Source of the DNA: Tridacna crocea
Taxonomy: Eukaryota > Mollusca > Bivalvia > Cardiida > Cardiidae
Direction of reading: 5' to 3'
Assembly (NCBI GenBank): GCA_943736015.1
Contig: OX031063.1
Coordinates: 38,022,672-38,086,671, forward strand
Length of the DNA: 64,000 bases
Shown here piece by piece: positions 1 through 64,000 of the stretch. Position 1 is the first letter of the stretch, and every line of letters begins with the position of its first letter. A model generated the notes under the pieces. The model was not told the origin of the DNA. It searched no databases and saw only the letters and a list, made by a program, of their open reading frames with translations. The position numbers and the translations under genes were made by a program.

Positions 1-232
1 ATAATTTACATAGACTAGTTTGACATGAATTTAAACAAGAAAAGGATTGGAACGTAAGCTTATAGCTTATACAGTTCCTCTCCAATGCAGTATTCTCTTG
101 GTAGCAAAAGGGAGTATTATGTACTGTACGTAAATATATTATGTTAATTTTCATCTTCTTACTTTCTCTAAAAGGACGTCGTTAAGAAAATTTACAGTGA
201 TACATTTTCATACTAGATTAAATTTTTCGTAG

Positions 233-2987
233 GCTCAGAGCAACTCTGTACACAACGACAGAAAGAGGAAAAGAGTGGATGACAATTCTGATGAGGGAAA
301 GTTAAAGAAAAAGGTCAAAACAAGTCAATGTCAAAGTGACGAAGACAAGCTAGATTCAGAAGTTGCGATGTACATGGCAAACAGCGGACCACCTACCATC
401 AGAGATTATAGACCAGTCTCGGGTGGCTATATCACACCTAGGACACCTTCCTGCACTGGGGGACAAGAAAATACAGATTACGTTAGATCACCATGGCTAC
501 GATGTATAGAAGGATGTTACCATAAGTTCAGATCACCGCCCATAGTAAGTTTCTTTAAACCTCAGTGAACTTTTTCTGTATTTGAAGAACTGTGACGGAG
601 TGGTTACCTGGTAATAGTCGTATGGTTATAATCAGTGTTTTAACATAATCCTTGTCAACCCTTTACAAAACGACAAAATTAGAGACTGGTCCAAATTAAA
701 AGCATTTGCAGACGACAAAATATAAGTAACTCAAAATTTGAAATTTGTTTTCAGCAGGGTAGAAAAGATTGTGTGAAATGGAGAAAATGCTGGTTACCAG
801 CATTTTCTCCTTTTCCCACAATGTTTTCAAAAGGCTTCTATTTCAGGGTCGTAAAACTAGGGATTGTTTGCCAGAAGATTAAAGGAACCGGTGGACAGCA
901 CATGTAGACAAGTCCCTTCAAATAATTTCGGTTACGGTGCCAAGGTCCCTTTTTTTTTGTTTCAAATTTATTTTCAACACCAACGGTTAGAGGCTTTGAC
1001 GCTTAGAAAGTAAAAAGCAACCAATGATACCAGCTATAATACAAAGCTGGTCAAGATTCATTGCTTGCCAAGCGTGGACTAAAAAGTCAGTAGATTCTAC
1101 GAACTAGTCTATGAACATGAACGATGCTCTGTGTAAAGGGGGTTTAATGCATCTGACATGGGTTGAAATCTTTTACTTGGGCTATATAGATCTATATGTA
1201 CAGTGTATGTGATGAATGCTTGGTATAGTGGATTATAGAGATGTATTTGACTCCCTTTCGCCAGAGCATGGCTTATGTGAAAGTGCATTGCAATACTAAT
1301 TATACAAAGCACAAGAGAGAATGTCTGAAGACATGGTTTGTGCCTTTTTTCATGCAATAGCATTAGCAATAACTTGTCATATTCAAGCGTTTGGAAATAC
1401 TTTAACAAGCTCCAATTAGGCTCTGTTACAAATCACCTCTTTTTTTTAAAAAACTGTAACAGCCTTTATTTCATGCTTTCCGGTAGGATATCGAGAAATA
1501 GCGGTGAAAATATTTTTCGACATTCCACGGGTACGACCAGTGAAAATACCGATTTTTTTTCTAGTTACCTCGGTAAGATATGCGTGACTCACAACCAGAT
1601 GGAAATATGACGTCATTTGCCTTACGTATCTCGCGCTTGACGTAATATTGTAATGCATAGCTATGCGGAGGGGGTACGCCACGGGGAATAACTGAAAAAA
1701 ACAACTTGTACTGAATTTTTGATAAAGCTTCTTCCAGAAAGGGTTAAAAGCATGAAATAAATAGAATATTAGCTTTTTTTTTCGGTGAAAAATCGAAATT
1801 TATTTCATCGAGTGAACATCATCGGTAATATTTTCACTAGTGGCGCAATTTTTCGGTGAAAGATCGAAATTAATTTCATCGAGTGAACACCATCGGTAAC
1901 ATTTTCACTTTCACGAGTGGCTGCGTCACTCGTGGAAATATTACCGATGATGTTCACTTGATGAAATAAATTTCGATCTTTCACCGAAGAAAAAACAAAT
2001 AGCCTCTATTTATTTCATGTTTTCCGGTAAGTTATCGAGAAATATCGATGAAATATATACATGTACTTGTCGATATGTCATGGTTACAAACAGTGAATAT
2101 ACCGATTTTTTTGCATTCTAACTCTTCATAATTGAAGGCGGAAACAGCTGTTCCTGCGCACAAGTTACCTTGATAAAATGAGAGCGCCTCATAACCAGAT
2201 ATCGTATGACGTAGGTTACCTTGCACTTCTCGCGCTTCACGTATTATTGTATTGCATTGCTATACGTAGGGGGTAGGCCATGAGAAATAACCGAAAAGGA
2301 CTCTACTGGACTTTAGATAAGTTCTCCGAGAAAGGGTTAAAGGCATAAAATAAATGGAATATATGGGAATATTTTTTGCTGGAGAAAGATCTAACTTTAT
2401 TTCATCTCGTGAACATCATCGGTAATATTTTCACTCATGACTACGACACTCGTGAAAATAATACTGATGATGTTTACTCGACGAAATAAATTTCGATCTT
2501 TCATCGTAGAAAAAATATCCTCTATTTCTTATGTAAGTAAAATTTAATACCGCACACAGTAATTTCAGGCCCATGAAATATCTAGGTCAGGGGAAACGAA
2601 GATGTCGCATTTGGAGAAAAGAAAATTACTTTTCTTGAGTGCATCTTAGCATGCCAAGGTGACGCTCATTAAGTGGATTTTCACATTGGCTTGCGAAGAT
2701 GCTTGAATGCTTCGTAAACCTTTGTGTAGAAGGCACCGATAACTTGTCTCAGGATGTTTTCAACAGCTGACCAAGCACTTCTTTGACAGTTACTTTCGGG
2801 TTTTAGGTTAAATGATGAAACACATTGTACTATATTTCAGATTAATCGTGCGCCAAACAGTAAAGCTATTCGCATTTTGGATCCATGGCCCTGCTTGTAC
2901 AGAAATACGACGTTTGGAGAGCTTAAGAAAGTTGGAACACTAGAGCTAGAGGATGTTTCTCCGAACTGGAGAAAAGTCTACAGTTGA
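233..2987 (+). CDS. 3' part of an unrecognised host gene (two exons)
   Basis: Two coding exons join in phase. Exon 233-544 follows a TTTTTCGTAG acceptor, is open for 104 codons and ends at a GTAAGT donor. Exon 2841-2987 follows TATATTTCAG and stays open for 48 codons to a TGA at 2985-2987. Upstream exons lie outside the window. The first exon carries two basic clusters (DRKRKR, LKKKVK) that resemble a bipartite nuclear localisation signal, then an acidic stretch. It ends in a Cys/Trp-containing segment (WLRCIEGCYHKF), and the last exon has DPWPCLYRNTTFGELKK and ends in NWRKVYS. I do not recognise the family; a nuclear role is inferred only from the basic clusters. The intron (545-2840) holds a family A hairpin repeat and two tandem family E repeats. 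Confidence 0.6.
655..882. repeat. family A hairpin MITE
   Basis: Central palindrome AATGCTGGTTACCAGCATT, GACGACAAAATATAAGTAAC subterminal block. Outer ends CAACCCTTTAC and its diverged inverse. Confidence 0.6.
1463..2005 (+). repeat. family E palindromic repeat, copy 1
   Basis: Starts TTTATTTCATGCTTTCCGGT and ends in a long palindrome built on TTCGGTGAAAGATCGAAATT and TTCATCGAGTGAACA with its inverse. Shows CGTCA and GGGGTACGCCACGGGGAAT in the middle. Directly followed by copy 2 in the same orientation. Confidence 0.6.
2005..2530 (+). repeat. family E palindromic repeat, copy 2
   Basis: Tandem with copy 1 and the same layout, more diverged. The pair lies in the intron of the 233-2987 gene. 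Confidence 0.55.
2530..2840. other. intron stretch, nothing recognised
   Basis: End of the intron of the 233-2987 gene; no repeat or coding signal seen. The same holds for 885-1460. Confidence 0.4.
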
Positions 2988-3174
2988 CTCTAAACTAGTT
3001 TAGTCTAAATTTGAGTCTCATAAGATAATGAACTGTGATTTAATCTTTATTTCTTTTTTTTTTTAGATTTTTGGATCAATTTATTTTGTACATATATATG
3101 AAAAAAAAGTCTATTGGAAAATCAAATATATTTTCATGGTAACGATAACATACATGAAATAATTTGTTGTCTTC

Positions 3175-3180
3175 AATAAA
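3175..3180 (+). promoter_or_regulatory. polyadenylation signal AATAAA of the 233-2987 gene
   Basis: AATAAA lies 188 bases after the stop codon of the preceding gene, in an AT-rich 3' UTR-like stretch. It is the first canonical signal seen downstream, so the transcript probably ends near 3.2 kb. Confidence 0.4.
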
Positions 3181-3475
3181 TTTGCAGTCACGGTGTTCAC
3201 AAAATTGAGGCAGTCAACTTTGAAGTCTATACTGACACGGTAAAAATATGATATAAAGTAAATACTTCTAATGGGGGGTGGGGGGGGGGGGGGGCGTTCC
3301 TTCTAGCTAAATTGTCTCCCTTTCCAGAAAAATAGACTTCAGGAAACCATTGGTCCCTTCTTCACATGTATTCCTTTATTCTTATCCATGGTACCTTTTG
3401 GTGACGTTTCGATAAATATAATGATGACATGATATATGTGTAAGGTCCTCACGTAATTAAAATGAAATGCTGTTC

Positions 3476-3703
3476 TTAACCCTTTACCACACAATCCCGA
3501 CTTTTAACAACCCTGAGAGAGAAATCCTTTGAAAACATTGTGGGAAAAGGAAACAATGCTGGTAACCAGCATTTTCTCCTATTCCCACAATGTTTTCTAC
3601 CCTGCTGGAAACAAATTTCAATTTTTAGTTACGTTTATTTTGTCGTCTGTACATGCTTTCAATTCAGACAGGTCTAAAGTTTTGTCGTTTGATAAAGAGT
3701 TAA
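3476..3703. repeat. family A hairpin MITE (full length)
   Basis: TTAACCCTTTACCACAC at the left and TTTGATAAAGAGTTAA at the right; central palindrome around AATGCTGGTAACCAGCATT. A good reference copy at 228 bp. Confidence 0.7.
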
Positions 3704-4064
3704 CCATCTGGAACTACGTATACAATGATGTGTAAATCAATCTCACTAGATTTTGTTGAGATATTATTTCAAGAACAAAGCTGTTCAGTCCAAAAAATCA
3801 AGGATAGAAACCAAGTAATCACCTCACCAGGACCATTCGGCATATCTCGGGTGATGGGAGCCATCATTAGATGTAGGTACGAAATCAGCCGAGTTGTGGC
3901 GAGTGCACCAGGACCAATGTAGTTCTGGAGATGACTCAAGGGAAATCACTTAGGAATTACCCTCACTATTACCCTATTGTTTACAAAACAACAATTTCTA
4001 CGCCCCTCCAAAGTGACATCATTATACAGACAAAAAAGAAAACGAAAATGAAACACGTGAACCA

Positions 4065-4374
4065 AAGTTCTTTGACAGGATAGAAAACATTGATGGAAAA
4101 AGAGAAGATGCGGGTTAATATAGCATATTCTCCTTGCCCCCACAAGGTAATCAAAAACCGTCTTTTTCAGGCTATTTAACCCTTTCCCAAACAAGAAAAT
4201 TTATACTCTTCCAAACTAAATGCATCTGCATAAGGCAAATTCAGATTTGGTACAAAATAGCTTTAGATCTCTAATAGGTCACTAAATCCTGATTACCAGC
4301 ATTTTCTCCTCTTCCCACAATGTTTTCAAATGCCTTCTTTCCCGGGATCGTGAAAACCTTTGGTAAAGGGTTAA
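4065..4374. repeat. two degenerate family A hairpin MITEs
   Basis: A partial copy at 4065-4182 is followed by 4176-4374, which has TTAACCCTTTCCCAAAC and TTTGGTAAAGGGTTAA ends but only half of the central palindrome. Confidence 0.5.
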
Positions 4375-4439
4375 TGCCTGGGATTGTGTGGTGATCCGTC
4401 AACAAACCACTCCAGCATATGAATTTCACCCGCCAGTGG

Positions 4440-4640
4440 TATATATTTTCTGCGGTAGGAATCGGGACAATTTCGGAATTGTCCTGCGCAAAATAGGAAT
4501 TCCCACTTTGCCGAGCGAAGTAAGAATTCCTACCAGGCGCGGTTCAATTCTGGAAATGTCCCTGTGCAAAGTAGGAATCGGGACAAAGTGAAAACCTATA
4601 TATTATTTTCCCTGCGCAAAGTAGGAATCAGGGATAGTGT
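4440..4640 (+). repeat. degenerate short tandem repeat, GCGCAAAGTAGGAATC type
   Basis: Four or five imperfect units of the GCAAAGTAGGAATCGGGACA type, some inverted (CGGAATTGTCC). No gene. Surrounding bases 4375-4440 and 4640-4780 show nothing. Confidence 0.45.
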
Positions 4641-4782
4641 AAAAATATAGATTTTCTATTTTCATTTTTTTTTTTCTCCTTTGCATCATTTTCTGATCAT
4701 TGTTATTGATGTTTGTCTATTAGCGAGACTTTTGGTTGATAGTGATTAATATACTCACGACAAACATTGTCTTGAATAATAA

Positions 4783-5055
4783 TAATTGGCCTGCAACACG
4801 CCAAAAGGGGCATTCGGACATTTGCGTAAAGTGTCGTCTCGGATCAGCGTGTGCAGTCCGCACAGGCTAATCCGAAACGGCACTTTCCGATATTATGTGA
4901 TTTTCTGTTTTACGCAAGTCTACAGTAGCACAAAATCTAATGTAGCCGTAAAGTGCCGTCTCGGATTAGCCTGCGCGGACTGCGCAGGCTAATCCGGGAC
5001 GACACTTTACGCAAATGTCCGAAAGCACCTTTTCGCGTGTTGCACCCCAATTATA
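4783..5055. repeat. family C double-hairpin MITE
   Basis: The two halves are inverted copies of each other: AACACGCCAAAAGGGGCATT to the inverse of CGCGTGTTGCA. Within each half GCCTGCGC...GCGCAGGC forms an inner hairpin. ACATTTGCGTAAAGTGTCGT is the family hallmark. 270 bp. Confidence 0.7.
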
Positions 5056-5403
5056 GTAATTAACGTTATTAACTGAAATACCATGAAAGGCACACTAACA
5101 CATGAAAACTGGAATAAATGCCTAATGTTTTAAGTTTAGACGACAGAATAAAATGAATTTAATAAATAAGACATCTTCAGTTGCAAGACAGTCCGTTGGT
5201 GTTTTCTGTTGTTTTTTACATACATACATACATATCTTTATTTGCATTGAATATGAACATATTAATGGCACGATGATTAACAATAATATATATAACACAA
5301 GGTATGCAGGACATGGAAGATTTAGAAGGGAGAAAATAGGGAAAAAAAGATGTTAACAGTGAGGGATATATTTACTCTTTCTGAATAAAATTTGAGGATA
5401 TAT

Positions 5404-5945
5404 CAACCCTTTGCCAAATGAAAAATCTTGAACTGGACTGGACCAAATTGAAAGCATTTGCAGACCACAAATTCAATTTGCCTCAAATTATGATTTCTGT
5501 CTCTGAATGGGTAAAAACACTGGAAAAAGGAGAAAATATTGGTTACAAGCATTTTCTTTTCCCACGATAATTTTTGACGCCTTCTGTTTCGTAGATCTTG
5601 AAAACTTAGGATTGTGTAATATATATACTGAGTACATTGCCTTAAACGTCACTATATAGCGAACACATTTGAAATCATTTCAGGAACAGTAGGCCGAAAA
5701 CAAAAAATAGAAAGAATTTTTACCCTTAATTACAGTCCAGTAATTCAAAGACTCCGAGCAGAAGCCTTTGAAAACATTGTTGGAAAAGGTAGAAATCGTA
5801 CCATCCTTTTTTTGTTGTTGTTGTTTTCCCACTATATGTTTTCTACCCTTTTGAGCGTAGAAGTCATTATTGAAGTACATCAAATATTTTTAATTTGTTG
5901 TCTGCAAATGCTTTCAATGCAGACAAGTCTGAAATCTGGTAGGAT
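5404..5945. repeat. two family A hairpin MITEs (5404-5620, 5725-5945)
   Basis: Both have the AACATTGT(G/T)GGAAAAGG-type stem and TTGTCTGCAAATGCTTTCAA block. Both are diverged, and the second has a TTG run in its centre. A CATA tetranucleotide tract lies just upstream (5218-5235). Confidence 0.5.
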
Positions 5946-6133
5946 TTTGAAGATCGTTGTTAAGATGTTTCACTTGATAATATAAACGCACCAAATGCAC
6001 CAAAGCGCTTTATGGTATACTGCTTATACATCATGTGAAGTAAACAAGGAAATTGTTTGGGTATTCACCGTTTTGTCCCAGGATCATTCGGTTGCTGACG
6101 AATGTTTAAAACAATTTTAGTGTCAGTACAAAC

Positions 6134-6184
6134 ATGGGAGGGAAAATATCCAAAAGACTACGTGGTAAAAGATCCGAAAAAACG
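6134..6184 (+). CDS. CARD gene exon 1: MGGKIS start
   Basis: ATG sits in a good context (AACATGG), with an in-frame TAA at 6107-6109 upstream. The 17 codons end in phase 0 at a GTAAAT donor. Gly2, Ser6 and a following Lys/Arg run fit the N-myristoyltransferase consensus (Gly2, Ser/Thr6, basic 7-8). This exon is the least certain one because it is short and 4.3 kb from the next, but its phase and start context fit. Confidence 0.5.
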
Positions 6185-9100
6185 GTAAATTATTCGTAAA
6201 ATGCTACTAGCTGGTACTAAATAACTATATTATAATAATAAATGTATAACTAAATCTCTCAATCTCTCTCTCTCCCTCCTTTTCCGTCTCGCTCGCTCGC
6301 TCGCTCACTGACTCCCTCAAATTAGAGCTGCCCTCTGGCAAAAGGGGATCAGTTTAAACATATACTATTCAACAGTAGGTGATACAAGTTGACAAAAAGG
6401 CATACATTCGTATGTATTCCAACATGCGCAAAGGGGCATTCAGACGTTTCCGTAAACTGTCGTCACGGATCAGCATGCGCAGTCCGCGCAGGCTAATCCG
6501 AGACGGCACTTTACGACTACAGTAGATTTTGTACAACAGTAGACTTGTGCAAAACAGAAAATTACATAAAAACGTAAGGTTCCGTCTTGGATTTGCATGA
6601 ACGGACTGCGCAGGCTGATCCGACATTTTTACGCAAAAGTCCTAATGCCCCTTTCAGCGTCTTGCATGCCATAATAATGGTAACTATACCGAAAATAAAA
6701 GGATAAGAACGGAAGCTTAGACTTATGAAGTTGTCCAAATTTCGGTTAATGATTGTTTCATGATCATATTATTACTAATTACTGACAATCAAAGTTACTT
6801 TAAAGAAATAAGTAGCGAGAAAAAAGAAAATCAGAAAGATGCGATGGAGTGTTATTGGTGAAGATTTTAATAGAAGACTCTCAATGGCTATACAAACCGT
6901 CAGCTTGACATTCACAACTGATTAATCTGTATAGTTACCTTTGCGATTAGCCTATAAGTTTTTCCAAGATTAACAATGCGCTTGTCTTGAGGAGCCAAAG
7001 GAATAAATTATAAACAAAGAGAAGCTTTTCCAAATGATACCGACAGGGTATGGTCTGCAATATGCGAAAAAGGGGCATTCGAACAATTGCGTAAATTGTC
7101 GTCTTGGATCAGCCTGCCAAATCCGCACAGGCTAATCCGAAACGACAATTCCCGTTTTTATGAAATTTTCTGTTTTGTGCAAGCCAATTGTCGCACAGAG
7201 CCTAACGTAGTCGTAAAGTGTTGTTTCGGATTAGCCTGCGCAGTCCGCGCAGGCTGATCCGAGACGACACTTTACGCAAATGTTCGAATGCCCCTTTTTG
7301 CGTGTTGCAGGCCTTATACAGGGTGGTCCAATAAAATGTAAACAGTTTTGTAGGCTTTTCATTTCCAGGAAAATTCACAATCCTTTCTGAATTTCAGGTA
7401 AATTGTAGCTGAGACTTTAGATTTTTGTTTCCAAGCAACATGGATCCAGCAACTCGATATTCAGTGCAGGAGAGGATCAAGATCATGGAGACCTATTTTG
7501 CGACTAAGTCACTCATTCAAACACCGAGACAATTTCGTAGAGATTTCCCTGGCAGAAATGCTCCAACCAGAGCCACTATTCTGCGCCTCTTGAATAAATC
7601 TAGGGAAACTGGAATTGTTCAAGATAAGAATAAAAGTCACAGTGGACGACCGAGGTCTGCTAGGACTGACCCCAACATCGACAATAGTTGCTCTGGTCAG
7701 GGAAATCTCTACGAAATTGTCTCTGTGTTTGGATGAGTGACTTAGTCGCAAAATAGGCCTCCATAATCTTGATCCTCTCCTGCACCGAACATCGAGTAGC
7801 TGGATCCATCGTTGCTTGGAAACAAAAATCTAATGTCTCAGCTACAATTCAACTAAAATTCAGAAAGGAATGTGAATTTTCTTGGAAATGACAAGCCTAC
7901 AAAACTGTTTACATTTTATTGGAACACCCTGTAATATCTTTGCCTCCCAAATACTCAATAAAATGTAAACCAAATTATCCGGTTTTTTTAACGACCTTTA
8001 GGAAAATGGCTTATGAAATAATTATCAGCATTTCCTCCTTTTCCCACAACGTTTCCTAACATTTGAAACACAGATGCCATAGTTTTAGCCACAGTTAATT
8101 TGTCGCTGCAAAAGATGTTGGTTCGGACAAGCCCGAAATTTGGTTGTTTTGTAACAATTTGAAAGAGAAAGTGAAAAACCTATTTTATGTTTAAAACATA
8201 TTTACTCAATACGCATAATAGATGACTAAGATATCAAGTATCTCTCTGACGCTTCAGCTATTGTTTTCGAAGTGCAGATACTTCAGATCGGCTATATCCA
8301 GACTCTTTGTGGAAAATTTGTCATGTAGCCAATCCTTGTCAACCACACGCAAAAATGTACTTACCTTTTACCAAACAATCCCCAATTTTATGACCCTGAG
8401 ATAGAAGCCTTTTGAAAACATTGTGGGATAAGGAGAAAATGCTGGTAGTCAGCATTTTCCCCTTTTTCCGGCAATGTTTTCAACCCTGCTGGAAACAAGT
8501 TTTAATTTTTGAGTTACGTTAATTTTGTCATCTGCATGTGCTTTTAATTTGAACCGTTCTAAAATTTTGTCGTTTTTTGGTAAAGAGTTAAAACCCTTAG
8601 AGCGTCAAATAAACAAAAAAGATACTTTCAGTCTAGAAATTCATCCAAAATTCATGTTATCACAATTTAAACCTTGCTACTGTCTACAGTGTTTCAGCAA
8701 AGTGGGAAGTGTAGACCAAAGATCAGGCTGCACGTTTTATGCAGCCTGATCTTGATCTAGACTAGTCGCAAATGCAATTATGTAGTAACTACCTTAGTAA
8801 AACGGGGCCCTGGCAGGAGTGTGCCAAAAGTTGTGACATTTTCAAAAGACTGTTGTGTTGACAGTTTTAATTTGACAATCCTGCAAAAATGTGTTAGTGT
8901 TGTTAGGATTAAAGTTGCATTTCTTTATGAAGTTTACATCATAATCATGTTTGCACATATTATCCACAGAAACTGAAATTCACAACCTCCCGTGAATGTT
9001 GTCTATGAAAAAAGAAAATTAAGAAAAGAAGTCTTAATGTTTTCTTTCTCTCGAAACATTTTGATATTCAACACAAGATATTTCTTGTGCAAGGTTTAAT

Positions 9101-10837
9101 CTCACCATTTCCTTCTTATATACTTTGTTGTAATTTCTACTGTAAATGTTTTTTAGACTGTAAATATATTTTTTCCTCGTGTTACAAGCAGAATGCACAG
9201 GCTTAAATGAGACGATACTTTTCGCAAATGTATTGCTTATAATTGGCCTGTATCACTCGAAAAGGGGCTTTCAGACATTTGCGTAAAATGTCGTCTCGGA
9301 TCAGCCTGCGCAGTCTGCGCAGAATGATCCGAGACGGCACTTTACGACTACATTAGATTTTGTGAAAGAGTAGACTTGCGCAAAACAGAAAATTACATAG
9401 AAACGGACAATGTCGTTTCGGATTAGCCTTCGCGGACTGTGCAGGCTGATCCAAGACGACACTTTACGCAAATACCCGAATGCCCCTTTTCGCGTGTCGC
9501 AGCCCATATAGAAAGAGCGTCGCAACTTTAACAATGAATATGTGCTCAGATTTTAAAGCTTCATATAGTTGCCGTTTTTCGCCTTTTAGTCGTCATGTTT
9601 AGCCTTTATCCCTTTAGTCACGTTAAGCCTTTACCCCGTATTTTACAGACCCTAAAGATTGATTTATGGTGTGGTGATGAACGCCGTTTTCACTATTTCG
9701 GTTATATCGCGGCAACTAGTGCCTCTATTTATGTTTTCCTTGATTTCCTTTTACTAGAACTTTGCACAGTTTTCGTCCAAAGCCACTGCCCTCCAAAGAA
9801 CTGAACCCTACGGAAGAAGGCGTCGGAAATCATTTTTGGGAACCAGCATTTTCTACTTTTTCTCCACAAAGTTCTTTTTTTTTCTATCCTTGTAAATCGT
9901 TCGGGTCATTATTGATTGATTCCTAAAATCCTTTGTAGACCTGAAAAATTTCTTCGTGTGGTAAATGGTGAATTTGTCAAACTGGATTTAATATCCTTTT
10001 CTTTGTGAAGTTTTAACCACCCAAATATCTCACGAGGTTAATGACAGTAGTGTCTGTGTACTCTTGTTGTGATTTGGAATATGGCGATGGATCTTAGCTC
10101 CCTACCGCTTATCCTCCTATTTCTATTTAAAGTATCACAAACAAGAATGGTCTTTGTTCTAAAACAAAAAAGTTGAACAGCATAAGAGGCACCAGAATAT
10201 GAATATCTTACTTTCCTGTGGTTAAAGACTAAGAGAATAAATGAAAGGTACATGTAGCAATTGCGTTTTTTTCCCCCCACATTGTTTTGCATTTTGCCGA
10301 AAAGAATAGACATACATCTACGGTGTAAAGGACATTATGCATATAATTGGTCTGTAACATGCGAAAAGGGGCTTTCGGACATTTACGTAAAGTGTCGTCT
10401 CGGATAACCTGAGCGGACTGCACAGGCTAATCCGAGACAGCACTTTACGTCAAAATTAGACGTGCTACATTGTCAATGTATGTGTTTTCTTTCCCTTTTT
10501 TTCAGAAAACTCCGAAGCAATACACGGAAGATTTCGATTTCAACGATTACTATGTCGAAAATGATTACGAAAATATAGAGGAAGGAATCGTCGACGTAAG
10601 TACGATTCTCTTCACAGGATAATTAGATTTGAATTCCGCATTTTAAGCTTACGGCGCCTAAAATACAATCCACAGAAACACAAAACAGTTTTTATCTTTT
10701 ATGGCGGCTGATTAAGGAGCAGGCGGTAAATCCAAGATCAGGCTGCACTTTCTGTGCAGTCCGATTTTAATCTATGCCGTCCGATAAAAAAAGAGAGAGA
10801 GAGAAAAAGATACGCACATACACACACGCACATCTTC

Positions 10838-10868
<31 letters not shown>

Positions 10869-13800
10869 ACGCAAAACTTGTTTTCGCTCATGGCACCGAA
10901 ATATTGAGACAGAGAGGAAAAGACAGACAAAAATAGAGACTGACAGATAGGCAGGTAAGCAGGCAGGCATTAAACATGTTTATCAAAGACAGACGGGCAG
11001 ACGGAAGAACATAAGGTAGGAGAAGGACAGACAAAAAGACGATTGAATGGGAGCGGAGGAACAGGCGGACAGGCAGAAATTGAATACAGAAATGCAGACT
11101 GACAGGCAGGCAGGCACTATAAATATATATCAAAGATAGACGGGCTGACGCTCAACCTGTTGAACAGTCGAACAAGCAAACAGACGGACAATCAGGGATA
11201 GAAGCGGTGATGGAATTAATTATAAGACAGTAAGATAGAAAATAGTGTTTTACGCTGGTGGCAGGGGACTTGGAAACTTGTTCACGGCTGTGGTGAATCA
11301 TGTCGTCCCGAGCCGAAGGCATGAACAAATTTCCAAGTCCCCTGCCACCTGACCGTACACCTGACCGTACAACGAATTTATTATACTGCAAAGCTTTACC
11401 ATTTCAAAGCGCGTAAAGCGAAATTTTCATGTTTTATAATCTCACGAATCGAGAATGCTTACGAAATAGAAATTCCCTTCTGAGTGCCCCAATTCAATGA
11501 AAACTGGCGTCACTGGAAAATGATGTCACTAAAACGTGCAGTTTGGTGCATAAACGTGCAGTCTAGTGATCGATCGACGCCGCCATTTTGGATGTTGTGT
11601 TGCAATTGTAGTGATGTTTACGGGGCACTAAAAAGGGAAACTGGCTTTACGTGGTTTTTGCCAGGGTACATGATATATAATGTTCACCAATCAGATCACG
11701 AGAAATTTCTTTGCAGTATATAATGATAGTAATGTTACATGTTACTTGTATTTATATTCATTTTTCAGCGGAGAGACACCGTTTCGGAAGACGGGACATA
11801 TTACGAGACTGTTGATCAAAATGTGCTCGAAGTAAGTATAAAGTTAAAAACTTTATCAGACGACAACATCTCAGACTGGACTAAGTCTGAAACATTTGAA
11901 GAAGATAAATCTAGTGTGACTCAAATGATAGAATAGGTCTGTGAAATGGCAGAAAATGTTGTGGGGAAAGGATCAATTAATCAGTCAATCAATTGATCAA
12001 TATCTAAATTTCGCACCGATTTCTTGGTTTTTGCTGTACTTTGTAGTTTAACCCTTTACTCCATAGATACTCGTTTCTACGCATTCCTTGTAGGAGTCTT
12101 TGGAAAACATTGTGGCAAAAGGTGAAATTGCTTGTGACGAGCAATTTCAGCTTTTGTCACAATGTTTTCTGTGCTATCAAAAGGTGTCCTATACACATAA
12201 AAACGGCTTCATCCTTGCTGTTATTTAGGGTCAATTAGAGATACCATAGAAATGCCTTGGGGGTAAAGGGTTAACAGTGCACACATTTGAAATTTTCTGG
12301 AAATTTTAACCAGGAGTTTCATGTAACCATGTGATTTCTTCCCCGGCTGTATGCGGAGCTGCCCCATCTAATAAAATTGATAATCCTAGATAAACTTATG
12401 CAGGTACAAGATCTTGACATAAACCTTATTCATAAATATACAGTTGCGGAAAAAAGAGCCTTGTTCTGGAAAAAGGGGATTTAGTGCATCTCCATTATGC
12501 ACTACTAGCCAAATTCGTCACATAATTATGAATCCATACGTGCCAGTTTTTGAATTAACCGATATAATCATGAGGTAGTTTGGGCCTTTGACAAACACGA
12601 AATTGACCGATAGGGAATCATGAGTTTCGGCCCATGTTAGCCTGCGCGAACTGCGCAGGCTGACCTGGGTCGATACTTTTCGCAGATGCACGAAGCCCCC
12701 TTGTCATAGAGAATGGCTCAAATAAAGTTTGACGAACACAGTACTGGCAATACTACTAATAGTGCAAAGGAAAATTTAATGATTATGTGTAGTCTATCTG
12801 CCTACTCATAGCTTTTAGGACAATATTTTTTTTCTTTATTTCTGTACCACGTAAACTTTTGAAAAAATTTGCGATAAAATATTACATTGCCAATGTAATT
12901 TAAAAGAAAAAAAACTTTGAAATCAGTATTCCCAAACAATCTTGTATTTTATCGACTCTTGGGGGAGCTTGGAGTAGGGGGAGTTGTGCTTCTGAATGAC
13001 TTATGAAGTCCAATTGTACAATTTCAGCGACATCCTACAATTGTACGCAGTAGAAACTCCCTGGAGTCGATGACGGATTCTGCCTTCAGTGAGAAGTCGA
13101 TGGAAAGCGATCAAAGCATCTATAATAGACAACAACGCCCTTTTACAAAAAGCAAGCTGCCTCGTGAACGGCGACACTCTGTGTCAGTCGATGATCATGG
13201 ATACTATTATTTACCGACCAAGAAAGGAGCTGACAAATTACAGCATCATAACAGAAAAATGACGCCTGTGTGCGAGTTGAATGAATCCTGCGGCGGATCT
13301 GGATGGGTAAACGTGTGTGAAGCACCCATGAAACGACTTGTGTTTCTGTTAGATGCTTATGAGCCGCTTATTGTTAAGTGTCTTAATGTGATGGATGTCA
13401 TTCCACATATACCATTCATAGGTTAGTCTGGAAACGTTTTTACCATTCCAAACTGCATCCTTAGTGGTATTATAGATCTAGCCAACCAGATATAGAATAA
13501 AATAACATTTCTTCATCCTATAAAACCTCCTCCGGCAGTGTATTTAATCCAATACACTAGTGCATTGTCGTTTAATGGATCCCGGTCCTCTCATTTTTGA
13601 ATCATGAAGCTGGAAAAACCATTCACGACACTGTAAGAATTTATACTGCTTTTAGCGGAAAGAAAATGACATTTTTTTTGCTATGACATACGTACGCTTC
13701 AAAAAATTTATCTTTATGAGTAATAGAAATAAGCAACGAAAGGTTTACAGAATTTACTAAACTGCCAAAATAGTTATGCTTCATTCTATACTTGCAGCGT

Positions 13801-16800
13801 AAATGTCACAGAGCTTTTTTTGCTGCGTATGCATTACATACTTCAGGTCAAAATCGTTTACATAAATCAAAATTCTATTTTTACGCTCGGCATTGCACAG
13901 AGCTGCCTTCGGCAACTGTCCGGAATGGTCACGGAAAAAGTTTGGTTTTTTTTGAGTGACACAGAACAATGTCAACTTTTTGAGGTGTAGAAACTTGATA
14001 GCCCAATGGCATTGAAAATATTGTGATAACAAGTAAAATTACTCTTCTTGTATGATTTTATATTTTGTTGCAATGTTTTCTAAAAAGAACAAGCAATTTC
14101 GTTGAAATGGTATCCCCCGCCGAAAAAGACCTTTTTTAATACAAACGTATAAGAGGTATTGTGTTTTGCATGTACATGTGTCCTTTTTGCTATTGGTCCA
14201 TGATGAAATTATTCATTAAACTCCCTTGTTCCATGGCACAGGAGTTCATTACATAAAACAATATAAAAGAGGTCCATAACAGGATTATACATTAAGTATC
14301 CTTTTTGCAGAACTTAGCATTTCATAAAATGAAAACAAATAAAGGAAATATACATAAAACCCCCTTTTCCATGACATGTCATATATAATGATATGTCATG
14401 GAATAAGGGGGGTTTAAGTATATTTCCTTTATTTGTTTTCATTTCAGGATTTCATGTATGTGGTGAAAAAAAAAAGTATCAACGGACTATCCAATGGAAA
14501 ACATGCATGAAGTTTCATCAATTTTTGTCAAGGACTTTAGAAGATATCCCTCTCACAATATAAGCCGCCACACTGCTGCCATTTCAAGCAGGTAGCTAGG
14601 ACCTAACATGTTGAAATTTGTAGCACCTGCCTGGGTAGCTACATGGATATATGGTATTACTTGTGATAAAAGGTTTACGAACAGACTGATGCATGGAGAG
14701 ACGAATGCACAATTGACTCATTGGTCACTGGCTTTGATCAAGCAATAAAAATATGAAGTTCTATGAAAATATGTGCAAAAGTTGGAGATACACTGATAAA
14801 AAATTAAATTTGACATGAAGTCCCCTTTTTCCATGATACAGTGATAAATCCTGACAACATCTGTGAAAATCTCGTCCAAATCTGTTGATATATGTCCAGT
14901 AATTAAAGAGATACAGGTGAAAAATGAAATTATAACATGACTCCCCCTTATTCCATGATGCAGCTACAAATCCCAAAACCTTGACAATATGCCGTAGGTC
15001 ACATGATCATGTGAAAATTCCATCCAAATCAGCCAAGAAATGTGGGAGGCGTTGTGTTAGGTCACATGATAATTTAAAAATTCCATTCAAATCTGCCAAG
15101 AAATGTGGGAGGAGTTGCCTTCACAAGAAATAGAATGAAATAAAACATGAAGCCCCCTTTTTTCATGACGCAGCCACAAATTGCAAAACCTTGAAAATGT
15201 GCGATAGGTCAGATGATAAGAAACATTCTGTGAAAATTCTATTCAATTCTGTCAAGAAATATGGGAAGAGTTGCATTCGCAAGAAATAAAATGAAATAAA
15301 ACATGAAGCCCCCATTTTTCATGACGCAGCTACAAATCATAAAACCTTGAGAATATGCGATAGGTCAAATGATGAGAAACATTCTGTGAAAATTCATTTC
15401 AATTCTGTCAAGAAATATGGGACGAGTTGCATTCAATAGAAATAAAAGGAAATAAAACACGAGACCCCCTTTTTTCATGACGCAGCTACATGTTGACAAT
15501 ATGCAATAGGTCACATGACAAGAAATATTCTGTCAAAATTCTATTCAATCCGTCAAGAAATGTGGAAGGAGTTGCCTTCACAAGAAATGGAATGAAATAT
15601 AACATGAAACCCCCTTTTTTCATGACACCTTATTACAAAAACAAGGGCAAATAACTGTGGTGTTGCACGGTCAATGTAGGTGAAACTTTTTTCCTGCATT
15701 TCCTAATGGAGGTTGACAGATGTGACAAGTTCAATGTAAAAACTTTGTATAGTTTTGAAGAGAAGACTCCAAACATCAAAAGTGTACTTAAGTGTAACTT
15801 AAGTGAAACTTAAAATCGCTCTCAGTCGGCCATTTTGCATCGAATCAAAAAAACAAAAAAAGTGTCTCGGGAGAATGGGTCATTGTACATGTGTATTAAG
15901 TTTCACGAAATTCCGTCTAATGGTAATGGAGATATTTGCCGGGACGGACGCTCGGACGGACGGACAGACGGAGATATTACGTATGATTACATGAAAAAAC
16001 AATGGAAGGGAGACAAAATCTACAAAACCGTCTATACCTATGGACAGCCGATTTTGTCCAAGAATTATGGGTTTCTTGGAATCGATAGATAAGCCCCTAA
16101 GGATCTCGTGGGCAAAATTTCTCAACAGAATTATGAGCTTAGCTCATAAGTTTTCTAAACTCATATATGATGGACAGACCGACAATTTAACTCATAATGG
16201 CCGAGTTTCAGAACGGACGGACGGAAGGACGGACGGACGGACAACGCTAAAACTATATCCCTCCGCCTACGGCGGGGGATAAAAACACCACAATTACGTA
16301 CATATTACACTCGTCTTATGCATTCAGAGTCGTCAGTCTAACGATCCAGAATCGGGTCGGTTTCAGTGACCTACCGGCCCTACCCTGTAAAGAAATGTTC
16401 TACTACATTCCAGTGTGTTTGCATCGCAGATGTGCACATTTGGAGCAAGGAACCGATGTAAAACAAAGACTGTTGGGCATTCATCGATTAAATTTGGTGG
16501 ACATGTCAGGCATAGACTGAAGTTCTTTTTTTCAAAATATGGTTTGATTTTCAAAAAGGATTGTGAATTTCAGTATTGACAATTTTATGGCTGGCATTTT
16601 TGGGGGGTCACCCTGTGCGTTTTCACACATCTCTTTCTAGAATTCATGCTTTATTACTACTCTGCAGATTGGTTGAAAACAGGTAAGCGTTAACAGACTT
16701 CTTGTTGCAATTTTCCAGAGAACACGGCACCTTTTCGTGAAAAACACAGAGACAGCCCACAGGCGGCCGTGGTTTTATTGATACAAACACTAAAAGAGAG

Positions 16801-19800
16801 CGATGAACCTGGCAAATGGCAATCATTTCTAGAAGCTTTGATAACAGCAGGTAACATAAAAATACGCTCACTGGCCTTGAGAAAACCTTAATTGCAGCAT
16901 TGTTAAGTTGAGAGCACAGTTTCCTGCCACCTTGAAAAGGTTTGAAAACATGTAATGCTTTATTTGTGAATAGACTGCATCCTTAGTATGCTGGACCAAG
17001 AAGTTATGGGATACCATTTCTGACTTCAGTGTCCTAGTCTCTGGTGAAATACTGGTTGATTATCAGGGGAAGGAGACAATGACTGCTTTTATTCTTACAT
17101 CTAACCGTTAGGCTGCTTTTAAGGAAAATGTAGATAAAAATCAGACACCACAAAACGTGCAGTCCAATCTTTAATCTACGCTGTCTGAAACGGTATTTTC
17201 TTTTCATTGAAATCGCAATATTTGGGGTTTTGTGTATTTGTCGAAGACAATGTCACTATGAGTTCAAAATTGAATTTTGAAGACCTCTATCGTATTTTGA
17301 GCAAAGCCGAAGGAAACAAACCCAATTTAACCCAATTTTTCTCAGACAATGAGTTTTTCTGTAGCACTAAGTTATGTAATAGGAAATGGATTGTTAAAAA
17401 AATGGGTGAATCCATCGATCGTGGAAATACTAATTTTTGATTGAAAATAGCTTCACTCGCTCATAGTATTCAACTGGCGCAATGATACAAAATTTGTCTA
17501 CCGATCGCTTGGTCCTGACCTTTTTCGTTCCAAAACCAGTTCGTCCCATGGCTTGTTACTATTGAGTTCAGTCATCCAGTAATCTTCATGCACTGAAATC
17601 TTTCAGGATACAAATATATAGCCAAACTGTTGCGCGAGGAGACTGAGGCGGACCACACCATCACTCGCAAATTGTTACGGCTTTTTACGCCCGAACTGAT
17701 CAGGCGTATAGACCCAGAGGAGTTCATTGATCATTTGTTAAGCGTCGATGATGTAATAGGTGACTCTGATATGCAAGAAATTCGATGTGAAAAACGTAAT
17801 AGAGGTGATGATGCGGCGTCTCTGATGCTTCTGGAGAGATTACCCCGGAGACTTGAAAACTGGTTTGAGATATTTGTCGACGTTCTTAAAAAATGTCAAT
17901 TGGAAGATCTGATAGATTGTTTTATTACGGAGGATATCTCTCCAGGTAACATTTCTTTCTTAGCTATTGTTAACGCATTTCCTTCGTAACCCCGCCCCCA
18001 CGACCTCTGATATCCATTTCGGAATAAACAGGGTGTACACGAGTAGTAATGGCGCTGGTTTGTGGGCAAACAAAAAGTAGCGTAATCGGTAGCTACCATA
18101 TTACTACAATTATTTAACCCATTATCACACAATCCCTACTTTTGACGACCCTGAGACAGAAGCTTTCAGAAAACATTCTGGGAAAAGGAGAAAATGCTGG
18201 TAACCAGCATTTTCTTCTTTTCCCACAATGTTTCAGTCCTTCACAAAAAGAATTTCAAATTTATACTTTTATATTGTCGTCTGCAAATTCTTTCGATTTG
18301 GACAAGCCTAAAATATTGTCGTTTGGTAAAGATGTAAGTAACTCCTAATGCGAGCTAAACCGTACGGTGGCACAAAAGTGACATGGAAGATATATTTTAT
18401 ACTACGTGCGCACGTAATAGTTATTACGTGCCCACGTAATAGTTAATACGTGCGCACGCAATAGTATTACGTGCGCACGTATTAGTTAATACGTGCGCAC
18501 GTATTAGCTACTGCGTGCGCACGTAATACTATTGCGTGCGCACGTATTAGTTATTACGTGCCCACGTATTAGTTAATACGTGCGCACGCAATAGTATTAC
18601 GTGCGCACGCAGTAGCTAATACGTGCGCACGTATTAACTAATACGTGCGCACGTAATACTATTGCGTGCGCACGTATTAGCTAATACGTGCGCACGTATT
18701 AACTAATACGTGCGCACGTAATAACTATTACGTGCGCACGTATTAATCGACCAATCAGACCTCTACCCCTATGATGTCACTCTGGTAAACAAATATCAGT
18801 CGCGCTGCATTTTCACCATGCCTCGAGTAAATTATTGTGTTCCTTTGTGTACTGCCGAATCTAAAGGTAACCTACCTTTTTATCGGCTTCCCAAGAAAGG
18901 AACGGGTGAAAGACAGACTTGGATAAGGCTGATTCGGAACGAAAACTTGCGAACTGAGTCTCAATGGACCAGCGTGTGCAGTCTCCACTTTGTTAATGGA
19001 CGCAAGACATATGATGACTCTTGTCCTACAATCTTTCCAAGGTCGCAAGATTAGGAGAAAGTAATTTACACGTATAACAACAGATCTGACCCTGCAAGAC
19101 CGAAATTCAGATCATTCAAAATGGTTCAGCCTCAGTCTTACAGGAAAAGACAGAAAACTGGTGAAGACGGAAGTACAGCAAGAGAAAAGAGGATGAGAAA
19201 AAGACTTTTTGATACACAGGTATACCATATTCTTTTAAATCAATAGATGCAAATGGATGCATATTTTGGACAATAACCAACCAATCATTTTTTTTTACCA
19301 AACGAGCCCGACTTTAAAACGACCATGTGAAAGAAACATTTTGAAAAGATTATAGTAACCAACAATTTTTCCTTAACCCACAATGTTTTCATACCTGTCA
19401 GTGACAAATATGTCATCGGCAAAGTTGGATGTGTCAAATATTGTCTGTTGTTTGGTCAAGGGTTAAAATCACAACCCGTAACTTACTAAGATTAAAGTTC
19501 AATCAAACAAACTAACAGCAAATCAGCTTAGTTCTTTACCAAACAACAAAGTTTTTAAATGGACCACATTCAAAGCATTTGCAGACAACACATCATACCA
19601 AATGATGATTTATGTTGCCACTCCTATAGAAAACATTGTGAGAAAAGGAGAAAATGCTGTTTAACAGCATTTCTCCTTTTCCCATCTGGTTTTCAAAATG
19701 CTTCTTCCATATGGTTGTTAAGAGCTGGTATTGGCTTAACTCTGTACCACACAATCCTACCTTGTAATGACCCAACGAAGGCATGGGCGGCTCCAGAGGG

Positions 19801-22800
19801 GGGGACTGGGGGTCCGGACACCCCTGGAATTTTGGCAATAATGCGGTTGCCGGATTCGTGAAATGGTACTGGTTTGATATTGCACAGCATTTATGTAAAA
19901 TACAGCCATATCTTTAAAAAAGAAAGGTTCTAAATGTGGAGACTTCCTCATGGTTAGAACTGGAAACGTTGACTTTTCTTGTAAACGGCTTACATCCACT
20001 GAAATCCGTAAACCAAAGTATCATATAATAAGACAAGTGTGTTTTCGGTGGGACCCCCCCTGAGAAAGATATCTGGATCCGCGCTTGGAAGGGGTGTTGT
20101 CGAAAGATTTTGAATGCTGGTTACCGGCATAATTATTCTCCTTTTCCCAAAAGGTTTTCCACCTTTCCCAAAACAATTTTGATTTTTTAGTTACCTTTAA
20201 TTTGTCATCTGCAAGTGCTTTGAATTAGGACTAGTTTAAAGAGGGTAGTCCACTGGCCTAACATTGAAAGGATTCAGTCTGTCTTTTGCTATTTCACAAT
20301 ATTTTGTCTAAAATATTACCCTTGATCTTGATGGTGTAGTTTACTTGATTGAAGGATTGTTTAACTGGTATCACATATTCATGTATTTCCTGGGTTTCTG
20401 TAGTACAAGGCTGGTGCCCTGAAGTGTCTTGCCCAGGACACTCCAATAAAAAACATAGTGTATCCAGTGACGCTTTAACTCGGAGCCTCCACTATCTTTT
20501 GGTCCACATGAAGGTGTAATTTTTTCTTTTCATACTGTATTGTCTATTTCAGGCAAATATCAGTACCTTAAATGTGGAGAGAACATCATATACAGAAAGC
20601 TTGGATGAATCTACAATCGCAGATGAAAATCATTTGTTGTTAGAGACAGTCGGACAGCCAAATGCTCAGGTTATAATATTGTCTTTTTCTTAACTCTTTA
20701 CCAGGCAAGAAATTTTTATGAAAGAGTCTGTAAATAACAGTTAAAATGTTACACAAAATATGCATCTTGTAGGGTTGAAAACTTTGTGGTTACTGGTACA
20801 AGTATTTTTGTCTTTTCCCAAAGTTAACTTTAAATTGTCAATGTTTTAAGATTTAGAATAAATTTTGTAACATTTATAACCCATGATGTTATCTTGCATT
20901 GTGGTTGAGAAAAACTGGCAAGACTGTAGCATAGCATTTCAGAGCCCTAGCATCGTACAAAGTTTTAGTTTTGGTTGCAGATTACAAATGTTATCAAAAG
21001 TATGAAGTTTGTTTCTCCTACAGGAGAAAGAAGTATGGAAAAAGGAGGAAATACAGAACACAAGCATTTCCTCCCTTTTTCACTCCTCAGTTTTTGATAG
21101 GTTCATAAAAGACCTGCATTCTTTGCTTTGGCAAGATGAACAAATACCTAAAAAAACAGCTGGTTAACCCTTTACCCCATAAGGCATTTCTGTGGTATCT
21201 CTAATTGACCCTAAATAACAACAAGGATGAAGCCGTTTCTTATGTGTATATGTTACCTTTTGACAGCATAGAAAACATTGTGACAAAAGGTGAAATTGCT
21301 TGTCACGAGCAATTTCACCTTTTGCCACAATGTTTTCCATAGGCTCCTGCAAGCAATGAGTAGAAATGAGTATCTATGGAGTAAAGGGTTAAGGAACAAA
21401 ATCAAGTCAAAAAGACTTGTGCCTTTAAGACTATTATATTCCAAATCATAATTTTGTATTTCAGGAAAAAGCCTGGAAAAACCAAAAGGGTAGTACGGTA
21501 ATAGTAAAAGACAAACTTCAACAGCTGCTCCAAAATATTCTAAACAAATTATCCTCCCAAGATTCTGACCCCGATCCAAACAGTATAAGGGAATTACAAG
21601 CCCTGCTGATTGTTGTGACCAAATTGCTTATGAATGTGGAAGAGCAGTTGGACTGTGTGGTTGAGTTAAGACATTATGACAGATTTTTCCTAAAAAGGTT
21701 TGAGGGAAGTGATTCGGACATTAGGTTTTTGGACAGGATTTTACTCCTACCAGGCTTTGATGACATTCTATCATAATATGCTGGAGCAGGAGGCAAAATG
21801 TTTACAGTACTGGGGCGCAAATAACTCAACCACTAAAGATGGAGACAGTTTGAAATGTGGCAGAAAGAGAACACTTATTCCAATGGATGAAATGTTTATG
21901 ACCCTAGTGAAACTAAGGCAAGGCTCTGCCAACTTGGATCTGGCAGAGAGGTTTGGTATTAGTGAAATCCATGTGTCACGCATATTTATTACATGGGTGA
22001 ACTTTATGCACAGTGTCTTGTGTAGTTTAGACATTTGGATGTCAAGGGGAAAAATAAGGCGTAACAGTCCAAATATATTCAAGGAAATTTACCAGGATGT
22101 ACAGATTATAATTGACTGTACAGAAATATCACTGGAAAGACCATCTGACTTTGAAGTACAGGCAGCAACTTACTCCACGTACAAGAGTTGCAACACGTTG
22201 AAAGACCTCATTGGTATAAGTCCAAATGGAATTCCGACATTGATTTCAGATCTTTTCGAAGGGATTATTTCTGACAATCAGATAATTTTTGATAGTGGAT
22301 TGGTTGAAAAACTTCAGGACGGAGATGCCATCATGGCAGACCGTGGATTTACAGGACGGGAGTCTCTTGCAAAACATAAAATTAGACTTGTAACGCCACA
22401 TTTCTTTAGCAATAAAGACCAAATGCAAATACAGAATCTTGTTGAATCTGTTCCTATTGCTCGTGTCAGAATTCATGTTGAAAGGCTCACGGGGCGCTTG
22501 AAGCAGTGGGTCATTTTGTCTTCTAAAGTGCCTATCACTTTTTGGAAGCACATTAATCACATCTTCCAGTTGTGTGTAATGTTGGTTTTATTTTGGCCCC
22601 CATTAGTAGATAAGGACTCTGAGTAAATTGATGAGTGAGTGCAGAACCATTCTAAGTGCCTATACATGTACATTGTATAGGCACTTAGAATGGTATTGAA
22701 CTCATCCAACAAAATGGTGATGATACACGTACTTTTCAACAGAATTATGAATGCAGAGCAGTCATTATTTAACAAAGTGAACTTGTCATCTGCAGATACA

Positions 22801-25800
22801 ATTTTGACAAAGGTCTGAAATTTTGTCGTCTGGTAAAGATTTGAACCTTTATCCTGCAATGCCAACTGTCAACTCCTCTTGGAAATAATGCATTTGAAAA
22901 CTTTTAAGTTTTAATTAACCCTTTCCCAAACAAGCTCTGGTTTTTACTTGTCTGCCATACAAATCTTTTGAAAATACTGTGGGAAAGGAGAAATTGCTTG
23001 TAATGAGTGAAACTTAAAATTATCGTCTGCAAGCCCTTTCAATTGAGAAGAGTCTAAAATTTGTCGTTTGGGACAGGGTTAATAATTAATCTTTCTGTGC
23101 AAATGTGTTCCATTTTTACCCACGTATTACTTGTCAGTAAAACAAATGTTAGCTATTAAAGGTTTCTCTGGAAAAGGGAAAAGCATCCACTTTCATAAAT
23201 CTGACTGCAGGCTAACCAGAGTCTAAATTTTTCACTTACATTTTATTTCCATTTTCATCAGGACAAATGTTTTGAAGAAGTAGCAATTACTAAATTTCAA
23301 AATTTTTTATTAAAATGGCACACTTTATAAACATGGTGAGTAAGTGTTGTGAATTTCAATCTATTACCACACAGTCCTGAATTAAGCATTTCACTATAAA
23401 AAAACTTTTGAAAACATTGTGGAAAGATAGAAAAAGTGCTGGTAACCAGCATTTTCTCCCTTTCCAAGTTTCCTTTCTTTAGATGAGAGACAAATTTCAT
23501 ATTTCATTGACATTTTATTTGTGATCTGCTAATGCTTTCAAAGTGAGTAAGTCTACAATTCTGTCATCTAGTAAAATAAATTATGTGTCAACTTTCCTTA
23601 GTCTTTTTTACATAATATATATTATGTTTATCAGTGAAAGTCTTAAATGGAAGAAAAAATGCATAATTGTAGACATTGTGGACATCTTAAATTAACACAT
23701 TACCAAACAACCTTGAGTTTTGATTATCATAAGAAAGAAAACTCTAGAAAACTTCGTGAGAAAAGAAGGAAATGCTGGTTACCAGTAGTTTCTATTTTCT
23801 CACAAGTGCTCTAGGTTTTACCTAATGACAAATTTTTAGATTTGTCCAAATTCGGCAGACGACAATATAAACGTGATTCAAAAACTGAAACTTTACTTTA
23901 GATGTGTAGAAAAAATTTTGGGAAAAGGAGAAAATGCTGGTTACCAGCATTTTCTCCTTTTCCTGCGATGTTTTCAGAAGGCTGCTTCCTCTGTGTCGTA
24001 AAAACCAGGGATTGTTTGGTAGAGGGTTAAATGCAAATTCTTTGTTCTAACACATAGCATACAATCCCATCTTTTAACACTCCTTAGAAAGAAGGCTTTT
24101 CGAAAAAATTGTAGGAAAAGGAAAAAGTAATGGAAACATTTTCTCCTTTTCCCACAATGTTTTCTACCACTCAAGACCTATTTTTATCCTTTTTTTATAA
24201 AACCCCTGAGCTACCAAAGTAGGTACAATGTTCATTGTGTGGAAGTCCAACAACTTTTTGAGAATGGCTTTCTTTCATAATGATTGTTTCTCCAAATGCT
24301 TTAAGTGAAAACTGGCTAGAAGACCTTTTTCTTTCAGTGGCTTCTTTAGGAGAAATATCTCTACAAGAATAAATGTACTTAATTTCAACCAATCCATGTG
24401 GATCTTTCTCTGAAGGATCTGTAATCAGGCCATCAGGACTAGCAGCAAGCTGCCCAAATTCCAAATCAACAAACAAACCACACCCACAGACTGTTATATT
24501 TACACCTTGTGCTGCTTTCTGCTGCTTGTATTTAACGACAACAACTTCATTATCTATCCCATATTTGACAGCTGGAATGGATGTCAATTTTGGTTTTCTT
24601 ATCTGAATAATATCTTTAACTAGGGTTCCAATATTTCCCTTTCCGACAAACTTTTTTCGCCTTGCTTGCTGTAATCCTGCCTTTCTTGTGCCTGAACCAC
24701 AATGGGTTATTTGCTTGTCCATGAGTTTGCTTTTTGATTTCTTTCTGTCGTGCCTCTGTGACCTATAAAGGCAATAAATTAGCTGTTATCATTTATCGAC
24801 TGCTTTCAAGTTAACTCTTTATCACACAATCCCGACTTTTAATGACCCTGAGAAAAAAACCTTTTAGAAAACCCTATGGGAAAAGGAGAAAATGCTGGTA
24901 ACCAGCATTTCATCCTTTTCACACATTGTTTTTGACCCTGCTGGGAAAAAAATCAACCTTTTTCTTTCTTTACTAAACCTAATGTAAAATATTGCAGATG
25001 AAAAATGTTGCTTGCTTAAAGATTTGATGTCTTTAACCCTTTACCAAACAATCCCTGGTTTTCAGGACTCCAGAGACAGAAGTTGTTTGAAAACATGGTA
25101 ACCAGCATTTTCTCCTTTTCCCACAATGTTTTCTACCCTTCACAAATTAAATTTCATTTTTTGTGTCACATTAATTTTGTCATCTGCAAAAGCTTTCAAT
25201 TTGGACAAGTCTAAAACTTTGTTGTTCCGTAAGGAGTTAACAGAACTTTATGTTAACTTTCTTACTGAGGTAATTTAATCCATTGCCACACTATCCCTAC
25301 TTTCGACGATCCTGAGAAAGAAGCCTTTAGAAAACATTGTGCGAAAAGGAGAAAATGCTGGTTACCAGCATTTTCTCCTTTTCCCACAATGTTTTCTACC
25401 CTTCACAACACATATTTCAAATTTTCAGTCATTATTATTTTGTTGTCTGCAATTGCTATCGATTTGGACCAGCCTAAGATATTGTCCTTTTGTGATGAGT
25501 TAAACTGAGGTTGTTGATAAAAAATTATAAGATAAAGTCTTATATGTAAATATCTTAAGTTTTTGACAAACTATTTCCTCTGGAAGTTGATGAGTATTAA
25601 TCCTCTCTTCTTCACCTTCACTAGCAGTATCAGTGCTTGAGTTAAGAATCTGAAGAAAATGAATTAAATAGTTTTTCATGTATGTTGGGTTATTTTTTAT
25701 CCTTTTTATCCTTTGCTTTTCATTCTAACCTTCACAATGCTAAATTCAAGTAAACTTGCTTTTACCATCAGTGCAGATCAAGATCAGACTACACAGAGCA

Positions 25801-28800
25801 TGCAGCCTAATCTTTGATCTATATTGTCCAATACCTTACTACAGGTTATGGTTGAAACAACCTTGCACAATGTTTGAAAAAAGTTCATCATGTTTACTCA
25901 GCATTGTAAATGTTGACAAAAGTCAACGTAAATGTTAAAGAATACATTTGTCAACCACCTGAAAGATTGGCACAGTGCTGTCCCTGTGATTATTTTCAAC
26001 AATGAAAAAGACACTGCATGTAAATGTTACTTATTTCAAAGAAGCTCCAAGAATGGTTTTCATCAATGTTGAAATTTTAGTGCTTACCATCAGCAAGCCT
26101 TTTTCATGAAGTAATTGCTTCAAGTCTTCTTTTAAGGCAGTGGTATCTAAGATGGCCTTTTTCATTCGTACACTGTACCCATCATAGTTTTCAAGAGGTC
26201 TTTTTCGTCATACAGAGCGTCCAAATACATGTTTTTGGACAACACGAACACCTGAAATGGGAGAATCAGATTTTTTGTAAAAATGTTAAAAGAACACAGT
26301 TTGATTAGCATGGATCTTTTGTTCACCAAACATTTTGGTTTCCATTCTTAGTCCAAGTTTATTTCCAAATGCATAACAGGGTTAGTGAGGCTCAGTGGTT
26401 AAAGCTTGTAATCTCAGACCTGTGAGGTATTGTGGTCACACTGATTGTGGTTCAAAGTTTCAAGTCCCAACAACAGACCTTCTGGTCACATGAGAAATAT
26501 AAAATGAAAAAAAAATTGTCGAAAGCGACAGCAAACATTATAAATACACTTCGAATGCGATGCAAAGCATCACACAAATGTCACAAATTTTCAGAACAAA
26601 TGGGGAAAGCTTCTGATGTTTGTTGTAGTACTGTACATTGTATAATGAAAATGCACAAGACCTCTATTTTAACTCTACCACACAATCCTGACTTTAAACA
26701 ACCCAAACAAAGAAGCATTTTGAAAACATTGTGGGAAAAGGAGAAAATGCTGATAACCAGCATTTTCTCCATTTCCCGCATTGTTTTCTACCCTATCAAA
26801 GACATTTTATAGATTTTTTATCACAACTGGACAATGTAAAAAAAAATACCTGTTTTTATGGGTTTGGTTAGCTTCTTTGCTTTTCTTGAAGGCAGGTGCT
26901 ATTTCTGTTCCTTGGAAGTGCAGCTTTCTGGTGCATCATTTAAAGATTCTTGAAAGTCCAATAGGCCAAAAAGTACAATGGCTATATGATTGCACTTTCC
27001 TCCAAGTCCTGCTGCACATAAATCTGTACTTTCCTTTCATAACTTCACCAGTGCTGTTTTTTAAAACTAAATCTGTTTGAAATGTCTTGCTCTTGTATGA
27101 TGACAACACCATTCCACTGACATGTGTGTAGTCTTCCAGTTTATTAAATTTTACATCACTTACATGACCAGATTTAAAAAAGTTAAAACCTTTCCTCAGT
27201 GGTTTCTGGGCAACAGGCAAATCTGTGATTGTAACAGAGTCTTCATTGTCAGAGTCTGCAGCATGAACTATCATTAATTTTCTTTTAACTAGATAGTCAA
27301 CTATGCAAGCATAGTTGAAACCTCTTGGAATAGAACCCATATTTGTTGTCCAGTTTCTCAGTAATGGAAGTGGAAAATTAATATCTTTACGGATTCCGCA
27401 GTCTGCCTCAGTTAACACATTCTGACTACATTCTGATCCATCCAGGTCAACAACAAACTTTGAAAGTCCATTCTCTTGAAGATCTTTCACCCTGAAATAT
27501 CAAACAATGCACAATATTTTAAAAGTTATTCTGTACATCAAGTGTAGAATGTTACTAGTCCTAGCTTCTATGTGATAGGCTTTTCAAGTTATAAGTATGC
27601 TAGCCTATAGTTAGATATATTTATAAATAAATAAATCATTAATAAATGCCGTTTACAGGTGTTAAATTTATTAATAACAGCTGAATGGGAATCTAGTGCA
27701 TATTGCTTAAGTTTGCATATGCTGAAGTCATCTTTTTCCACATTGGTTTAGACCAAATACAGAAAATATTCTTGTGGAAAATAACTAGAGGCGCTTGAGC
27801 ACCTGTATCGCTCCACAGGCCTGATTTTTCTGTAACGGTGAAGAGAAGTTTTTAACAATTACCATTCATTACTGCATTTTAAGAAAAAAGGCTATGAAAA
27901 ACATTGTGAGAAAAGAAGAAAATAAAAGTAACCTGCATTTTCTTAGTTTTACACAATAATTTCTACCCTTTTTGATACAAGTTTTACTAATTTGAAGATT
28001 TATGTTGTCTGCAACATCTTTCAATTATGGCCAGTTATAAAGATTTTGTCGTCTGGTTATAGTTAACTCATTACCAAACGACAACATTTTAGGGTTGCCC
28101 AAATGGAAAGCATTTGTAGATGAAAAAATAAAAGTGACTGAAAATTTGAAAGTTGTTCTGTGAAGGGTAGATAACATTGTGGGAAAAGGTTACCAGCATT
28201 TTCTCCTTTTCCCACAATCTTTTCTAAAGTCTTCTTTGTCAGGGATCAGTTTGATTGGATAACAAAATGCCTTATCACAACAGTAAAGCCCTGTCCCTCT
28301 TTGTACTAGGTCACCAGTAGGTCAACAAACCTTTACCAGAACTAATCAAAGTGCAGAGGTTCTCTTGTTTTATATGAAAAGGATTATAGATTATGTAAAG
28401 CAACCATCTTTAACTCTTTACCAAACGACAAAATTTGGGATGTGACCAAACTGAAAGCATTTGCAGACAACAAATTAAACATTGATGAAATGATTATTTC
28501 TCTCTTTGATGGAGTAGAAAACACCGAGGGAAAAGGAGAAAATGCTGATTACCAGCATTTTCTCCTTTTCCAAGAGTGTTTTCCAAAGACTTCTTCTTTA
28601 GGGTCGTTAAAAGTCAGGATTGTATGGTAAAGACTTACCACCATAGGAACTAACCTGCAATACAACAATGAAATCAAAACGAACAGTTTGAGAGAAGAAA
28701 TTTTTCAAAGATTTTACTTTATACCATAAAAGGAAAATGAGTCTCCCATAAAAGCCATGTTTTTTGATGGATCTTTTTTTTTAAGGAATTCTGTAGACCT

Positions 28801-31800
28801 CTATCTAAGGAACATTCCTGCAAAATAGTGATGCTGTCCAATTAGTGGTTTGGGAGGAGAAGATTTTTAAAGGTTTTTTACTTTGGTTGCCATGGAAACC
28901 AGAATTATCCATGGAACACAGTTATTTGAAGAAATTTGAAAGAGGACCACCTAAGGAACATTCCTGTGAAATTTGGTAAAAAATCCAGTCAATAGTTTCT
29001 GAGGAGAAGTTTTTTGAAGAAAAAGTTTACGGACGCACGCACGGACGAACGAACGGACGGACGAACGGACGGACGCATGACGGACACAACGCCATGACAA
29101 TAGCTCGCTGGCCTTCGGCAAGTGGAGCTAAAAACCGCCAGCACATAGAAGGAAATGGATCTTAGGGGAACCCCGAATCGTAGGCCAAAACATCAAAGTT
29201 ACGGACCCGTAACCATTGGAATTCCCTTTCAAAAGAATATCCACAACTTAGGCTTTGGATGCATGATAAACAGTTTAGTGTATAATCAGTCTATATGGGC
29301 GATGTCTGAAAAACATAAGGACGGCGACTCAAACTCGCTCAGAGTCACAGCTCGTCGCGCAAGTGGGCAAGATATTTCTCTTAATTTACCTGTTAATAAA
29401 TCTCTTTTTTGAACAACTTGTGTTCGCCGCAAAGCCTCAACAATTCAGCCTTCTTGCGAGATCCTTTGCATCGTTGTCCTCAACAACTGGATCAGGTAGT
29501 ACGGCGCCTTTTATATCTTCTTCTCATAGTTTCACTATTCTGTCCACCATATTCACGAATCAATAAATGTCTACTTCCATCTTGAAACAATGGCTTCCGT
29601 TCATGATTCTGATTGGTGGATTATTACGTGCGCACGTAATAACTAATACGTGCGCACGTAATACTATTGCGTGCGCACGTATTAACTAATACGTGGGCAC
29701 GTAATAACTAATACGTGCGCACGCAATAGTATTACGTGCGCACGCAGTAGCTAATACGTGCGCACGTATTAACTAATACGTGCGCACGTAATACTATTGC
29801 GTGCGCACGTATTAACTATTACGTGGGCACGTAATAACTATTACGTGCGCACGTAGTATAAAATATATCTTCCATGTCACTTTTGTGCCACCGTAAAACC
29901 GCGATAGCGTTTTTGCGAACAAGAACTGATTGTGCTTTTGTTGGTTCATGACTTGTTGACCCTGTACCAAACAAAACTGCAGCTTGAGGACAATAACCCT
30001 TTACCACAGAATACGAAGGTTTTCACGACCTTGAGAAAAGCTGCCTTTGAAAACATCGTGGGAGAAGGTGAACGTGCTGATCCCGAAAAGTTTTCTCCCT
30101 TTTGGGCACAGTTGTCCTTAGTAGAGCTTTGTTTTAATTTGTCGTCTGCAAATGCTTTAAATATGGAAAAGTCTAAAGGTTTGTGGTTTGATAAATAGAT
30201 ATAGAGGAACGCTTTTAAAAAAAATCACTGGGAGTGAAGATAATGATGAAACTGGTAGTTTGGTCTTGTCTACAATATTTTGTACCACTTAATGATGAAT
30301 TCGACCATTTCAGTCGAATTTACGTAATTTGTTGTTTATTACTGTTTTCAGTATGAGCGACTCTAACGTTCTGTATAACGTGTGTTATTGTTTTCAACAT
30401 GAGCAAGTATAACGTCATCTTCGCTAGCCAAGGTGACGATCACTACATGGATCTTATCACTGATAAGATCCACGTAGTCATTGTCACCTTGGCCAGCGAA
30501 GATGATTTAACGTTCTGTCGTTTTTTTTTTAATGTTTTCAGTATGATCGAGTCTAACGTTCTGTCTAACGTCTGTTATTGTTTTATAATTGCACTCATGT
30601 TGTAAAATCGTTTTTTGATTGGTCAGAATCGGGTCATGTGATGAAAAAACCTGCATGTTATTTTTCGATGAAACGCAATAGCACTAGTCTACTTTCGGTT
30701 TTTCCAAATTGTTGTTGGAATCTAATTTTAGATTTCATGCAAACTGTTTATGGGCTATATTTAGAGTTCCATCGCTGAATCAGTCACATGCAAAAAGACC
30801 GATTTCTTTTTCTGTAAAAAACTTGCTAAAAGGAAACTAACAAAATAAACCTTGACAAAATGATGCGTGTTAACTTTATTTGCACCCTAACAAAAATACA
30901 CTATGCCAACTGTGAATAAAGAGTCTGAATGGTCGACGTCATCAGTTACATCATTCAATACGTCAGCGATCGATTTCTATGAAGCCAGGGTCACGGAGTT
31001 AAATTTAGTACACTGCGTAAACGGAAAAATCACTCTGGCATTTTGATTTGTTTCATGACGGAGTTAAACCTTTTTATTGTGGGGATTAGGTTAAAAAAAT
31101 GCTATTGACCAGAAAAAAGTTATCGCGGATTTGATGGAATATATTTAGTGAAAGAACTGATGGAGAAAGGATCGACAGAAGTGAATACACTGTGTTAAGA
31201 ATTTTTGCAATGTTGGCGTGATAGGAACGATATCAGAAACAAGCTTAGAACTGGGAAACCAAAAATACATATTGAAAAATTAACAGCTGCGACACCGTTT
31301 TTTATGTTCTAATAAGTGGGTCACAAAACGTTGGCGTCATTCGTGTCTTACAAGAAACATAGAATAGACCAAAACTTATATCGGCAACAGATAGATACTC
31401 ATCGAGGACAGATCTGCCGACGGTACGTACGCATATTCTTTACAAATTATCAACGAAAAGGTCACTCGAAAGAACACATCGTCCGCTTAGCCTCAAGTTT
31501 TTATAGTTGATTGTATTGTTCATATAGATCTACATAATTATTTTATTCTTAAATTTTGTTCGATGAATCATCGAAAGTATACTGTCGCCTCGTATTTCCG
31601 CGGTACTTAATGTTTAGTTAAAATAAAATATGATTTTAAATACTTACAAGCCTGGAAATTATACACCAACTTTATCATTTTTTACTGAGAAAGATGTCCA
31701 TCATGAAGATCTATCGATGAAACATGACAGAAGTCGATGTTTAGAGTTGTTGTTGTTCTCACCCGGTTCGCCATTTTTTAAAGGGACGTTACCGTATTTC

Positions 31801-34800
31801 CGCGGTATTCAGTAATATCACCATATAAGAAATATTGTTGATTGAAATACTGGAATATGGATTTATTATGCAAGACGGGGTAAGAATACACCATCAAAAG
31901 CTTTAATAAAGCACTTTTTAATTATTTATTACTTTCAAAATCATTTAATATGCTAAAATTTCTAATAATTTCTGTAACAGTGGGGGCACTTGAAGGAACT
32001 TCCTCGTCTCAGGACTCTTATTGGAGAACAAAAGGCCAAATGGGTCCAGTGAGAGCAAATCTCACACTGGCCCCAGTTGACAATAATAATATTTTCACAC
32101 CCACGTTTTTGGTCTGGGTAAAATTTTTTACATACACAACAAACTTCAGACTCGTCCATTTCTTCATCTGAGGAATCTGAAGTGTCTTCAATTGGAAGTG
32201 GACCACCTTTTCCTCCACTTACACCAGATGTTGAAGGGATACATGTTTTTTCATTGGTTTTATTTAGTTTTATTTTGCAATTTGACTTTCTTTTTTTACA
32301 GATAGATCTTGAAGATGCTTCAAGTGAAATTCATTGGACAAATCCCCAGAAACATTGAAAGGAGGGACAAAGTGTTTGTTTTGTTTTTTGAGAAATAACA
32401 GCTGTGATTTTCCTACTTTCTAAGAAACTGCTGATGTCTGATGACGGCTTACCTGATGAAACATTCTTTTCCCTGGTGTCTTCATCTGGAATGGACTTTT
32501 CATAAATGACCGCAGGAGCCATATCAACTGATTTAATTTTTTCTTTGTCAAAGGGAAAAATACCTGCTTTACAAAATGCTGAGGATATATTATGAGGGGA
32601 CATTGCTTTCAGATATGGTTTGGCTGTCAACCGGGCTATTTCATACCGGGTAATAGATATTCCTGGATTCATCTGAAGGTACAACTGACATTCCCGGTAA
32701 TAATAACTTTTAAAAGAACCAAACAACCCAACATCCAGTGGTTGAGTCAAATGACTTGTATGAGGGGGCAAAACAAAGAGAATAACATTATTTTGTTTTG
32801 CCCACTCAGACAGAGTCAAAGAGATATGTGACTTGTGACCATCAAATAGAATCAAGGAAACGGGCTTTGTTGGGCCATTTGAGACGGACATATATTTTGC
32901 AAAATGACTTGTCAAGTATTCCTCAAAGACTGCCGAGTTGGACCAACCCTTGTCAGACATAGTACCACTGGCCCCATCAGGTGCCCCATCCAACAAAGAA
33001 CTACTCCAACGCTTTCCTGGAAATACATAATAAGGGGGAACAAAATTTCCAAGGGCATTAATTCCTGCAATAATGGTGATGTTTGCAGACCTGGGTGAGG
33101 TGGCAGCCTGAGCTTTGGCCTCAGGTCCACAAACAACTTTTGGCGGGTTATGTTCTGTGCTGACACCAGTTTCATCAATATTATATATATGTTGTGGTGT
33201 TTCAAACAAATTGTTCTTTTGGATGATATCACCCAACTCCTTAAAGTAATTTTCTATTGCTTCCTCAGAGGCACCCTTTGCACGAGCCAGATGTAATTTT
33301 TGAGGCTTCAAAACCTTCAGTTCAGGCCATCTCCTGATGAATGCATAGAACCAATTGTGACTGAGACAATTTCCTACTTCCTTCCCCATAGATACAGCCA
33401 GATCTGCAGCAATGTACTGGATATTTGTCTTGGAATATCCATATCAAATTGAGGCCATGTACTCTATGAAATCTACCAGTTGCCTTTCCTCACTTCGTGA
33501 AAATAAAGTGGATGGTCCACGAGTAGCATCAAGATCTACCAAGTTTCTTGTCCTGTCCCGCAGGGTTGACTCTGGAACATTGAATAAACGTGCTGCCCTG
33601 TAGACCGATGTCCCAGACCGGGTGGCTTCATATGCTCGTATTAAGTTTTCTTTATTGTATGACTTAGGCTTTTTGGGATCCTGAAATGTGAATACTGTTT
33701 TGAAAACAAAAATAAGGGAATCTGTCAATGTGTATTTATTCTCTGTATATAATTTTTTGCAACTATTTATTTTTGTTATAAATGTTTCAAATTAAAGTAT
33801 GATATTTTTGCTTTTTAATTCTATTTTCCATTGAACACCCCACTTTCCAACCAACCCTCAATGCAGTTCAACAAGTGAGTGCCTCCTACAGATTATAAAA
33901 AGATAAACCTGGTTCAAGCTTGTTTATTTTTTTTTTTTTAGCCTCATAAAAAAAAAGTGGTGAAAGGAGAAAATGCTTTAAAAAAAGGAATTTCTCTCTT
34001 CTCCACAGTATTTGACCATGTCAAAAGACAAAATTTTCGGTATATGCAAGTAAATAATAGAGTGAGATAACCTCATTTTATTAAAAAAAAAAACATCATA
34101 TCTGTCATCTGAATCATAATCATTAGTTAACACCTTGAAACTGTCAAAATTATTTTCTTATCAAAGAGTGAGGGAAAAATATAAATTCGCAAGTGGAAAT
34201 GTACCTTTAATACAATCCACATATTTAGTGACGTCATGAAAATCCTACGCGCAGAAGACAGAGATTTGTCGAAGGAAAAAAAGAGCAAAACAGTGAAATC
34301 TGACAACACTTGCAGCATTAACTGATTGCATATTGAAGTCCTTTAGTTTTTCTAAGGTTTGCAATAAAAATGAACCACTTACCCGAATTTTAAACATTTT
34401 TTTCTGGATTTTTTCTTGCTTGGAGTAAAGGACGAGAGTGAAATTGAAAGTCGGTGACGTCACACAGACAGTAGGTGGCGGTGCGATATGTTTACAAGTG
34501 AAATTCGGAATGCCGCGGAAATAGAGGTAACGCGGAAATACGAATTTTATCCCCGTCTAAATTGAAAGCATGTTGCTGACAACCTTTATTAACAAATATT
34601 AGGTCTACTCAGAACACAAAATCTGCCCTCCAAAGGACAGAAAACAATGTTCTTCTCTTTCCACGGTGTTTTCCAAAGGTCCGTTACCCTGGGTGATTAA
34701 GAATGGGATTGTGCGGTATAGAGTTAAATCTTTAGTATTGATCCTTTAGATGAACATGTTATGTGTGCGGCCAATTCTTTAACGGTTCGTAAGCACTGCT

Positions 34801-37800
34801 AGTTTGAACATTTTTCATCCAGTTCCCCACCCCCCTTTTCCTTGTCATTTTCGAGTTTTCGAGTCAATAAGATTTTTATTTGTCATGTACTTTACAGGGG
34901 TTGCCAACCCAAGGCCAAAGCCTTCCGTTTTGAACTCGTACTACATTACACCTATTGATGGTAAGTATTAAAGAGAGAAAAAAAATCATTTGATGACATA
35001 CATGTATTCTATATTGTTTATATATTGTTTCATGCATTACGGCTACACGACAACGAAAATTACCGAGAAGCTGGTTTTTGAAGACACTTCCAGGACCAAA
35101 ATCTACCTTTTCATACTTTCCAGTTGTTGTCAGCACTGTAATCGGTCGCCACTGAATAACTACAATGGTTTAAAATCACAAATCAAATGGTAATTGTTTG
35201 AACTTCGTACAAGATAGAAATCCTATATCTTTTAAGTAAGCCATGTAGGAACCTCCCTTTTCTTTAACTGTTTTTTTTTTTTACAAAAAATTAGTTGTTT
35301 AATGGAATGCTTACAATATATGTTTGCCAGTCAACAGCAGTACAACGTAAAATATTTGTAACAAGTCTGACCAGTATTACCCATTATCAATGCTTTAGAT
35401 ACCACTCATCATGAATAACAGTACCTACATGTAGCAACCTTTCAAAAGAAAAATTAACACAAATAATTTGTCGCATAATGGATGAATCGGGGAGAAAGAT
35501 TGCGTCAAAGTACCGAGGGAGGTAATATATCAATAAACAAAAGTACAGACACACATGGTAAATTTGGATTTGAAAACAGAGGTGGACAGTGAATTTTTGT
35601 CGCCAGGGCCTTAGGGGTGCTTATCATTATGGCGCATCGCAAAAATCCAAACAGTAAAAAACCAATATTATTAAAACAGCGGCTGTTTAAAGGTGGCCCT
35701 TGGGCGATAATTTTACAAAAATACAAAAATATCATCCTTATACTCCCAAAGCCTTATAATTGTCATTCATGAAACCCCAGTAGTCGAAAACCATCCTTCA
35801 ACAAGAGAAATTAGAGATTTACCACGGCCCAGGTCAACATCGACAGGAAACACGTTCTATTTTTACCTGAGCAACTCGCACATATATATACCGGAAATAC
35901 ACAGACGAAGCTTCAAACATAGCGTCTGAGGAAGATATTATGAGGAAGTTGCTCATGTAAAAATAGAACGTGTTTCCCGTTGGTGTCGACCTGGGCCGTA
36001 GTAAATCTCTTATTTCTCTTGTTGTCGGATGGTTTTCGACTGGTGGGGTTTTATGAATGAAAATTGCAAGACTTTGGGAGTATAAGGATGATTTTTTTGT
36101 ACTTTTGTAAAATTTTAGCCTCAAAATCTGAAGGGCCACCTTTAACACTTTAACATTCCCACAATGCTTGTTTTTACTTTTGGCGTGAAATCTGAAAATA
36201 GCTTAAGAGGCTAAATAGCCTTTTAAGGGAACACCATCAAAAAGCTTTTTTTTGTAATTTTATGATTCTTAATTATTGATGATTTGTATTGTTTTTTCAT
36301 ATAAATTTCAGTGATATATATATTTTTTTGATTTGGTGTGAAGTGAAAATTCTAAATACCCACCTTTAATTAACAAAATACAAATATTCCTTTCTGTAAC
36401 CTTTGCGACTTTGGTCACTGTACTTTAACATATTGTCAGATATTATCAATAATATCCGTACTTGAAAATGGTATGAGTAAGACGTATAAATTACGCCTTT
36501 TTTATGACGATCAAATTTGTTTACTTTCGGCTGCTAGCCCGATCCCGTAACTACGTATAACTTGATTAAACGGATCAACCGAAGTTTGCATAATAATATG
36601 TGTGTTAACATAACCCGATACACTTGATTCGCTATTGTTTCATTCATAAAATTGTAGCTTTATCACTGATCTCATTTCTAGTAACTGTGTTGAAAGTAAA
36701 TTCTACGAAGTTTTCAGGTTTTTTTTTTCCCGAGATTTTGATTATTTACTGGTGTTATCACGTAATTCAACACGCTAAACAAACTGTTACCATCATTTAT
36801 AACATAATAGACAAGTTGAGTATGGGATTACTTGAAGGCCCGTCTACTACTATATAGTACATGTACCTTTGTGCCTATCTGGGTTTTAAGTAGTTTTTGC
36901 AATAAGGTCATCAACGCGGGTGTTAGTAGTCTGTAAGTAAAAGCCGAATTGCAGTTACACCAGTTTGCCCTTGAGCAGCGGATGGGTGTCCGAAATTTGT
37001 GGTCTTTTTAATCGTCCGACCGATTAAAAGTTAACAAATGCACATATCCATCGCTAATTGACCGTTTCGGGTGTTGTAGTTTTTCTCCTTTTAAATGTTT
37101 CTGTTCTTATAACGAAGTAGAGGGTATCTCAGCCTTTAAATGATAAAGATCCAACTGTATATCAACCTAGCATTACATAGAATTCCAGTTGTTCCCTTTG
37201 AGGTTTCACCTTTTTTCTGTACTTTAAGATGAAAGTTCTACTCACGAGACAAACCCAAAGCTGCAAACAAACATTGCTGAAGGTATACCAGCAACGGAAC
37301 CAGTTACAGATGAAGAAACAGAATTTCTTAGAAAGGAGCGTGACTGTCTAATAAAAAAAGTGGCACAGCTTGAAAAGGACAACGAAACCCTCTCTCTACA
37401 AGCTGAAGTTTGGAGGCTTCGAAAGGAATTGGATGAAAGAGAAACTGGTTAGTCCTCTCTCTATCCCTGTAAATTACTTTAGTAATGACCTTTAGCATCA
37501 GCATATTCAATCTTATTTTCTTATATATTCATTTTCTTATGAGCTATGCTCTGGCGATAAGGGTTTTATGCATCTCCTAGATGCACGATACCAAGCAATT
37601 CATTAAATCATTATGGACCAATAAAAAATATTTTCCTTAACAACCGACATATTTATGAGATATACTGGTCCCTTGACAAGAGAAAAAAAGAGATAAATGG
37701 CAAAAAGTTTCGGCCTATGTCAGCCAGTCAATTCAAATACATGTATATAGTGCTCTAAATCGTTCTTATAACAAGAGGGTCATGATGACCCACGAGTGGC

Positions 37801-39557
37801 TCTCCTGGGACTGTTTGATCCAAAACTACCGATTTCAAAGATCTTTTAAGATATCAAGAGATATATTTTGAAGATTAACCTGCTGCGCTAGTTTTTATCC
37901 AACGTGACAAACATATTTTTTTTACTAGGATTTGTCTATGACAAAATTTATGATCCAACATGAATTATTTTCAAACCTTATAGAAATCGTCAGGTCAAAT
38001 ATTGGGAACAACTTTCATTAGTTTTGTACTAAAAATAATAAGTCTACACAAGGTTTTTCTAAAATTTGTCCCAGTGACCTACTTATATATTTGATGTGAC
38101 CAGTTATCAAACTTGTCCGAGATACCATCAGGACAAACATTGTTACCAATTCTAATGAGCATTGGACAGAAAATGTGGCCTGTAGAGTGTAAACAAGCAC
38201 TTTCTAGAATTTGACCCAGCGACCTATTGTTTGACCCAACACAACCAATCAACAAATACAACCTCGATAATTCAAGTATTCATAACCTTTCTTTCTTCAG
38301 AAAATGTATCCCAAAAAAGTCTACAATATTTTTTTTTTTTTAAAATTAAATCTGGGGACCTAGTTTTTTTTTAACCTAACACGATCAATTTTCTAACTCA
38401 TGACAGACATGATCATTTTTTAATTTTCACGAGTTTTTGACTGAATTTTTGCCCTCTAGGGTGCTCACAACGCTTTTTACGATGACCTACTTTTTGACCC
38501 AATGCTCTACCTGGTCCAAGATATCACCATGATAAACATTCTGACACTTTCATGAGTGTAGGAGACAACATATGGCTTCTAAAGTAAACACAAGGTTTTT
38601 CAGAGACTTGACTGATTGACTTATTTTTTTACCTACATAACCCATTTCTTGACTCATCATCAAGACAAGCATGCTGACAATCTTTCATAGAGCACTGTGT
38701 AGCAGTTTTGGCCTCCATAGTGTACACTTAAGATTACTCAAAGATTTGACATGGTGACCAGCTTTCTGACTCCACATGACCGATTTTCACACCGCTAATA
38801 CGAGATATAAGTAAAAGTAAACATTAGGACCAACTTTCATGAATATTGTACTGATTTGTGGTCTCTAATAGTGTACTCAGGGTCTTCTGGGATTTAATGC
38901 GTTGACCTAATACTTTGACCGGACTTGACACATTTCAAAACTTGTTTGAAATATTATTAAGACAAACATATTGGCCAACTTTCGTAAGTATCAGACTGAG
39001 CGCGTAGAGTAAGCGAAAACTATCTTTATTTTTAGGTTCGAAATTGTTATCTAGTTTTTGACATGACTAGACCTAGTTTCGACCTCGACCAAGATTTTAT
39101 TAGGGACAAACATTTTGCCACGTTTCATGAGTATAGGACTGCAAAGGTAGCTTCTAGAACGTGGACAAGTTGATCATAGATGTCACAAAATGGACACTGC
39201 ACGGTTAGAAAAGCTCTCTCTCTCTCTCTCAGTTTCAATTCCTCTTTGTCTTTTCCAGATTACCTTCAAGTGAACCAAAATAGTAACAATCACCTTGAAT
39301 GTATTGCCAAAGGAGTTGAGGATATAAAAGAATTACTGAGACAGATGTATGAACGTCAAGTTCTAAACGCACAAACTGGCAGCGCAGTTAATAATGACGC
39401 TATACAACCCGTGGCAGGGTACCCATACTTATATCGACCTACTGCACATGAATTGAAAAAGGTGATCCCATCAAGTTCATACCAAGTCTGCAGTCAAGAT
39501 TCTGCCATATCAACGGGATATAACAGTGCGTTTCCCAGATCCATGAGTGTATGTTAG
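6134..39557 (+). CDS. tandem RLR-type CARD, coiled-coil protein with N-myristoylation motif
   Basis: Nine exons with GT-AG borders (6134-6184, 10506-10595, 11769-11831, 13028-13421, 16719-16850, 17607-17945, 34898-34960, 37229-37447, 39259-39557) total 1650 bases, exactly 549 codons plus stop, with every splice phase matching. Residues 1-17 are MGGKISKRLRGKRSEKT, an N-myristoylation-type start with a basic tail. Residues 18-68 are acidic and Tyr-rich. CARD1 spans about 170-254 (FLLDAYEPLIVK, MDVIPHIPF, KWQSFLEALITAGY). CARD2 spans about 259-349 (LLRLFTPELIRRIDP, ENWFEIFVDVLKK); both resemble the paired CARDs of MDA5 and RIG-I. Residues about 405-450 form a heptad-like coiled coil, continued by a helix near 465-487. 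No helicase, RD or C-terminal membrane segment is present. By family analogy it would act as a CARD signalling adaptor in antiviral or innate signalling. That role, and membrane attachment, are inferences. The introns are full of transposons. Confidence 0.78.
6247..6318. repeat. CT-rich and GCTC microsatellite
   Basis: TCTC runs pass into GCTCGCTCGCTCGCTC. Located 60 bases after CARD exon 1. Confidence 0.8.
6418..6672. repeat. family C double-hairpin MITE
   Basis: AAAGGGGCATTCAGACGTTT at the left and CCCCTTTCAGCGTCTTGCA at the right, with GCGCAGTCCGCGCAGGC inner hairpin. CARD intron 1. Confidence 0.65.
7046..7316. repeat. family C double-hairpin MITE
   Basis: CTGCAATATGCGAAAAAGG to CCCCTTTTTGCGTGTTGCAG. 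Its right end abuts the mariner fold-back element at 7319. Confidence 0.65.
7319..7931. mobile_element. 613-bp mariner-like fold-back element
   Basis: It is flanked by TA on both sides. Ends are CAGGGTGGTCCAATAAAATG and the inverted CAGGGTGTTCCAATAAAATG. About 225 bases of the left end recur inverted at the right end, including the start of the coding region. This is therefore an inverted duplication of a transposon's 5' end with its middle and 3' end lost. It lies in intron 1 of the CARD gene. Confidence 0.75.
7425..7736 (+). pseudogene. N-terminal fragment of a mariner-type transposase (HTH, DUF4817-like)
   Basis: The first ~90 residues carry YSVQERIKIMETYFATKS, TPRQFRRDFPGRNAP and GRPRSARTDPNI. 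This helix-turn-helix layout is seen at the amino end of many mariner-like transposases. The frame starts at a TTG in the listed form; the natural ATG is at 7440 (ATGGATCCAGC). The catalytic domain is absent: the frame runs into the inverted copy of its own 5' end and stops. Confidence 0.6.
7965..8155. repeat. degenerate family A MITE
   Basis: Keeps AGCATTTCCTCCTTTTCCCA and GTCGCTGCAAAAGATG blocks only. 2 of the 4 usual landmarks. Confidence 0.35.
8361..8591. repeat. family A hairpin MITE
   Basis: TTACCTTTTACCAAACAATC to TTTGGTAAAGAGTTAA, central AATGCTGGTAGTCAGCATT. Confidence 0.65.
8719..8753. repeat. family D short palindrome
   Basis: AAGATCAGGCTGCA, 7-base spacer, TGCAGCCTGATCTT: perfect 14-base arms. 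Related copies at 10733-10767, 25776-25822, 61051-61090, 62439-62479 and 63286-63335. Confidence 0.6.
8770..9190. other. CARD intron 1 stretch, nothing recognised
   Basis: AT-rich, no repeat family or coding signal identified. The same holds for 9515-9790 and 9970-10335. Confidence 0.35.
9236..9512. repeat. family C double-hairpin MITE
   Basis: AATTGGCCTGTATCACTCG to TTTTCGCGTGTCGCAG with full inverted halves. A fragment of the same family (9195-9235) precedes it. Confidence 0.65.
10336..10452. repeat. half copy of a family C MITE
   Basis: Only the left half is present (AACATGCGAAAAGGGGCTTT to GACAGCACTTTACG). It ends 50 bases before CARD exon 2. Confidence 0.55.
10506..10595 (+). CDS. CARD gene exon 2: acidic, tyrosine-rich
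   Basis: The exon is flanked by TTTTTTTCAG and GTAAGT, is 30 codons long and in phase 0 at both ends. It encodes a strongly acidic segment with YYVEN and DYENI, two Y-x-(x)-N patterns of the kind bound by SH2 domains when phosphorylated. Confidence 0.65.
10733..10767. repeat. family D short palindrome
   Basis: AAGATCAGGCTGCACTTTCT followed by GTGCAGTCCGATTTT; arms slightly diverged. Confidence 0.45.
10793..11130. repeat. low-complexity block: GA, poly-C, CA and degenerate CAGG/AGAC repeats
   Basis: GAGAGA, then a poly-C run (10838-10854), CACACA, then (GACAGGCAGGCAG)-like degenerate tetranucleotides. The long Cys/Leu-rich minus frames here are artefacts of this composition. Confidence 0.75.
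11257..11349. repeat. 93-bp inverted repeat with 28-base arms
   Basis: GGTGGCAGGGGACTTGGAAA at the left is matched by its inverse at the right with one mismatch over 28 bases, loop about 37 bases. CTGACCGTACAC is tandemly repeated just outside. Lies in CARD intron 2. Confidence 0.6.
11769..11831 (+). CDS. CARD gene exon 3: micro-exon with GTYYETV
   Basis: The 63-base exon lies between TTTTTCAG and GTAAGT, with phase 0 at both ends. Because exons 2 and 3 are both multiples of three, skipping either would keep the frame. Confidence 0.65.
12048..12274. repeat. family B hairpin MITE (full length)
   Basis: TTAACCCTTTACTCCATAG at the left, GGGGGTAAAGGGTTAA at the right. Central hairpin GAAATTGCTTGTGACGAGCA, with a unique right arm GGTCAATTAGAGATACC. 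Shares the AAAACATTGTGGCAAAAGG stem and TTAA ends with family A. CARD intron 3. Confidence 0.7.
12630..12715. repeat. fragment related to family C
   Basis: GTTAGCCTGCGCGAACTGCG with GCAGGC hairpin and CTTTTCGCAGATGCACGAA. Shorter and more diverged than the full copies. Confidence 0.4.
13028..13421 (+). CDS. CARD gene exon 4: Ser/basic linker and start of CARD1
   Basis: The 394-base exon opens at ATTTCAG and ends at a GTTAGT donor in phase 1. The first hundred residues are a low-complexity Ser, Arg and Lys-rich linker (residues 69-169). The last 30 residues are the first helices of CARD1 (KRLVFLLDAYEPLIVK, then MDVIPHIPF). Confidence 0.75.
14111..16281. mobile_element. 2.2-kb non-autonomous element with 12-bp TIRs and internal tandem repeats
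   Basis: TATCCCCCGCCG at 14111 is matched by its reverse complement ending at 16281, and TA is found at both edges. The middle (about 14.8-15.65 kb) holds degenerate repeats of roughly 150 bases, each with a 'CCCCCTTTTTTCATGACGCAGC'-like core. The right end has CGGACGGACGG runs and a hairpin (CTCCGCC TAC GGCGGGG). No coding domain is recognised. It lies in intron 4 of the CARD gene. Confidence 0.55.
16719..16850 (+). CDS. CARD gene exon 5: rest of CARD1
   Basis: Acceptor TTTTCCAG and donor GTAACA frame a phase-1 exon. It holds the central and fifth helices of CARD1, with AAVVLLIQTLKE followed by KWQSFLEALITA. The latter is the W-x(3)-F-x(2)-AL signature seen in RLR and MAVS CARDs. Confidence 0.8.
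17607..17945 (+). CDS. CARD gene exon 6: CARD2
   Basis: The 339-base phase-1 exon carries the end of CARD1 (GYKYIAKLL) and all of CARD2. Its ENWFEIFVDVLKKCQLEDLI segment lines up with the MDA5 CARD2 segment built on NWFSAFLNVL. The next exon is 17 kb away because intron 6 took in two large transposons. Confidence 0.82.
18114..18336. repeat. family A hairpin MITE next to the ISL2EU left end
   Basis: TTTAACCCATTATCACACA to TTTGGTAAAGATGTAA with central AATGCTGGTAACCAGCATT. Ends 28 bases before the transposon. Confidence 0.65.
18365..18758 (+). repeat. left terminal inverted repeat with 16-unit palindromic array
   Basis: A 36-base unique terminus is followed from 18401 to 18746 by 16 units of about 21.5 bases. 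Each is built on the self-complementary 14-mer TACGTGCGCACGTA or a one- or two-base variant (for example CGTGCCCACG, or GCGTGCGCACGC). Units are joined by TTA or CTA spacers, and the array ends at CCAATCAG. The transposase ATG follows at 18818. Confidence 0.9.
18751..18758 (+). promoter_or_regulatory. CCAAT box upstream of the transposase start
   Basis: CCAATCAG sits at the inner edge of the left array, 59 bases before the transposase ATG. The same box lies in mirror position in the right end, so each end may act as an inward-facing promoter. That promoter role is inferred. Confidence 0.35.
18818..22626 (+). CDS. ISL2EU-like transposase (THAP, HTH, DDE), nearly intact
   Basis: Three exons in phase 0: 18818-19219, 20553-20669 and 21465-22626. 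Exon 1 starts MPRVNYCVPLC and carries a C2CH THAP zinc finger: Cys7, Cys11, the VCSLHF pair, a central Trp and CPTIFP. Exon 3 has a helix-turn-helix (LDLAERFGISEIHVSRI) and a DDE nuclease fold. The acidic triad lies in IDCTE, MADRGF and HVERLTGRLK. Two breaks are visible: an in-frame TAG at 19052-19054 after the THAP domain, and one extra base in a T run near 21724-21728 that splits exon 3. With those two exceptions about 559 residues are open. It would bind the element's ends through THAP and catalyse cut-and-paste transposition. Intron 2 contains a family B MITE. Confidence 0.8.
19290..19738. repeat. two family A MITEs in transposase intron 1
   Basis: 19290-19467 (TTTACCAAACGAGCCCGAC, ends TTGGTCAAGGGTTAA) and 19532-19738 (CTTTACCAAACAACAAAG, central GAAAATGCTGTTTAACAGCA). 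Confidence 0.5.
20095..20242. repeat. partial family A MITE
   Basis: Keeps AATGCTGGTTACCGGCAT and CATCTGCAAGTGCTTTGAAT; the left end is missing. Transposase intron 1. Confidence 0.4.
21164..21392. repeat. family B MITE in transposase intron 2
   Basis: Reverse orientation relative to 12048-12274: TTAACCCTTTACCCCATAAG at the left and GAGTAAAGGGTTAA at the right; hairpin GAAATTGCTTGTCACGAGCA. Confidence 0.7.
22646..22694. terminator. perfect hairpin between the two convergent transposon genes
   Basis: Arms of 21 bases starting ACCATTCTAAGTGCC pair perfectly around a 7-base loop, 19 bases after the transposase stop codon. It lies between the convergent transposase and nuclease genes. It could form a transcript 3' end structure or be a small inserted hairpin; the sequence cannot tell which. 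Confidence 0.4.
22915..23082. repeat. shortened family A MITE
   Basis: TTAACCCTTTCCCAAAC to TTTGGGACAGGGTTAA; the central hairpin has lost one arm. Confidence 0.5.
23357..24200. repeat. run of four family A MITEs
   Basis: 23357-23577, 23691-23845, 23845-24030 and 24050-24200 lie almost head to tail between the convergent transposon genes. The third is the best, with a perfect AATGCTGGTTACCAGCATT core and GGTAGAGGGTTAA end. The fourth runs up to the nuclease stop codon. Confidence 0.55.
24195..24762 (-). pseudogene. YqaJ nuclease domain exon
   Basis: Opens after TTTATAG and contains HGQANNPLWFRHKKGRITAS in one frame, then the catalytic core (NE, SPDG, VEIK) in the next. It is the best preserved part of the nuclease gene and identifies the family. 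Confidence 0.75.
24811..25503. repeat. run of three family A MITEs
   Basis: 24811-25020, 25033-25240 (TTAACCCTTTACCAAAC to AAGGAGTTAA) and 25275-25503. All are in the nuclease intron between 24762 and 25572. Confidence 0.6.
25776..25822. repeat. family D short palindrome
   Basis: AGATCAAGATCAGACTACAC opposite TGCAGCCTAATCTTTGATCT. Confidence 0.4.
26380..26475 (+). repeat. possible tRNA-derived SINE head
   Basis: GGCTCAGTGGTTAAAG resembles a pol III A box, and GTGGTTCAAAGTTTCAAGTC some 60 bases later resembles a B box. No cloverleaf with paired acceptor stem can be drawn, so a functional tRNA is unlikely. It sits in an intron of the nuclease gene. Confidence 0.3.
26669..26812. repeat. truncated family A MITE
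   Basis: TTAACTCTACCACACAATC and central AATGCTGATAACCAGCATT; the right third is absent. Nuclease intron. Confidence 0.5.
27860..28290. repeat. two adjoining family A MITEs
   Basis: 27860-28066 and 28065-28290 share a TTAACTCATTACC junction. Both are inside the 27.8-29.1 kb repeat. Confidence 0.5.
28410..28640. repeat. family A hairpin MITE
   Basis: TTAACTCTTTACCAAACGAC to ATTGTATGGTAAAGACTTA, core AATGCTGATTACCAGCATT. Confidence 0.6.
29610..29617 (-). promoter_or_regulatory. CCAAT box facing the nuclease gene
   Basis: CCAATCAG on the minus strand, at the inner edge of the right array and mirroring 18751-18758. A minus-strand ATG follows at 29604, but it opens only a short frame, so the true first exon of the nuclease gene is not resolved. 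Confidence 0.3.
29610..29893 (-). repeat. right terminal inverted repeat with 11-unit palindromic array
   Basis: This is the inverted match of the left end: CCAAT box (29610-29617, read on -), 11 palindromic units from 29621 to 29859, then the same 35-base terminus. It has five fewer units than the left end, so array length varies while the outer terminus is conserved. Confidence 0.9.
29993..30196. repeat. family A MITE just outside the ISL2EU right end
   Basis: AATAACCCTTTACCACAG to TTTGTGGTTTGATAAATAG; central hairpin diverged (CGTGCTGATCCCGAAAAG). Confidence 0.45.
30355..30585. repeat. hairpin (30417-30503) between direct repeats
   Basis: Arms of about 43 bases (ATCTTCGCTAGCCAAGGTGA and inverse) with few mismatches and almost no loop. 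Flanking direct repeats at about 30355 and 30545 share CTAACGTTCTGT and TGTTATTGTTTT. No gene. Confidence 0.55.
30780..31590. other. intronic stretch with no recognised feature
   Basis: CARD intron 6 between the ISL2EU and pogo elements. Only short open frames without family resemblance; I see nothing further. Confidence 0.4.
31962..33680 (-). pseudogene. pogo-like transposase with C-terminal PHD-like finger
   Basis: Read on the minus strand from an acceptor at 33681. First comes a psq-type helix-turn-helix (SVYRAARLFNVPESTLRDR). Next is a CENP-B-like segment (HNWFYAFIRRWPEL), then a DDE_1 nuclease with the triad in IDETG, LFDGHKSHIS and QPLDVGLFGSFK, that is D-D-D. At the C terminus (31962-32159) lies a C4HC3 finger: CCVCKK, then WGQCEICSHWTH, FC and KCPHC, which fits a PHD finger. 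A TGA at 33444-33446 interrupts the frame after the HTH, and the segment between DDE and finger shows a stop and frame change near 32.33-32.38 kb. The first exon is not seen. It would be the element's own transposase; this copy is not functional as it stands. Confidence 0.72.
33945..34035. repeat. relic of a family A-like hairpin
   Basis: GGTGAAAGGAGAAAATGC faces AATTTCTCTCTTCTCCAC; otherwise decayed. Inside the pogo element. Confidence 0.25.
34898..34960 (+). CDS. CARD gene exon 7: Pro-rich micro-exon
   Basis: TTTACAG acceptor, GTAAGT donor, 63 bases, phase 1 at both ends. It encodes a short linker with ANPRPKPS and YYITPID. It could be skipped without a frame change. Confidence 0.6.
35686..36145. 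mobile_element. 460-bp fold-back element in CARD intron 7
   Basis: Two arms of about 195 bases pair across a centre near 35.91 kb. Outer ends are TTTAAAGGTGGCCCTT and its inverse, and matching inner landmarks include ATCATCCTTATACTCCCAAA, CACGGCCCAGGT and ACACGTTCTATTTTTAC. Arms differ at scattered bases and small gaps. No coding capacity. A fold-back MITE of unknown superfamily. Confidence 0.75.
36150..37228. other. rest of CARD intron 7, no recognised feature
   Basis: AT-rich intron sequence after the fold-back element. No coding or repeat family recognised. Confidence 0.35.
37229..37447 (+). CDS. CARD gene exon 8: coiled coil
   Basis: The acceptor is weak (ACTTTAAG) and the donor is GTTAGT; phase 1 at both ends. 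The second half shows a leucine-spaced heptad pattern (FLRKERDCLIKKVAQLEKDN and onward), a probable dimerising coiled coil. Confidence 0.75.
37769..39176 (+). repeat. HINE-like repeat in CARD intron 8
   Basis: Starts ACAAGAGGGTCATGATGACC and GAGTGGCTCTCCTG, the same opening layout as the 48.5 and 51.9 kb repeats. It is followed by about ten diverged units with the words 'GACCTA-TTTTTGACC' and 'GACAAACATT'. It has no clean 3' hairpin. Confidence 0.45.
39259..39557 (+). CDS. CARD gene exon 9: C terminus
   Basis: The exon follows TTTTCCAG preceded by a CT repeat and ends at TAG 39555-39557. It opens with a helix (CIAKGVEDIKELLRQMYERQ), then a Ser/Tyr-rich tail with no hydrophobic anchor, ending SMSVC. 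AATAAA follows 19 bases after the stop. Confidence 0.75.
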
Positions 39558-39575
39558 AGACTTCAGTTTATGAAC

Positions 39576-39581
39576 AATAAA
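39576..39581 (+). promoter_or_regulatory. polyadenylation signal of the CARD gene
   Basis: A canonical AATAAA starts 19 bases downstream of the stop codon and is followed by a T-rich stretch, so the 3' UTR would be very short. Confidence 0.55.
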
Positions 39582-41524
39582 CTGTTTTTTTTTTAAATGT
39601 ATTTGAGAGCAATATCTTTTTTTTTAACGTTTATTGTCCCCGTATATGATGTAGGAGGGTCGGGGATCTATCCCTTCCCACATCTTACAATCTGTGACAT
39701 TTTACATTTAAACACGTAACAAGGAACAAAAAGTCTTTTATGTGATGGAAAAATTGAAGATAAAAAGCTGGTGAAAAAAAAAAAACCTGGAAAGTGAAGA
39801 AAAATGAAAAAATAGATGATGGTGAAGAAAAGATGTAAAGAGTAAGTTAGAGTAGTAACGGTTGGAATCTTCCCAACGTTTGAAAATAAAGTAGAACAGT
39901 AATAAAGTTGCTAATTACCTATTATTCTTTCAGAAAAGACCCAAAATTGTTCCATTTTCTTTCGAATTCCTCTAGTTTTCTTGTTTCAATAAGAAAAAGA
40001 TATAAAGTTTCCAACACCGGTTATAGTCCGGTCTGTTAGCTCAAAAATGTTTACCAGCCGGACGAAAGTGTGAAAATTTTAAATGATGTAAACAATACGT
40101 TTCTAAAACGAAAAAAAGGGGTGTGCCCGATTTTAAGGCCCTAGATCAATTTTTGTTGCGATTTGAAATTCGGATAACTGTACTGTCCGAATACTCTTCC
40201 TGTGTAGAACAGTAATTTGGTTGTTTCCCGTTTAGTCACAATGTATGATCGACAAAAAATGGTGTTTCAGAAGTATTTTGCCATTTTAAAGGCACAGCTA
40301 GATTTTGGGATTGAATTTATGAATATTCTATATGTCTTTCGTATCTGTGTGTTTATCTGTCCGTCCATTTGCCTGTCATTTGCTTGCACTTTACATACTT
40401 AAAACGAACTGACTTTGAATTTCGCGTATAGGATTCCTTTGAATTTGGTCGATCGACAGGACAAATTGAATGCCCTTCAGATTTCCGCATACAATGCAAT
40501 AGACGATTTGCAGATTACATTTGATATAACACATATTTTCTGTTTATCCAAAGCATTTTTTTTAAGGACAAATGCTGTATGTCCCGTCCGCAAACCCTTT
40601 AAATTTGGACAAATTCACAACTGAAAAGAAAATGACATAGCAAAAAATCTAGAGAAAATCAATTCTAACACAATTTAGTAATATTTCGTGATATTGCTTT
40701 TGAAAAAAATAATCATAAACAGACAAAATATGCATTTTATGAGATCATATTGAAATAAAGAGCATATAGAGACCGTGAAGAATGAACCTTCTGTAACCTG
40801 TGTATAATTCAAAATCCCGTCCATTAATGATCACCACACGGGTAAATTAATATGAAACAAAAGATACAAAGAGTCAGTTTAATGTGACACATGTTTGGAA
40901 ATCTGTAAGAAGACAGTACATTACAACTCTTCTAAAGGTCACCCACCCTGCAGTGCGATACCGAGATCACAGGAACACCGAGTTAACCCTTTACTCATTT
41001 TTCACATCTTTAAATGCTCAAAATGAAGTTTGAATAAATATTTTGTGAAAACGGTATGGAAGGTTTGAAATTTGATCTGAAGGCACGTTTCTTTTGTTCA
41101 TGATCTATAACTGTAAACATGTAGTTATTCGTCAATAGGAACATGCCTGAAAGTGCAACAAAGACGGTTTGATAAAATGCTGTAATATCACTGAATGGTA
41201 TGTCCCTGTCTCTCTGAAGACACTGGACTGCTATTTTACCTTTTACCAAAGTAATTCGTGTTTTGGAGACCCGGAAAAAAGGGGGCAGACGTGCTGATTT
41301 GTCTCACTTTCTGTTTTTTGTCTCACATCCTCAACCTCCACACCGCCCCCATCCCCCGCAAAAAAAGTAATCAATATATAGTTCAAAAACATCTGTGAAA
41401 AATGAATTTTCAAAGTGTGAGAGAAAACATTGGGAAAAAAGGAATCTTTCTCCAGCTTCAACAATATGTTTTACTTTTTCAAGGACATTATAACCATTTG
41501 AACCACCTTTATTCTATCGTCTCC

Positions 41525-41975
41525 ATATGCTGGGTGTAGGACAAAAACCCAGTGGGACAAAAGCCCATTAGACAAAAGCCCACAAGGACAAAAGCCCACT
41601 GGGACAATAGCCCAATAGACCTTTTAGTTCTAATAATGTATGGAATTAATACGTTTCGTATATAACATGTGACTTGTCTCTACAAAAAGTAAAAAACATT
41701 ATGTGAAAAGCAGAAAATGCCGAAAAGCAGCATTTTCTTCTTCTTTCATATAAGAATGGGAATGTTGCAGAGAATTAAATATTGAGAAGAAAGACAAGCA
41801 ATTTGATCATTCTGATCATTAAATCTCTGTGTTTTTTCTACAAAAATGATTAAAAAAAATTTTTTTTATACATTTTTTTTTTATAAGCAGTGGGCATTTG
41901 TCCTCCCTGTCAAAATTAGCAGGCAGCTTTTGCCCAGTGGGCTTTTGTCCAGTGGACTTTTGTCCGTCCCCCATA
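41525..41975. repeat. inverted-repeat insertion with GGGACAAAAGCCCA repeats
   Basis: The left end has several tandem short repeats of the type GGGACAAAAGCCCA (41545-41620). The right end (41915-41970) has the inverse form CAGTGGGCTTTTGTCC. The middle includes a degenerate hairpin near 41.69-41.76 kb. Probable small TIR element nested in the 40-44 kb element. Confidence 0.45.
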
Positions 41976-42026
41976 TGCTAAGTACGAGTATATGGACGTC
42001 GTCGGGTGAAAACATTCACCGTAACT

Positions 42027-42252
42027 ATTTAAAACCCTATCCCGCATAACACAAGCTTTTCACGACCCTGAGAAATATAGTTTTTAAAAATGTTGTAGAA
42101 AAGTGATAAAGTTCTGGTAACCACTTTTTTCTCCTTTTTCATTTGCTATCCTTCTTACAAACAATTTCATTTTTTCAAGTCACATTCAAATTGTTGTCTG
42201 CAAAGGGTTGCAATTTGGGCAAGTCTCAAATTTTCGTTTGGTAAAGAGTTAA
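42027..42252. repeat. family A MITE nested in the 40-44 kb element
   Basis: AAACCCTATCCCGCATAAC to TTTGGTAAAGAGTTAA; central hairpin partly lost. Confidence 0.5.
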
Positions 42253-42720
42253 TGAAGATTCAGTATTGTAAGAAATTGGGGAAAAGGGAGGAAAATAACA
42301 TTAATATAACTGCAATAGACCTTTCCTATTTTTATGTCTGATTGATCAACTAATGTTTGCCGAATTCCGTGGCTAAGTTTTTTAACGTACTGGCTCGAAA
42401 TCCAGGAATCTGTGGTTTGATTTATTTAGACTATTAAAGTAATAATTTTTGTTTTGAAAAAAATCGTTCCAGTATCTGCAAATACACAGAGACAGTTTAT
42501 TTACCAAAAACTAGGGTATTATACATTTTCAATTTACAGCGAAAATCCTGACTTTGAAATAATATTTAAAATCTCTATAAATGCATTTTTGTCATGTTCC
42601 TGTTTAAACTACCTTATAAATTAACTATCGTAATAACAAAATTCAATTCAAATCTCAAACCTCCCATTCCTTCTAGAAAAAACAGAAGTTCGAGCACCGA
42701 CTAACATACAAGTGTCATAA

Positions 42721-42949
42721 TTAACCCTTTACTCCACAGATACTCATTTCTACGCATTGCTTGTAGGAGCCTTTGGAAAACATTGTGGCAAAAGATGAAA
42801 TTGCTCATGACGAGCAATTTCACCTTTTGTCACAATGTTTTCTATGCTATCAAAAGGTGTCATATACACATTAGAAACTGCTTCATCCTTGCTGTTATAT
42901 AGGGTCAATTAGAGATACCATAGAAGTGCCTTATGGGGTAAAGGGTGAA
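42721..42949. repeat. family B MITE nested in the 40-44 kb element
   Basis: TTAACCCTTTACTCCACAG to ATGGGGTAAAGGGTGAA, hairpin GAAATTGCTCATGACGAGCA. Same orientation as 12048-12274. Confidence 0.7.
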
Positions 42950-44189
42950 GTGTTTATCCCGTTCAGCCTTACGTTGATATCACTTGTAAAGCTTTGGAAT
43001 GGTTAAAATCTGTTATAGAGGATAAGTCTGTTCTAATTACTGGCCCTAAAAGATGCATTTTTCTGCCCGAACATTTTTTTTTGGAGGGGGGGGGGGGGTT
43101 CAAATGCATTATTATGTAACCTGATTTAACTGGTCTCAGTTTAATTGCACATTTGCACCTATTTCTTTCGGAATGGGCTGGGGGGATTTGTTTTTCAAAT
43201 AATTAAACCTTATCCTACTAATTTAATGACACTTTAAATCCGATCGCAAAATTCCAAATGTTATTTCAGAGGAATATCTCGGGGGAAAATATCTCCGTAT
43301 CGGACAGTGTAGATGATCTAGGATCAAACGGCACGTTCTTCGTAGTCTGATCTTAGTCTATATTGTCTGCAAAAGATCATTTAGTCGCGCTTGGCAGCCT
43401 AAGGGTTAGTGCAGTCTATCAACACGCCCGACAGAAGATAGCGCTTATGGTACTGCTTTACTCTCTGAAGTCTACCGAAAGATTGATAAAACGACATTTC
43501 TTTTTTTGTGTGTATCTTCGAAAAAGATGATTAATAAAAGTACCGGCACAGCTGTTTTAGGTTTTTATGGACCTTTCAAAAATTTCGGAACTTAATATAA
43601 AAGTGAAAAAAAAAAATACTAAAAATGCCCATTCTGGGTATCATTTCGGATTTATTCATATCTATATTACTGGAACTAAACCAAAATCCATCTACAAAGT
43701 AAATAAAAAACAAATTTTCGATTTAAAAAAAATGGAGTTCTCTTAAATTTGAAAGCGTTTTGATCGACCCTCAGTGATCAAATCATTGTGGGATATAAAT
43801 ATATGTGTACTGATAAAATACAAAGGAAGGGTATTCGGACACTACATCTATCCGAATATATAATAGGCAGTAATTAATAAACTAGGCCACTTAGATCGGG
43901 CACACCAGGCGCAAATGGTTCGGAATGATGTCTATTAAGTGTATGCAAAATTTGTTGCTTTCGTCCGGAGTGTAAACATTTTGCTAAAAAATCGAGTTAA
44001 CAGACCGGACTATTATAGTGGGTGTGTTTTTTGATGTTCGACATTTATAAATATACAGTTTAAAAAGAATGAGAAGGATGTTTTTAGCGCTTTTTGAATT
44101 TTTTGTGTAACCAAATAACATTTTACTGATGTCAAGGTCCATGTAAATGGCATTATCATGTTTCAAGTAATTTGTAATTCATTATTGAA

Positions 44190-45895
44190 CTTTGGGACTA
44201 TTCCAGAATAAATGTTCAATTGTTTCTTGGTCAGTGGAACAAAAAGTGCAGCTCGCAGAATCAATATATTTTATTTTGTACAAAAATAGTTAGTACCAAG
44301 AATACGGTGATTTACACGAAATTGGAACCACTGTATGTATGTGTCCCTTGTTGCTAAAAATGGTAAAGAAAAAACCAGTTTCCTTTCATTTTTGTCAATA
44401 TCAATGTTTATTTTTTTTGTCCAAATTTTATGCAGGCAGGTTCATCTTTATTTCTAATTAGATATTGGTAGATACGTTTAGAACCCTGCGAATCCTTGAG
44501 AATGATCTGAAGGTGTGGTGGCAGATGTGGTTTTTGATGTAAAGTTATGTCTTGAGGTTTTATCAACAATTTTTTAAAATAATCATTAATAGCACATTTT
44601 ATCTGTATATAATGTAAATAATTTGCAGATATGTTGTATTTTGTGTTTATCTGATCAAGAGTTAGAAAACAACGATTACTATCAAGTATATCTCCAATGC
44701 AGTAAATATCGGCATTGAACAGTTTTTTGAAATAAAAACTTTTTGCAGACATGTGAATATTGTTATTGTGAAAAATAGGACATTCTGCAATATTATTACT
44801 CTCAATACTGATATTGTCGAATAGCTGACTTAGTGCTTTTAGCGTGTCTATCCAAAAAGGGTTGTTGATTTTTTCATTAAGGCTTTTTATATAATCTTTT
44901 TCACATAAACACAACTTTTCGATATCGATGAATTCCTTAATGATATTTGACTATCCACCACTATCTTTGAGTAAGCGCCTTATTCAAGTGATTTTAAGAG
45001 CTTTAATGTAAAATTCAATATTTAACATTTTTAGTCCACCTTCTACATAGTCTTTTGTGATTACTGATTTCTTTACTTTGTGGCATCCCTCCCAAATTAA
45101 TGAATAGAAAACATCGTTTAGTTTCGAGAATCGTTTTTCAAAAGGATTGGGTAGAGCAAAAAATAAATGGTTCATCTTAGAAATCGGTAGACTCTTCAAA
45201 ACTGTAATATTACCAATAGGTGTAAGGACTCGTCGATTCCATTTTTAACTATGTTTTCTATTTCATTAAATTTTGCCAAAAGAATTTATATCAATTATTC
45301 TATTCAGGTCTACATGAAAAATGATACCTAGCAATTCAAATTTATTTTGGCCCCATATCAATTTCCACTTTGTTTTGATAGTATCAGCATTGTATTTTTT
45401 CTTTCCAGTCCCAATAACTTTAGTCTTATCAAAATTCATGTTTAAACCGGATAATTTTGAAAATCTTGATAGAATATTTAATGTTTAGTTTAAGGATCTT
45501 TCACATCCGTCAAGAATAATACTTGTATCATCAGCAAATTGTGAAAGTTTAAATTCTGTTTGATTTATTCTTATTCCTATTATATATTTGTTATTTCTGA
45601 TGTTAAAAGATAAAATTTCGGCACATAAAATGAAAATGTAGCTGGATAAAGGGTCTCTTTGACGACATCCTCTTTCTGTTTTGAAAAAGTCAGATAGATA
45701 TCCACATTGAGATACTGTTGATTTTGCATCCTGATAGAAAACGTCAAACCATCTTATAAGTGATGGTCCAAATCGAAAGGTTTCAAGAGTTTTGTAGATA
45801 AAAGACCATGAAAGAGAGTCTAAGGCTTTTTCAAATATAAACTGTTTAGTTAATAGAGTGATCAACAAGGTATTTCTCGGATTGCATGATGCCAA
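44190..45895 (-). mobile_element. 5'-truncated LINE, L1/Tx1-like reverse transcriptase remnant
   Basis: Read on the minus strand. 45895-45485 carries FEKALDSLSWSFI, RGCRQRDPLSSYIFILCAEI and LSQFADDTSIILDG, the conserved RT blocks including the F/YADD-type catalytic motif. 45199-44984 has IWEGCHKVKKS and YVEGGLKMLNI, which in L1/Tx1 proteins follow the RT. 44914-44408 continues the C-terminal region, and near 44.22 kb a CTFCST...ETIEHLFW-like motif can be read. Several frame breaks separate the pieces and the endonuclease half is missing. The clade assignment rests on these motifs only. Confidence 0.7.
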
Positions 45896-45959
45896 TGTAC
45901 ATGAGTTCGCTATCCTTTAAAATTTCTTGATTTGTGTAAAGTTCCGATTTTATTTGGTC

Positions 45960-46155
45960 ATGAAAACAGCTTTTATAATTTTACATAATCTAATTAACTC
46001 TTGGGTGGAACTGTTGTTAGGAAATGAATAAAATTTAATCACATTATGATTAATTGTATACTTAGCCTGTATAAATGGTCGTCGTTCTTTAAAGAAATTA
46101 TTGCATTCAAACAAATAACGAAATTCATCACCAACATTTTCAAAACAAAAATCGC
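45960..46155 (-). mobile_element. LINE C-terminal fragment (3' part), unknown clade
   Basis: The minus strand reads ICDFCFENVGDEFRYLFECN, a C-x2-C ... DEF-x3-LFEC motif common at the C terminus of LINE polyproteins, then an open frame to a TAA. The matching upstream part lies at 47105-47640, split off by inserted repeats. Confidence 0.5.
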
Positions 46156-46159
46156 ATAT

Positions 46160-46620
46160 TATTTCTCTTTATTTCATGTTTTCCGGTGGGATATCGCGAA
46201 ATAGCAGTGAAAATATTTTTCGATCTTACACTGGTACCACCAGTGAAAATACCGATTTTCACGTTCTTGTTGCCTAGGTAAATTGCGCGTGCCTAACAAC
46301 CAGATGGGAAATATGACGTCATATACCTTACATTTCTCGCGCTTGACGTAACGTTGCTATGCGGGAGGGATACGCCACGGGGAATGAGGAAAAAGAATTG
46401 TACTGAATTTTGATAAAGCTCCTCCCAGAAAGGGTTAAAAGCATGAAATAAATAGAATATTTGTTTTTTCGGTGAAAGATCGAAATTTATTTCATCTCGT
46501 GAACACCATCGGTAATATTTTCACTCGTGGCTGCGCCACTCGTGAAAATATTACCGATGGTGTCCACTTGATGAAATAAATTTCGATCTTACACCGAAAA
46601 AAACAAAAATCCTCTATTAA
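46160..46620 (+). repeat. family E palindromic repeat, copy 3
   Basis: Same sequence as 1463-2005 in the same orientation, ending with a near-perfect palindrome centred near 46.53 kb (TCGTGGCTGCGCCACTCGTG). Inserted in a LINE remnant. Confidence 0.6.
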
Positions 46621-47105
46621 TTCGGTTCCCCGTGGGGTCCCGGGTTTTTTTTACTGCATAGAATAGGACCTCAGTCTTTCTCTATGGCATGTCGTAGAAG
46701 GCGACTGAAATTAGAGACAAACGGCTGCTTTCCTCGTAATTCGTAGGATTGCAGCAGACTGGGTAGTTCTTATTCCAAATCCTATATTTTTTTCTCGGTG
46801 TAAATAGGGTTTGGAATGGGAATCAATTGGTCTGTGGGACCCCGTGTGGTTTAATCGGGGGTATAAGAATAAACCACTGCAGTCCCGCGATCGTCACATC
46901 TGCCATTTCATCTGGCGGAACAAAAGTGACAGCATGCATGTCGTAAAAGGCGACAAAAGGGGCATCATTTTGTGTTTAGTCCATTCCTCATTTATCATGT
47001 TCGTCTTATGTTGTTGCATATCCATGTTATTTTCACCTCGCATTATTGTTTACTAAGTAAGTGCGCTCAATATGACCCAAGTTGTCGACGGGCCTTAAAA
47101 CGCTA
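46620..47105 (+). repeat. family J interspersed repeat, ~480 bp
   Basis: The same sequence recurs in inverted orientation at 58515-58985. It contains two copies of a GTCGTA(A/G)AAGGCGAC motif. No pol III boxes or tail were identified, so whether it is a SINE remains open. It is inserted in a LINE remnant. Confidence 0.6.
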
Positions 47106-47640
47106 TTCATTCTATTTTATTAATTCGGTATTTACCACTTCCCTGAGATAGAGAGTCTGTGGTTGTTTCAGGCAATATTACATGAATGCTCGGTGGATTT
47201 TGGCGAGGTAATTTTCAAAACCAAATTTATTTTTGAATAAATTTTATGTCACCAGACTCTGATTATTTTTTATATCACTAAACCATGAGTTCAGAAATAA
47301 ACCCTTTAGCCTTAGTTTGACATAATTTAACCAAGTAGGGTTTGGGGGAAAAAGATTATTCAATATCGAAACACAATTTATCAAGCTATCTTTTACATTT
47401 TCATACCAGTTAGATTTCTGTCAGCGCGTTGATATAATATCGTGCATGCTGTTACATAGTACTTAGACGTTCGACAATAGTGTATTCGGTGTGATTTGGG
47501 TGGTTTTGACCAAAATTATACCATTCTTGTTTCACTGTCGATCATTAATGGATATTTGAGGAAGTATTTTTTTAACTTCAGAATGCATTTCAAAAACATC
47601 AGGAAACATAAATTTAGACAACTGATCCAAATTCAAAGCA
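47105..47640 (-). mobile_element. LINE fragment upstream of the 45960-46155 piece
   Basis: On the minus strand a decayed frame contains PPNPTWLNYVKLRLKGLF, NLFKNKFGFENYL and nearby residues typical of the region before the C-terminal cysteine motif in LINEs. Stops interrupt it. Family E and J repeats (46160-47105) separate it from the 45960-46155 piece of the same strand. Confidence 0.4.
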
Positions 47641-47689
47641 TCTGCAGTTAACAACCATTGCTCATATGATGACATTTTGTCTCTAACTC

Positions 47690-47975
47690 TTTACAAGATG
47701 ACAAAATTTTAGACTTGCCCAATTGAAAAGCATTTGCAGATATAAAATCAAATTTGGCTCTACTGACTGGTTTGGTTTTTGAAAGGGTAGGAAAAAAATC
47801 TGGTTACACGCAATTGTTTTTCTTTTCAGCCGTTAATGTTTTAAATGCTGTCTTTCTCAAGGCTGTTAAAATTCATATTTGTAGGGTAACCGATTAACTG
47901 GATAGAAAACATTGTGGGAAAAGAAGATAAGGGAGTTACCAGTGATTTCTTGTTTTTCCACAATGGTTTTATAAC
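47690..47975. repeat. two degenerate family A MITEs
   Basis: TAACTCTTTACAAGATGAC, GCATTTGCAGATATAAAA and two diverged hairpin halves; then 47900-47975 with AACATTGTGGGAAAAGAAG. Confidence 0.35.
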
Positions 47976-48109
47976 CCTGATACAGTGTTAATTGCTAAAA
48001 ATCAGAATGGTCAGTCCTGGTCCGCTGACAAACAAGAACAAGTCAAAATATTGTTTATATGTATCAATAATTTATTGAGGATTCTGACAAAAAGTACGAA
48101 GAACTGCCT

Positions 48110-48305
48110 CCAAGAGCTCCAGATAGAGGGAGTGATTTTGATTTAAAACTTGGAAAAAAAAGTATTCTAAACTAAACCTTATGTTATGGGTACTAATTAG
48201 AATCGTCTCATCGAGATGATTCTAATTAGTGCACACAACATAGGATTTAGAATAGAAGTAATGGATTTAAATACCATAACTCCCTCTTATCTGGAGCTTT
48301 GACGA
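48110..48305. repeat. ~195-bp fold-back repeat
   Basis: AAGAGCTCCAGATAGAGGGA at the left faces its inverse near 48.29 kb. Inner arms AACCTTATGTTATGG and TACTAATTAGAATC also pair. Centre near 48.21 kb (CTCATCGAGATG). Confidence 0.55.
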
Positions 48306-48534
48306 CACTGTTACATTTCTGTTAGCAACAGAAACCACTGCAGATTCCAAATTTTTATGGTCACAACATTTTTCCACAATAACCATTTACAAATCTTGAA
48401 ACACTGAATACCATAGTCGTTAATGACACGACCCTGAGATTAATGAGCCTAATGAAAAGGACTTTTGGAAACATTGTCAACATACACATAAAACTCCTGG
48501 AAGAATTCTTACACACAGCATGTGCAATTTAGGA

Positions 48535-50991
48535 CAAGAGGACCATGATGGCCCTATATCGCTCACCTGAGTACTAAGTAATAAAGGTCTACAATGAATA
48601 TAAATACCAAATATCAAAGTTCAAGGCCAACTAATTCTGACAGGGTATGTAACTGTGCAAAAAGAATTTTCTTCTTTTCCGAAAATGCTTTCACAACCCG
48701 TCTTATTCAGGGTCATTGAAAGTCAGGATTGTATGGTAAGGGATTGAATTAACTTGGAAGGCTAGGCATTAATTTCATGGTCAAAATGATGGTCGAATGA
48801 CAGACTATTTTAAAACATCATTCGCTCATTGGTAAGACACAAATGAGATTTGTCTCAGTAACTTTTGATGAAATGTCAAAGGATGTTGGCTGAGATAGTA
48901 ATCAAGCAAGCGCAAACTGGGAACCCTAGACTAACAGCTCACAACATTACTGACTGATCTATCGGGGCTCAGCAAGTCCAGTATATGAAAGGTAACCCCT
49001 TTTTCTATGACACATCTTACAGAAGAAAATTGTATCAAAATACGATCCTAAGGAAACCATGTTTGAAGTTTTATAAATGCCAAGGACTTTAGACGATATC
49101 AGTTAAGGTGGATGGATGGGCAAACTGACTGTAATTGGTCCATAATAAAATTATACATTTAGTCTCCTTTTTTGATAACATGTCGTTTCATGAAACAAAA
49201 TCAAATAACTATTGTCTGTCGCTTAACAAGATGAAGTTTAAAGTTTACATTTTTTCCTGTAGTGAAAGAGATACTGTGATATTGTGAAAACTTACACCAA
49301 GCCCCCTTTTTCAATGACATGACATTTAATGAAAAAAGTAAAATATTGTTATTAGCAGACTATCATAAGGAACACAAATACGAATTTTCCATCTTCTTTC
49401 AGAACAGAGGAATTTCAAAGTTTTCCTTCTTTGTTCCCATGTTCAAACTTGTGACCACCAGGATGGGGCCAGTTTGAATGAACAAACTTGGTAGAGGTCC
49501 ACTAGAAGACGCTACATATGAAATATCAAAGCTCTACGACTTCCAGTTTCAGAGAATTTTTTTTTAAATTTTCCTTCTTGTTCCTAAATTTCGAACTTGT
49601 GACCCCCAGGGCGGGGCCAGTTTTGAGCCCCAGGGGCATCATATAAACAAATTTGGTAGAGGTCAACTAGCAGATGCTACATATCAAAATCAAAGCTCTA
49701 CTCCTTCTTGTTTCAGAGAAGAAGAATTTTAAATTTTCCCTTCTTTGTTCCTATGTTTCAAACTTGTGACCCCCGGGGCTAGGCCAGTTTTGACCCCAGG
49801 GGCATCATATAAATAATCTTGGTAGAGTTCCACTAGGAGATGCAACATACCAAATATCAAAGCTCTGCACCTTCTAGTTTCAGAGAAGAAGAATTTTAAA
49901 GTTTTCCTTCTTTGTTCCTATGTTTCAAACTTGTGACCCCCGGGGTGGGGCCAGTTTTGACCCCAGGGGCATCATATGAACAATCTTAGTAGAAGTCCAC
50001 TAGAAGATGCTACATACCAAATATCAAAGCTCTGCACTTTCTAGTCCCAGAGTGGAAGAATTTCAAAGTTTTCCTTCTTTGTTCATTTGTTTCAAACTTG
50101 TGACCCCGGGGCGGGGCCAGTTTTGACCCCAGGGGCATCATATGAACAATCTTGGTACAGGTTCACTAGGAGATGCTACATACCAAATATTAAAAGTCTG
50201 CACCTTCTAGTTCCAGAGAATAATGATTTCAAATTTCCTTCTTTGTTCCTATGTTTCAAACTTGTGACCCCCAAGTTGGGACCAGTTTTGACCCCAGGGG
50301 CAACATATGAACAGTCTTGGTAGAAGTCCAGCAGGACAATCTACATTACAAATATCAAAGCTCTTCACCCTCTAGTTTCAGAGAAGAAGAATTTTAAAGT
50401 TTTCCTCCTTTGTTCCTGTGTTTCAAACATGTGACCCCCCGGGGCAGGGCCAGCTTTGACTCCAGGGGCATCATATGAACAATCTTAGTAGAGGTTTACT
50501 AGGAGATGCTAAATACCAAATATCAAAAGTCTGCACCTTTTAGTTTCAGTGAAGAAGAATTTAAAAATTGTCCTTCTTTGTTCCTATGTTTCAAACTTTT
50601 AACCCCCGGGGCGGGGCCAGTTTTGACCCCAGGGGCATCATTTGAACAATCTTGGCAGAGGTCTACTAGGAGATGCTACATACCAAATATGAAAGCTTTA
50701 CGCCCTCTAGTTCAGAGAAGTAGATATTTAAAGATTTTGCTATTTTTTTCCTTTTGGTTGCCAGTGCACCCAGAGTTATGGGTGGAATTCAATTTCTTGA
50801 ACAACTTTGGTAGAGCTTCACCAAAGGAACATCCCTGCCAAGTTTCATCAAGATTGGCCCAGTGGTGTAGGAGGAGAAGATGTTTAAAAAAATTGTAGAC
50901 GGCGGACGACGCACGACAGACGACGCAGGACGGACATTGGGCTATCACAAAAGCTCAGCATGAGCACTTCGTGCTCAGGTGAGCTAAAAAT
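48535..50991 (+). repeat. 2.45-kb HINE-like element with ~165-bp internal tandem repeats
   Basis: Opens AAGAGGACCATGATGGCCCT, TCGCTCACCTGAG and closes with hairpin GAGCACTTCGTGCTC then AGGTGAGCTAAAA, so CTCACCTGAG / CTCAGGTGAG are subterminal inverted repeats. From 49.4 to 50.75 kb about eight units repeat CTTGTGACCCCCGGGGCGGG, TTTTGACCCCAGGGGCATCA and related words. A piece related to the 14-16 kb element sits at 48.98-49.34 kb. The structure fits non-autonomous Helentron (HINE) elements, but this is inferred. Confidence 0.5.
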
Positions 50992-51263
50992 GTTAAATGT
51001 TAGAAAAACCAGTAAAACACGAAAAGTGTTTAGAAATGGATGAAAAAATTAACAAATAAATTTCAAATGTTTTGGGAAAAATTGACAAGAAAACCTGTGT
51101 TTTAAACATTGTAGAAAACTGTGAAGTTGCAGGTAGAACCACTGAAGGTAAAACTTCATTTTGAATTATTTTTCGTGAAAGAAATTACATGTACGTACAT
51201 GTAATTACCGCGAGTGAATGTCATTAAAACTGATAACACTACCAGCACTTTTTAACCTCGTCA

Positions 51264-51900
51264 CTGCAAGACAGCAAAGTAAATGGCACGCAGAGCCATC
51301 TAGAATCCTGAAGTCATAGAATCCATGCACATACTGCACATAACGAAGCTTACGAAGAAAGCCGTGAGTCAGTACGAAGAAAATCTCTCCCTTCTTACCA
51401 GAAAACTTGGGAAGAAATTGAATTCTGTTCATACAGTGATCGAAATAGACTTAGGGCCGCTTCCTCTTCCTGATGTTATGGATATAGAAATACATTTTAC
51501 ATCATCCGTTGAGGAATGCCAGAAACACTGCACAGCCCTTCACAACTATCTTCAAAGAATCAAGACTGAAGAGTCTTTGAGAGAACTTAGTTCACTAGAA
51601 TTACTTCATGAGCGCCATGTCAAGCTACATTACATGTATTACTCTGATTAGAGACAATATAACATAGTGTAAGCACAAAATTTCTGTTCATTTACTTATG
51701 GGTACTTCAGCACAGTCTGTGAGGGCATCTTCAGATGGCGGTAACTCTCTCATAGCCCAGAGATATGCAGAAGCATAGTCTGTGCAAGTTAAGATACCGT
51801 TCATGAAAGAGGAAGCAGATCTTCAGAGACAGAAAGCAAACTTAAAAGAAATGGATATGAACTTTAAAGCAGAAACAGAGAGAAAAAATTCATAGATTGA
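51264..51900 (+). mobile_element. coding-like relic, possibly Gag-like retroelement fossil
   Basis: A helix-rich open stretch followed by a second Lys/Glu-rich coding-like stretch near 51.7-51.9 kb. The composition recalls Gag-like proteins of LTR retroelements, but no RT, protease or LTR is seen. Broken; family uncertain. A host exon remnant is possible. Confidence 0.2.
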
Positions 51901-51926
51901 GATGAATTTGTCTATTTTATCATGAA

Positions 51927-53260
51927 ACAAGAGGACCATGATGGTCCTATATCGCTCACCTGCGTACTAAGCAGTAAAGGTCTACAGTGAAGATAAATAT
52001 CAAATATTAAGATTCAAGGCCAAATGATAATGAAAACGAGCGGCAAATTGTCTCAAGATACTCCCATTCCACCAGCAGTTGTCAAGGACGTATGATGGTC
52101 ATTGCAACAAACATACATACCAAGTTTAAAGTCGTTCTGACTTGAGATGACAAAGTTATATTCCAGACAAGCACTAAATGCAGACTCATGTGAGCTTTTA
52201 TCAAGACAAACATTCTGACCAATTTTCAAGTCAGCTGAGCAAAACATGTGACCTCTAGAGTGCCCACAAGGAACATGCATTTCTTTAACACAGTGACATA
52301 GTATATAACCCAAGGTGACCCAATTTTGACCTCACTGAACATGTTGTGTTCGGGAGGGCTAACAAACTTAGAACAGATTCACTACATACTAAACATAAAA
52401 GCTTTCCGAAGAACTTTAAAGTTTTCCTTCTTTGTTCATATTATTAGAACTTGTGACCCCCTGGGCGGGGCCAGTTTTGACCCAAGGGCATCATATGAAC
52501 AAACTTGGTGAGGTCCATTAGAAGATGCTTCATACAAAATATCAAAGCTCTAATCCCTCCAGTTTTCCTTCTTTGTTCCTATGTTTCGAACTTGAGACCC
52601 ACAGGAAGGAGCCAGTTTTGAACCCAGAGGGATTATATGAACAAACTTGGTAAAGGTCTACTAGGAGATGCTACATTCGAAATATAAAAGCCCTTCACCT
52701 TCTAGTTTAAGAGATGAAGAATTCTATATTTTCTATTCTATGTTACCATGTTCAAACTTGTAACCCCTGGGGGAAACCAGTTTTGATCCCAGGTCATCGT
52801 ATGAACAAACTTGGGAGATGTCACATACAAGATACCAAAGCTCTATGCCTTCCCGATTCAGAGACGAAGAATTTTAAAGTTTTCCTTCTTTGTTCCTATG
52901 TTTTGAACTTGTGAGCCCCGGAGCAAGGCCAGTTTTGACCCCAGGGACATCATATGAACAAAGTTGGTAGAGGTCCACTATGAGATGCTACATACCAAAT
53001 ATCAAAGCTCTACGCCTTCTAATTTCAGAGAAGAAGATTTTCGAAGATTTTGCTTTTTTTTCCCTTTTGGTTGAAATGGCAACCAGAGTAATGGGTGGAA
53101 TTCAATCTCTTGAACAGCTTTGTAGAGCTTCACCCAAGGAACATCCCTGCCAAGTTTCATCAAGATTGACCATGTGGTTTAGGAGGAGATGTTTAAAGAA
53201 ATCGTGGACGACGCACGACGGACTACACACGACGGACTTTGGGCGGGGAAACATCAAAAT
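51927..53260 (+). repeat. HINE-like repeat, same family as 48.5-51.0 kb
   Basis: Opens AAGAGGACCATGATGGTCCT, TCGCTCACCTG. It carries the same ~165-bp units from about 52.38 to 53.03 kb and ends with the ATCAAGATTGACC...GACGACGCACGACGG tail at about 53.24 kb, without the final hairpin. Confidence 0.5.
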
Positions 53261-53635
53261 ATAGAAAATATGTATTGTGGCAATTGTTTTATTGAAGTTG
53301 CAGGATCAGTTTGACTTTATCTGTAATGATTTGCTAATTTGTGTTTGTGCCTTTGTTTCTCATTGTTTGGCTGTGCTGATAAGCCACTGATAAACAGGGC
53401 AATGCTGGGTCAAGTGCTCATTAGAGGAAAAAATCATCAGTAAATGTTAATATTATAAAGAGAAAGGAGTGATTTTACTGAGAAAAAAAAAAACGGACTT
53501 AAAAATGGATTGAAGAAAAATGTATGAAACATTCAGTTATTTATTTATAAATTGTTTTTCATTACTCTTCTGTAATTTTCATCAACGGATATAAACAGAT
53601 GATGCACTTTTCTGTAAAAAAAAAAAAAAAAAAAA

Positions 53636-54903
53636 CCAAGAGGGCCAAGATGGCCCTGGATCGCTCACCTGAATTTTTGAGGGGACTATAGCCTATATAT
53701 ATTTTTTTTTTTTGAGGTATTGAAACATTGGAAACAAAATTATTATTTTGCCAAGCAATTTTCAAAAGGTCACCTGTAAAAGTCATTTCAAAAACTGACC
53801 ATCAGTTTCAGAAAAGAATTTTTAAGAATTTCTTCATGTCTGTATAGTGCAAGTAGCCCCCATTCACCAGAGCCATGTTTCTTGATGGATCACAATTTAG
53901 CGAACAATTTTTGAAAAGGGTCATTCAAGTAACATCCCTGTGAAATTATTTTAAAATGTGGCCAGCGGTTTCAGAGAAGAAGAATCTTCAATAATTTCTT
54001 CATGTCTATATAGTGCGAGTAGCCCCCAATCACCAGAGCCATGTTTCTTGACAGATCAAAATTTCGCGAACAGTTTTTGAAAAGGGTCACCCAAGGAACA
54101 TTGCTGTGAAATTATTCTAAAATCTGACCAGCGGTTTCAGAGAACAAGAATTTTCAAAAATGTCTTCATTTCCATATAGTGCAAGTAGCCCCCATTCACC
54201 AGAGCCATGTTTCTTAACGGATCAAAATTTCACGAACAATTTTGGAAAAGGGTCACCCAAGGAATATCTCTGAAATTATTCTAAAATCTGACCAGCCGTT
54301 TCAGAGAAGAAGAATTTTCAAGAATTTCTTCATTTCTGTATAGTGCAAGTAGACCCCATTCACCAGAGCTATGTGTCTTGACATATCAAATTTTCGCGAA
54401 CAATTTTTGAAAAGGGTCACCCAAAGAACATCCCTGAGAAATTATTTCAAATTCTGACCAGCGGTTTCAGAGAAGAAGAATTTTTAAGAATTTCTTCATT
54501 TCTGTATAGTGCGAGTAGCCCCCGTTCACCAGAGCCATGTTTCTCGACGGATCAAAATTTCGCGAACAATTTTTGAAAAGGGTCACCCAAGGAACAACCC
54601 TGTCAAATCATTTTAAAATCTGGCCAACGGTTTCAGAGAAGAAAATTTTCAAAGAATTTCTTTGAAAATTCCATTTGGTTGCCATGGCAACCAGAGTTTT
54701 TGACGAAATCAAATTCTGTGAACAATTTTTAAAGAGGACCTCGCAAGGAACAATCCAGCCAAGTTTGGTCCAAACTGGCCCAGGGCTTTAGGAGGAGTTG
54801 ATGTTTAAAGAATTGTTGACGACGCACGACGGACGACGAACGACGGACTCCGGGTGATCCTAAAAGTTCTCCTTGAGCACGTTGTGCTCAGGTGAGCTAA
54901 AAA
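53636..54903 (+). repeat. HINE-like repeat, second subfamily
   Basis: Follows a poly-A run. Opens CAAGAGGGCCAAGATGGCCC (a 5' hairpin) and ATCGCTCACCTGA. It holds five ~170-bp units (words AGCCCCCATTCACCAGAGCC, GCGAACAATTTTTGAAAAGG) and closes with hairpin TGAGCACGTTGTGCTCA then GGTGAGCTAA. It has both ends. Confidence 0.55.
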
Positions 54904-54964
54904 CAATTATTATTATTCTATTTTAACTTTATACAGAATATATACAGTAAACAAAGTTGTATCT

Positions 54965-56770
54965 ATGCTGGAAGATGAGGAAGGATTTATGAGAGCTGAT
55001 ATTCATATCCAGCCGCCTCCAGTGAGCGATTTGATGGATGAAGACGCTGGTGATGAAGACGAGCAGGTGACATACAATAACCTCAGTGGACGGCAACTTG
55101 ACTAGCCTGCTACGGCAACTTGACCAGCCTGCCTCGGCAACCATCATACATCCAGAAGGCAGTCCTGAATGTACATGTAATTGCTATAGATGAGACCCAG
55201 TCTGATTTGGTAAGATTTTACCCATTATTTCTCATATTATTTATTTTTATATGTATCCATAGTTAGAATTAGTCTACTTATAGTTTATTTTCAGAATTTA
55301 TGATAATATAAAATTTATTGTAGCAATTCTTTTTACTTTTCTCCTTTTTACAGTTTATCTAATGGTTACTTTTATATTAAATGTACATGTATATTACAGA
55401 ACGATGATGACAGCAGGTCTGACACAGATGAGTATGAAGCGCAAGCAGATATTACAGTTCCAGGACCAAGCTCAAGACAGGAACAGCAAAGTCAAAGAAG
55501 ACCCAATCCTATTCTAGGTAGGAGAAAGCCCCAACCAACAACACGCAACTGGAAAGCAGGAGGTATTCCGCAAGACAGGTTTGAAAAATTTGTATGGGGA
55601 GAGCAAAATATTGATACCTCGAGATATCCCCAAACTCTAACTGGTTTATTCAATCTTTTCTTCGACGACGATGTAATTGAAATGATCGTTCAACTGAGTA
55701 TTGGATATGCTAGTTTCAAAGGAAATCACTCAATTAGAACGAGCAAAGATGAGATCCGTGTCTTTGTAGCAATCCTGTTGATTTCTGGTTAAAATATCGT
55801 TCCTAGGAGGAGACTTTTCTGGAGCAAGGACAGCGATTTGCGAAATGGAACCATTGCTGAAGCTATGACTCGTGATCGATTTGACACCATAATGTTCATA
55901 ATATTCATATTTCGGACAGCACTGCCTTAGATGCTGATGATAAATTTACCAATAAATAGACCACTACTTGGCATGTTGAATGAACGATTCCTCCTGTATT
56001 TTTTGAAAGAAAAGAACCTCTTCGTGGATGAGAGCATGGTCCCATATTATGGCCGACTTGGAGCTAAACAGTTCATCCGTGGTAAACCAATCAGATTTGG
56101 GTATAAAATGTGTGCCTTGACCACAGCTCTTGGCTATGTTCTCCAGTTTAAGCCTTACCAGGGTGCACGAGGACGCCAAGCAAGTGATGTGTACAGCTTA
56201 GGTATGGGAGGTGCAGTTGTGATGGACTTGCTGCAGGAGCTAACAAAGGATAATGCATATGACCTAAATTTTGACAACTTGTTTGCATTACTAAGTCTGG
56301 TGGACGAGCTCACAAAACCGAACAACAGCTGTACGGGTACGATAAGATCAAACAGAATAGGAGACTGCCCTATAAGATCTGTTCAAGAGATGTCCAAAAC
56401 TAAAAGAGGAACATATGTCAGTTCTTTGATACATGAAATGGGCTAGTGGTTGTTCACTGGAATGACAACAGCATTGTAAACGTTGTTTCAAATATACATG
56501 ATACTGAACAAGTCCAGTCAGCCATAAGATGCACTAGAATAAAAAGGGCACGGATTCGAATACAACCTTTTGCCGTGCACCATTATAACCAAACAATGGG
56601 AGGAGTGGATCGGATGGACCAGAATATTGCAAAATATGAAATATCGGTATGGTCCAAAAAGTGGTAGTGGCCTGTATTTGCCTACTGTGTTGATATGGCT
56701 GTTCAGCAAACTTGGCATATATACAGAGCCACAGAAGCAAGCAAGTCCAGCTGATGGATACCAAGAACCT
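54965..56770 (+). pseudogene. decayed piggyBac-like transposase
   Basis: Begins with the acidic piggyBac/PGBD-type head (DLMDEDAGDEDEQ, NNLSGRQL). Next comes RFEKFVWGEQN, then IVQLSIGYASFKGNHSIRTS and IRVFVAILLISG (55430-55790). A separate frame holds LFVDESMVPYYGRLGAKQFI, IRFGYKMCALTTALGYVLQF and SDVYSLGMGGAVVMDL (55931-56446). Then come TKRGTYVSSL, VVHWNDNSIVNVVSN and YNQTMGGVDRMDQNIAKY. The DES and GVDRMDQ blocks are signatures of the DDE_Tnp_1_7 catalytic domain. An in-frame TAA near 55790 and at least three frame changes show it is dead. The C-terminal cysteine region is not recognisable, and no clear TTAA-flanked termini were found around it. Confidence 0.7.
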
Positions 56771-57129
56771 TTTCTTTGAAACCGGTGAATTCTCAAGTTG
56801 CCCTCATTCATTGGCACCCTTCATCCTGCCTAGTGGTTCGACTTTCTTAATCACAGAAAGGAGAAATATTTTCAGACAAGAGCCGTCAGAGACGGGTAAT
56901 GCTCCCCAAACAAGTGCTTGTCATAAAATGCATGAAATTGGATAAAATAATCCAAAGGCAAATGTTACGATGATAGTAATTGACGATATATCTACCAGTA
57001 GAAAAATGCGCAAACATAAACTGAAATAGAGCTTGACAAACGAATGGACAGACTGACAGCAATATTCTTTTGGGGAGGATAGTAACTGAAATGTGAAATT
57101 TTGACCAGCAGGATAATAGAGAAAAACTT

Positions 57130-58000
57130 ACTCTAACTACCATGAGGCCGCCTTTTCCCCTGAAACGTCTTGAAACATGGAAAAATTACATTTTCTATTT
57201 ATCAGTAAGATCTGTTTATGAATTTTGACATTAATAGCTGTAATACTTTTGGAGTAATAGCCATCACAAACTTGTAGAGGACACTAAGCCCACTAAGCCT
57301 GCTTTAAGCCCCCTTCTCCCGTAAGACAATATTGCATAATTGGAATAAAGACAATATTGCATAATTGGAATAAATACAAAGGGTGTGTGGTTTGTGGCAT
57401 TTTTGAATAATAATTCAAATTCGAAATTTAATGAAATTTTGAGCAGTAATGTAGGAGATTACATAAAACGATTTCTTATATGAAGCCCCCCTTTTCCGCG
57501 ATGCAGCCTAAAAATGAGAAATCGGGGAAGAGATATCTGGGCAATGTTCCAACGAGTTCAGATTTGAAATTTAATGAACTTTTGAGCACTAATGTAGGAG
57601 ATATTGGTGAAAAACAATTTTTCACATGAAGCCCCCCTTTTCCGTGACGCAGCCTCAAATTGAGAAACCCGAAAAGAGGTATTTGCGCATTGCTCCAAGG
57701 AGTTCAGATATGAAGTTTCATAAAATTTGGTCCAAGGTTTGCGGAGAAATGGCTTCGGACGGACGCACGACCAACGGATGATACTAGTGAAAAACAATTT
57801 TTAAATGAAGCCACCTTTTTCCGTGATGCAGCCTCAAATTGAGAAACCCGGAAAGTGGTATTTGCGCATTGCTCCAAGGAGTTCAGATATAAAGTTTCAT
57901 AAAATTTGGTCCAGTAGTTGTGGAGAAATGGCTTCGGACGAACGGACGAATGCACAGCGTGGCGACTATATGCTCCCCCTAAATTTTTCAGGGAGCATAA
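57130..58000 (+). repeat. interspersed repeat with ~140-bp units and terminal hairpin
   Basis: Units share GAAGCCCCCCTTTTCCG(C/T)G, TGCAGCCT and AAATTGAGAAACCCG; the last contains GGACGAACGGACGAATGCAC. It ends with hairpin TATGCTCCC ... GGGAGCATA followed by AAAA. The layout resembles the right end of the 14.1-16.3 kb element. Confidence 0.5.
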
Positions 58001-58134
58001 AAATGATGGACTGTATCGGAGGGTTAACTGGAAAATAAAAGGCTTAGATATTGTCACCCAAATCCATAAAGGCAAGGAAGAAATCAAAGGCAAGGACAGG
58101 AAAAAGATAATATGGAAGGGGGACTGAGCCATCA

Positions 58135-58270
58135 CAGGCTGATGACAGAGTGCCTAGGGCTTCCAAGGAACCAGATCAAGTTTGGAGACAATATGCTGAT
58201 GACAGAGTGCCTAGGGTTTCCAAGAAACCAGATCAAGTTTGGAGACGATACGACAAATAAAGGGGGAAAA
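58135..58270 (+). repeat. short tandem duplication
   Basis: GATGACAGAGTGCCTAGGG(C/T) with AAACCAGATCAAGTTTGGAG occurs twice about 57 bases apart. No gene. Confidence 0.6.
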
Positions 58271-58514
58271 ACTACTGGGTGATACGACCCACTGAAGGTG
58301 CCTTTCTCCTGTTCCTGAAACAGAGTAAAATAGAGAGCCAACTCCATCACAATATATGCTGGCGACTTGGGTGAACGATTCGTTTGAAACAAAGATAAAA
58401 GTAGGTGAACATCAGTCAGATATCACTGACACAAATATAGTTTGAACAAGGGTAATATATTGCTGAACCTTGAACCTTCTATTATCCCCGACATCGATCA
58501 TGAATGAATGAGTG

Positions 58515-58985
58515 ATTGAATGAGTGAATAGCGTTTTAAGGCCCGTCGACAACTTAGGTCATATTGGGCGCACTTAATTAGTAAACAATAATGCGAGGTG
58601 AAAATAACATATTGTACATATGCAACAACATAAGACAAACATGATAAATGAGGAATGGACAAAACACAAAATGATGCCCCTTTTGTCGCCTTTTACGACA
58701 TGCATGCTGTCACGCTTGTTCCACCAGATGAAATGGCAGATATGACGACTGCAGTGGTTTATTCTTATACCCCGATTAAACTACACGGAGTCCCACAGGC
58801 CAATTGATCCCCATTCCAAACCCGATTTTCTATCGAGAAAAAAATATAGGATTTGGAACAAGAACTACCCAGCCTGTTGCAATCCTACGAATTACGAGGA
58901 AAGCAGTCGTTTGTCTCTAATTTTAGTCGCCTTCTACGACATGCCACAGAGAAAGGCCGAGGTTCGATTATGAAAGAACTCCCAG
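58515..58985 (-). repeat. family J interspersed repeat, inverted copy
   Basis: Matches 46620-47105 on the other strand almost end to end (for example GCGTTTTAAGGCCCGTCGAC and CACTGCAGT...GGTTTATTCTTATACC). No gene in it; the 58853-59077 frame is a by-product. Confidence 0.6.
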
Positions 58986-59299
58986 TCCACAATAGAAATC
59001 GATATCCTTCACATCTAGTCATCATTACTTGTTTAACCATTATTCACGTCTCCTTCATCTACCCCGTTATCAGCTAATATTGAAAGCTTCAGCCATGACA
59101 ATTGAGTACCCAGCTCCAATGGAGAGACAAAATTTCACATACAACATCCCCCCCCCCCCCCACAATAATCGACTGGTTCAAGTCTGAAGCAATTATCTTC
59201 AGTTTTCACAAAGTTCATATGAAATTTCAAAGTTTCTTCCTGACACTGCAGATGACGACACAGACAAAGATAACACAAAACATGACACATAGGCTAAAA

Positions 59300-59640
59300 C
59301 AATAATTCAACATATTCTTCGACAAAGGGCCAAGCTGAATATCGCCCGAGGTTGCACCAAAAGAGCCCATAGGTCATAGAGAGATTTTGTTGACTTTCTA
59401 CTCAGCTGTATAGAGGCCATATCAGATATGTCGTGCCTACTTAAACTGGATGACTGCACAGAAAACCTGAAACTTATGTGCAAACTACCTGACTGGTCCT
59501 TATCTAGATGGAATCAATTTGTCGTATTATCTATGCCATCAAGTGGTAACAACCCCCGATTTTGTAACTTGTTGAATTTGAAACAAAGGCCACAACCTCA
59601 CAAGTAAGTCAAAATTCCAACATACTACGTTGTATATGAC
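59300..59640 (+). mobile_element. coding-like relic, possibly Gag-like retroelement fossil
   Basis: A coding-like stretch whose KLPDWSLSRWNQ word recalls the KLP-x4-RW pattern in Gag-like proteins of BEL-type elements in molluscs. Short, broken, no other retroelement part nearby. The identification is weak. Confidence 0.22.
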
Positions 59641-59762
59641 AACTCATTTACAATCCATTTTTGCTATCATCGCAGTGAAATCCATCCTGTGAAACCTTAT
59701 TATGCTCAATATTGGATAGGTAGAGGAACATTTATATTAACATGTTGACATAACCTGTTAAA

Positions 59763-59948
59763 ATGGCGTTACACCTCAATACAAATACTTCTTTGACAAG
59801 CATCAAGATATCTAATGCTTCCATCGGAGTGGATCTTATTCTTGCACGACTTCAACCTTTCGATACAAAGTTATTAACAGATATTTACACTTATCTAGAG
59901 GAGAAGCCTTCCATTGTAAGAAAAATTTTGAAAATGCTGGTATCTTGA
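59763..59948 (+). CDS. small unassigned open frame
   Basis: ATG in a fair context (AAAATGG) opens 61 codons. A possible GTAAGA donor follows residue 51 (KPSI), so it could be a first exon. The sequence is mostly helical (GVDLILARLQPFDTKLLTDI) and matches nothing I know. It may equally be chance or part of an old repeat. Confidence 0.18.
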   Translation: MALHLNTNTSLTSIKISNASIGVDLILARLQPFDTKLLTDIYTYLEEKPSIVRKILKMLVS

Positions 59949-60439
59949 AAAATAGCTTAAAACAATGATCTCTACATAAATAGGGAGAGTTGTTGTGCCA
60001 TACCAGTAATAAGTATACTTAAGTTTAAGCTTCCCAGCATCCATTTGCACTCAAATGATACCATAAATTGTGAATGAATTAACCCAATAGGAAATACCAG
60101 TAGTTCAAGATGTGAATAAATCTTTTCCTTAATTATGTATATCACTGGAATCAATAAGAAAAGGAGCAATTTTTAGATTTTGTAATACCTGACTATCATG
60201 GTAAATCTTGTGATTCTAGCTTTTTTTCCCCAATTTGCATGTGGACTCTGTAAAACAAAAGCTACAGATAATTCTGTAATACTAAACAAATAGATAGACA
60301 TTTTTGGTGGATTTAACACTATCACATATTTATCGTTTTGTGAATATAGAATTCATGAAAATAAGAAATGTGAAAAACTGATTTTGACCAAATTTGCCGT
60401 AATCCTGGGACAAAAAACCCGCTATGCTGTATGATGATT

Positions 60440-60790
60440 TCTGACTTTGATAGGAAAGATAATAATGTGGGAAAATGAGAAAATTCTTGTTACCAGCATT
60501 TTCTCCTTTTCCCACAATGTTTTCTATAGGCTTCTTTCTCAGGATCGTTAAAAGTCAGGATTGTGTGGTAAAGAGTTAAGTCTTTACCAGAGTAAAAAAT
60601 TTCATAGACTTGTCCATTTTGAAAGCGGATGCCCATAACAAAAATAAATGTGACTCAAAAATATAAAATTGTTTTCTATAGGGAAGAAAAGACTGTGGAA
60701 AAAGGAGAAAATGCTAGTTACAAGCATTTTCTCCTTTCCCCCGCATTCTTTTTAAAAGCTTTCTTCATAGTTGTAAGAAATTGGGATTCT
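60440..60790. repeat. two family A MITEs
   Basis: 60440-60579 (right part, ends TGTGGTAAAGAGTTAA) runs into 60576-60790 (TTAAGTCTTTACCAGAG, core AATGCTAGTTACAAGCATT). Confidence 0.5.
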
Positions 60791-61050
60791 CTGAGAGTTG
60801 GAGAAGTTTTTTACCTATGGAACTTAAAAATGTCTATGATTGATTAGAAAGGATGTGAAGACAGCCTGTGAACACATGCCTCTGAAAATGCATGTCATCC
60901 TCAGTCCCTGACCCCTCTACCTCATGCCTTCTTTCTGGAAAAAAAGTAAACAAACACAGAGTATTAGTACTATCAGGTCACACACTTTCAAAACATAGCA
61001 AAGTTGTACATACATGACAACAGTAGCAATATCTTGAATGCAAATCTAGA

Positions 61051-61090
61051 TTATTAACATGTAATCAGACTTCACATTTTGTGCAGTCTG
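61051..61090. repeat. family D short palindrome
   Basis: AATCAGACTTCACATTTTGT then GCAGTCTGAG; diverged. Confidence 0.35.
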
Positions 61091-61169
61091 AGCTCTGGTC
61101 CACACTGTCTACTACTTTATTTCAGATTAAGGCTGAACTCACCCTCCATCTTGCAATGCAGCTATCCTT

Positions 61170-61550
61170 ATTATCTCTTTACCAAACGGCAAGATTTTAG
61201 GCTGGCGCAAATTCAAAGGATTTGCAGATGACAAAATAAATGTGACTGAAAAATGGGGGTTTGACAAGTGCTAGGCAAAGGCTTGGTGTGTCTTGCCTAC
61301 AAAAAGTTTCATTCAACTTTAACCCTTTACCAAACAATCCCTGGTTTTTACGACCCTGAGATAGAAGCCTTTTCAAAACATTGTGGAAAAACAAGAAAAT
61401 GCTGGTAACCAGCATTTTCTCCTTTTCCCAAAATGTTTTCTACCCTGATTAAAACAAATTACAATTTTTGAGTTGCGTTTATTTTGTTGTCTGCAAGTGC
61501 TTTCAATTTGGACCAGTCAAAAATTTTGCCATTTGGTAAAGAGTTACCGT
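61170..61550. repeat. two family A MITEs
   Basis: A half copy at 61170-61260, then 61320-61548 full length (TTAACCCTTTACCAAAC to TTTGGTAAAGAGTTA, core AATGCTGGTAACCAGCATT). Confidence 0.6.
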
Positions 61551-61559
61551 AAGCACCCA

Positions 61560-62050
61560 GGGAAAGGATAAAATCAGGACCCCTGTATTTCTACTAATGC
61601 CACACTTTCATGCTAATCAATGAGCCAAGACCAGGAATAACTTGTTAAACCTTGACGAAATGACTGCATTTCGGCATCCTAAAATTAAAATGAATGTGCT
61701 GACAACTTTTTTCTGTTTCAAATGATGTGATATACCTTAGGAAATTCTGTTTTTGAAATCAAACTACTAGCCCTAGCTTTGGATAGATACATCTAAATAC
61801 ATTCTTGCTATATATACAAAAAAGTATCAAGCGGGCCATAATGAGTTATTTCAACATGTGAAGATTTGTACAGATCTACATATGTATAATGTGACACTAT
61901 TGCCTGAATTTGCCTGTTTTGACACAGAAAGCGCATTGAAACATAATTTAGCAGCAGTTTCGATTATTTAGAAATGCAAACATTCAAACTTAATAGGTAT
62001 ACATGTAGCTCTGCCTAGACAATATAGATTTACCATGGCTGCTATAAATG
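61560..62050. other. intergenic or intronic stretch, nothing recognised
   Basis: No open frame of note and no repeat family seen. Confidence 0.35.
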
Positions 62051-62059
62051 TCAGAATTA

Positions 62060-62375
62060 ATTCAGACAACCCTAGGATAAAATGCTAGTTACAGGTATTT
62101 TCTTTTCATTTCCACATTACTTTCAAAAACCTTTACTCCTCCAGCCCATGAACTCTTTACCAAATGACAAAAATTTAGACTGATCCAAATTGTAAGGATT
62201 GGCAGACAACAAATTAAATGTAACTGAAATGCTGATTTTTGTTTTTGATCAAGTAGAAAACAATGTTGGAAAAGGATAAAATGCTGGTTACCAGCATTTT
62301 CTCCCTACCCACATTGTTTTCAAAAGACTTCTCTTACAGGGTCATTAAAACTCGGATTGTGTGGTAATAGGTTAA
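62060..62375. repeat. family A MITE with a preceding relic
   Basis: 62150-62375 is near full length (CTCTTTACCAAATGAC, core AATGCTGGTTACCAGCATT, end TGTGGTAATAGGTTAA); 62060-62130 is a relic. Confidence 0.55.
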
Positions 62376-62438
62376 AACTTAAGATTTTACTGGTAAAGCT
62401 TAACCATTTAAGCACTTTTCACATGGCCACTACAGATA

Positions 62439-62479
62439 AAGATCAGGCTGCATAAATCATGCAGCCTGACCTTTGATCT
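62439..62479. repeat. family D short palindrome
   Basis: AAAGATCAGGCTGCATAAAT then CATGCAGCCTGACCTTTGAT; arms nearly perfect. Confidence 0.5.
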
Positions 62480-62604
62480 CTACCGTCTGTCCTACTGAAA
62501 CACACTAGACAAAAGCAACCACAAAACTTTGACTATTTGGGTCTTCTTTCTACACTGACTATGAATGTTGGCTTTATATGACCCTCTAAGTGTTATGAAC
62601 TTAC

Positions 62605-62760
62605 TTTTTCTTGGGTAGAGACGGGGGAGACATGATGTCTGAGACTGGTATTGAAGATGGGTCATTGATTACATCATCTGCTTCACTTGACGAGTTTGGC
62701 GTTGAAGTTGGGTGATCTTTCACACTGGAGGGCTCTTCAAAGCTGTCCAAGTTAACCACT
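62605..62760 (-). CDS. candidate exon of a minus-strand host gene, Ser/Pro-rich
   Basis: On the minus strand a 156-base open stretch lies between a CTTTTCAG acceptor and a GTAAGT donor. It encodes 51 residues rich in Ser, Pro and Asp (VKDHPTSTPNSSSEADDVIN, then IMSPPSLPKKK), the kind of disordered segment found in many regulatory proteins. If spliced to the candidate acceptor at 60935, the frame meets a stop four codons on, which would make this the penultimate exon. Upstream exons would lie beyond 64 kb. I do not recognise the protein, and the exon could belong to an old mobile element. Confidence 0.35.
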
Positions 62761-62779
62761 CTGAAAAGGTATTGAAATA

Positions 62780-63243
62780 TTAACTCATTACCAAACAACA
62801 ATATTTTAGGCTTGTCCAAATCGAAATCATTTTCAGACGACAAAATAAAAGTGACTGAAAGTTTGAAATTTGATTTTGAAGGGTAGAAAACATTGTGGGG
62901 GAAAAAAAGAGAAAATGCTGGTTACCAGCATTTCCTCCTTTTTCAACAATGTTTTCTAAAGGCTTCTTTCTCATGGTCGTCAAAAGTAGGAATCGTGTGG
63001 TAATGGGTTAACCCTTTACCAAACCACAAAATTCTAGACTGGACCAAATTGAAAGCATTTGCAGACGACAAAATAAAAGTAACTGAAAATTTGAAATTTG
63101 TTCTGGGAAGGGTAGAAAACATTGTGGGAAAAGGAGAAAATGCTGGTTACCAGCATTTAGCATTTTCTCCTTTTCCCACAATGTTTTCAAAAGGCTCCTG
63201 TTTCAGGGTCGTTAAAAGTCGGGATTGTGTGGTAAAGACTTAA
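62780..63243. repeat. two full-length family A MITEs, head to tail
   Basis: 62780-63010 and 63008-63243. The second carries an extended core (TTACCAGCATTTAGCATTTT) and CAAACCACAAAATTC / GTGTGGTAAAGACTTA ends. These are among the least diverged copies in the window. Confidence 0.65.
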
Positions 63244-63285
63244 ATGCTCAGGAAAAACTTTTGTTGCTTTCTCAGACTGTGTGGA

Positions 63286-63335
63286 TCAGGATAAGACTGC
63301 ACACAATATGCAGTATAGCCTTGGATCTACTCTAT
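63286..63335. repeat. family D short palindrome
   Basis: GGATCAGGATAAGACTGCAC opposite TGCAGTATAGCCTTGGATCT; diverged. Confidence 0.35.
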
Positions 63336-63469
63336 CCAACACTTTGAAACAAAGCCTCTGAAACACAGCACTTGATTTACAATACTTAGACCTTTACCAA
63401 GAGACCCAATACTTTATCAACTCAGGGGCATGAAATTTTTGAAATCCTCTGTTTAACTCTGTACAACAC

Positions 63470-63910
63470 AACAAAATCTAAAACTTTTCCAATTTCAAAA
63501 CATTTGCAGAAAACAAAGTACCTGTGACTCAATTAATAGAATTAGTTTTTGAAATGGTAGAAGAAAAGTGTGGAAAAAGGAGAAAATGCTGGTAACCAGT
63601 ATTTTCTTTTTTTCCCATAATAGTTTCTACTCTGCTGGAAACAAATTTCAATTTTTAGTTATGTTTATTTTGTTGTCCGCAAGGCGTCTAGGACAATTCC
63701 CCCCTAGACAACTGCCCCCCAGACAATTTATCCCCCCCCACAACAATTTTAATGTGGCTCAAATAGTGCAATCCTTCCTTGATAGGGTTAAAAACATTGT
63801 AGGAAATGGAGAAAATGCCATTTACCAGCATTTTCTCCTTTGCCCACTATGTTATCAAGTGGCTTCTTTTCCGGGGTTGACAAAAGTCAGCACTGTGCAG
63901 TAGAAGGTTA
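63470..63910. repeat. two family A MITEs and a CCCCCAGACAATT tract
   Basis: 63470-63690 and 63765-63910 keep the AATGCTGGTAACCAG and AATGCCATTTACCAGCATT cores. Between them (63690-63742) are imperfect repeats of CCCCCTAGACAA. Confidence 0.5.
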
Positions 63911-64000
63911 TCAAAACAATCATGTCTTGTACCCACAATGCGTAATAAACCTTGACAAGAGAGTTTGGAAAGGTCAGTAACCTTTTTATTTTGTTTAGCT

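Follow-up and report, generated by a model that had tools for sequence, protein, structure and literature searches.

The window that we analysed is a stretch of 64,000 nucleotides from the bivalve Tridacna crocea, and it contains a gene that lies on the plus strand between positions 6134 and 39557, near 38.0 Mb on contig C8 of the 1.05-Gb genome. Sequence reading combined with scripted exon joining gave eight exons (E1 to E8) that join in matching phase, with entry phases of 0, 0, 0, 0, 1, 1, 1 and 1, into an intact frame of 528 codons without a stop. The features of the locus, in window positions, are:

6134-6184, plus strand: exon E1 with the start codon, encoding MGGKISKRLRGKRSEKT; phase-0 exit; N-myristoylation-like signal and basic patch
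10506-10595, plus strand: exon E2, acidic and tyrosine-rich KTPKQYTEDFDFNDYYVENDYENIEEGIVD; phase 0-0
11769-11831, plus strand: exon E3, RRDTVSEDGTYYETVDQNVLE; phase 0-0
13028-13421, plus strand: exon E4, low-complexity linker with an RRHS site, then the first half of CARD1; phase 0 in, 1 out
16719-16850, plus strand: exon E5, second half of CARD1 (WQSFLEALITAG); phase 1-1; homologous exon in the relative called paralogue B
17607-17945, plus strand: exon E6, CARD2; symmetric phase 1-1 exon
18468-29895, no strand assigned: young high-copy transposable element of about 11.4 kb in the E6-E7 intron, not part of the gene
34898-34960, plus strand: optional or false exon of 63 nt, GVANPRPKPSVLNSYYITPID; phase 1-1; part of an earlier 549-residue model
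37229-37447, plus strand: exon E7, leucine-repeat helix (EFLRKERDCLIKKVAQLEKDNETLSLQAEVW); phase 1-1
39259-39557, plus strand: terminal exon E8, short heptad helix LECIAKGVEDIKELLRQMYER and a Tyr/Ser-rich end; stop codon TAG at 39555-39557
39576-39581, plus strand: AATAAA polyadenylation signal, beginning 19 bases past the stop codon

An earlier note on this DNA had described nine exons that join, with all phases matching, into 549 residues. Eight of these exons stand, in phase and with 528 residues, but the ninth, the 63-nt piece at 34898-34960 that alone makes the difference between the two lengths, is at chance level both by splice score and by codon usage. The polyadenylation signal that the same note placed 19 bases after the stop codon is present, with AATAAA starting at 39576. 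Since the phase is 1-1 for E7 as well as for the 63-nt piece, either could be skipped with the frame kept, and E6 could join E8 directly in frame. A further 42-nt candidate exon within CARD1 (16641-16682) is in phase, but was left out because with it the CARD1 score drops from 32.0 to 30.6 bits and because its codon usage is not coding-like.

Splice and codon support for the exons

The splice score of each exon was set against the number of its equals, defined as pseudo-exons with matching phase and comparable length on either strand of a 34-kb stretch. Only E2, with a splice score of 14.2, has no equal on either strand. Equally good pseudo-exons on the plus and the minus strand, respectively, number two and two for E7, one and two for E3, none and three for E5, three and three for E6, none and nine for E4, and none and one for the 63-nt piece. 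Thus, the splice score alone proves little. E7 had appeared to be unique by this measure when thresholds and rounded scores were used, a result that we rejected since two equals per strand emerge once both are removed. The acceptor of E8 scores 9.4.

Codon usage was scored after training on 5136 bases from 13 open stretches of other CARD, C-RD and neighbouring loci, and each exon was ranked against 2000 open non-exon stretches; with few bases to train on and with overlap among the null stretches, these ranks are rough. E7 is the most coding-like exon, with none of the 2000 null stretches scoring as high. The share of null stretches that score as high is 0.2% for E6, 2% for both E2 and E5, 9% for E3, 20% for E4, 26% for E1, 32% for the 63-nt piece and 43% for E8, and by rank against these stretches codon usage gives no support to E1, E4 and E8. 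We consider the CARD exons secure because of their homology, E7 because of its codon usage, and E2 because of its splice score together with its codon usage. E1, E3 and E8 are phase-compatible, without independent proof, and as the last exon of the model E8 is only weakly supported. In its general outline the gene is real.

The long intron

The gap between E6 and E7 measures 19.3 kb, and the element that lies in it (18468-29895) aligns in two adjoining pieces, at 97-98% identity, with a copy at C10:36.03 Mb that is located beside a CARD locus at C10:36.02 Mb. A 601-base probe from the element gave 40 full-length copies of about 100% identity among the 40 that were scored of 4100 candidates. 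The element carries a THAP domain and a DDE_Tnp_4/HTH_Tnp_4 transposase on the plus strand and a weak YqaJ-like frame on the minus strand, a content that we take to suit an ISL2EU-type element; its transposase region seems to be split over two frames. As 11.4 of the 19.3 kb is a young insertion, E6 and E7 were about 8 kb apart before it arrived.

This intron bears on the possibility that the model is in error, such that the CARD exons of a decayed RIG-I-like receptor (RLR) have been joined on paper to unrelated downstream exons. Such an error could arise since the exon joins are known from genomic sequence alone, the intron is long and contains transposable elements, the tail encoded beyond it is without relatives among 15 scored candidates of the genome, and the splice score of E7 and the codon usage of E8 are unremarkable. 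Nevertheless, most of the long intron is the young insertion, the codon usage of E7 is coding-like, all CARD exons are intact and in phase, and no helicase match lies near. We regard an error of this kind as improbable.

Other remnants of mobile elements are present at 32331-33443 (minus strand), 55931-56446 (plus strand) and 45485-45916 (minus strand), with domains of a DDE_1 transposase, a piggyBac-like DDE_Tnp_1_7 transposase and a reverse transcriptase fragment. Additionally, window positions 49389-50990 and 53637-54903 match several places in the examined regions of contigs C9 and C7 at 79-88% identity and, judging from these matches, are presumably older dispersed repeats.

Two CARDs of the RIG-I/MDA5 type

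The earlier note had proposed that the protein carries tandem CARDs like those of RIG-I and MDA5, and a profile search bears this out. Pfam matched CARD_2 twice and CARD once in the protein; taken separately, CARD2 matched CARD_2 with an E value of 3.6e-18 and CARD1, comprising the end of E4 together with E5, with 1.3e-7. The tandem pair begins after an extension of 165 residues. Among solved structures, the best phmmer matches are the double CARDs of RIG-I (1.6e-10) and MDA5 (1.4e-5), and a profile built from eight CARD2s of this genome matched RIG-I (1e-18) and MDA5 (7e-14) better than Apaf-1 (1e-5), MAVS (about 2e-5) or CARD11 (9e-5). The sequence signature W-x(3)-F-x(2)-(A/V)L that had been read in both domains holds for CARD2, which has WFEIFVDVL, but not for CARD1, where WQSFLEAL has the spacing W-x(2)-F. 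With a pLDDT of 45, an AlphaFold prediction for the isolated CARD2 exon gave no usable information.

The N-terminus and the C-terminal tail

The protein starts with MGGKISKRLRGKR (MGGKISK...), which places glycine at position 2, serine at 6 and lysine at 7, followed by a run of basic residues. In N-myristoylation signals, Gly2 is accompanied by a small residue at position 6, with basic residues behind it, and the N-terminus agrees with this sequence pattern; it also resembles that of BASP1. The start context ACAAACATGG has A at -3 and G at +4 of the ATG, and an in-frame stop lies nine codons upstream. Three ATGGG starts between positions 1 and 13000 of the window fit a loose myristoylation pattern, and only that of E1 is followed by a phase-0 donor. 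The N-terminus, a feature absent from the earlier description, fits a putative N-myristoylation signal plus a basic membrane patch, and the modification itself may be predicted from it.

After CARD2 a coiled coil had been described. In a home-made heptad score, the value of E7 was reached by 49 of 1000 shuffles and that of E8 by 157 of 1000 with a 28-residue window or by 41 of 1000 with a 21-residue window that was chosen afterwards. Measured against these shuffles, a coiled coil is plausible only, and weakly supported. The tail matches no Pfam family above the cut-off; its best match is Cep57_CLD_2, a coiled-coil family, at 19.2 bits against the 27.1 required. No membrane-spanning stretch was detected, as the highest 19-residue Kyte-Doolittle mean of the protein is 1.46 and falls within CARD1; in the last 40 residues the highest 19-residue mean is 0.13. 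For both the N-terminal exons and the tail, no paralogue was found at E values up to 1 among 15 scored candidates of the genome. The protein also contains YENI, which we take to be a possible GRB2-type site.

RIG-I-like receptors of the genome

We searched the whole genome in six frames for CARD, helicase and C-terminal domains, scoring only the best candidates. Of 10 scored C-RD candidates four matched, each of them on contig C9. RIG-I_C gave two matches, also on C9, thereby finding two of the three RLRs. ResIII gave 34 matches with E values of at most 1, and exons from each of the three RLR loci were among them. These three loci, with CARDs at C9:29.40, 53.60 and 46.45 Mb, span 31-82 kb of the minus strand, where CARD, ResIII and C-RD follow one another in this order; they served as positive controls for the helicase search.

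The earlier note's claim that no helicase follows CARD2 agrees with this search, as no helicase, RIG-I_C or C-RD match lies near the gene at C8:38.0 Mb while the three RLRs on C9 were detected. Among the listed ResIII matches, those on C8 lie at 25.9 and 46.6 Mb. The best ResIII match of each RLR is itself weak (E 0.006-0.008), and a divergent helicase could therefore escape the search. A C-RD as divergent as those of the RLRs, which match with E values of 2e-17 to 3e-24, should not escape. A regular-expression scan for helicase motifs in the examined genome regions, run without a positive control, gave nothing convincing.

The fourth C-RD, at C9:53541044-53541373, has no CARD_2 exon of its own among the listed matches and belongs either to a partial RLR duplication or to a CARD-less RLR. 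Its exon is nearly identical to one at 53.57 Mb.

Paralogue B and the CARD2 exon

CARD_2 had 10 matches among 15 scored candidates of the genome, of which the CARD2 of our gene is the best; three are in the RLRs. Paralogue B, the closest relative without a helicase, is on the same contig on the minus strand (C8:1218761-1211179). It was modelled with five exons that have the same entry phases (0, 1, 1, 1 and 1) and two CARD_2 stretches over 391 residues, the first and fourth acceptors being picked by eye. Its first modelled exon matches E4 in phase (0 in, 1 out), and its stop lies two exons after CARD2, in a non-helicase ending. The alignment score between the CARDs of the gene and those of paralogue B is far higher than that of any of 500 shuffles. 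For their tails homology was rejected, since 343 of 500 shuffles reach the observed score. The approximately 15 kb upstream of paralogue B yielded no exon with an MG start and a donor. Paralogue B is a compact version of the same layout, with only 1.4 kb from CARD2 to the next exon, and the recurrence of the order argues against a mis-joined RLR.

Eight of the 10 CARD_2 loci were used for a CARD2 tree and a table of exon phases; C7:54.30 and C12:23.40 were left out, the former since its sequence is caspase-like by eye. That locus (C7:54303601-54303867) is a lone CARD exon with the look of an initiator-caspase CARD. In the tree the gene groups with paralogue B (ultrafast bootstrap 97; FastTree 0.95), and the RLR at C9:46.45 Mb is placed next to them with weak support. 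By identity, the CARD2 of this same RLR is the closest of seven compared (33%), and that of paralogue B has 31%.

Vertebrate CARD-only proteins damp signalling by capping CARD assemblies. The main rival explanation is that the protein is such a decoy or brake, whose helicase-free CARDs would cap RLR or MAVS CARD assemblies and damp signalling. The likeness of its CARD2 to that of an RLR from the same genome speaks for this, as does the finding that Pfam detects no effector or catalytic domain in the protein; a lipid anchor and a long helical tail, however, would be superfluous in a pure decoy, and 528 residues in eight exons are elaborate for a cap. On balance we consider a decoy unlikely.

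Three more CARD_2 loci, at C10:36.02, C10:36.10 and C9:20.72 Mb, have no helicase or C-RD match nearby. By eye, a CARD1-like exon precedes CARD2 at both C10 loci. At C9:20.72 Mb (region C9:20700001-20740000) there is a possible CARD1 second-half exon upstream, CARD2 is entered in phase 1, and the nearest ResIII match is about 320 kb away on the opposite strand. The CARD2 exons of the two tandem-CARD loci on C10 (36.00-36.04 and 36.08-36.12 Mb) are 59% identical, and each locus is followed by a long open frame on the same strand with Cys/His pairs and a helical stretch. These pairs resemble by eye a degenerate B-box, with no Pfam B-box match, and the C10 loci are possibly a class with the order CARD, CARD, B-box-like region and coiled coil.

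The CARD2 exon is entered at the same place and in phase 1 at all eight loci compared (three RLRs and five loci without a helicase match). Its best-scoring exit donor, searched from a motif near the end of the domain to the next stop, is also in phase 1 at 8 of 8 loci, with weak donors at the C9:46.45 RLR (-4.6) and at paralogue B (-0.3). A symmetric 1-1 exon, a form that favours exon shuffling, joins any phase-1 partner in frame and thus provides a simple route by which the CARD2 could acquire different tails.

Comparison with known systems

The gene resembles RIG-I and MDA5 in its tandem CARDs of the same type and shares with the RLRs of its own genome a phase-1 intron at the same place before CARD2. 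It differs from them in that it has no recognised helicase, RIG-I_C insert or C-RD and has instead a long N-terminal extension and a helical tail. Like MAVS, it encodes a CARD protein without a helicase that is possibly membrane-bound. Nevertheless, the single CARD of MAVS contrasts with the two that the gene encodes, and MAVS has a transmembrane segment at its C-terminus, which the gene lacks; the putative lipid anchor of our protein is at the N-terminus. In oyster, for example, CgMAVS is reported to combine its one CARD with a Death domain and a transmembrane segment (PMC5557890). The view that the gene is neither a MAVS nor an RLR is supported by its two CARDs, the lack of a hydrophobic tail and the lack of a helicase match near it.

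With CARD9, CARD10, CARD11 and CARD14 the protein may share an order in which CARDs are followed by a coiled coil. Unlike these proteins, its two CARDs are internal, its CARD2 profile is nearer to RIG-I than to CARD11, and it has no MAGUK part. This CARD-CC family is described as a separate CARD family that is said to occur in those invertebrates with Bcl10, and oysters possess Bcl10 (PMC5978004). The possible lipid anchor recalls a further protein only by analogy. TRAM (TICAM2) is a myristoylated innate-immune adaptor, and it is like our gene only if the N-terminus of the latter is modified; it has a TIR domain instead of CARDs and is not homologous.

The earlier note had held that this architecture would be a distinct one, which is not supported in that form, as the class is not unprecedented. 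Two Aplysia genes (LOC101858480 and LOC101846979) are reported to encode RIG-I/MAVS-type CARDs without a helicase and C-terminal domain, the first of them with two CARDs (PMC9334734). These mollusc proteins are like our gene in both respects; the passages of that study on them mention no tail or N-terminal anchor, and the word "coiled" is absent from its main text (PMC9334734). All three RLR-type proteins of Aplysia are reported to be without CARDs and MAVS is reported as missing (PMC9334734), which is different from Tridacna, where the genome has CARD-bearing RLRs.

The Aplysia situation suggests a split receptor, in which our gene would supply CARDs in trans to CARD-less RLR-type helicases. 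CARD-less RLR-type proteins beside a separate two-CARD protein, as reported there (PMC9334734), speak for such an arrangement, as does the fourth C-RD at C9:53.54 Mb, which has no CARD_2 exon of its own among the listed matches. On the other hand, the three RLR loci of this genome carry their own CARDs and no helicase-binding feature was recognised in the protein, and we think a split receptor quite improbable.

CARD-like genes alongside CARD-less RLR homologues were reported for Nematostella in 2009 (PMC2686710), and a 2022 survey of lophotrochozoan RLRs described domain grafting at the RLR N-terminus (PMC8998645). As that survey describes its procedure, a C-RD profile and RLR queries were used and only genes with both a helicase and a C-RD were kept (PMC8998645); consequently, helicase-free genes with a CARD pair would be missed by design. 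Among the titles and abstract openings of the best matches in the open-access literature, none reports a myristoylated or coiled-coil RIG-I-type double-CARD protein.

Discussion

When RIG-I and MDA5 bind RNA, their CARD pairs cluster and then seed MAVS filaments. In the protein described here, no RNA-binding part was recognised. Our preferred reading, which we hold tentatively, is that the gene may well encode a helicase-free double-CARD scaffold that descends from the CARD half of RIG-I-like receptors or goes back to a common ancestor with it, and that is membrane-tethered and self-associating; the function that we infer for it would run as follows. N-myristoylation at Gly2 together with the basic patch would hold the protein on a membrane, and the C-terminal helices would form dimers or higher oligomers, thereby replacing RNA-driven assembly. 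The clustered CARDs would in turn seed filaments of a CARD partner, for example MAVS or an adaptor of the BCL10 type. Regulatory sites may lie in the linkers rich in tyrosine and serine, and the trigger would lie elsewhere, perhaps in phosphorylation of these linkers. The protein would thus be a signalling scaffold with no RNA sensing of its own. On the most economical guess, clustering would be the work of a lipid anchor and a self-associating tail, and the protein would act as a membrane scaffold. The earlier note had suggested an adaptor or decoy, and the gene may have such a role.

A bolder proposal, which as it stands we find rather unlikely, is that the RIG-I-type double CARD is a mobile phase 1-1 cassette that has been grafted onto several non-helicase tails to give RNA-independent scaffolds. 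The gene would then be a lipid-anchored, self-oligomerising member that starts antiviral-type CARD filaments at the membrane without an RNA sensor.

If such genes signal, then the CARD pair would be a free-standing output module that is re-used with other inputs, and RNA sensing would be only one input among several. Additionally, they would provide a concrete candidate for an alternative adaptor where MAVS is reported missing, as for example in Aplysia.
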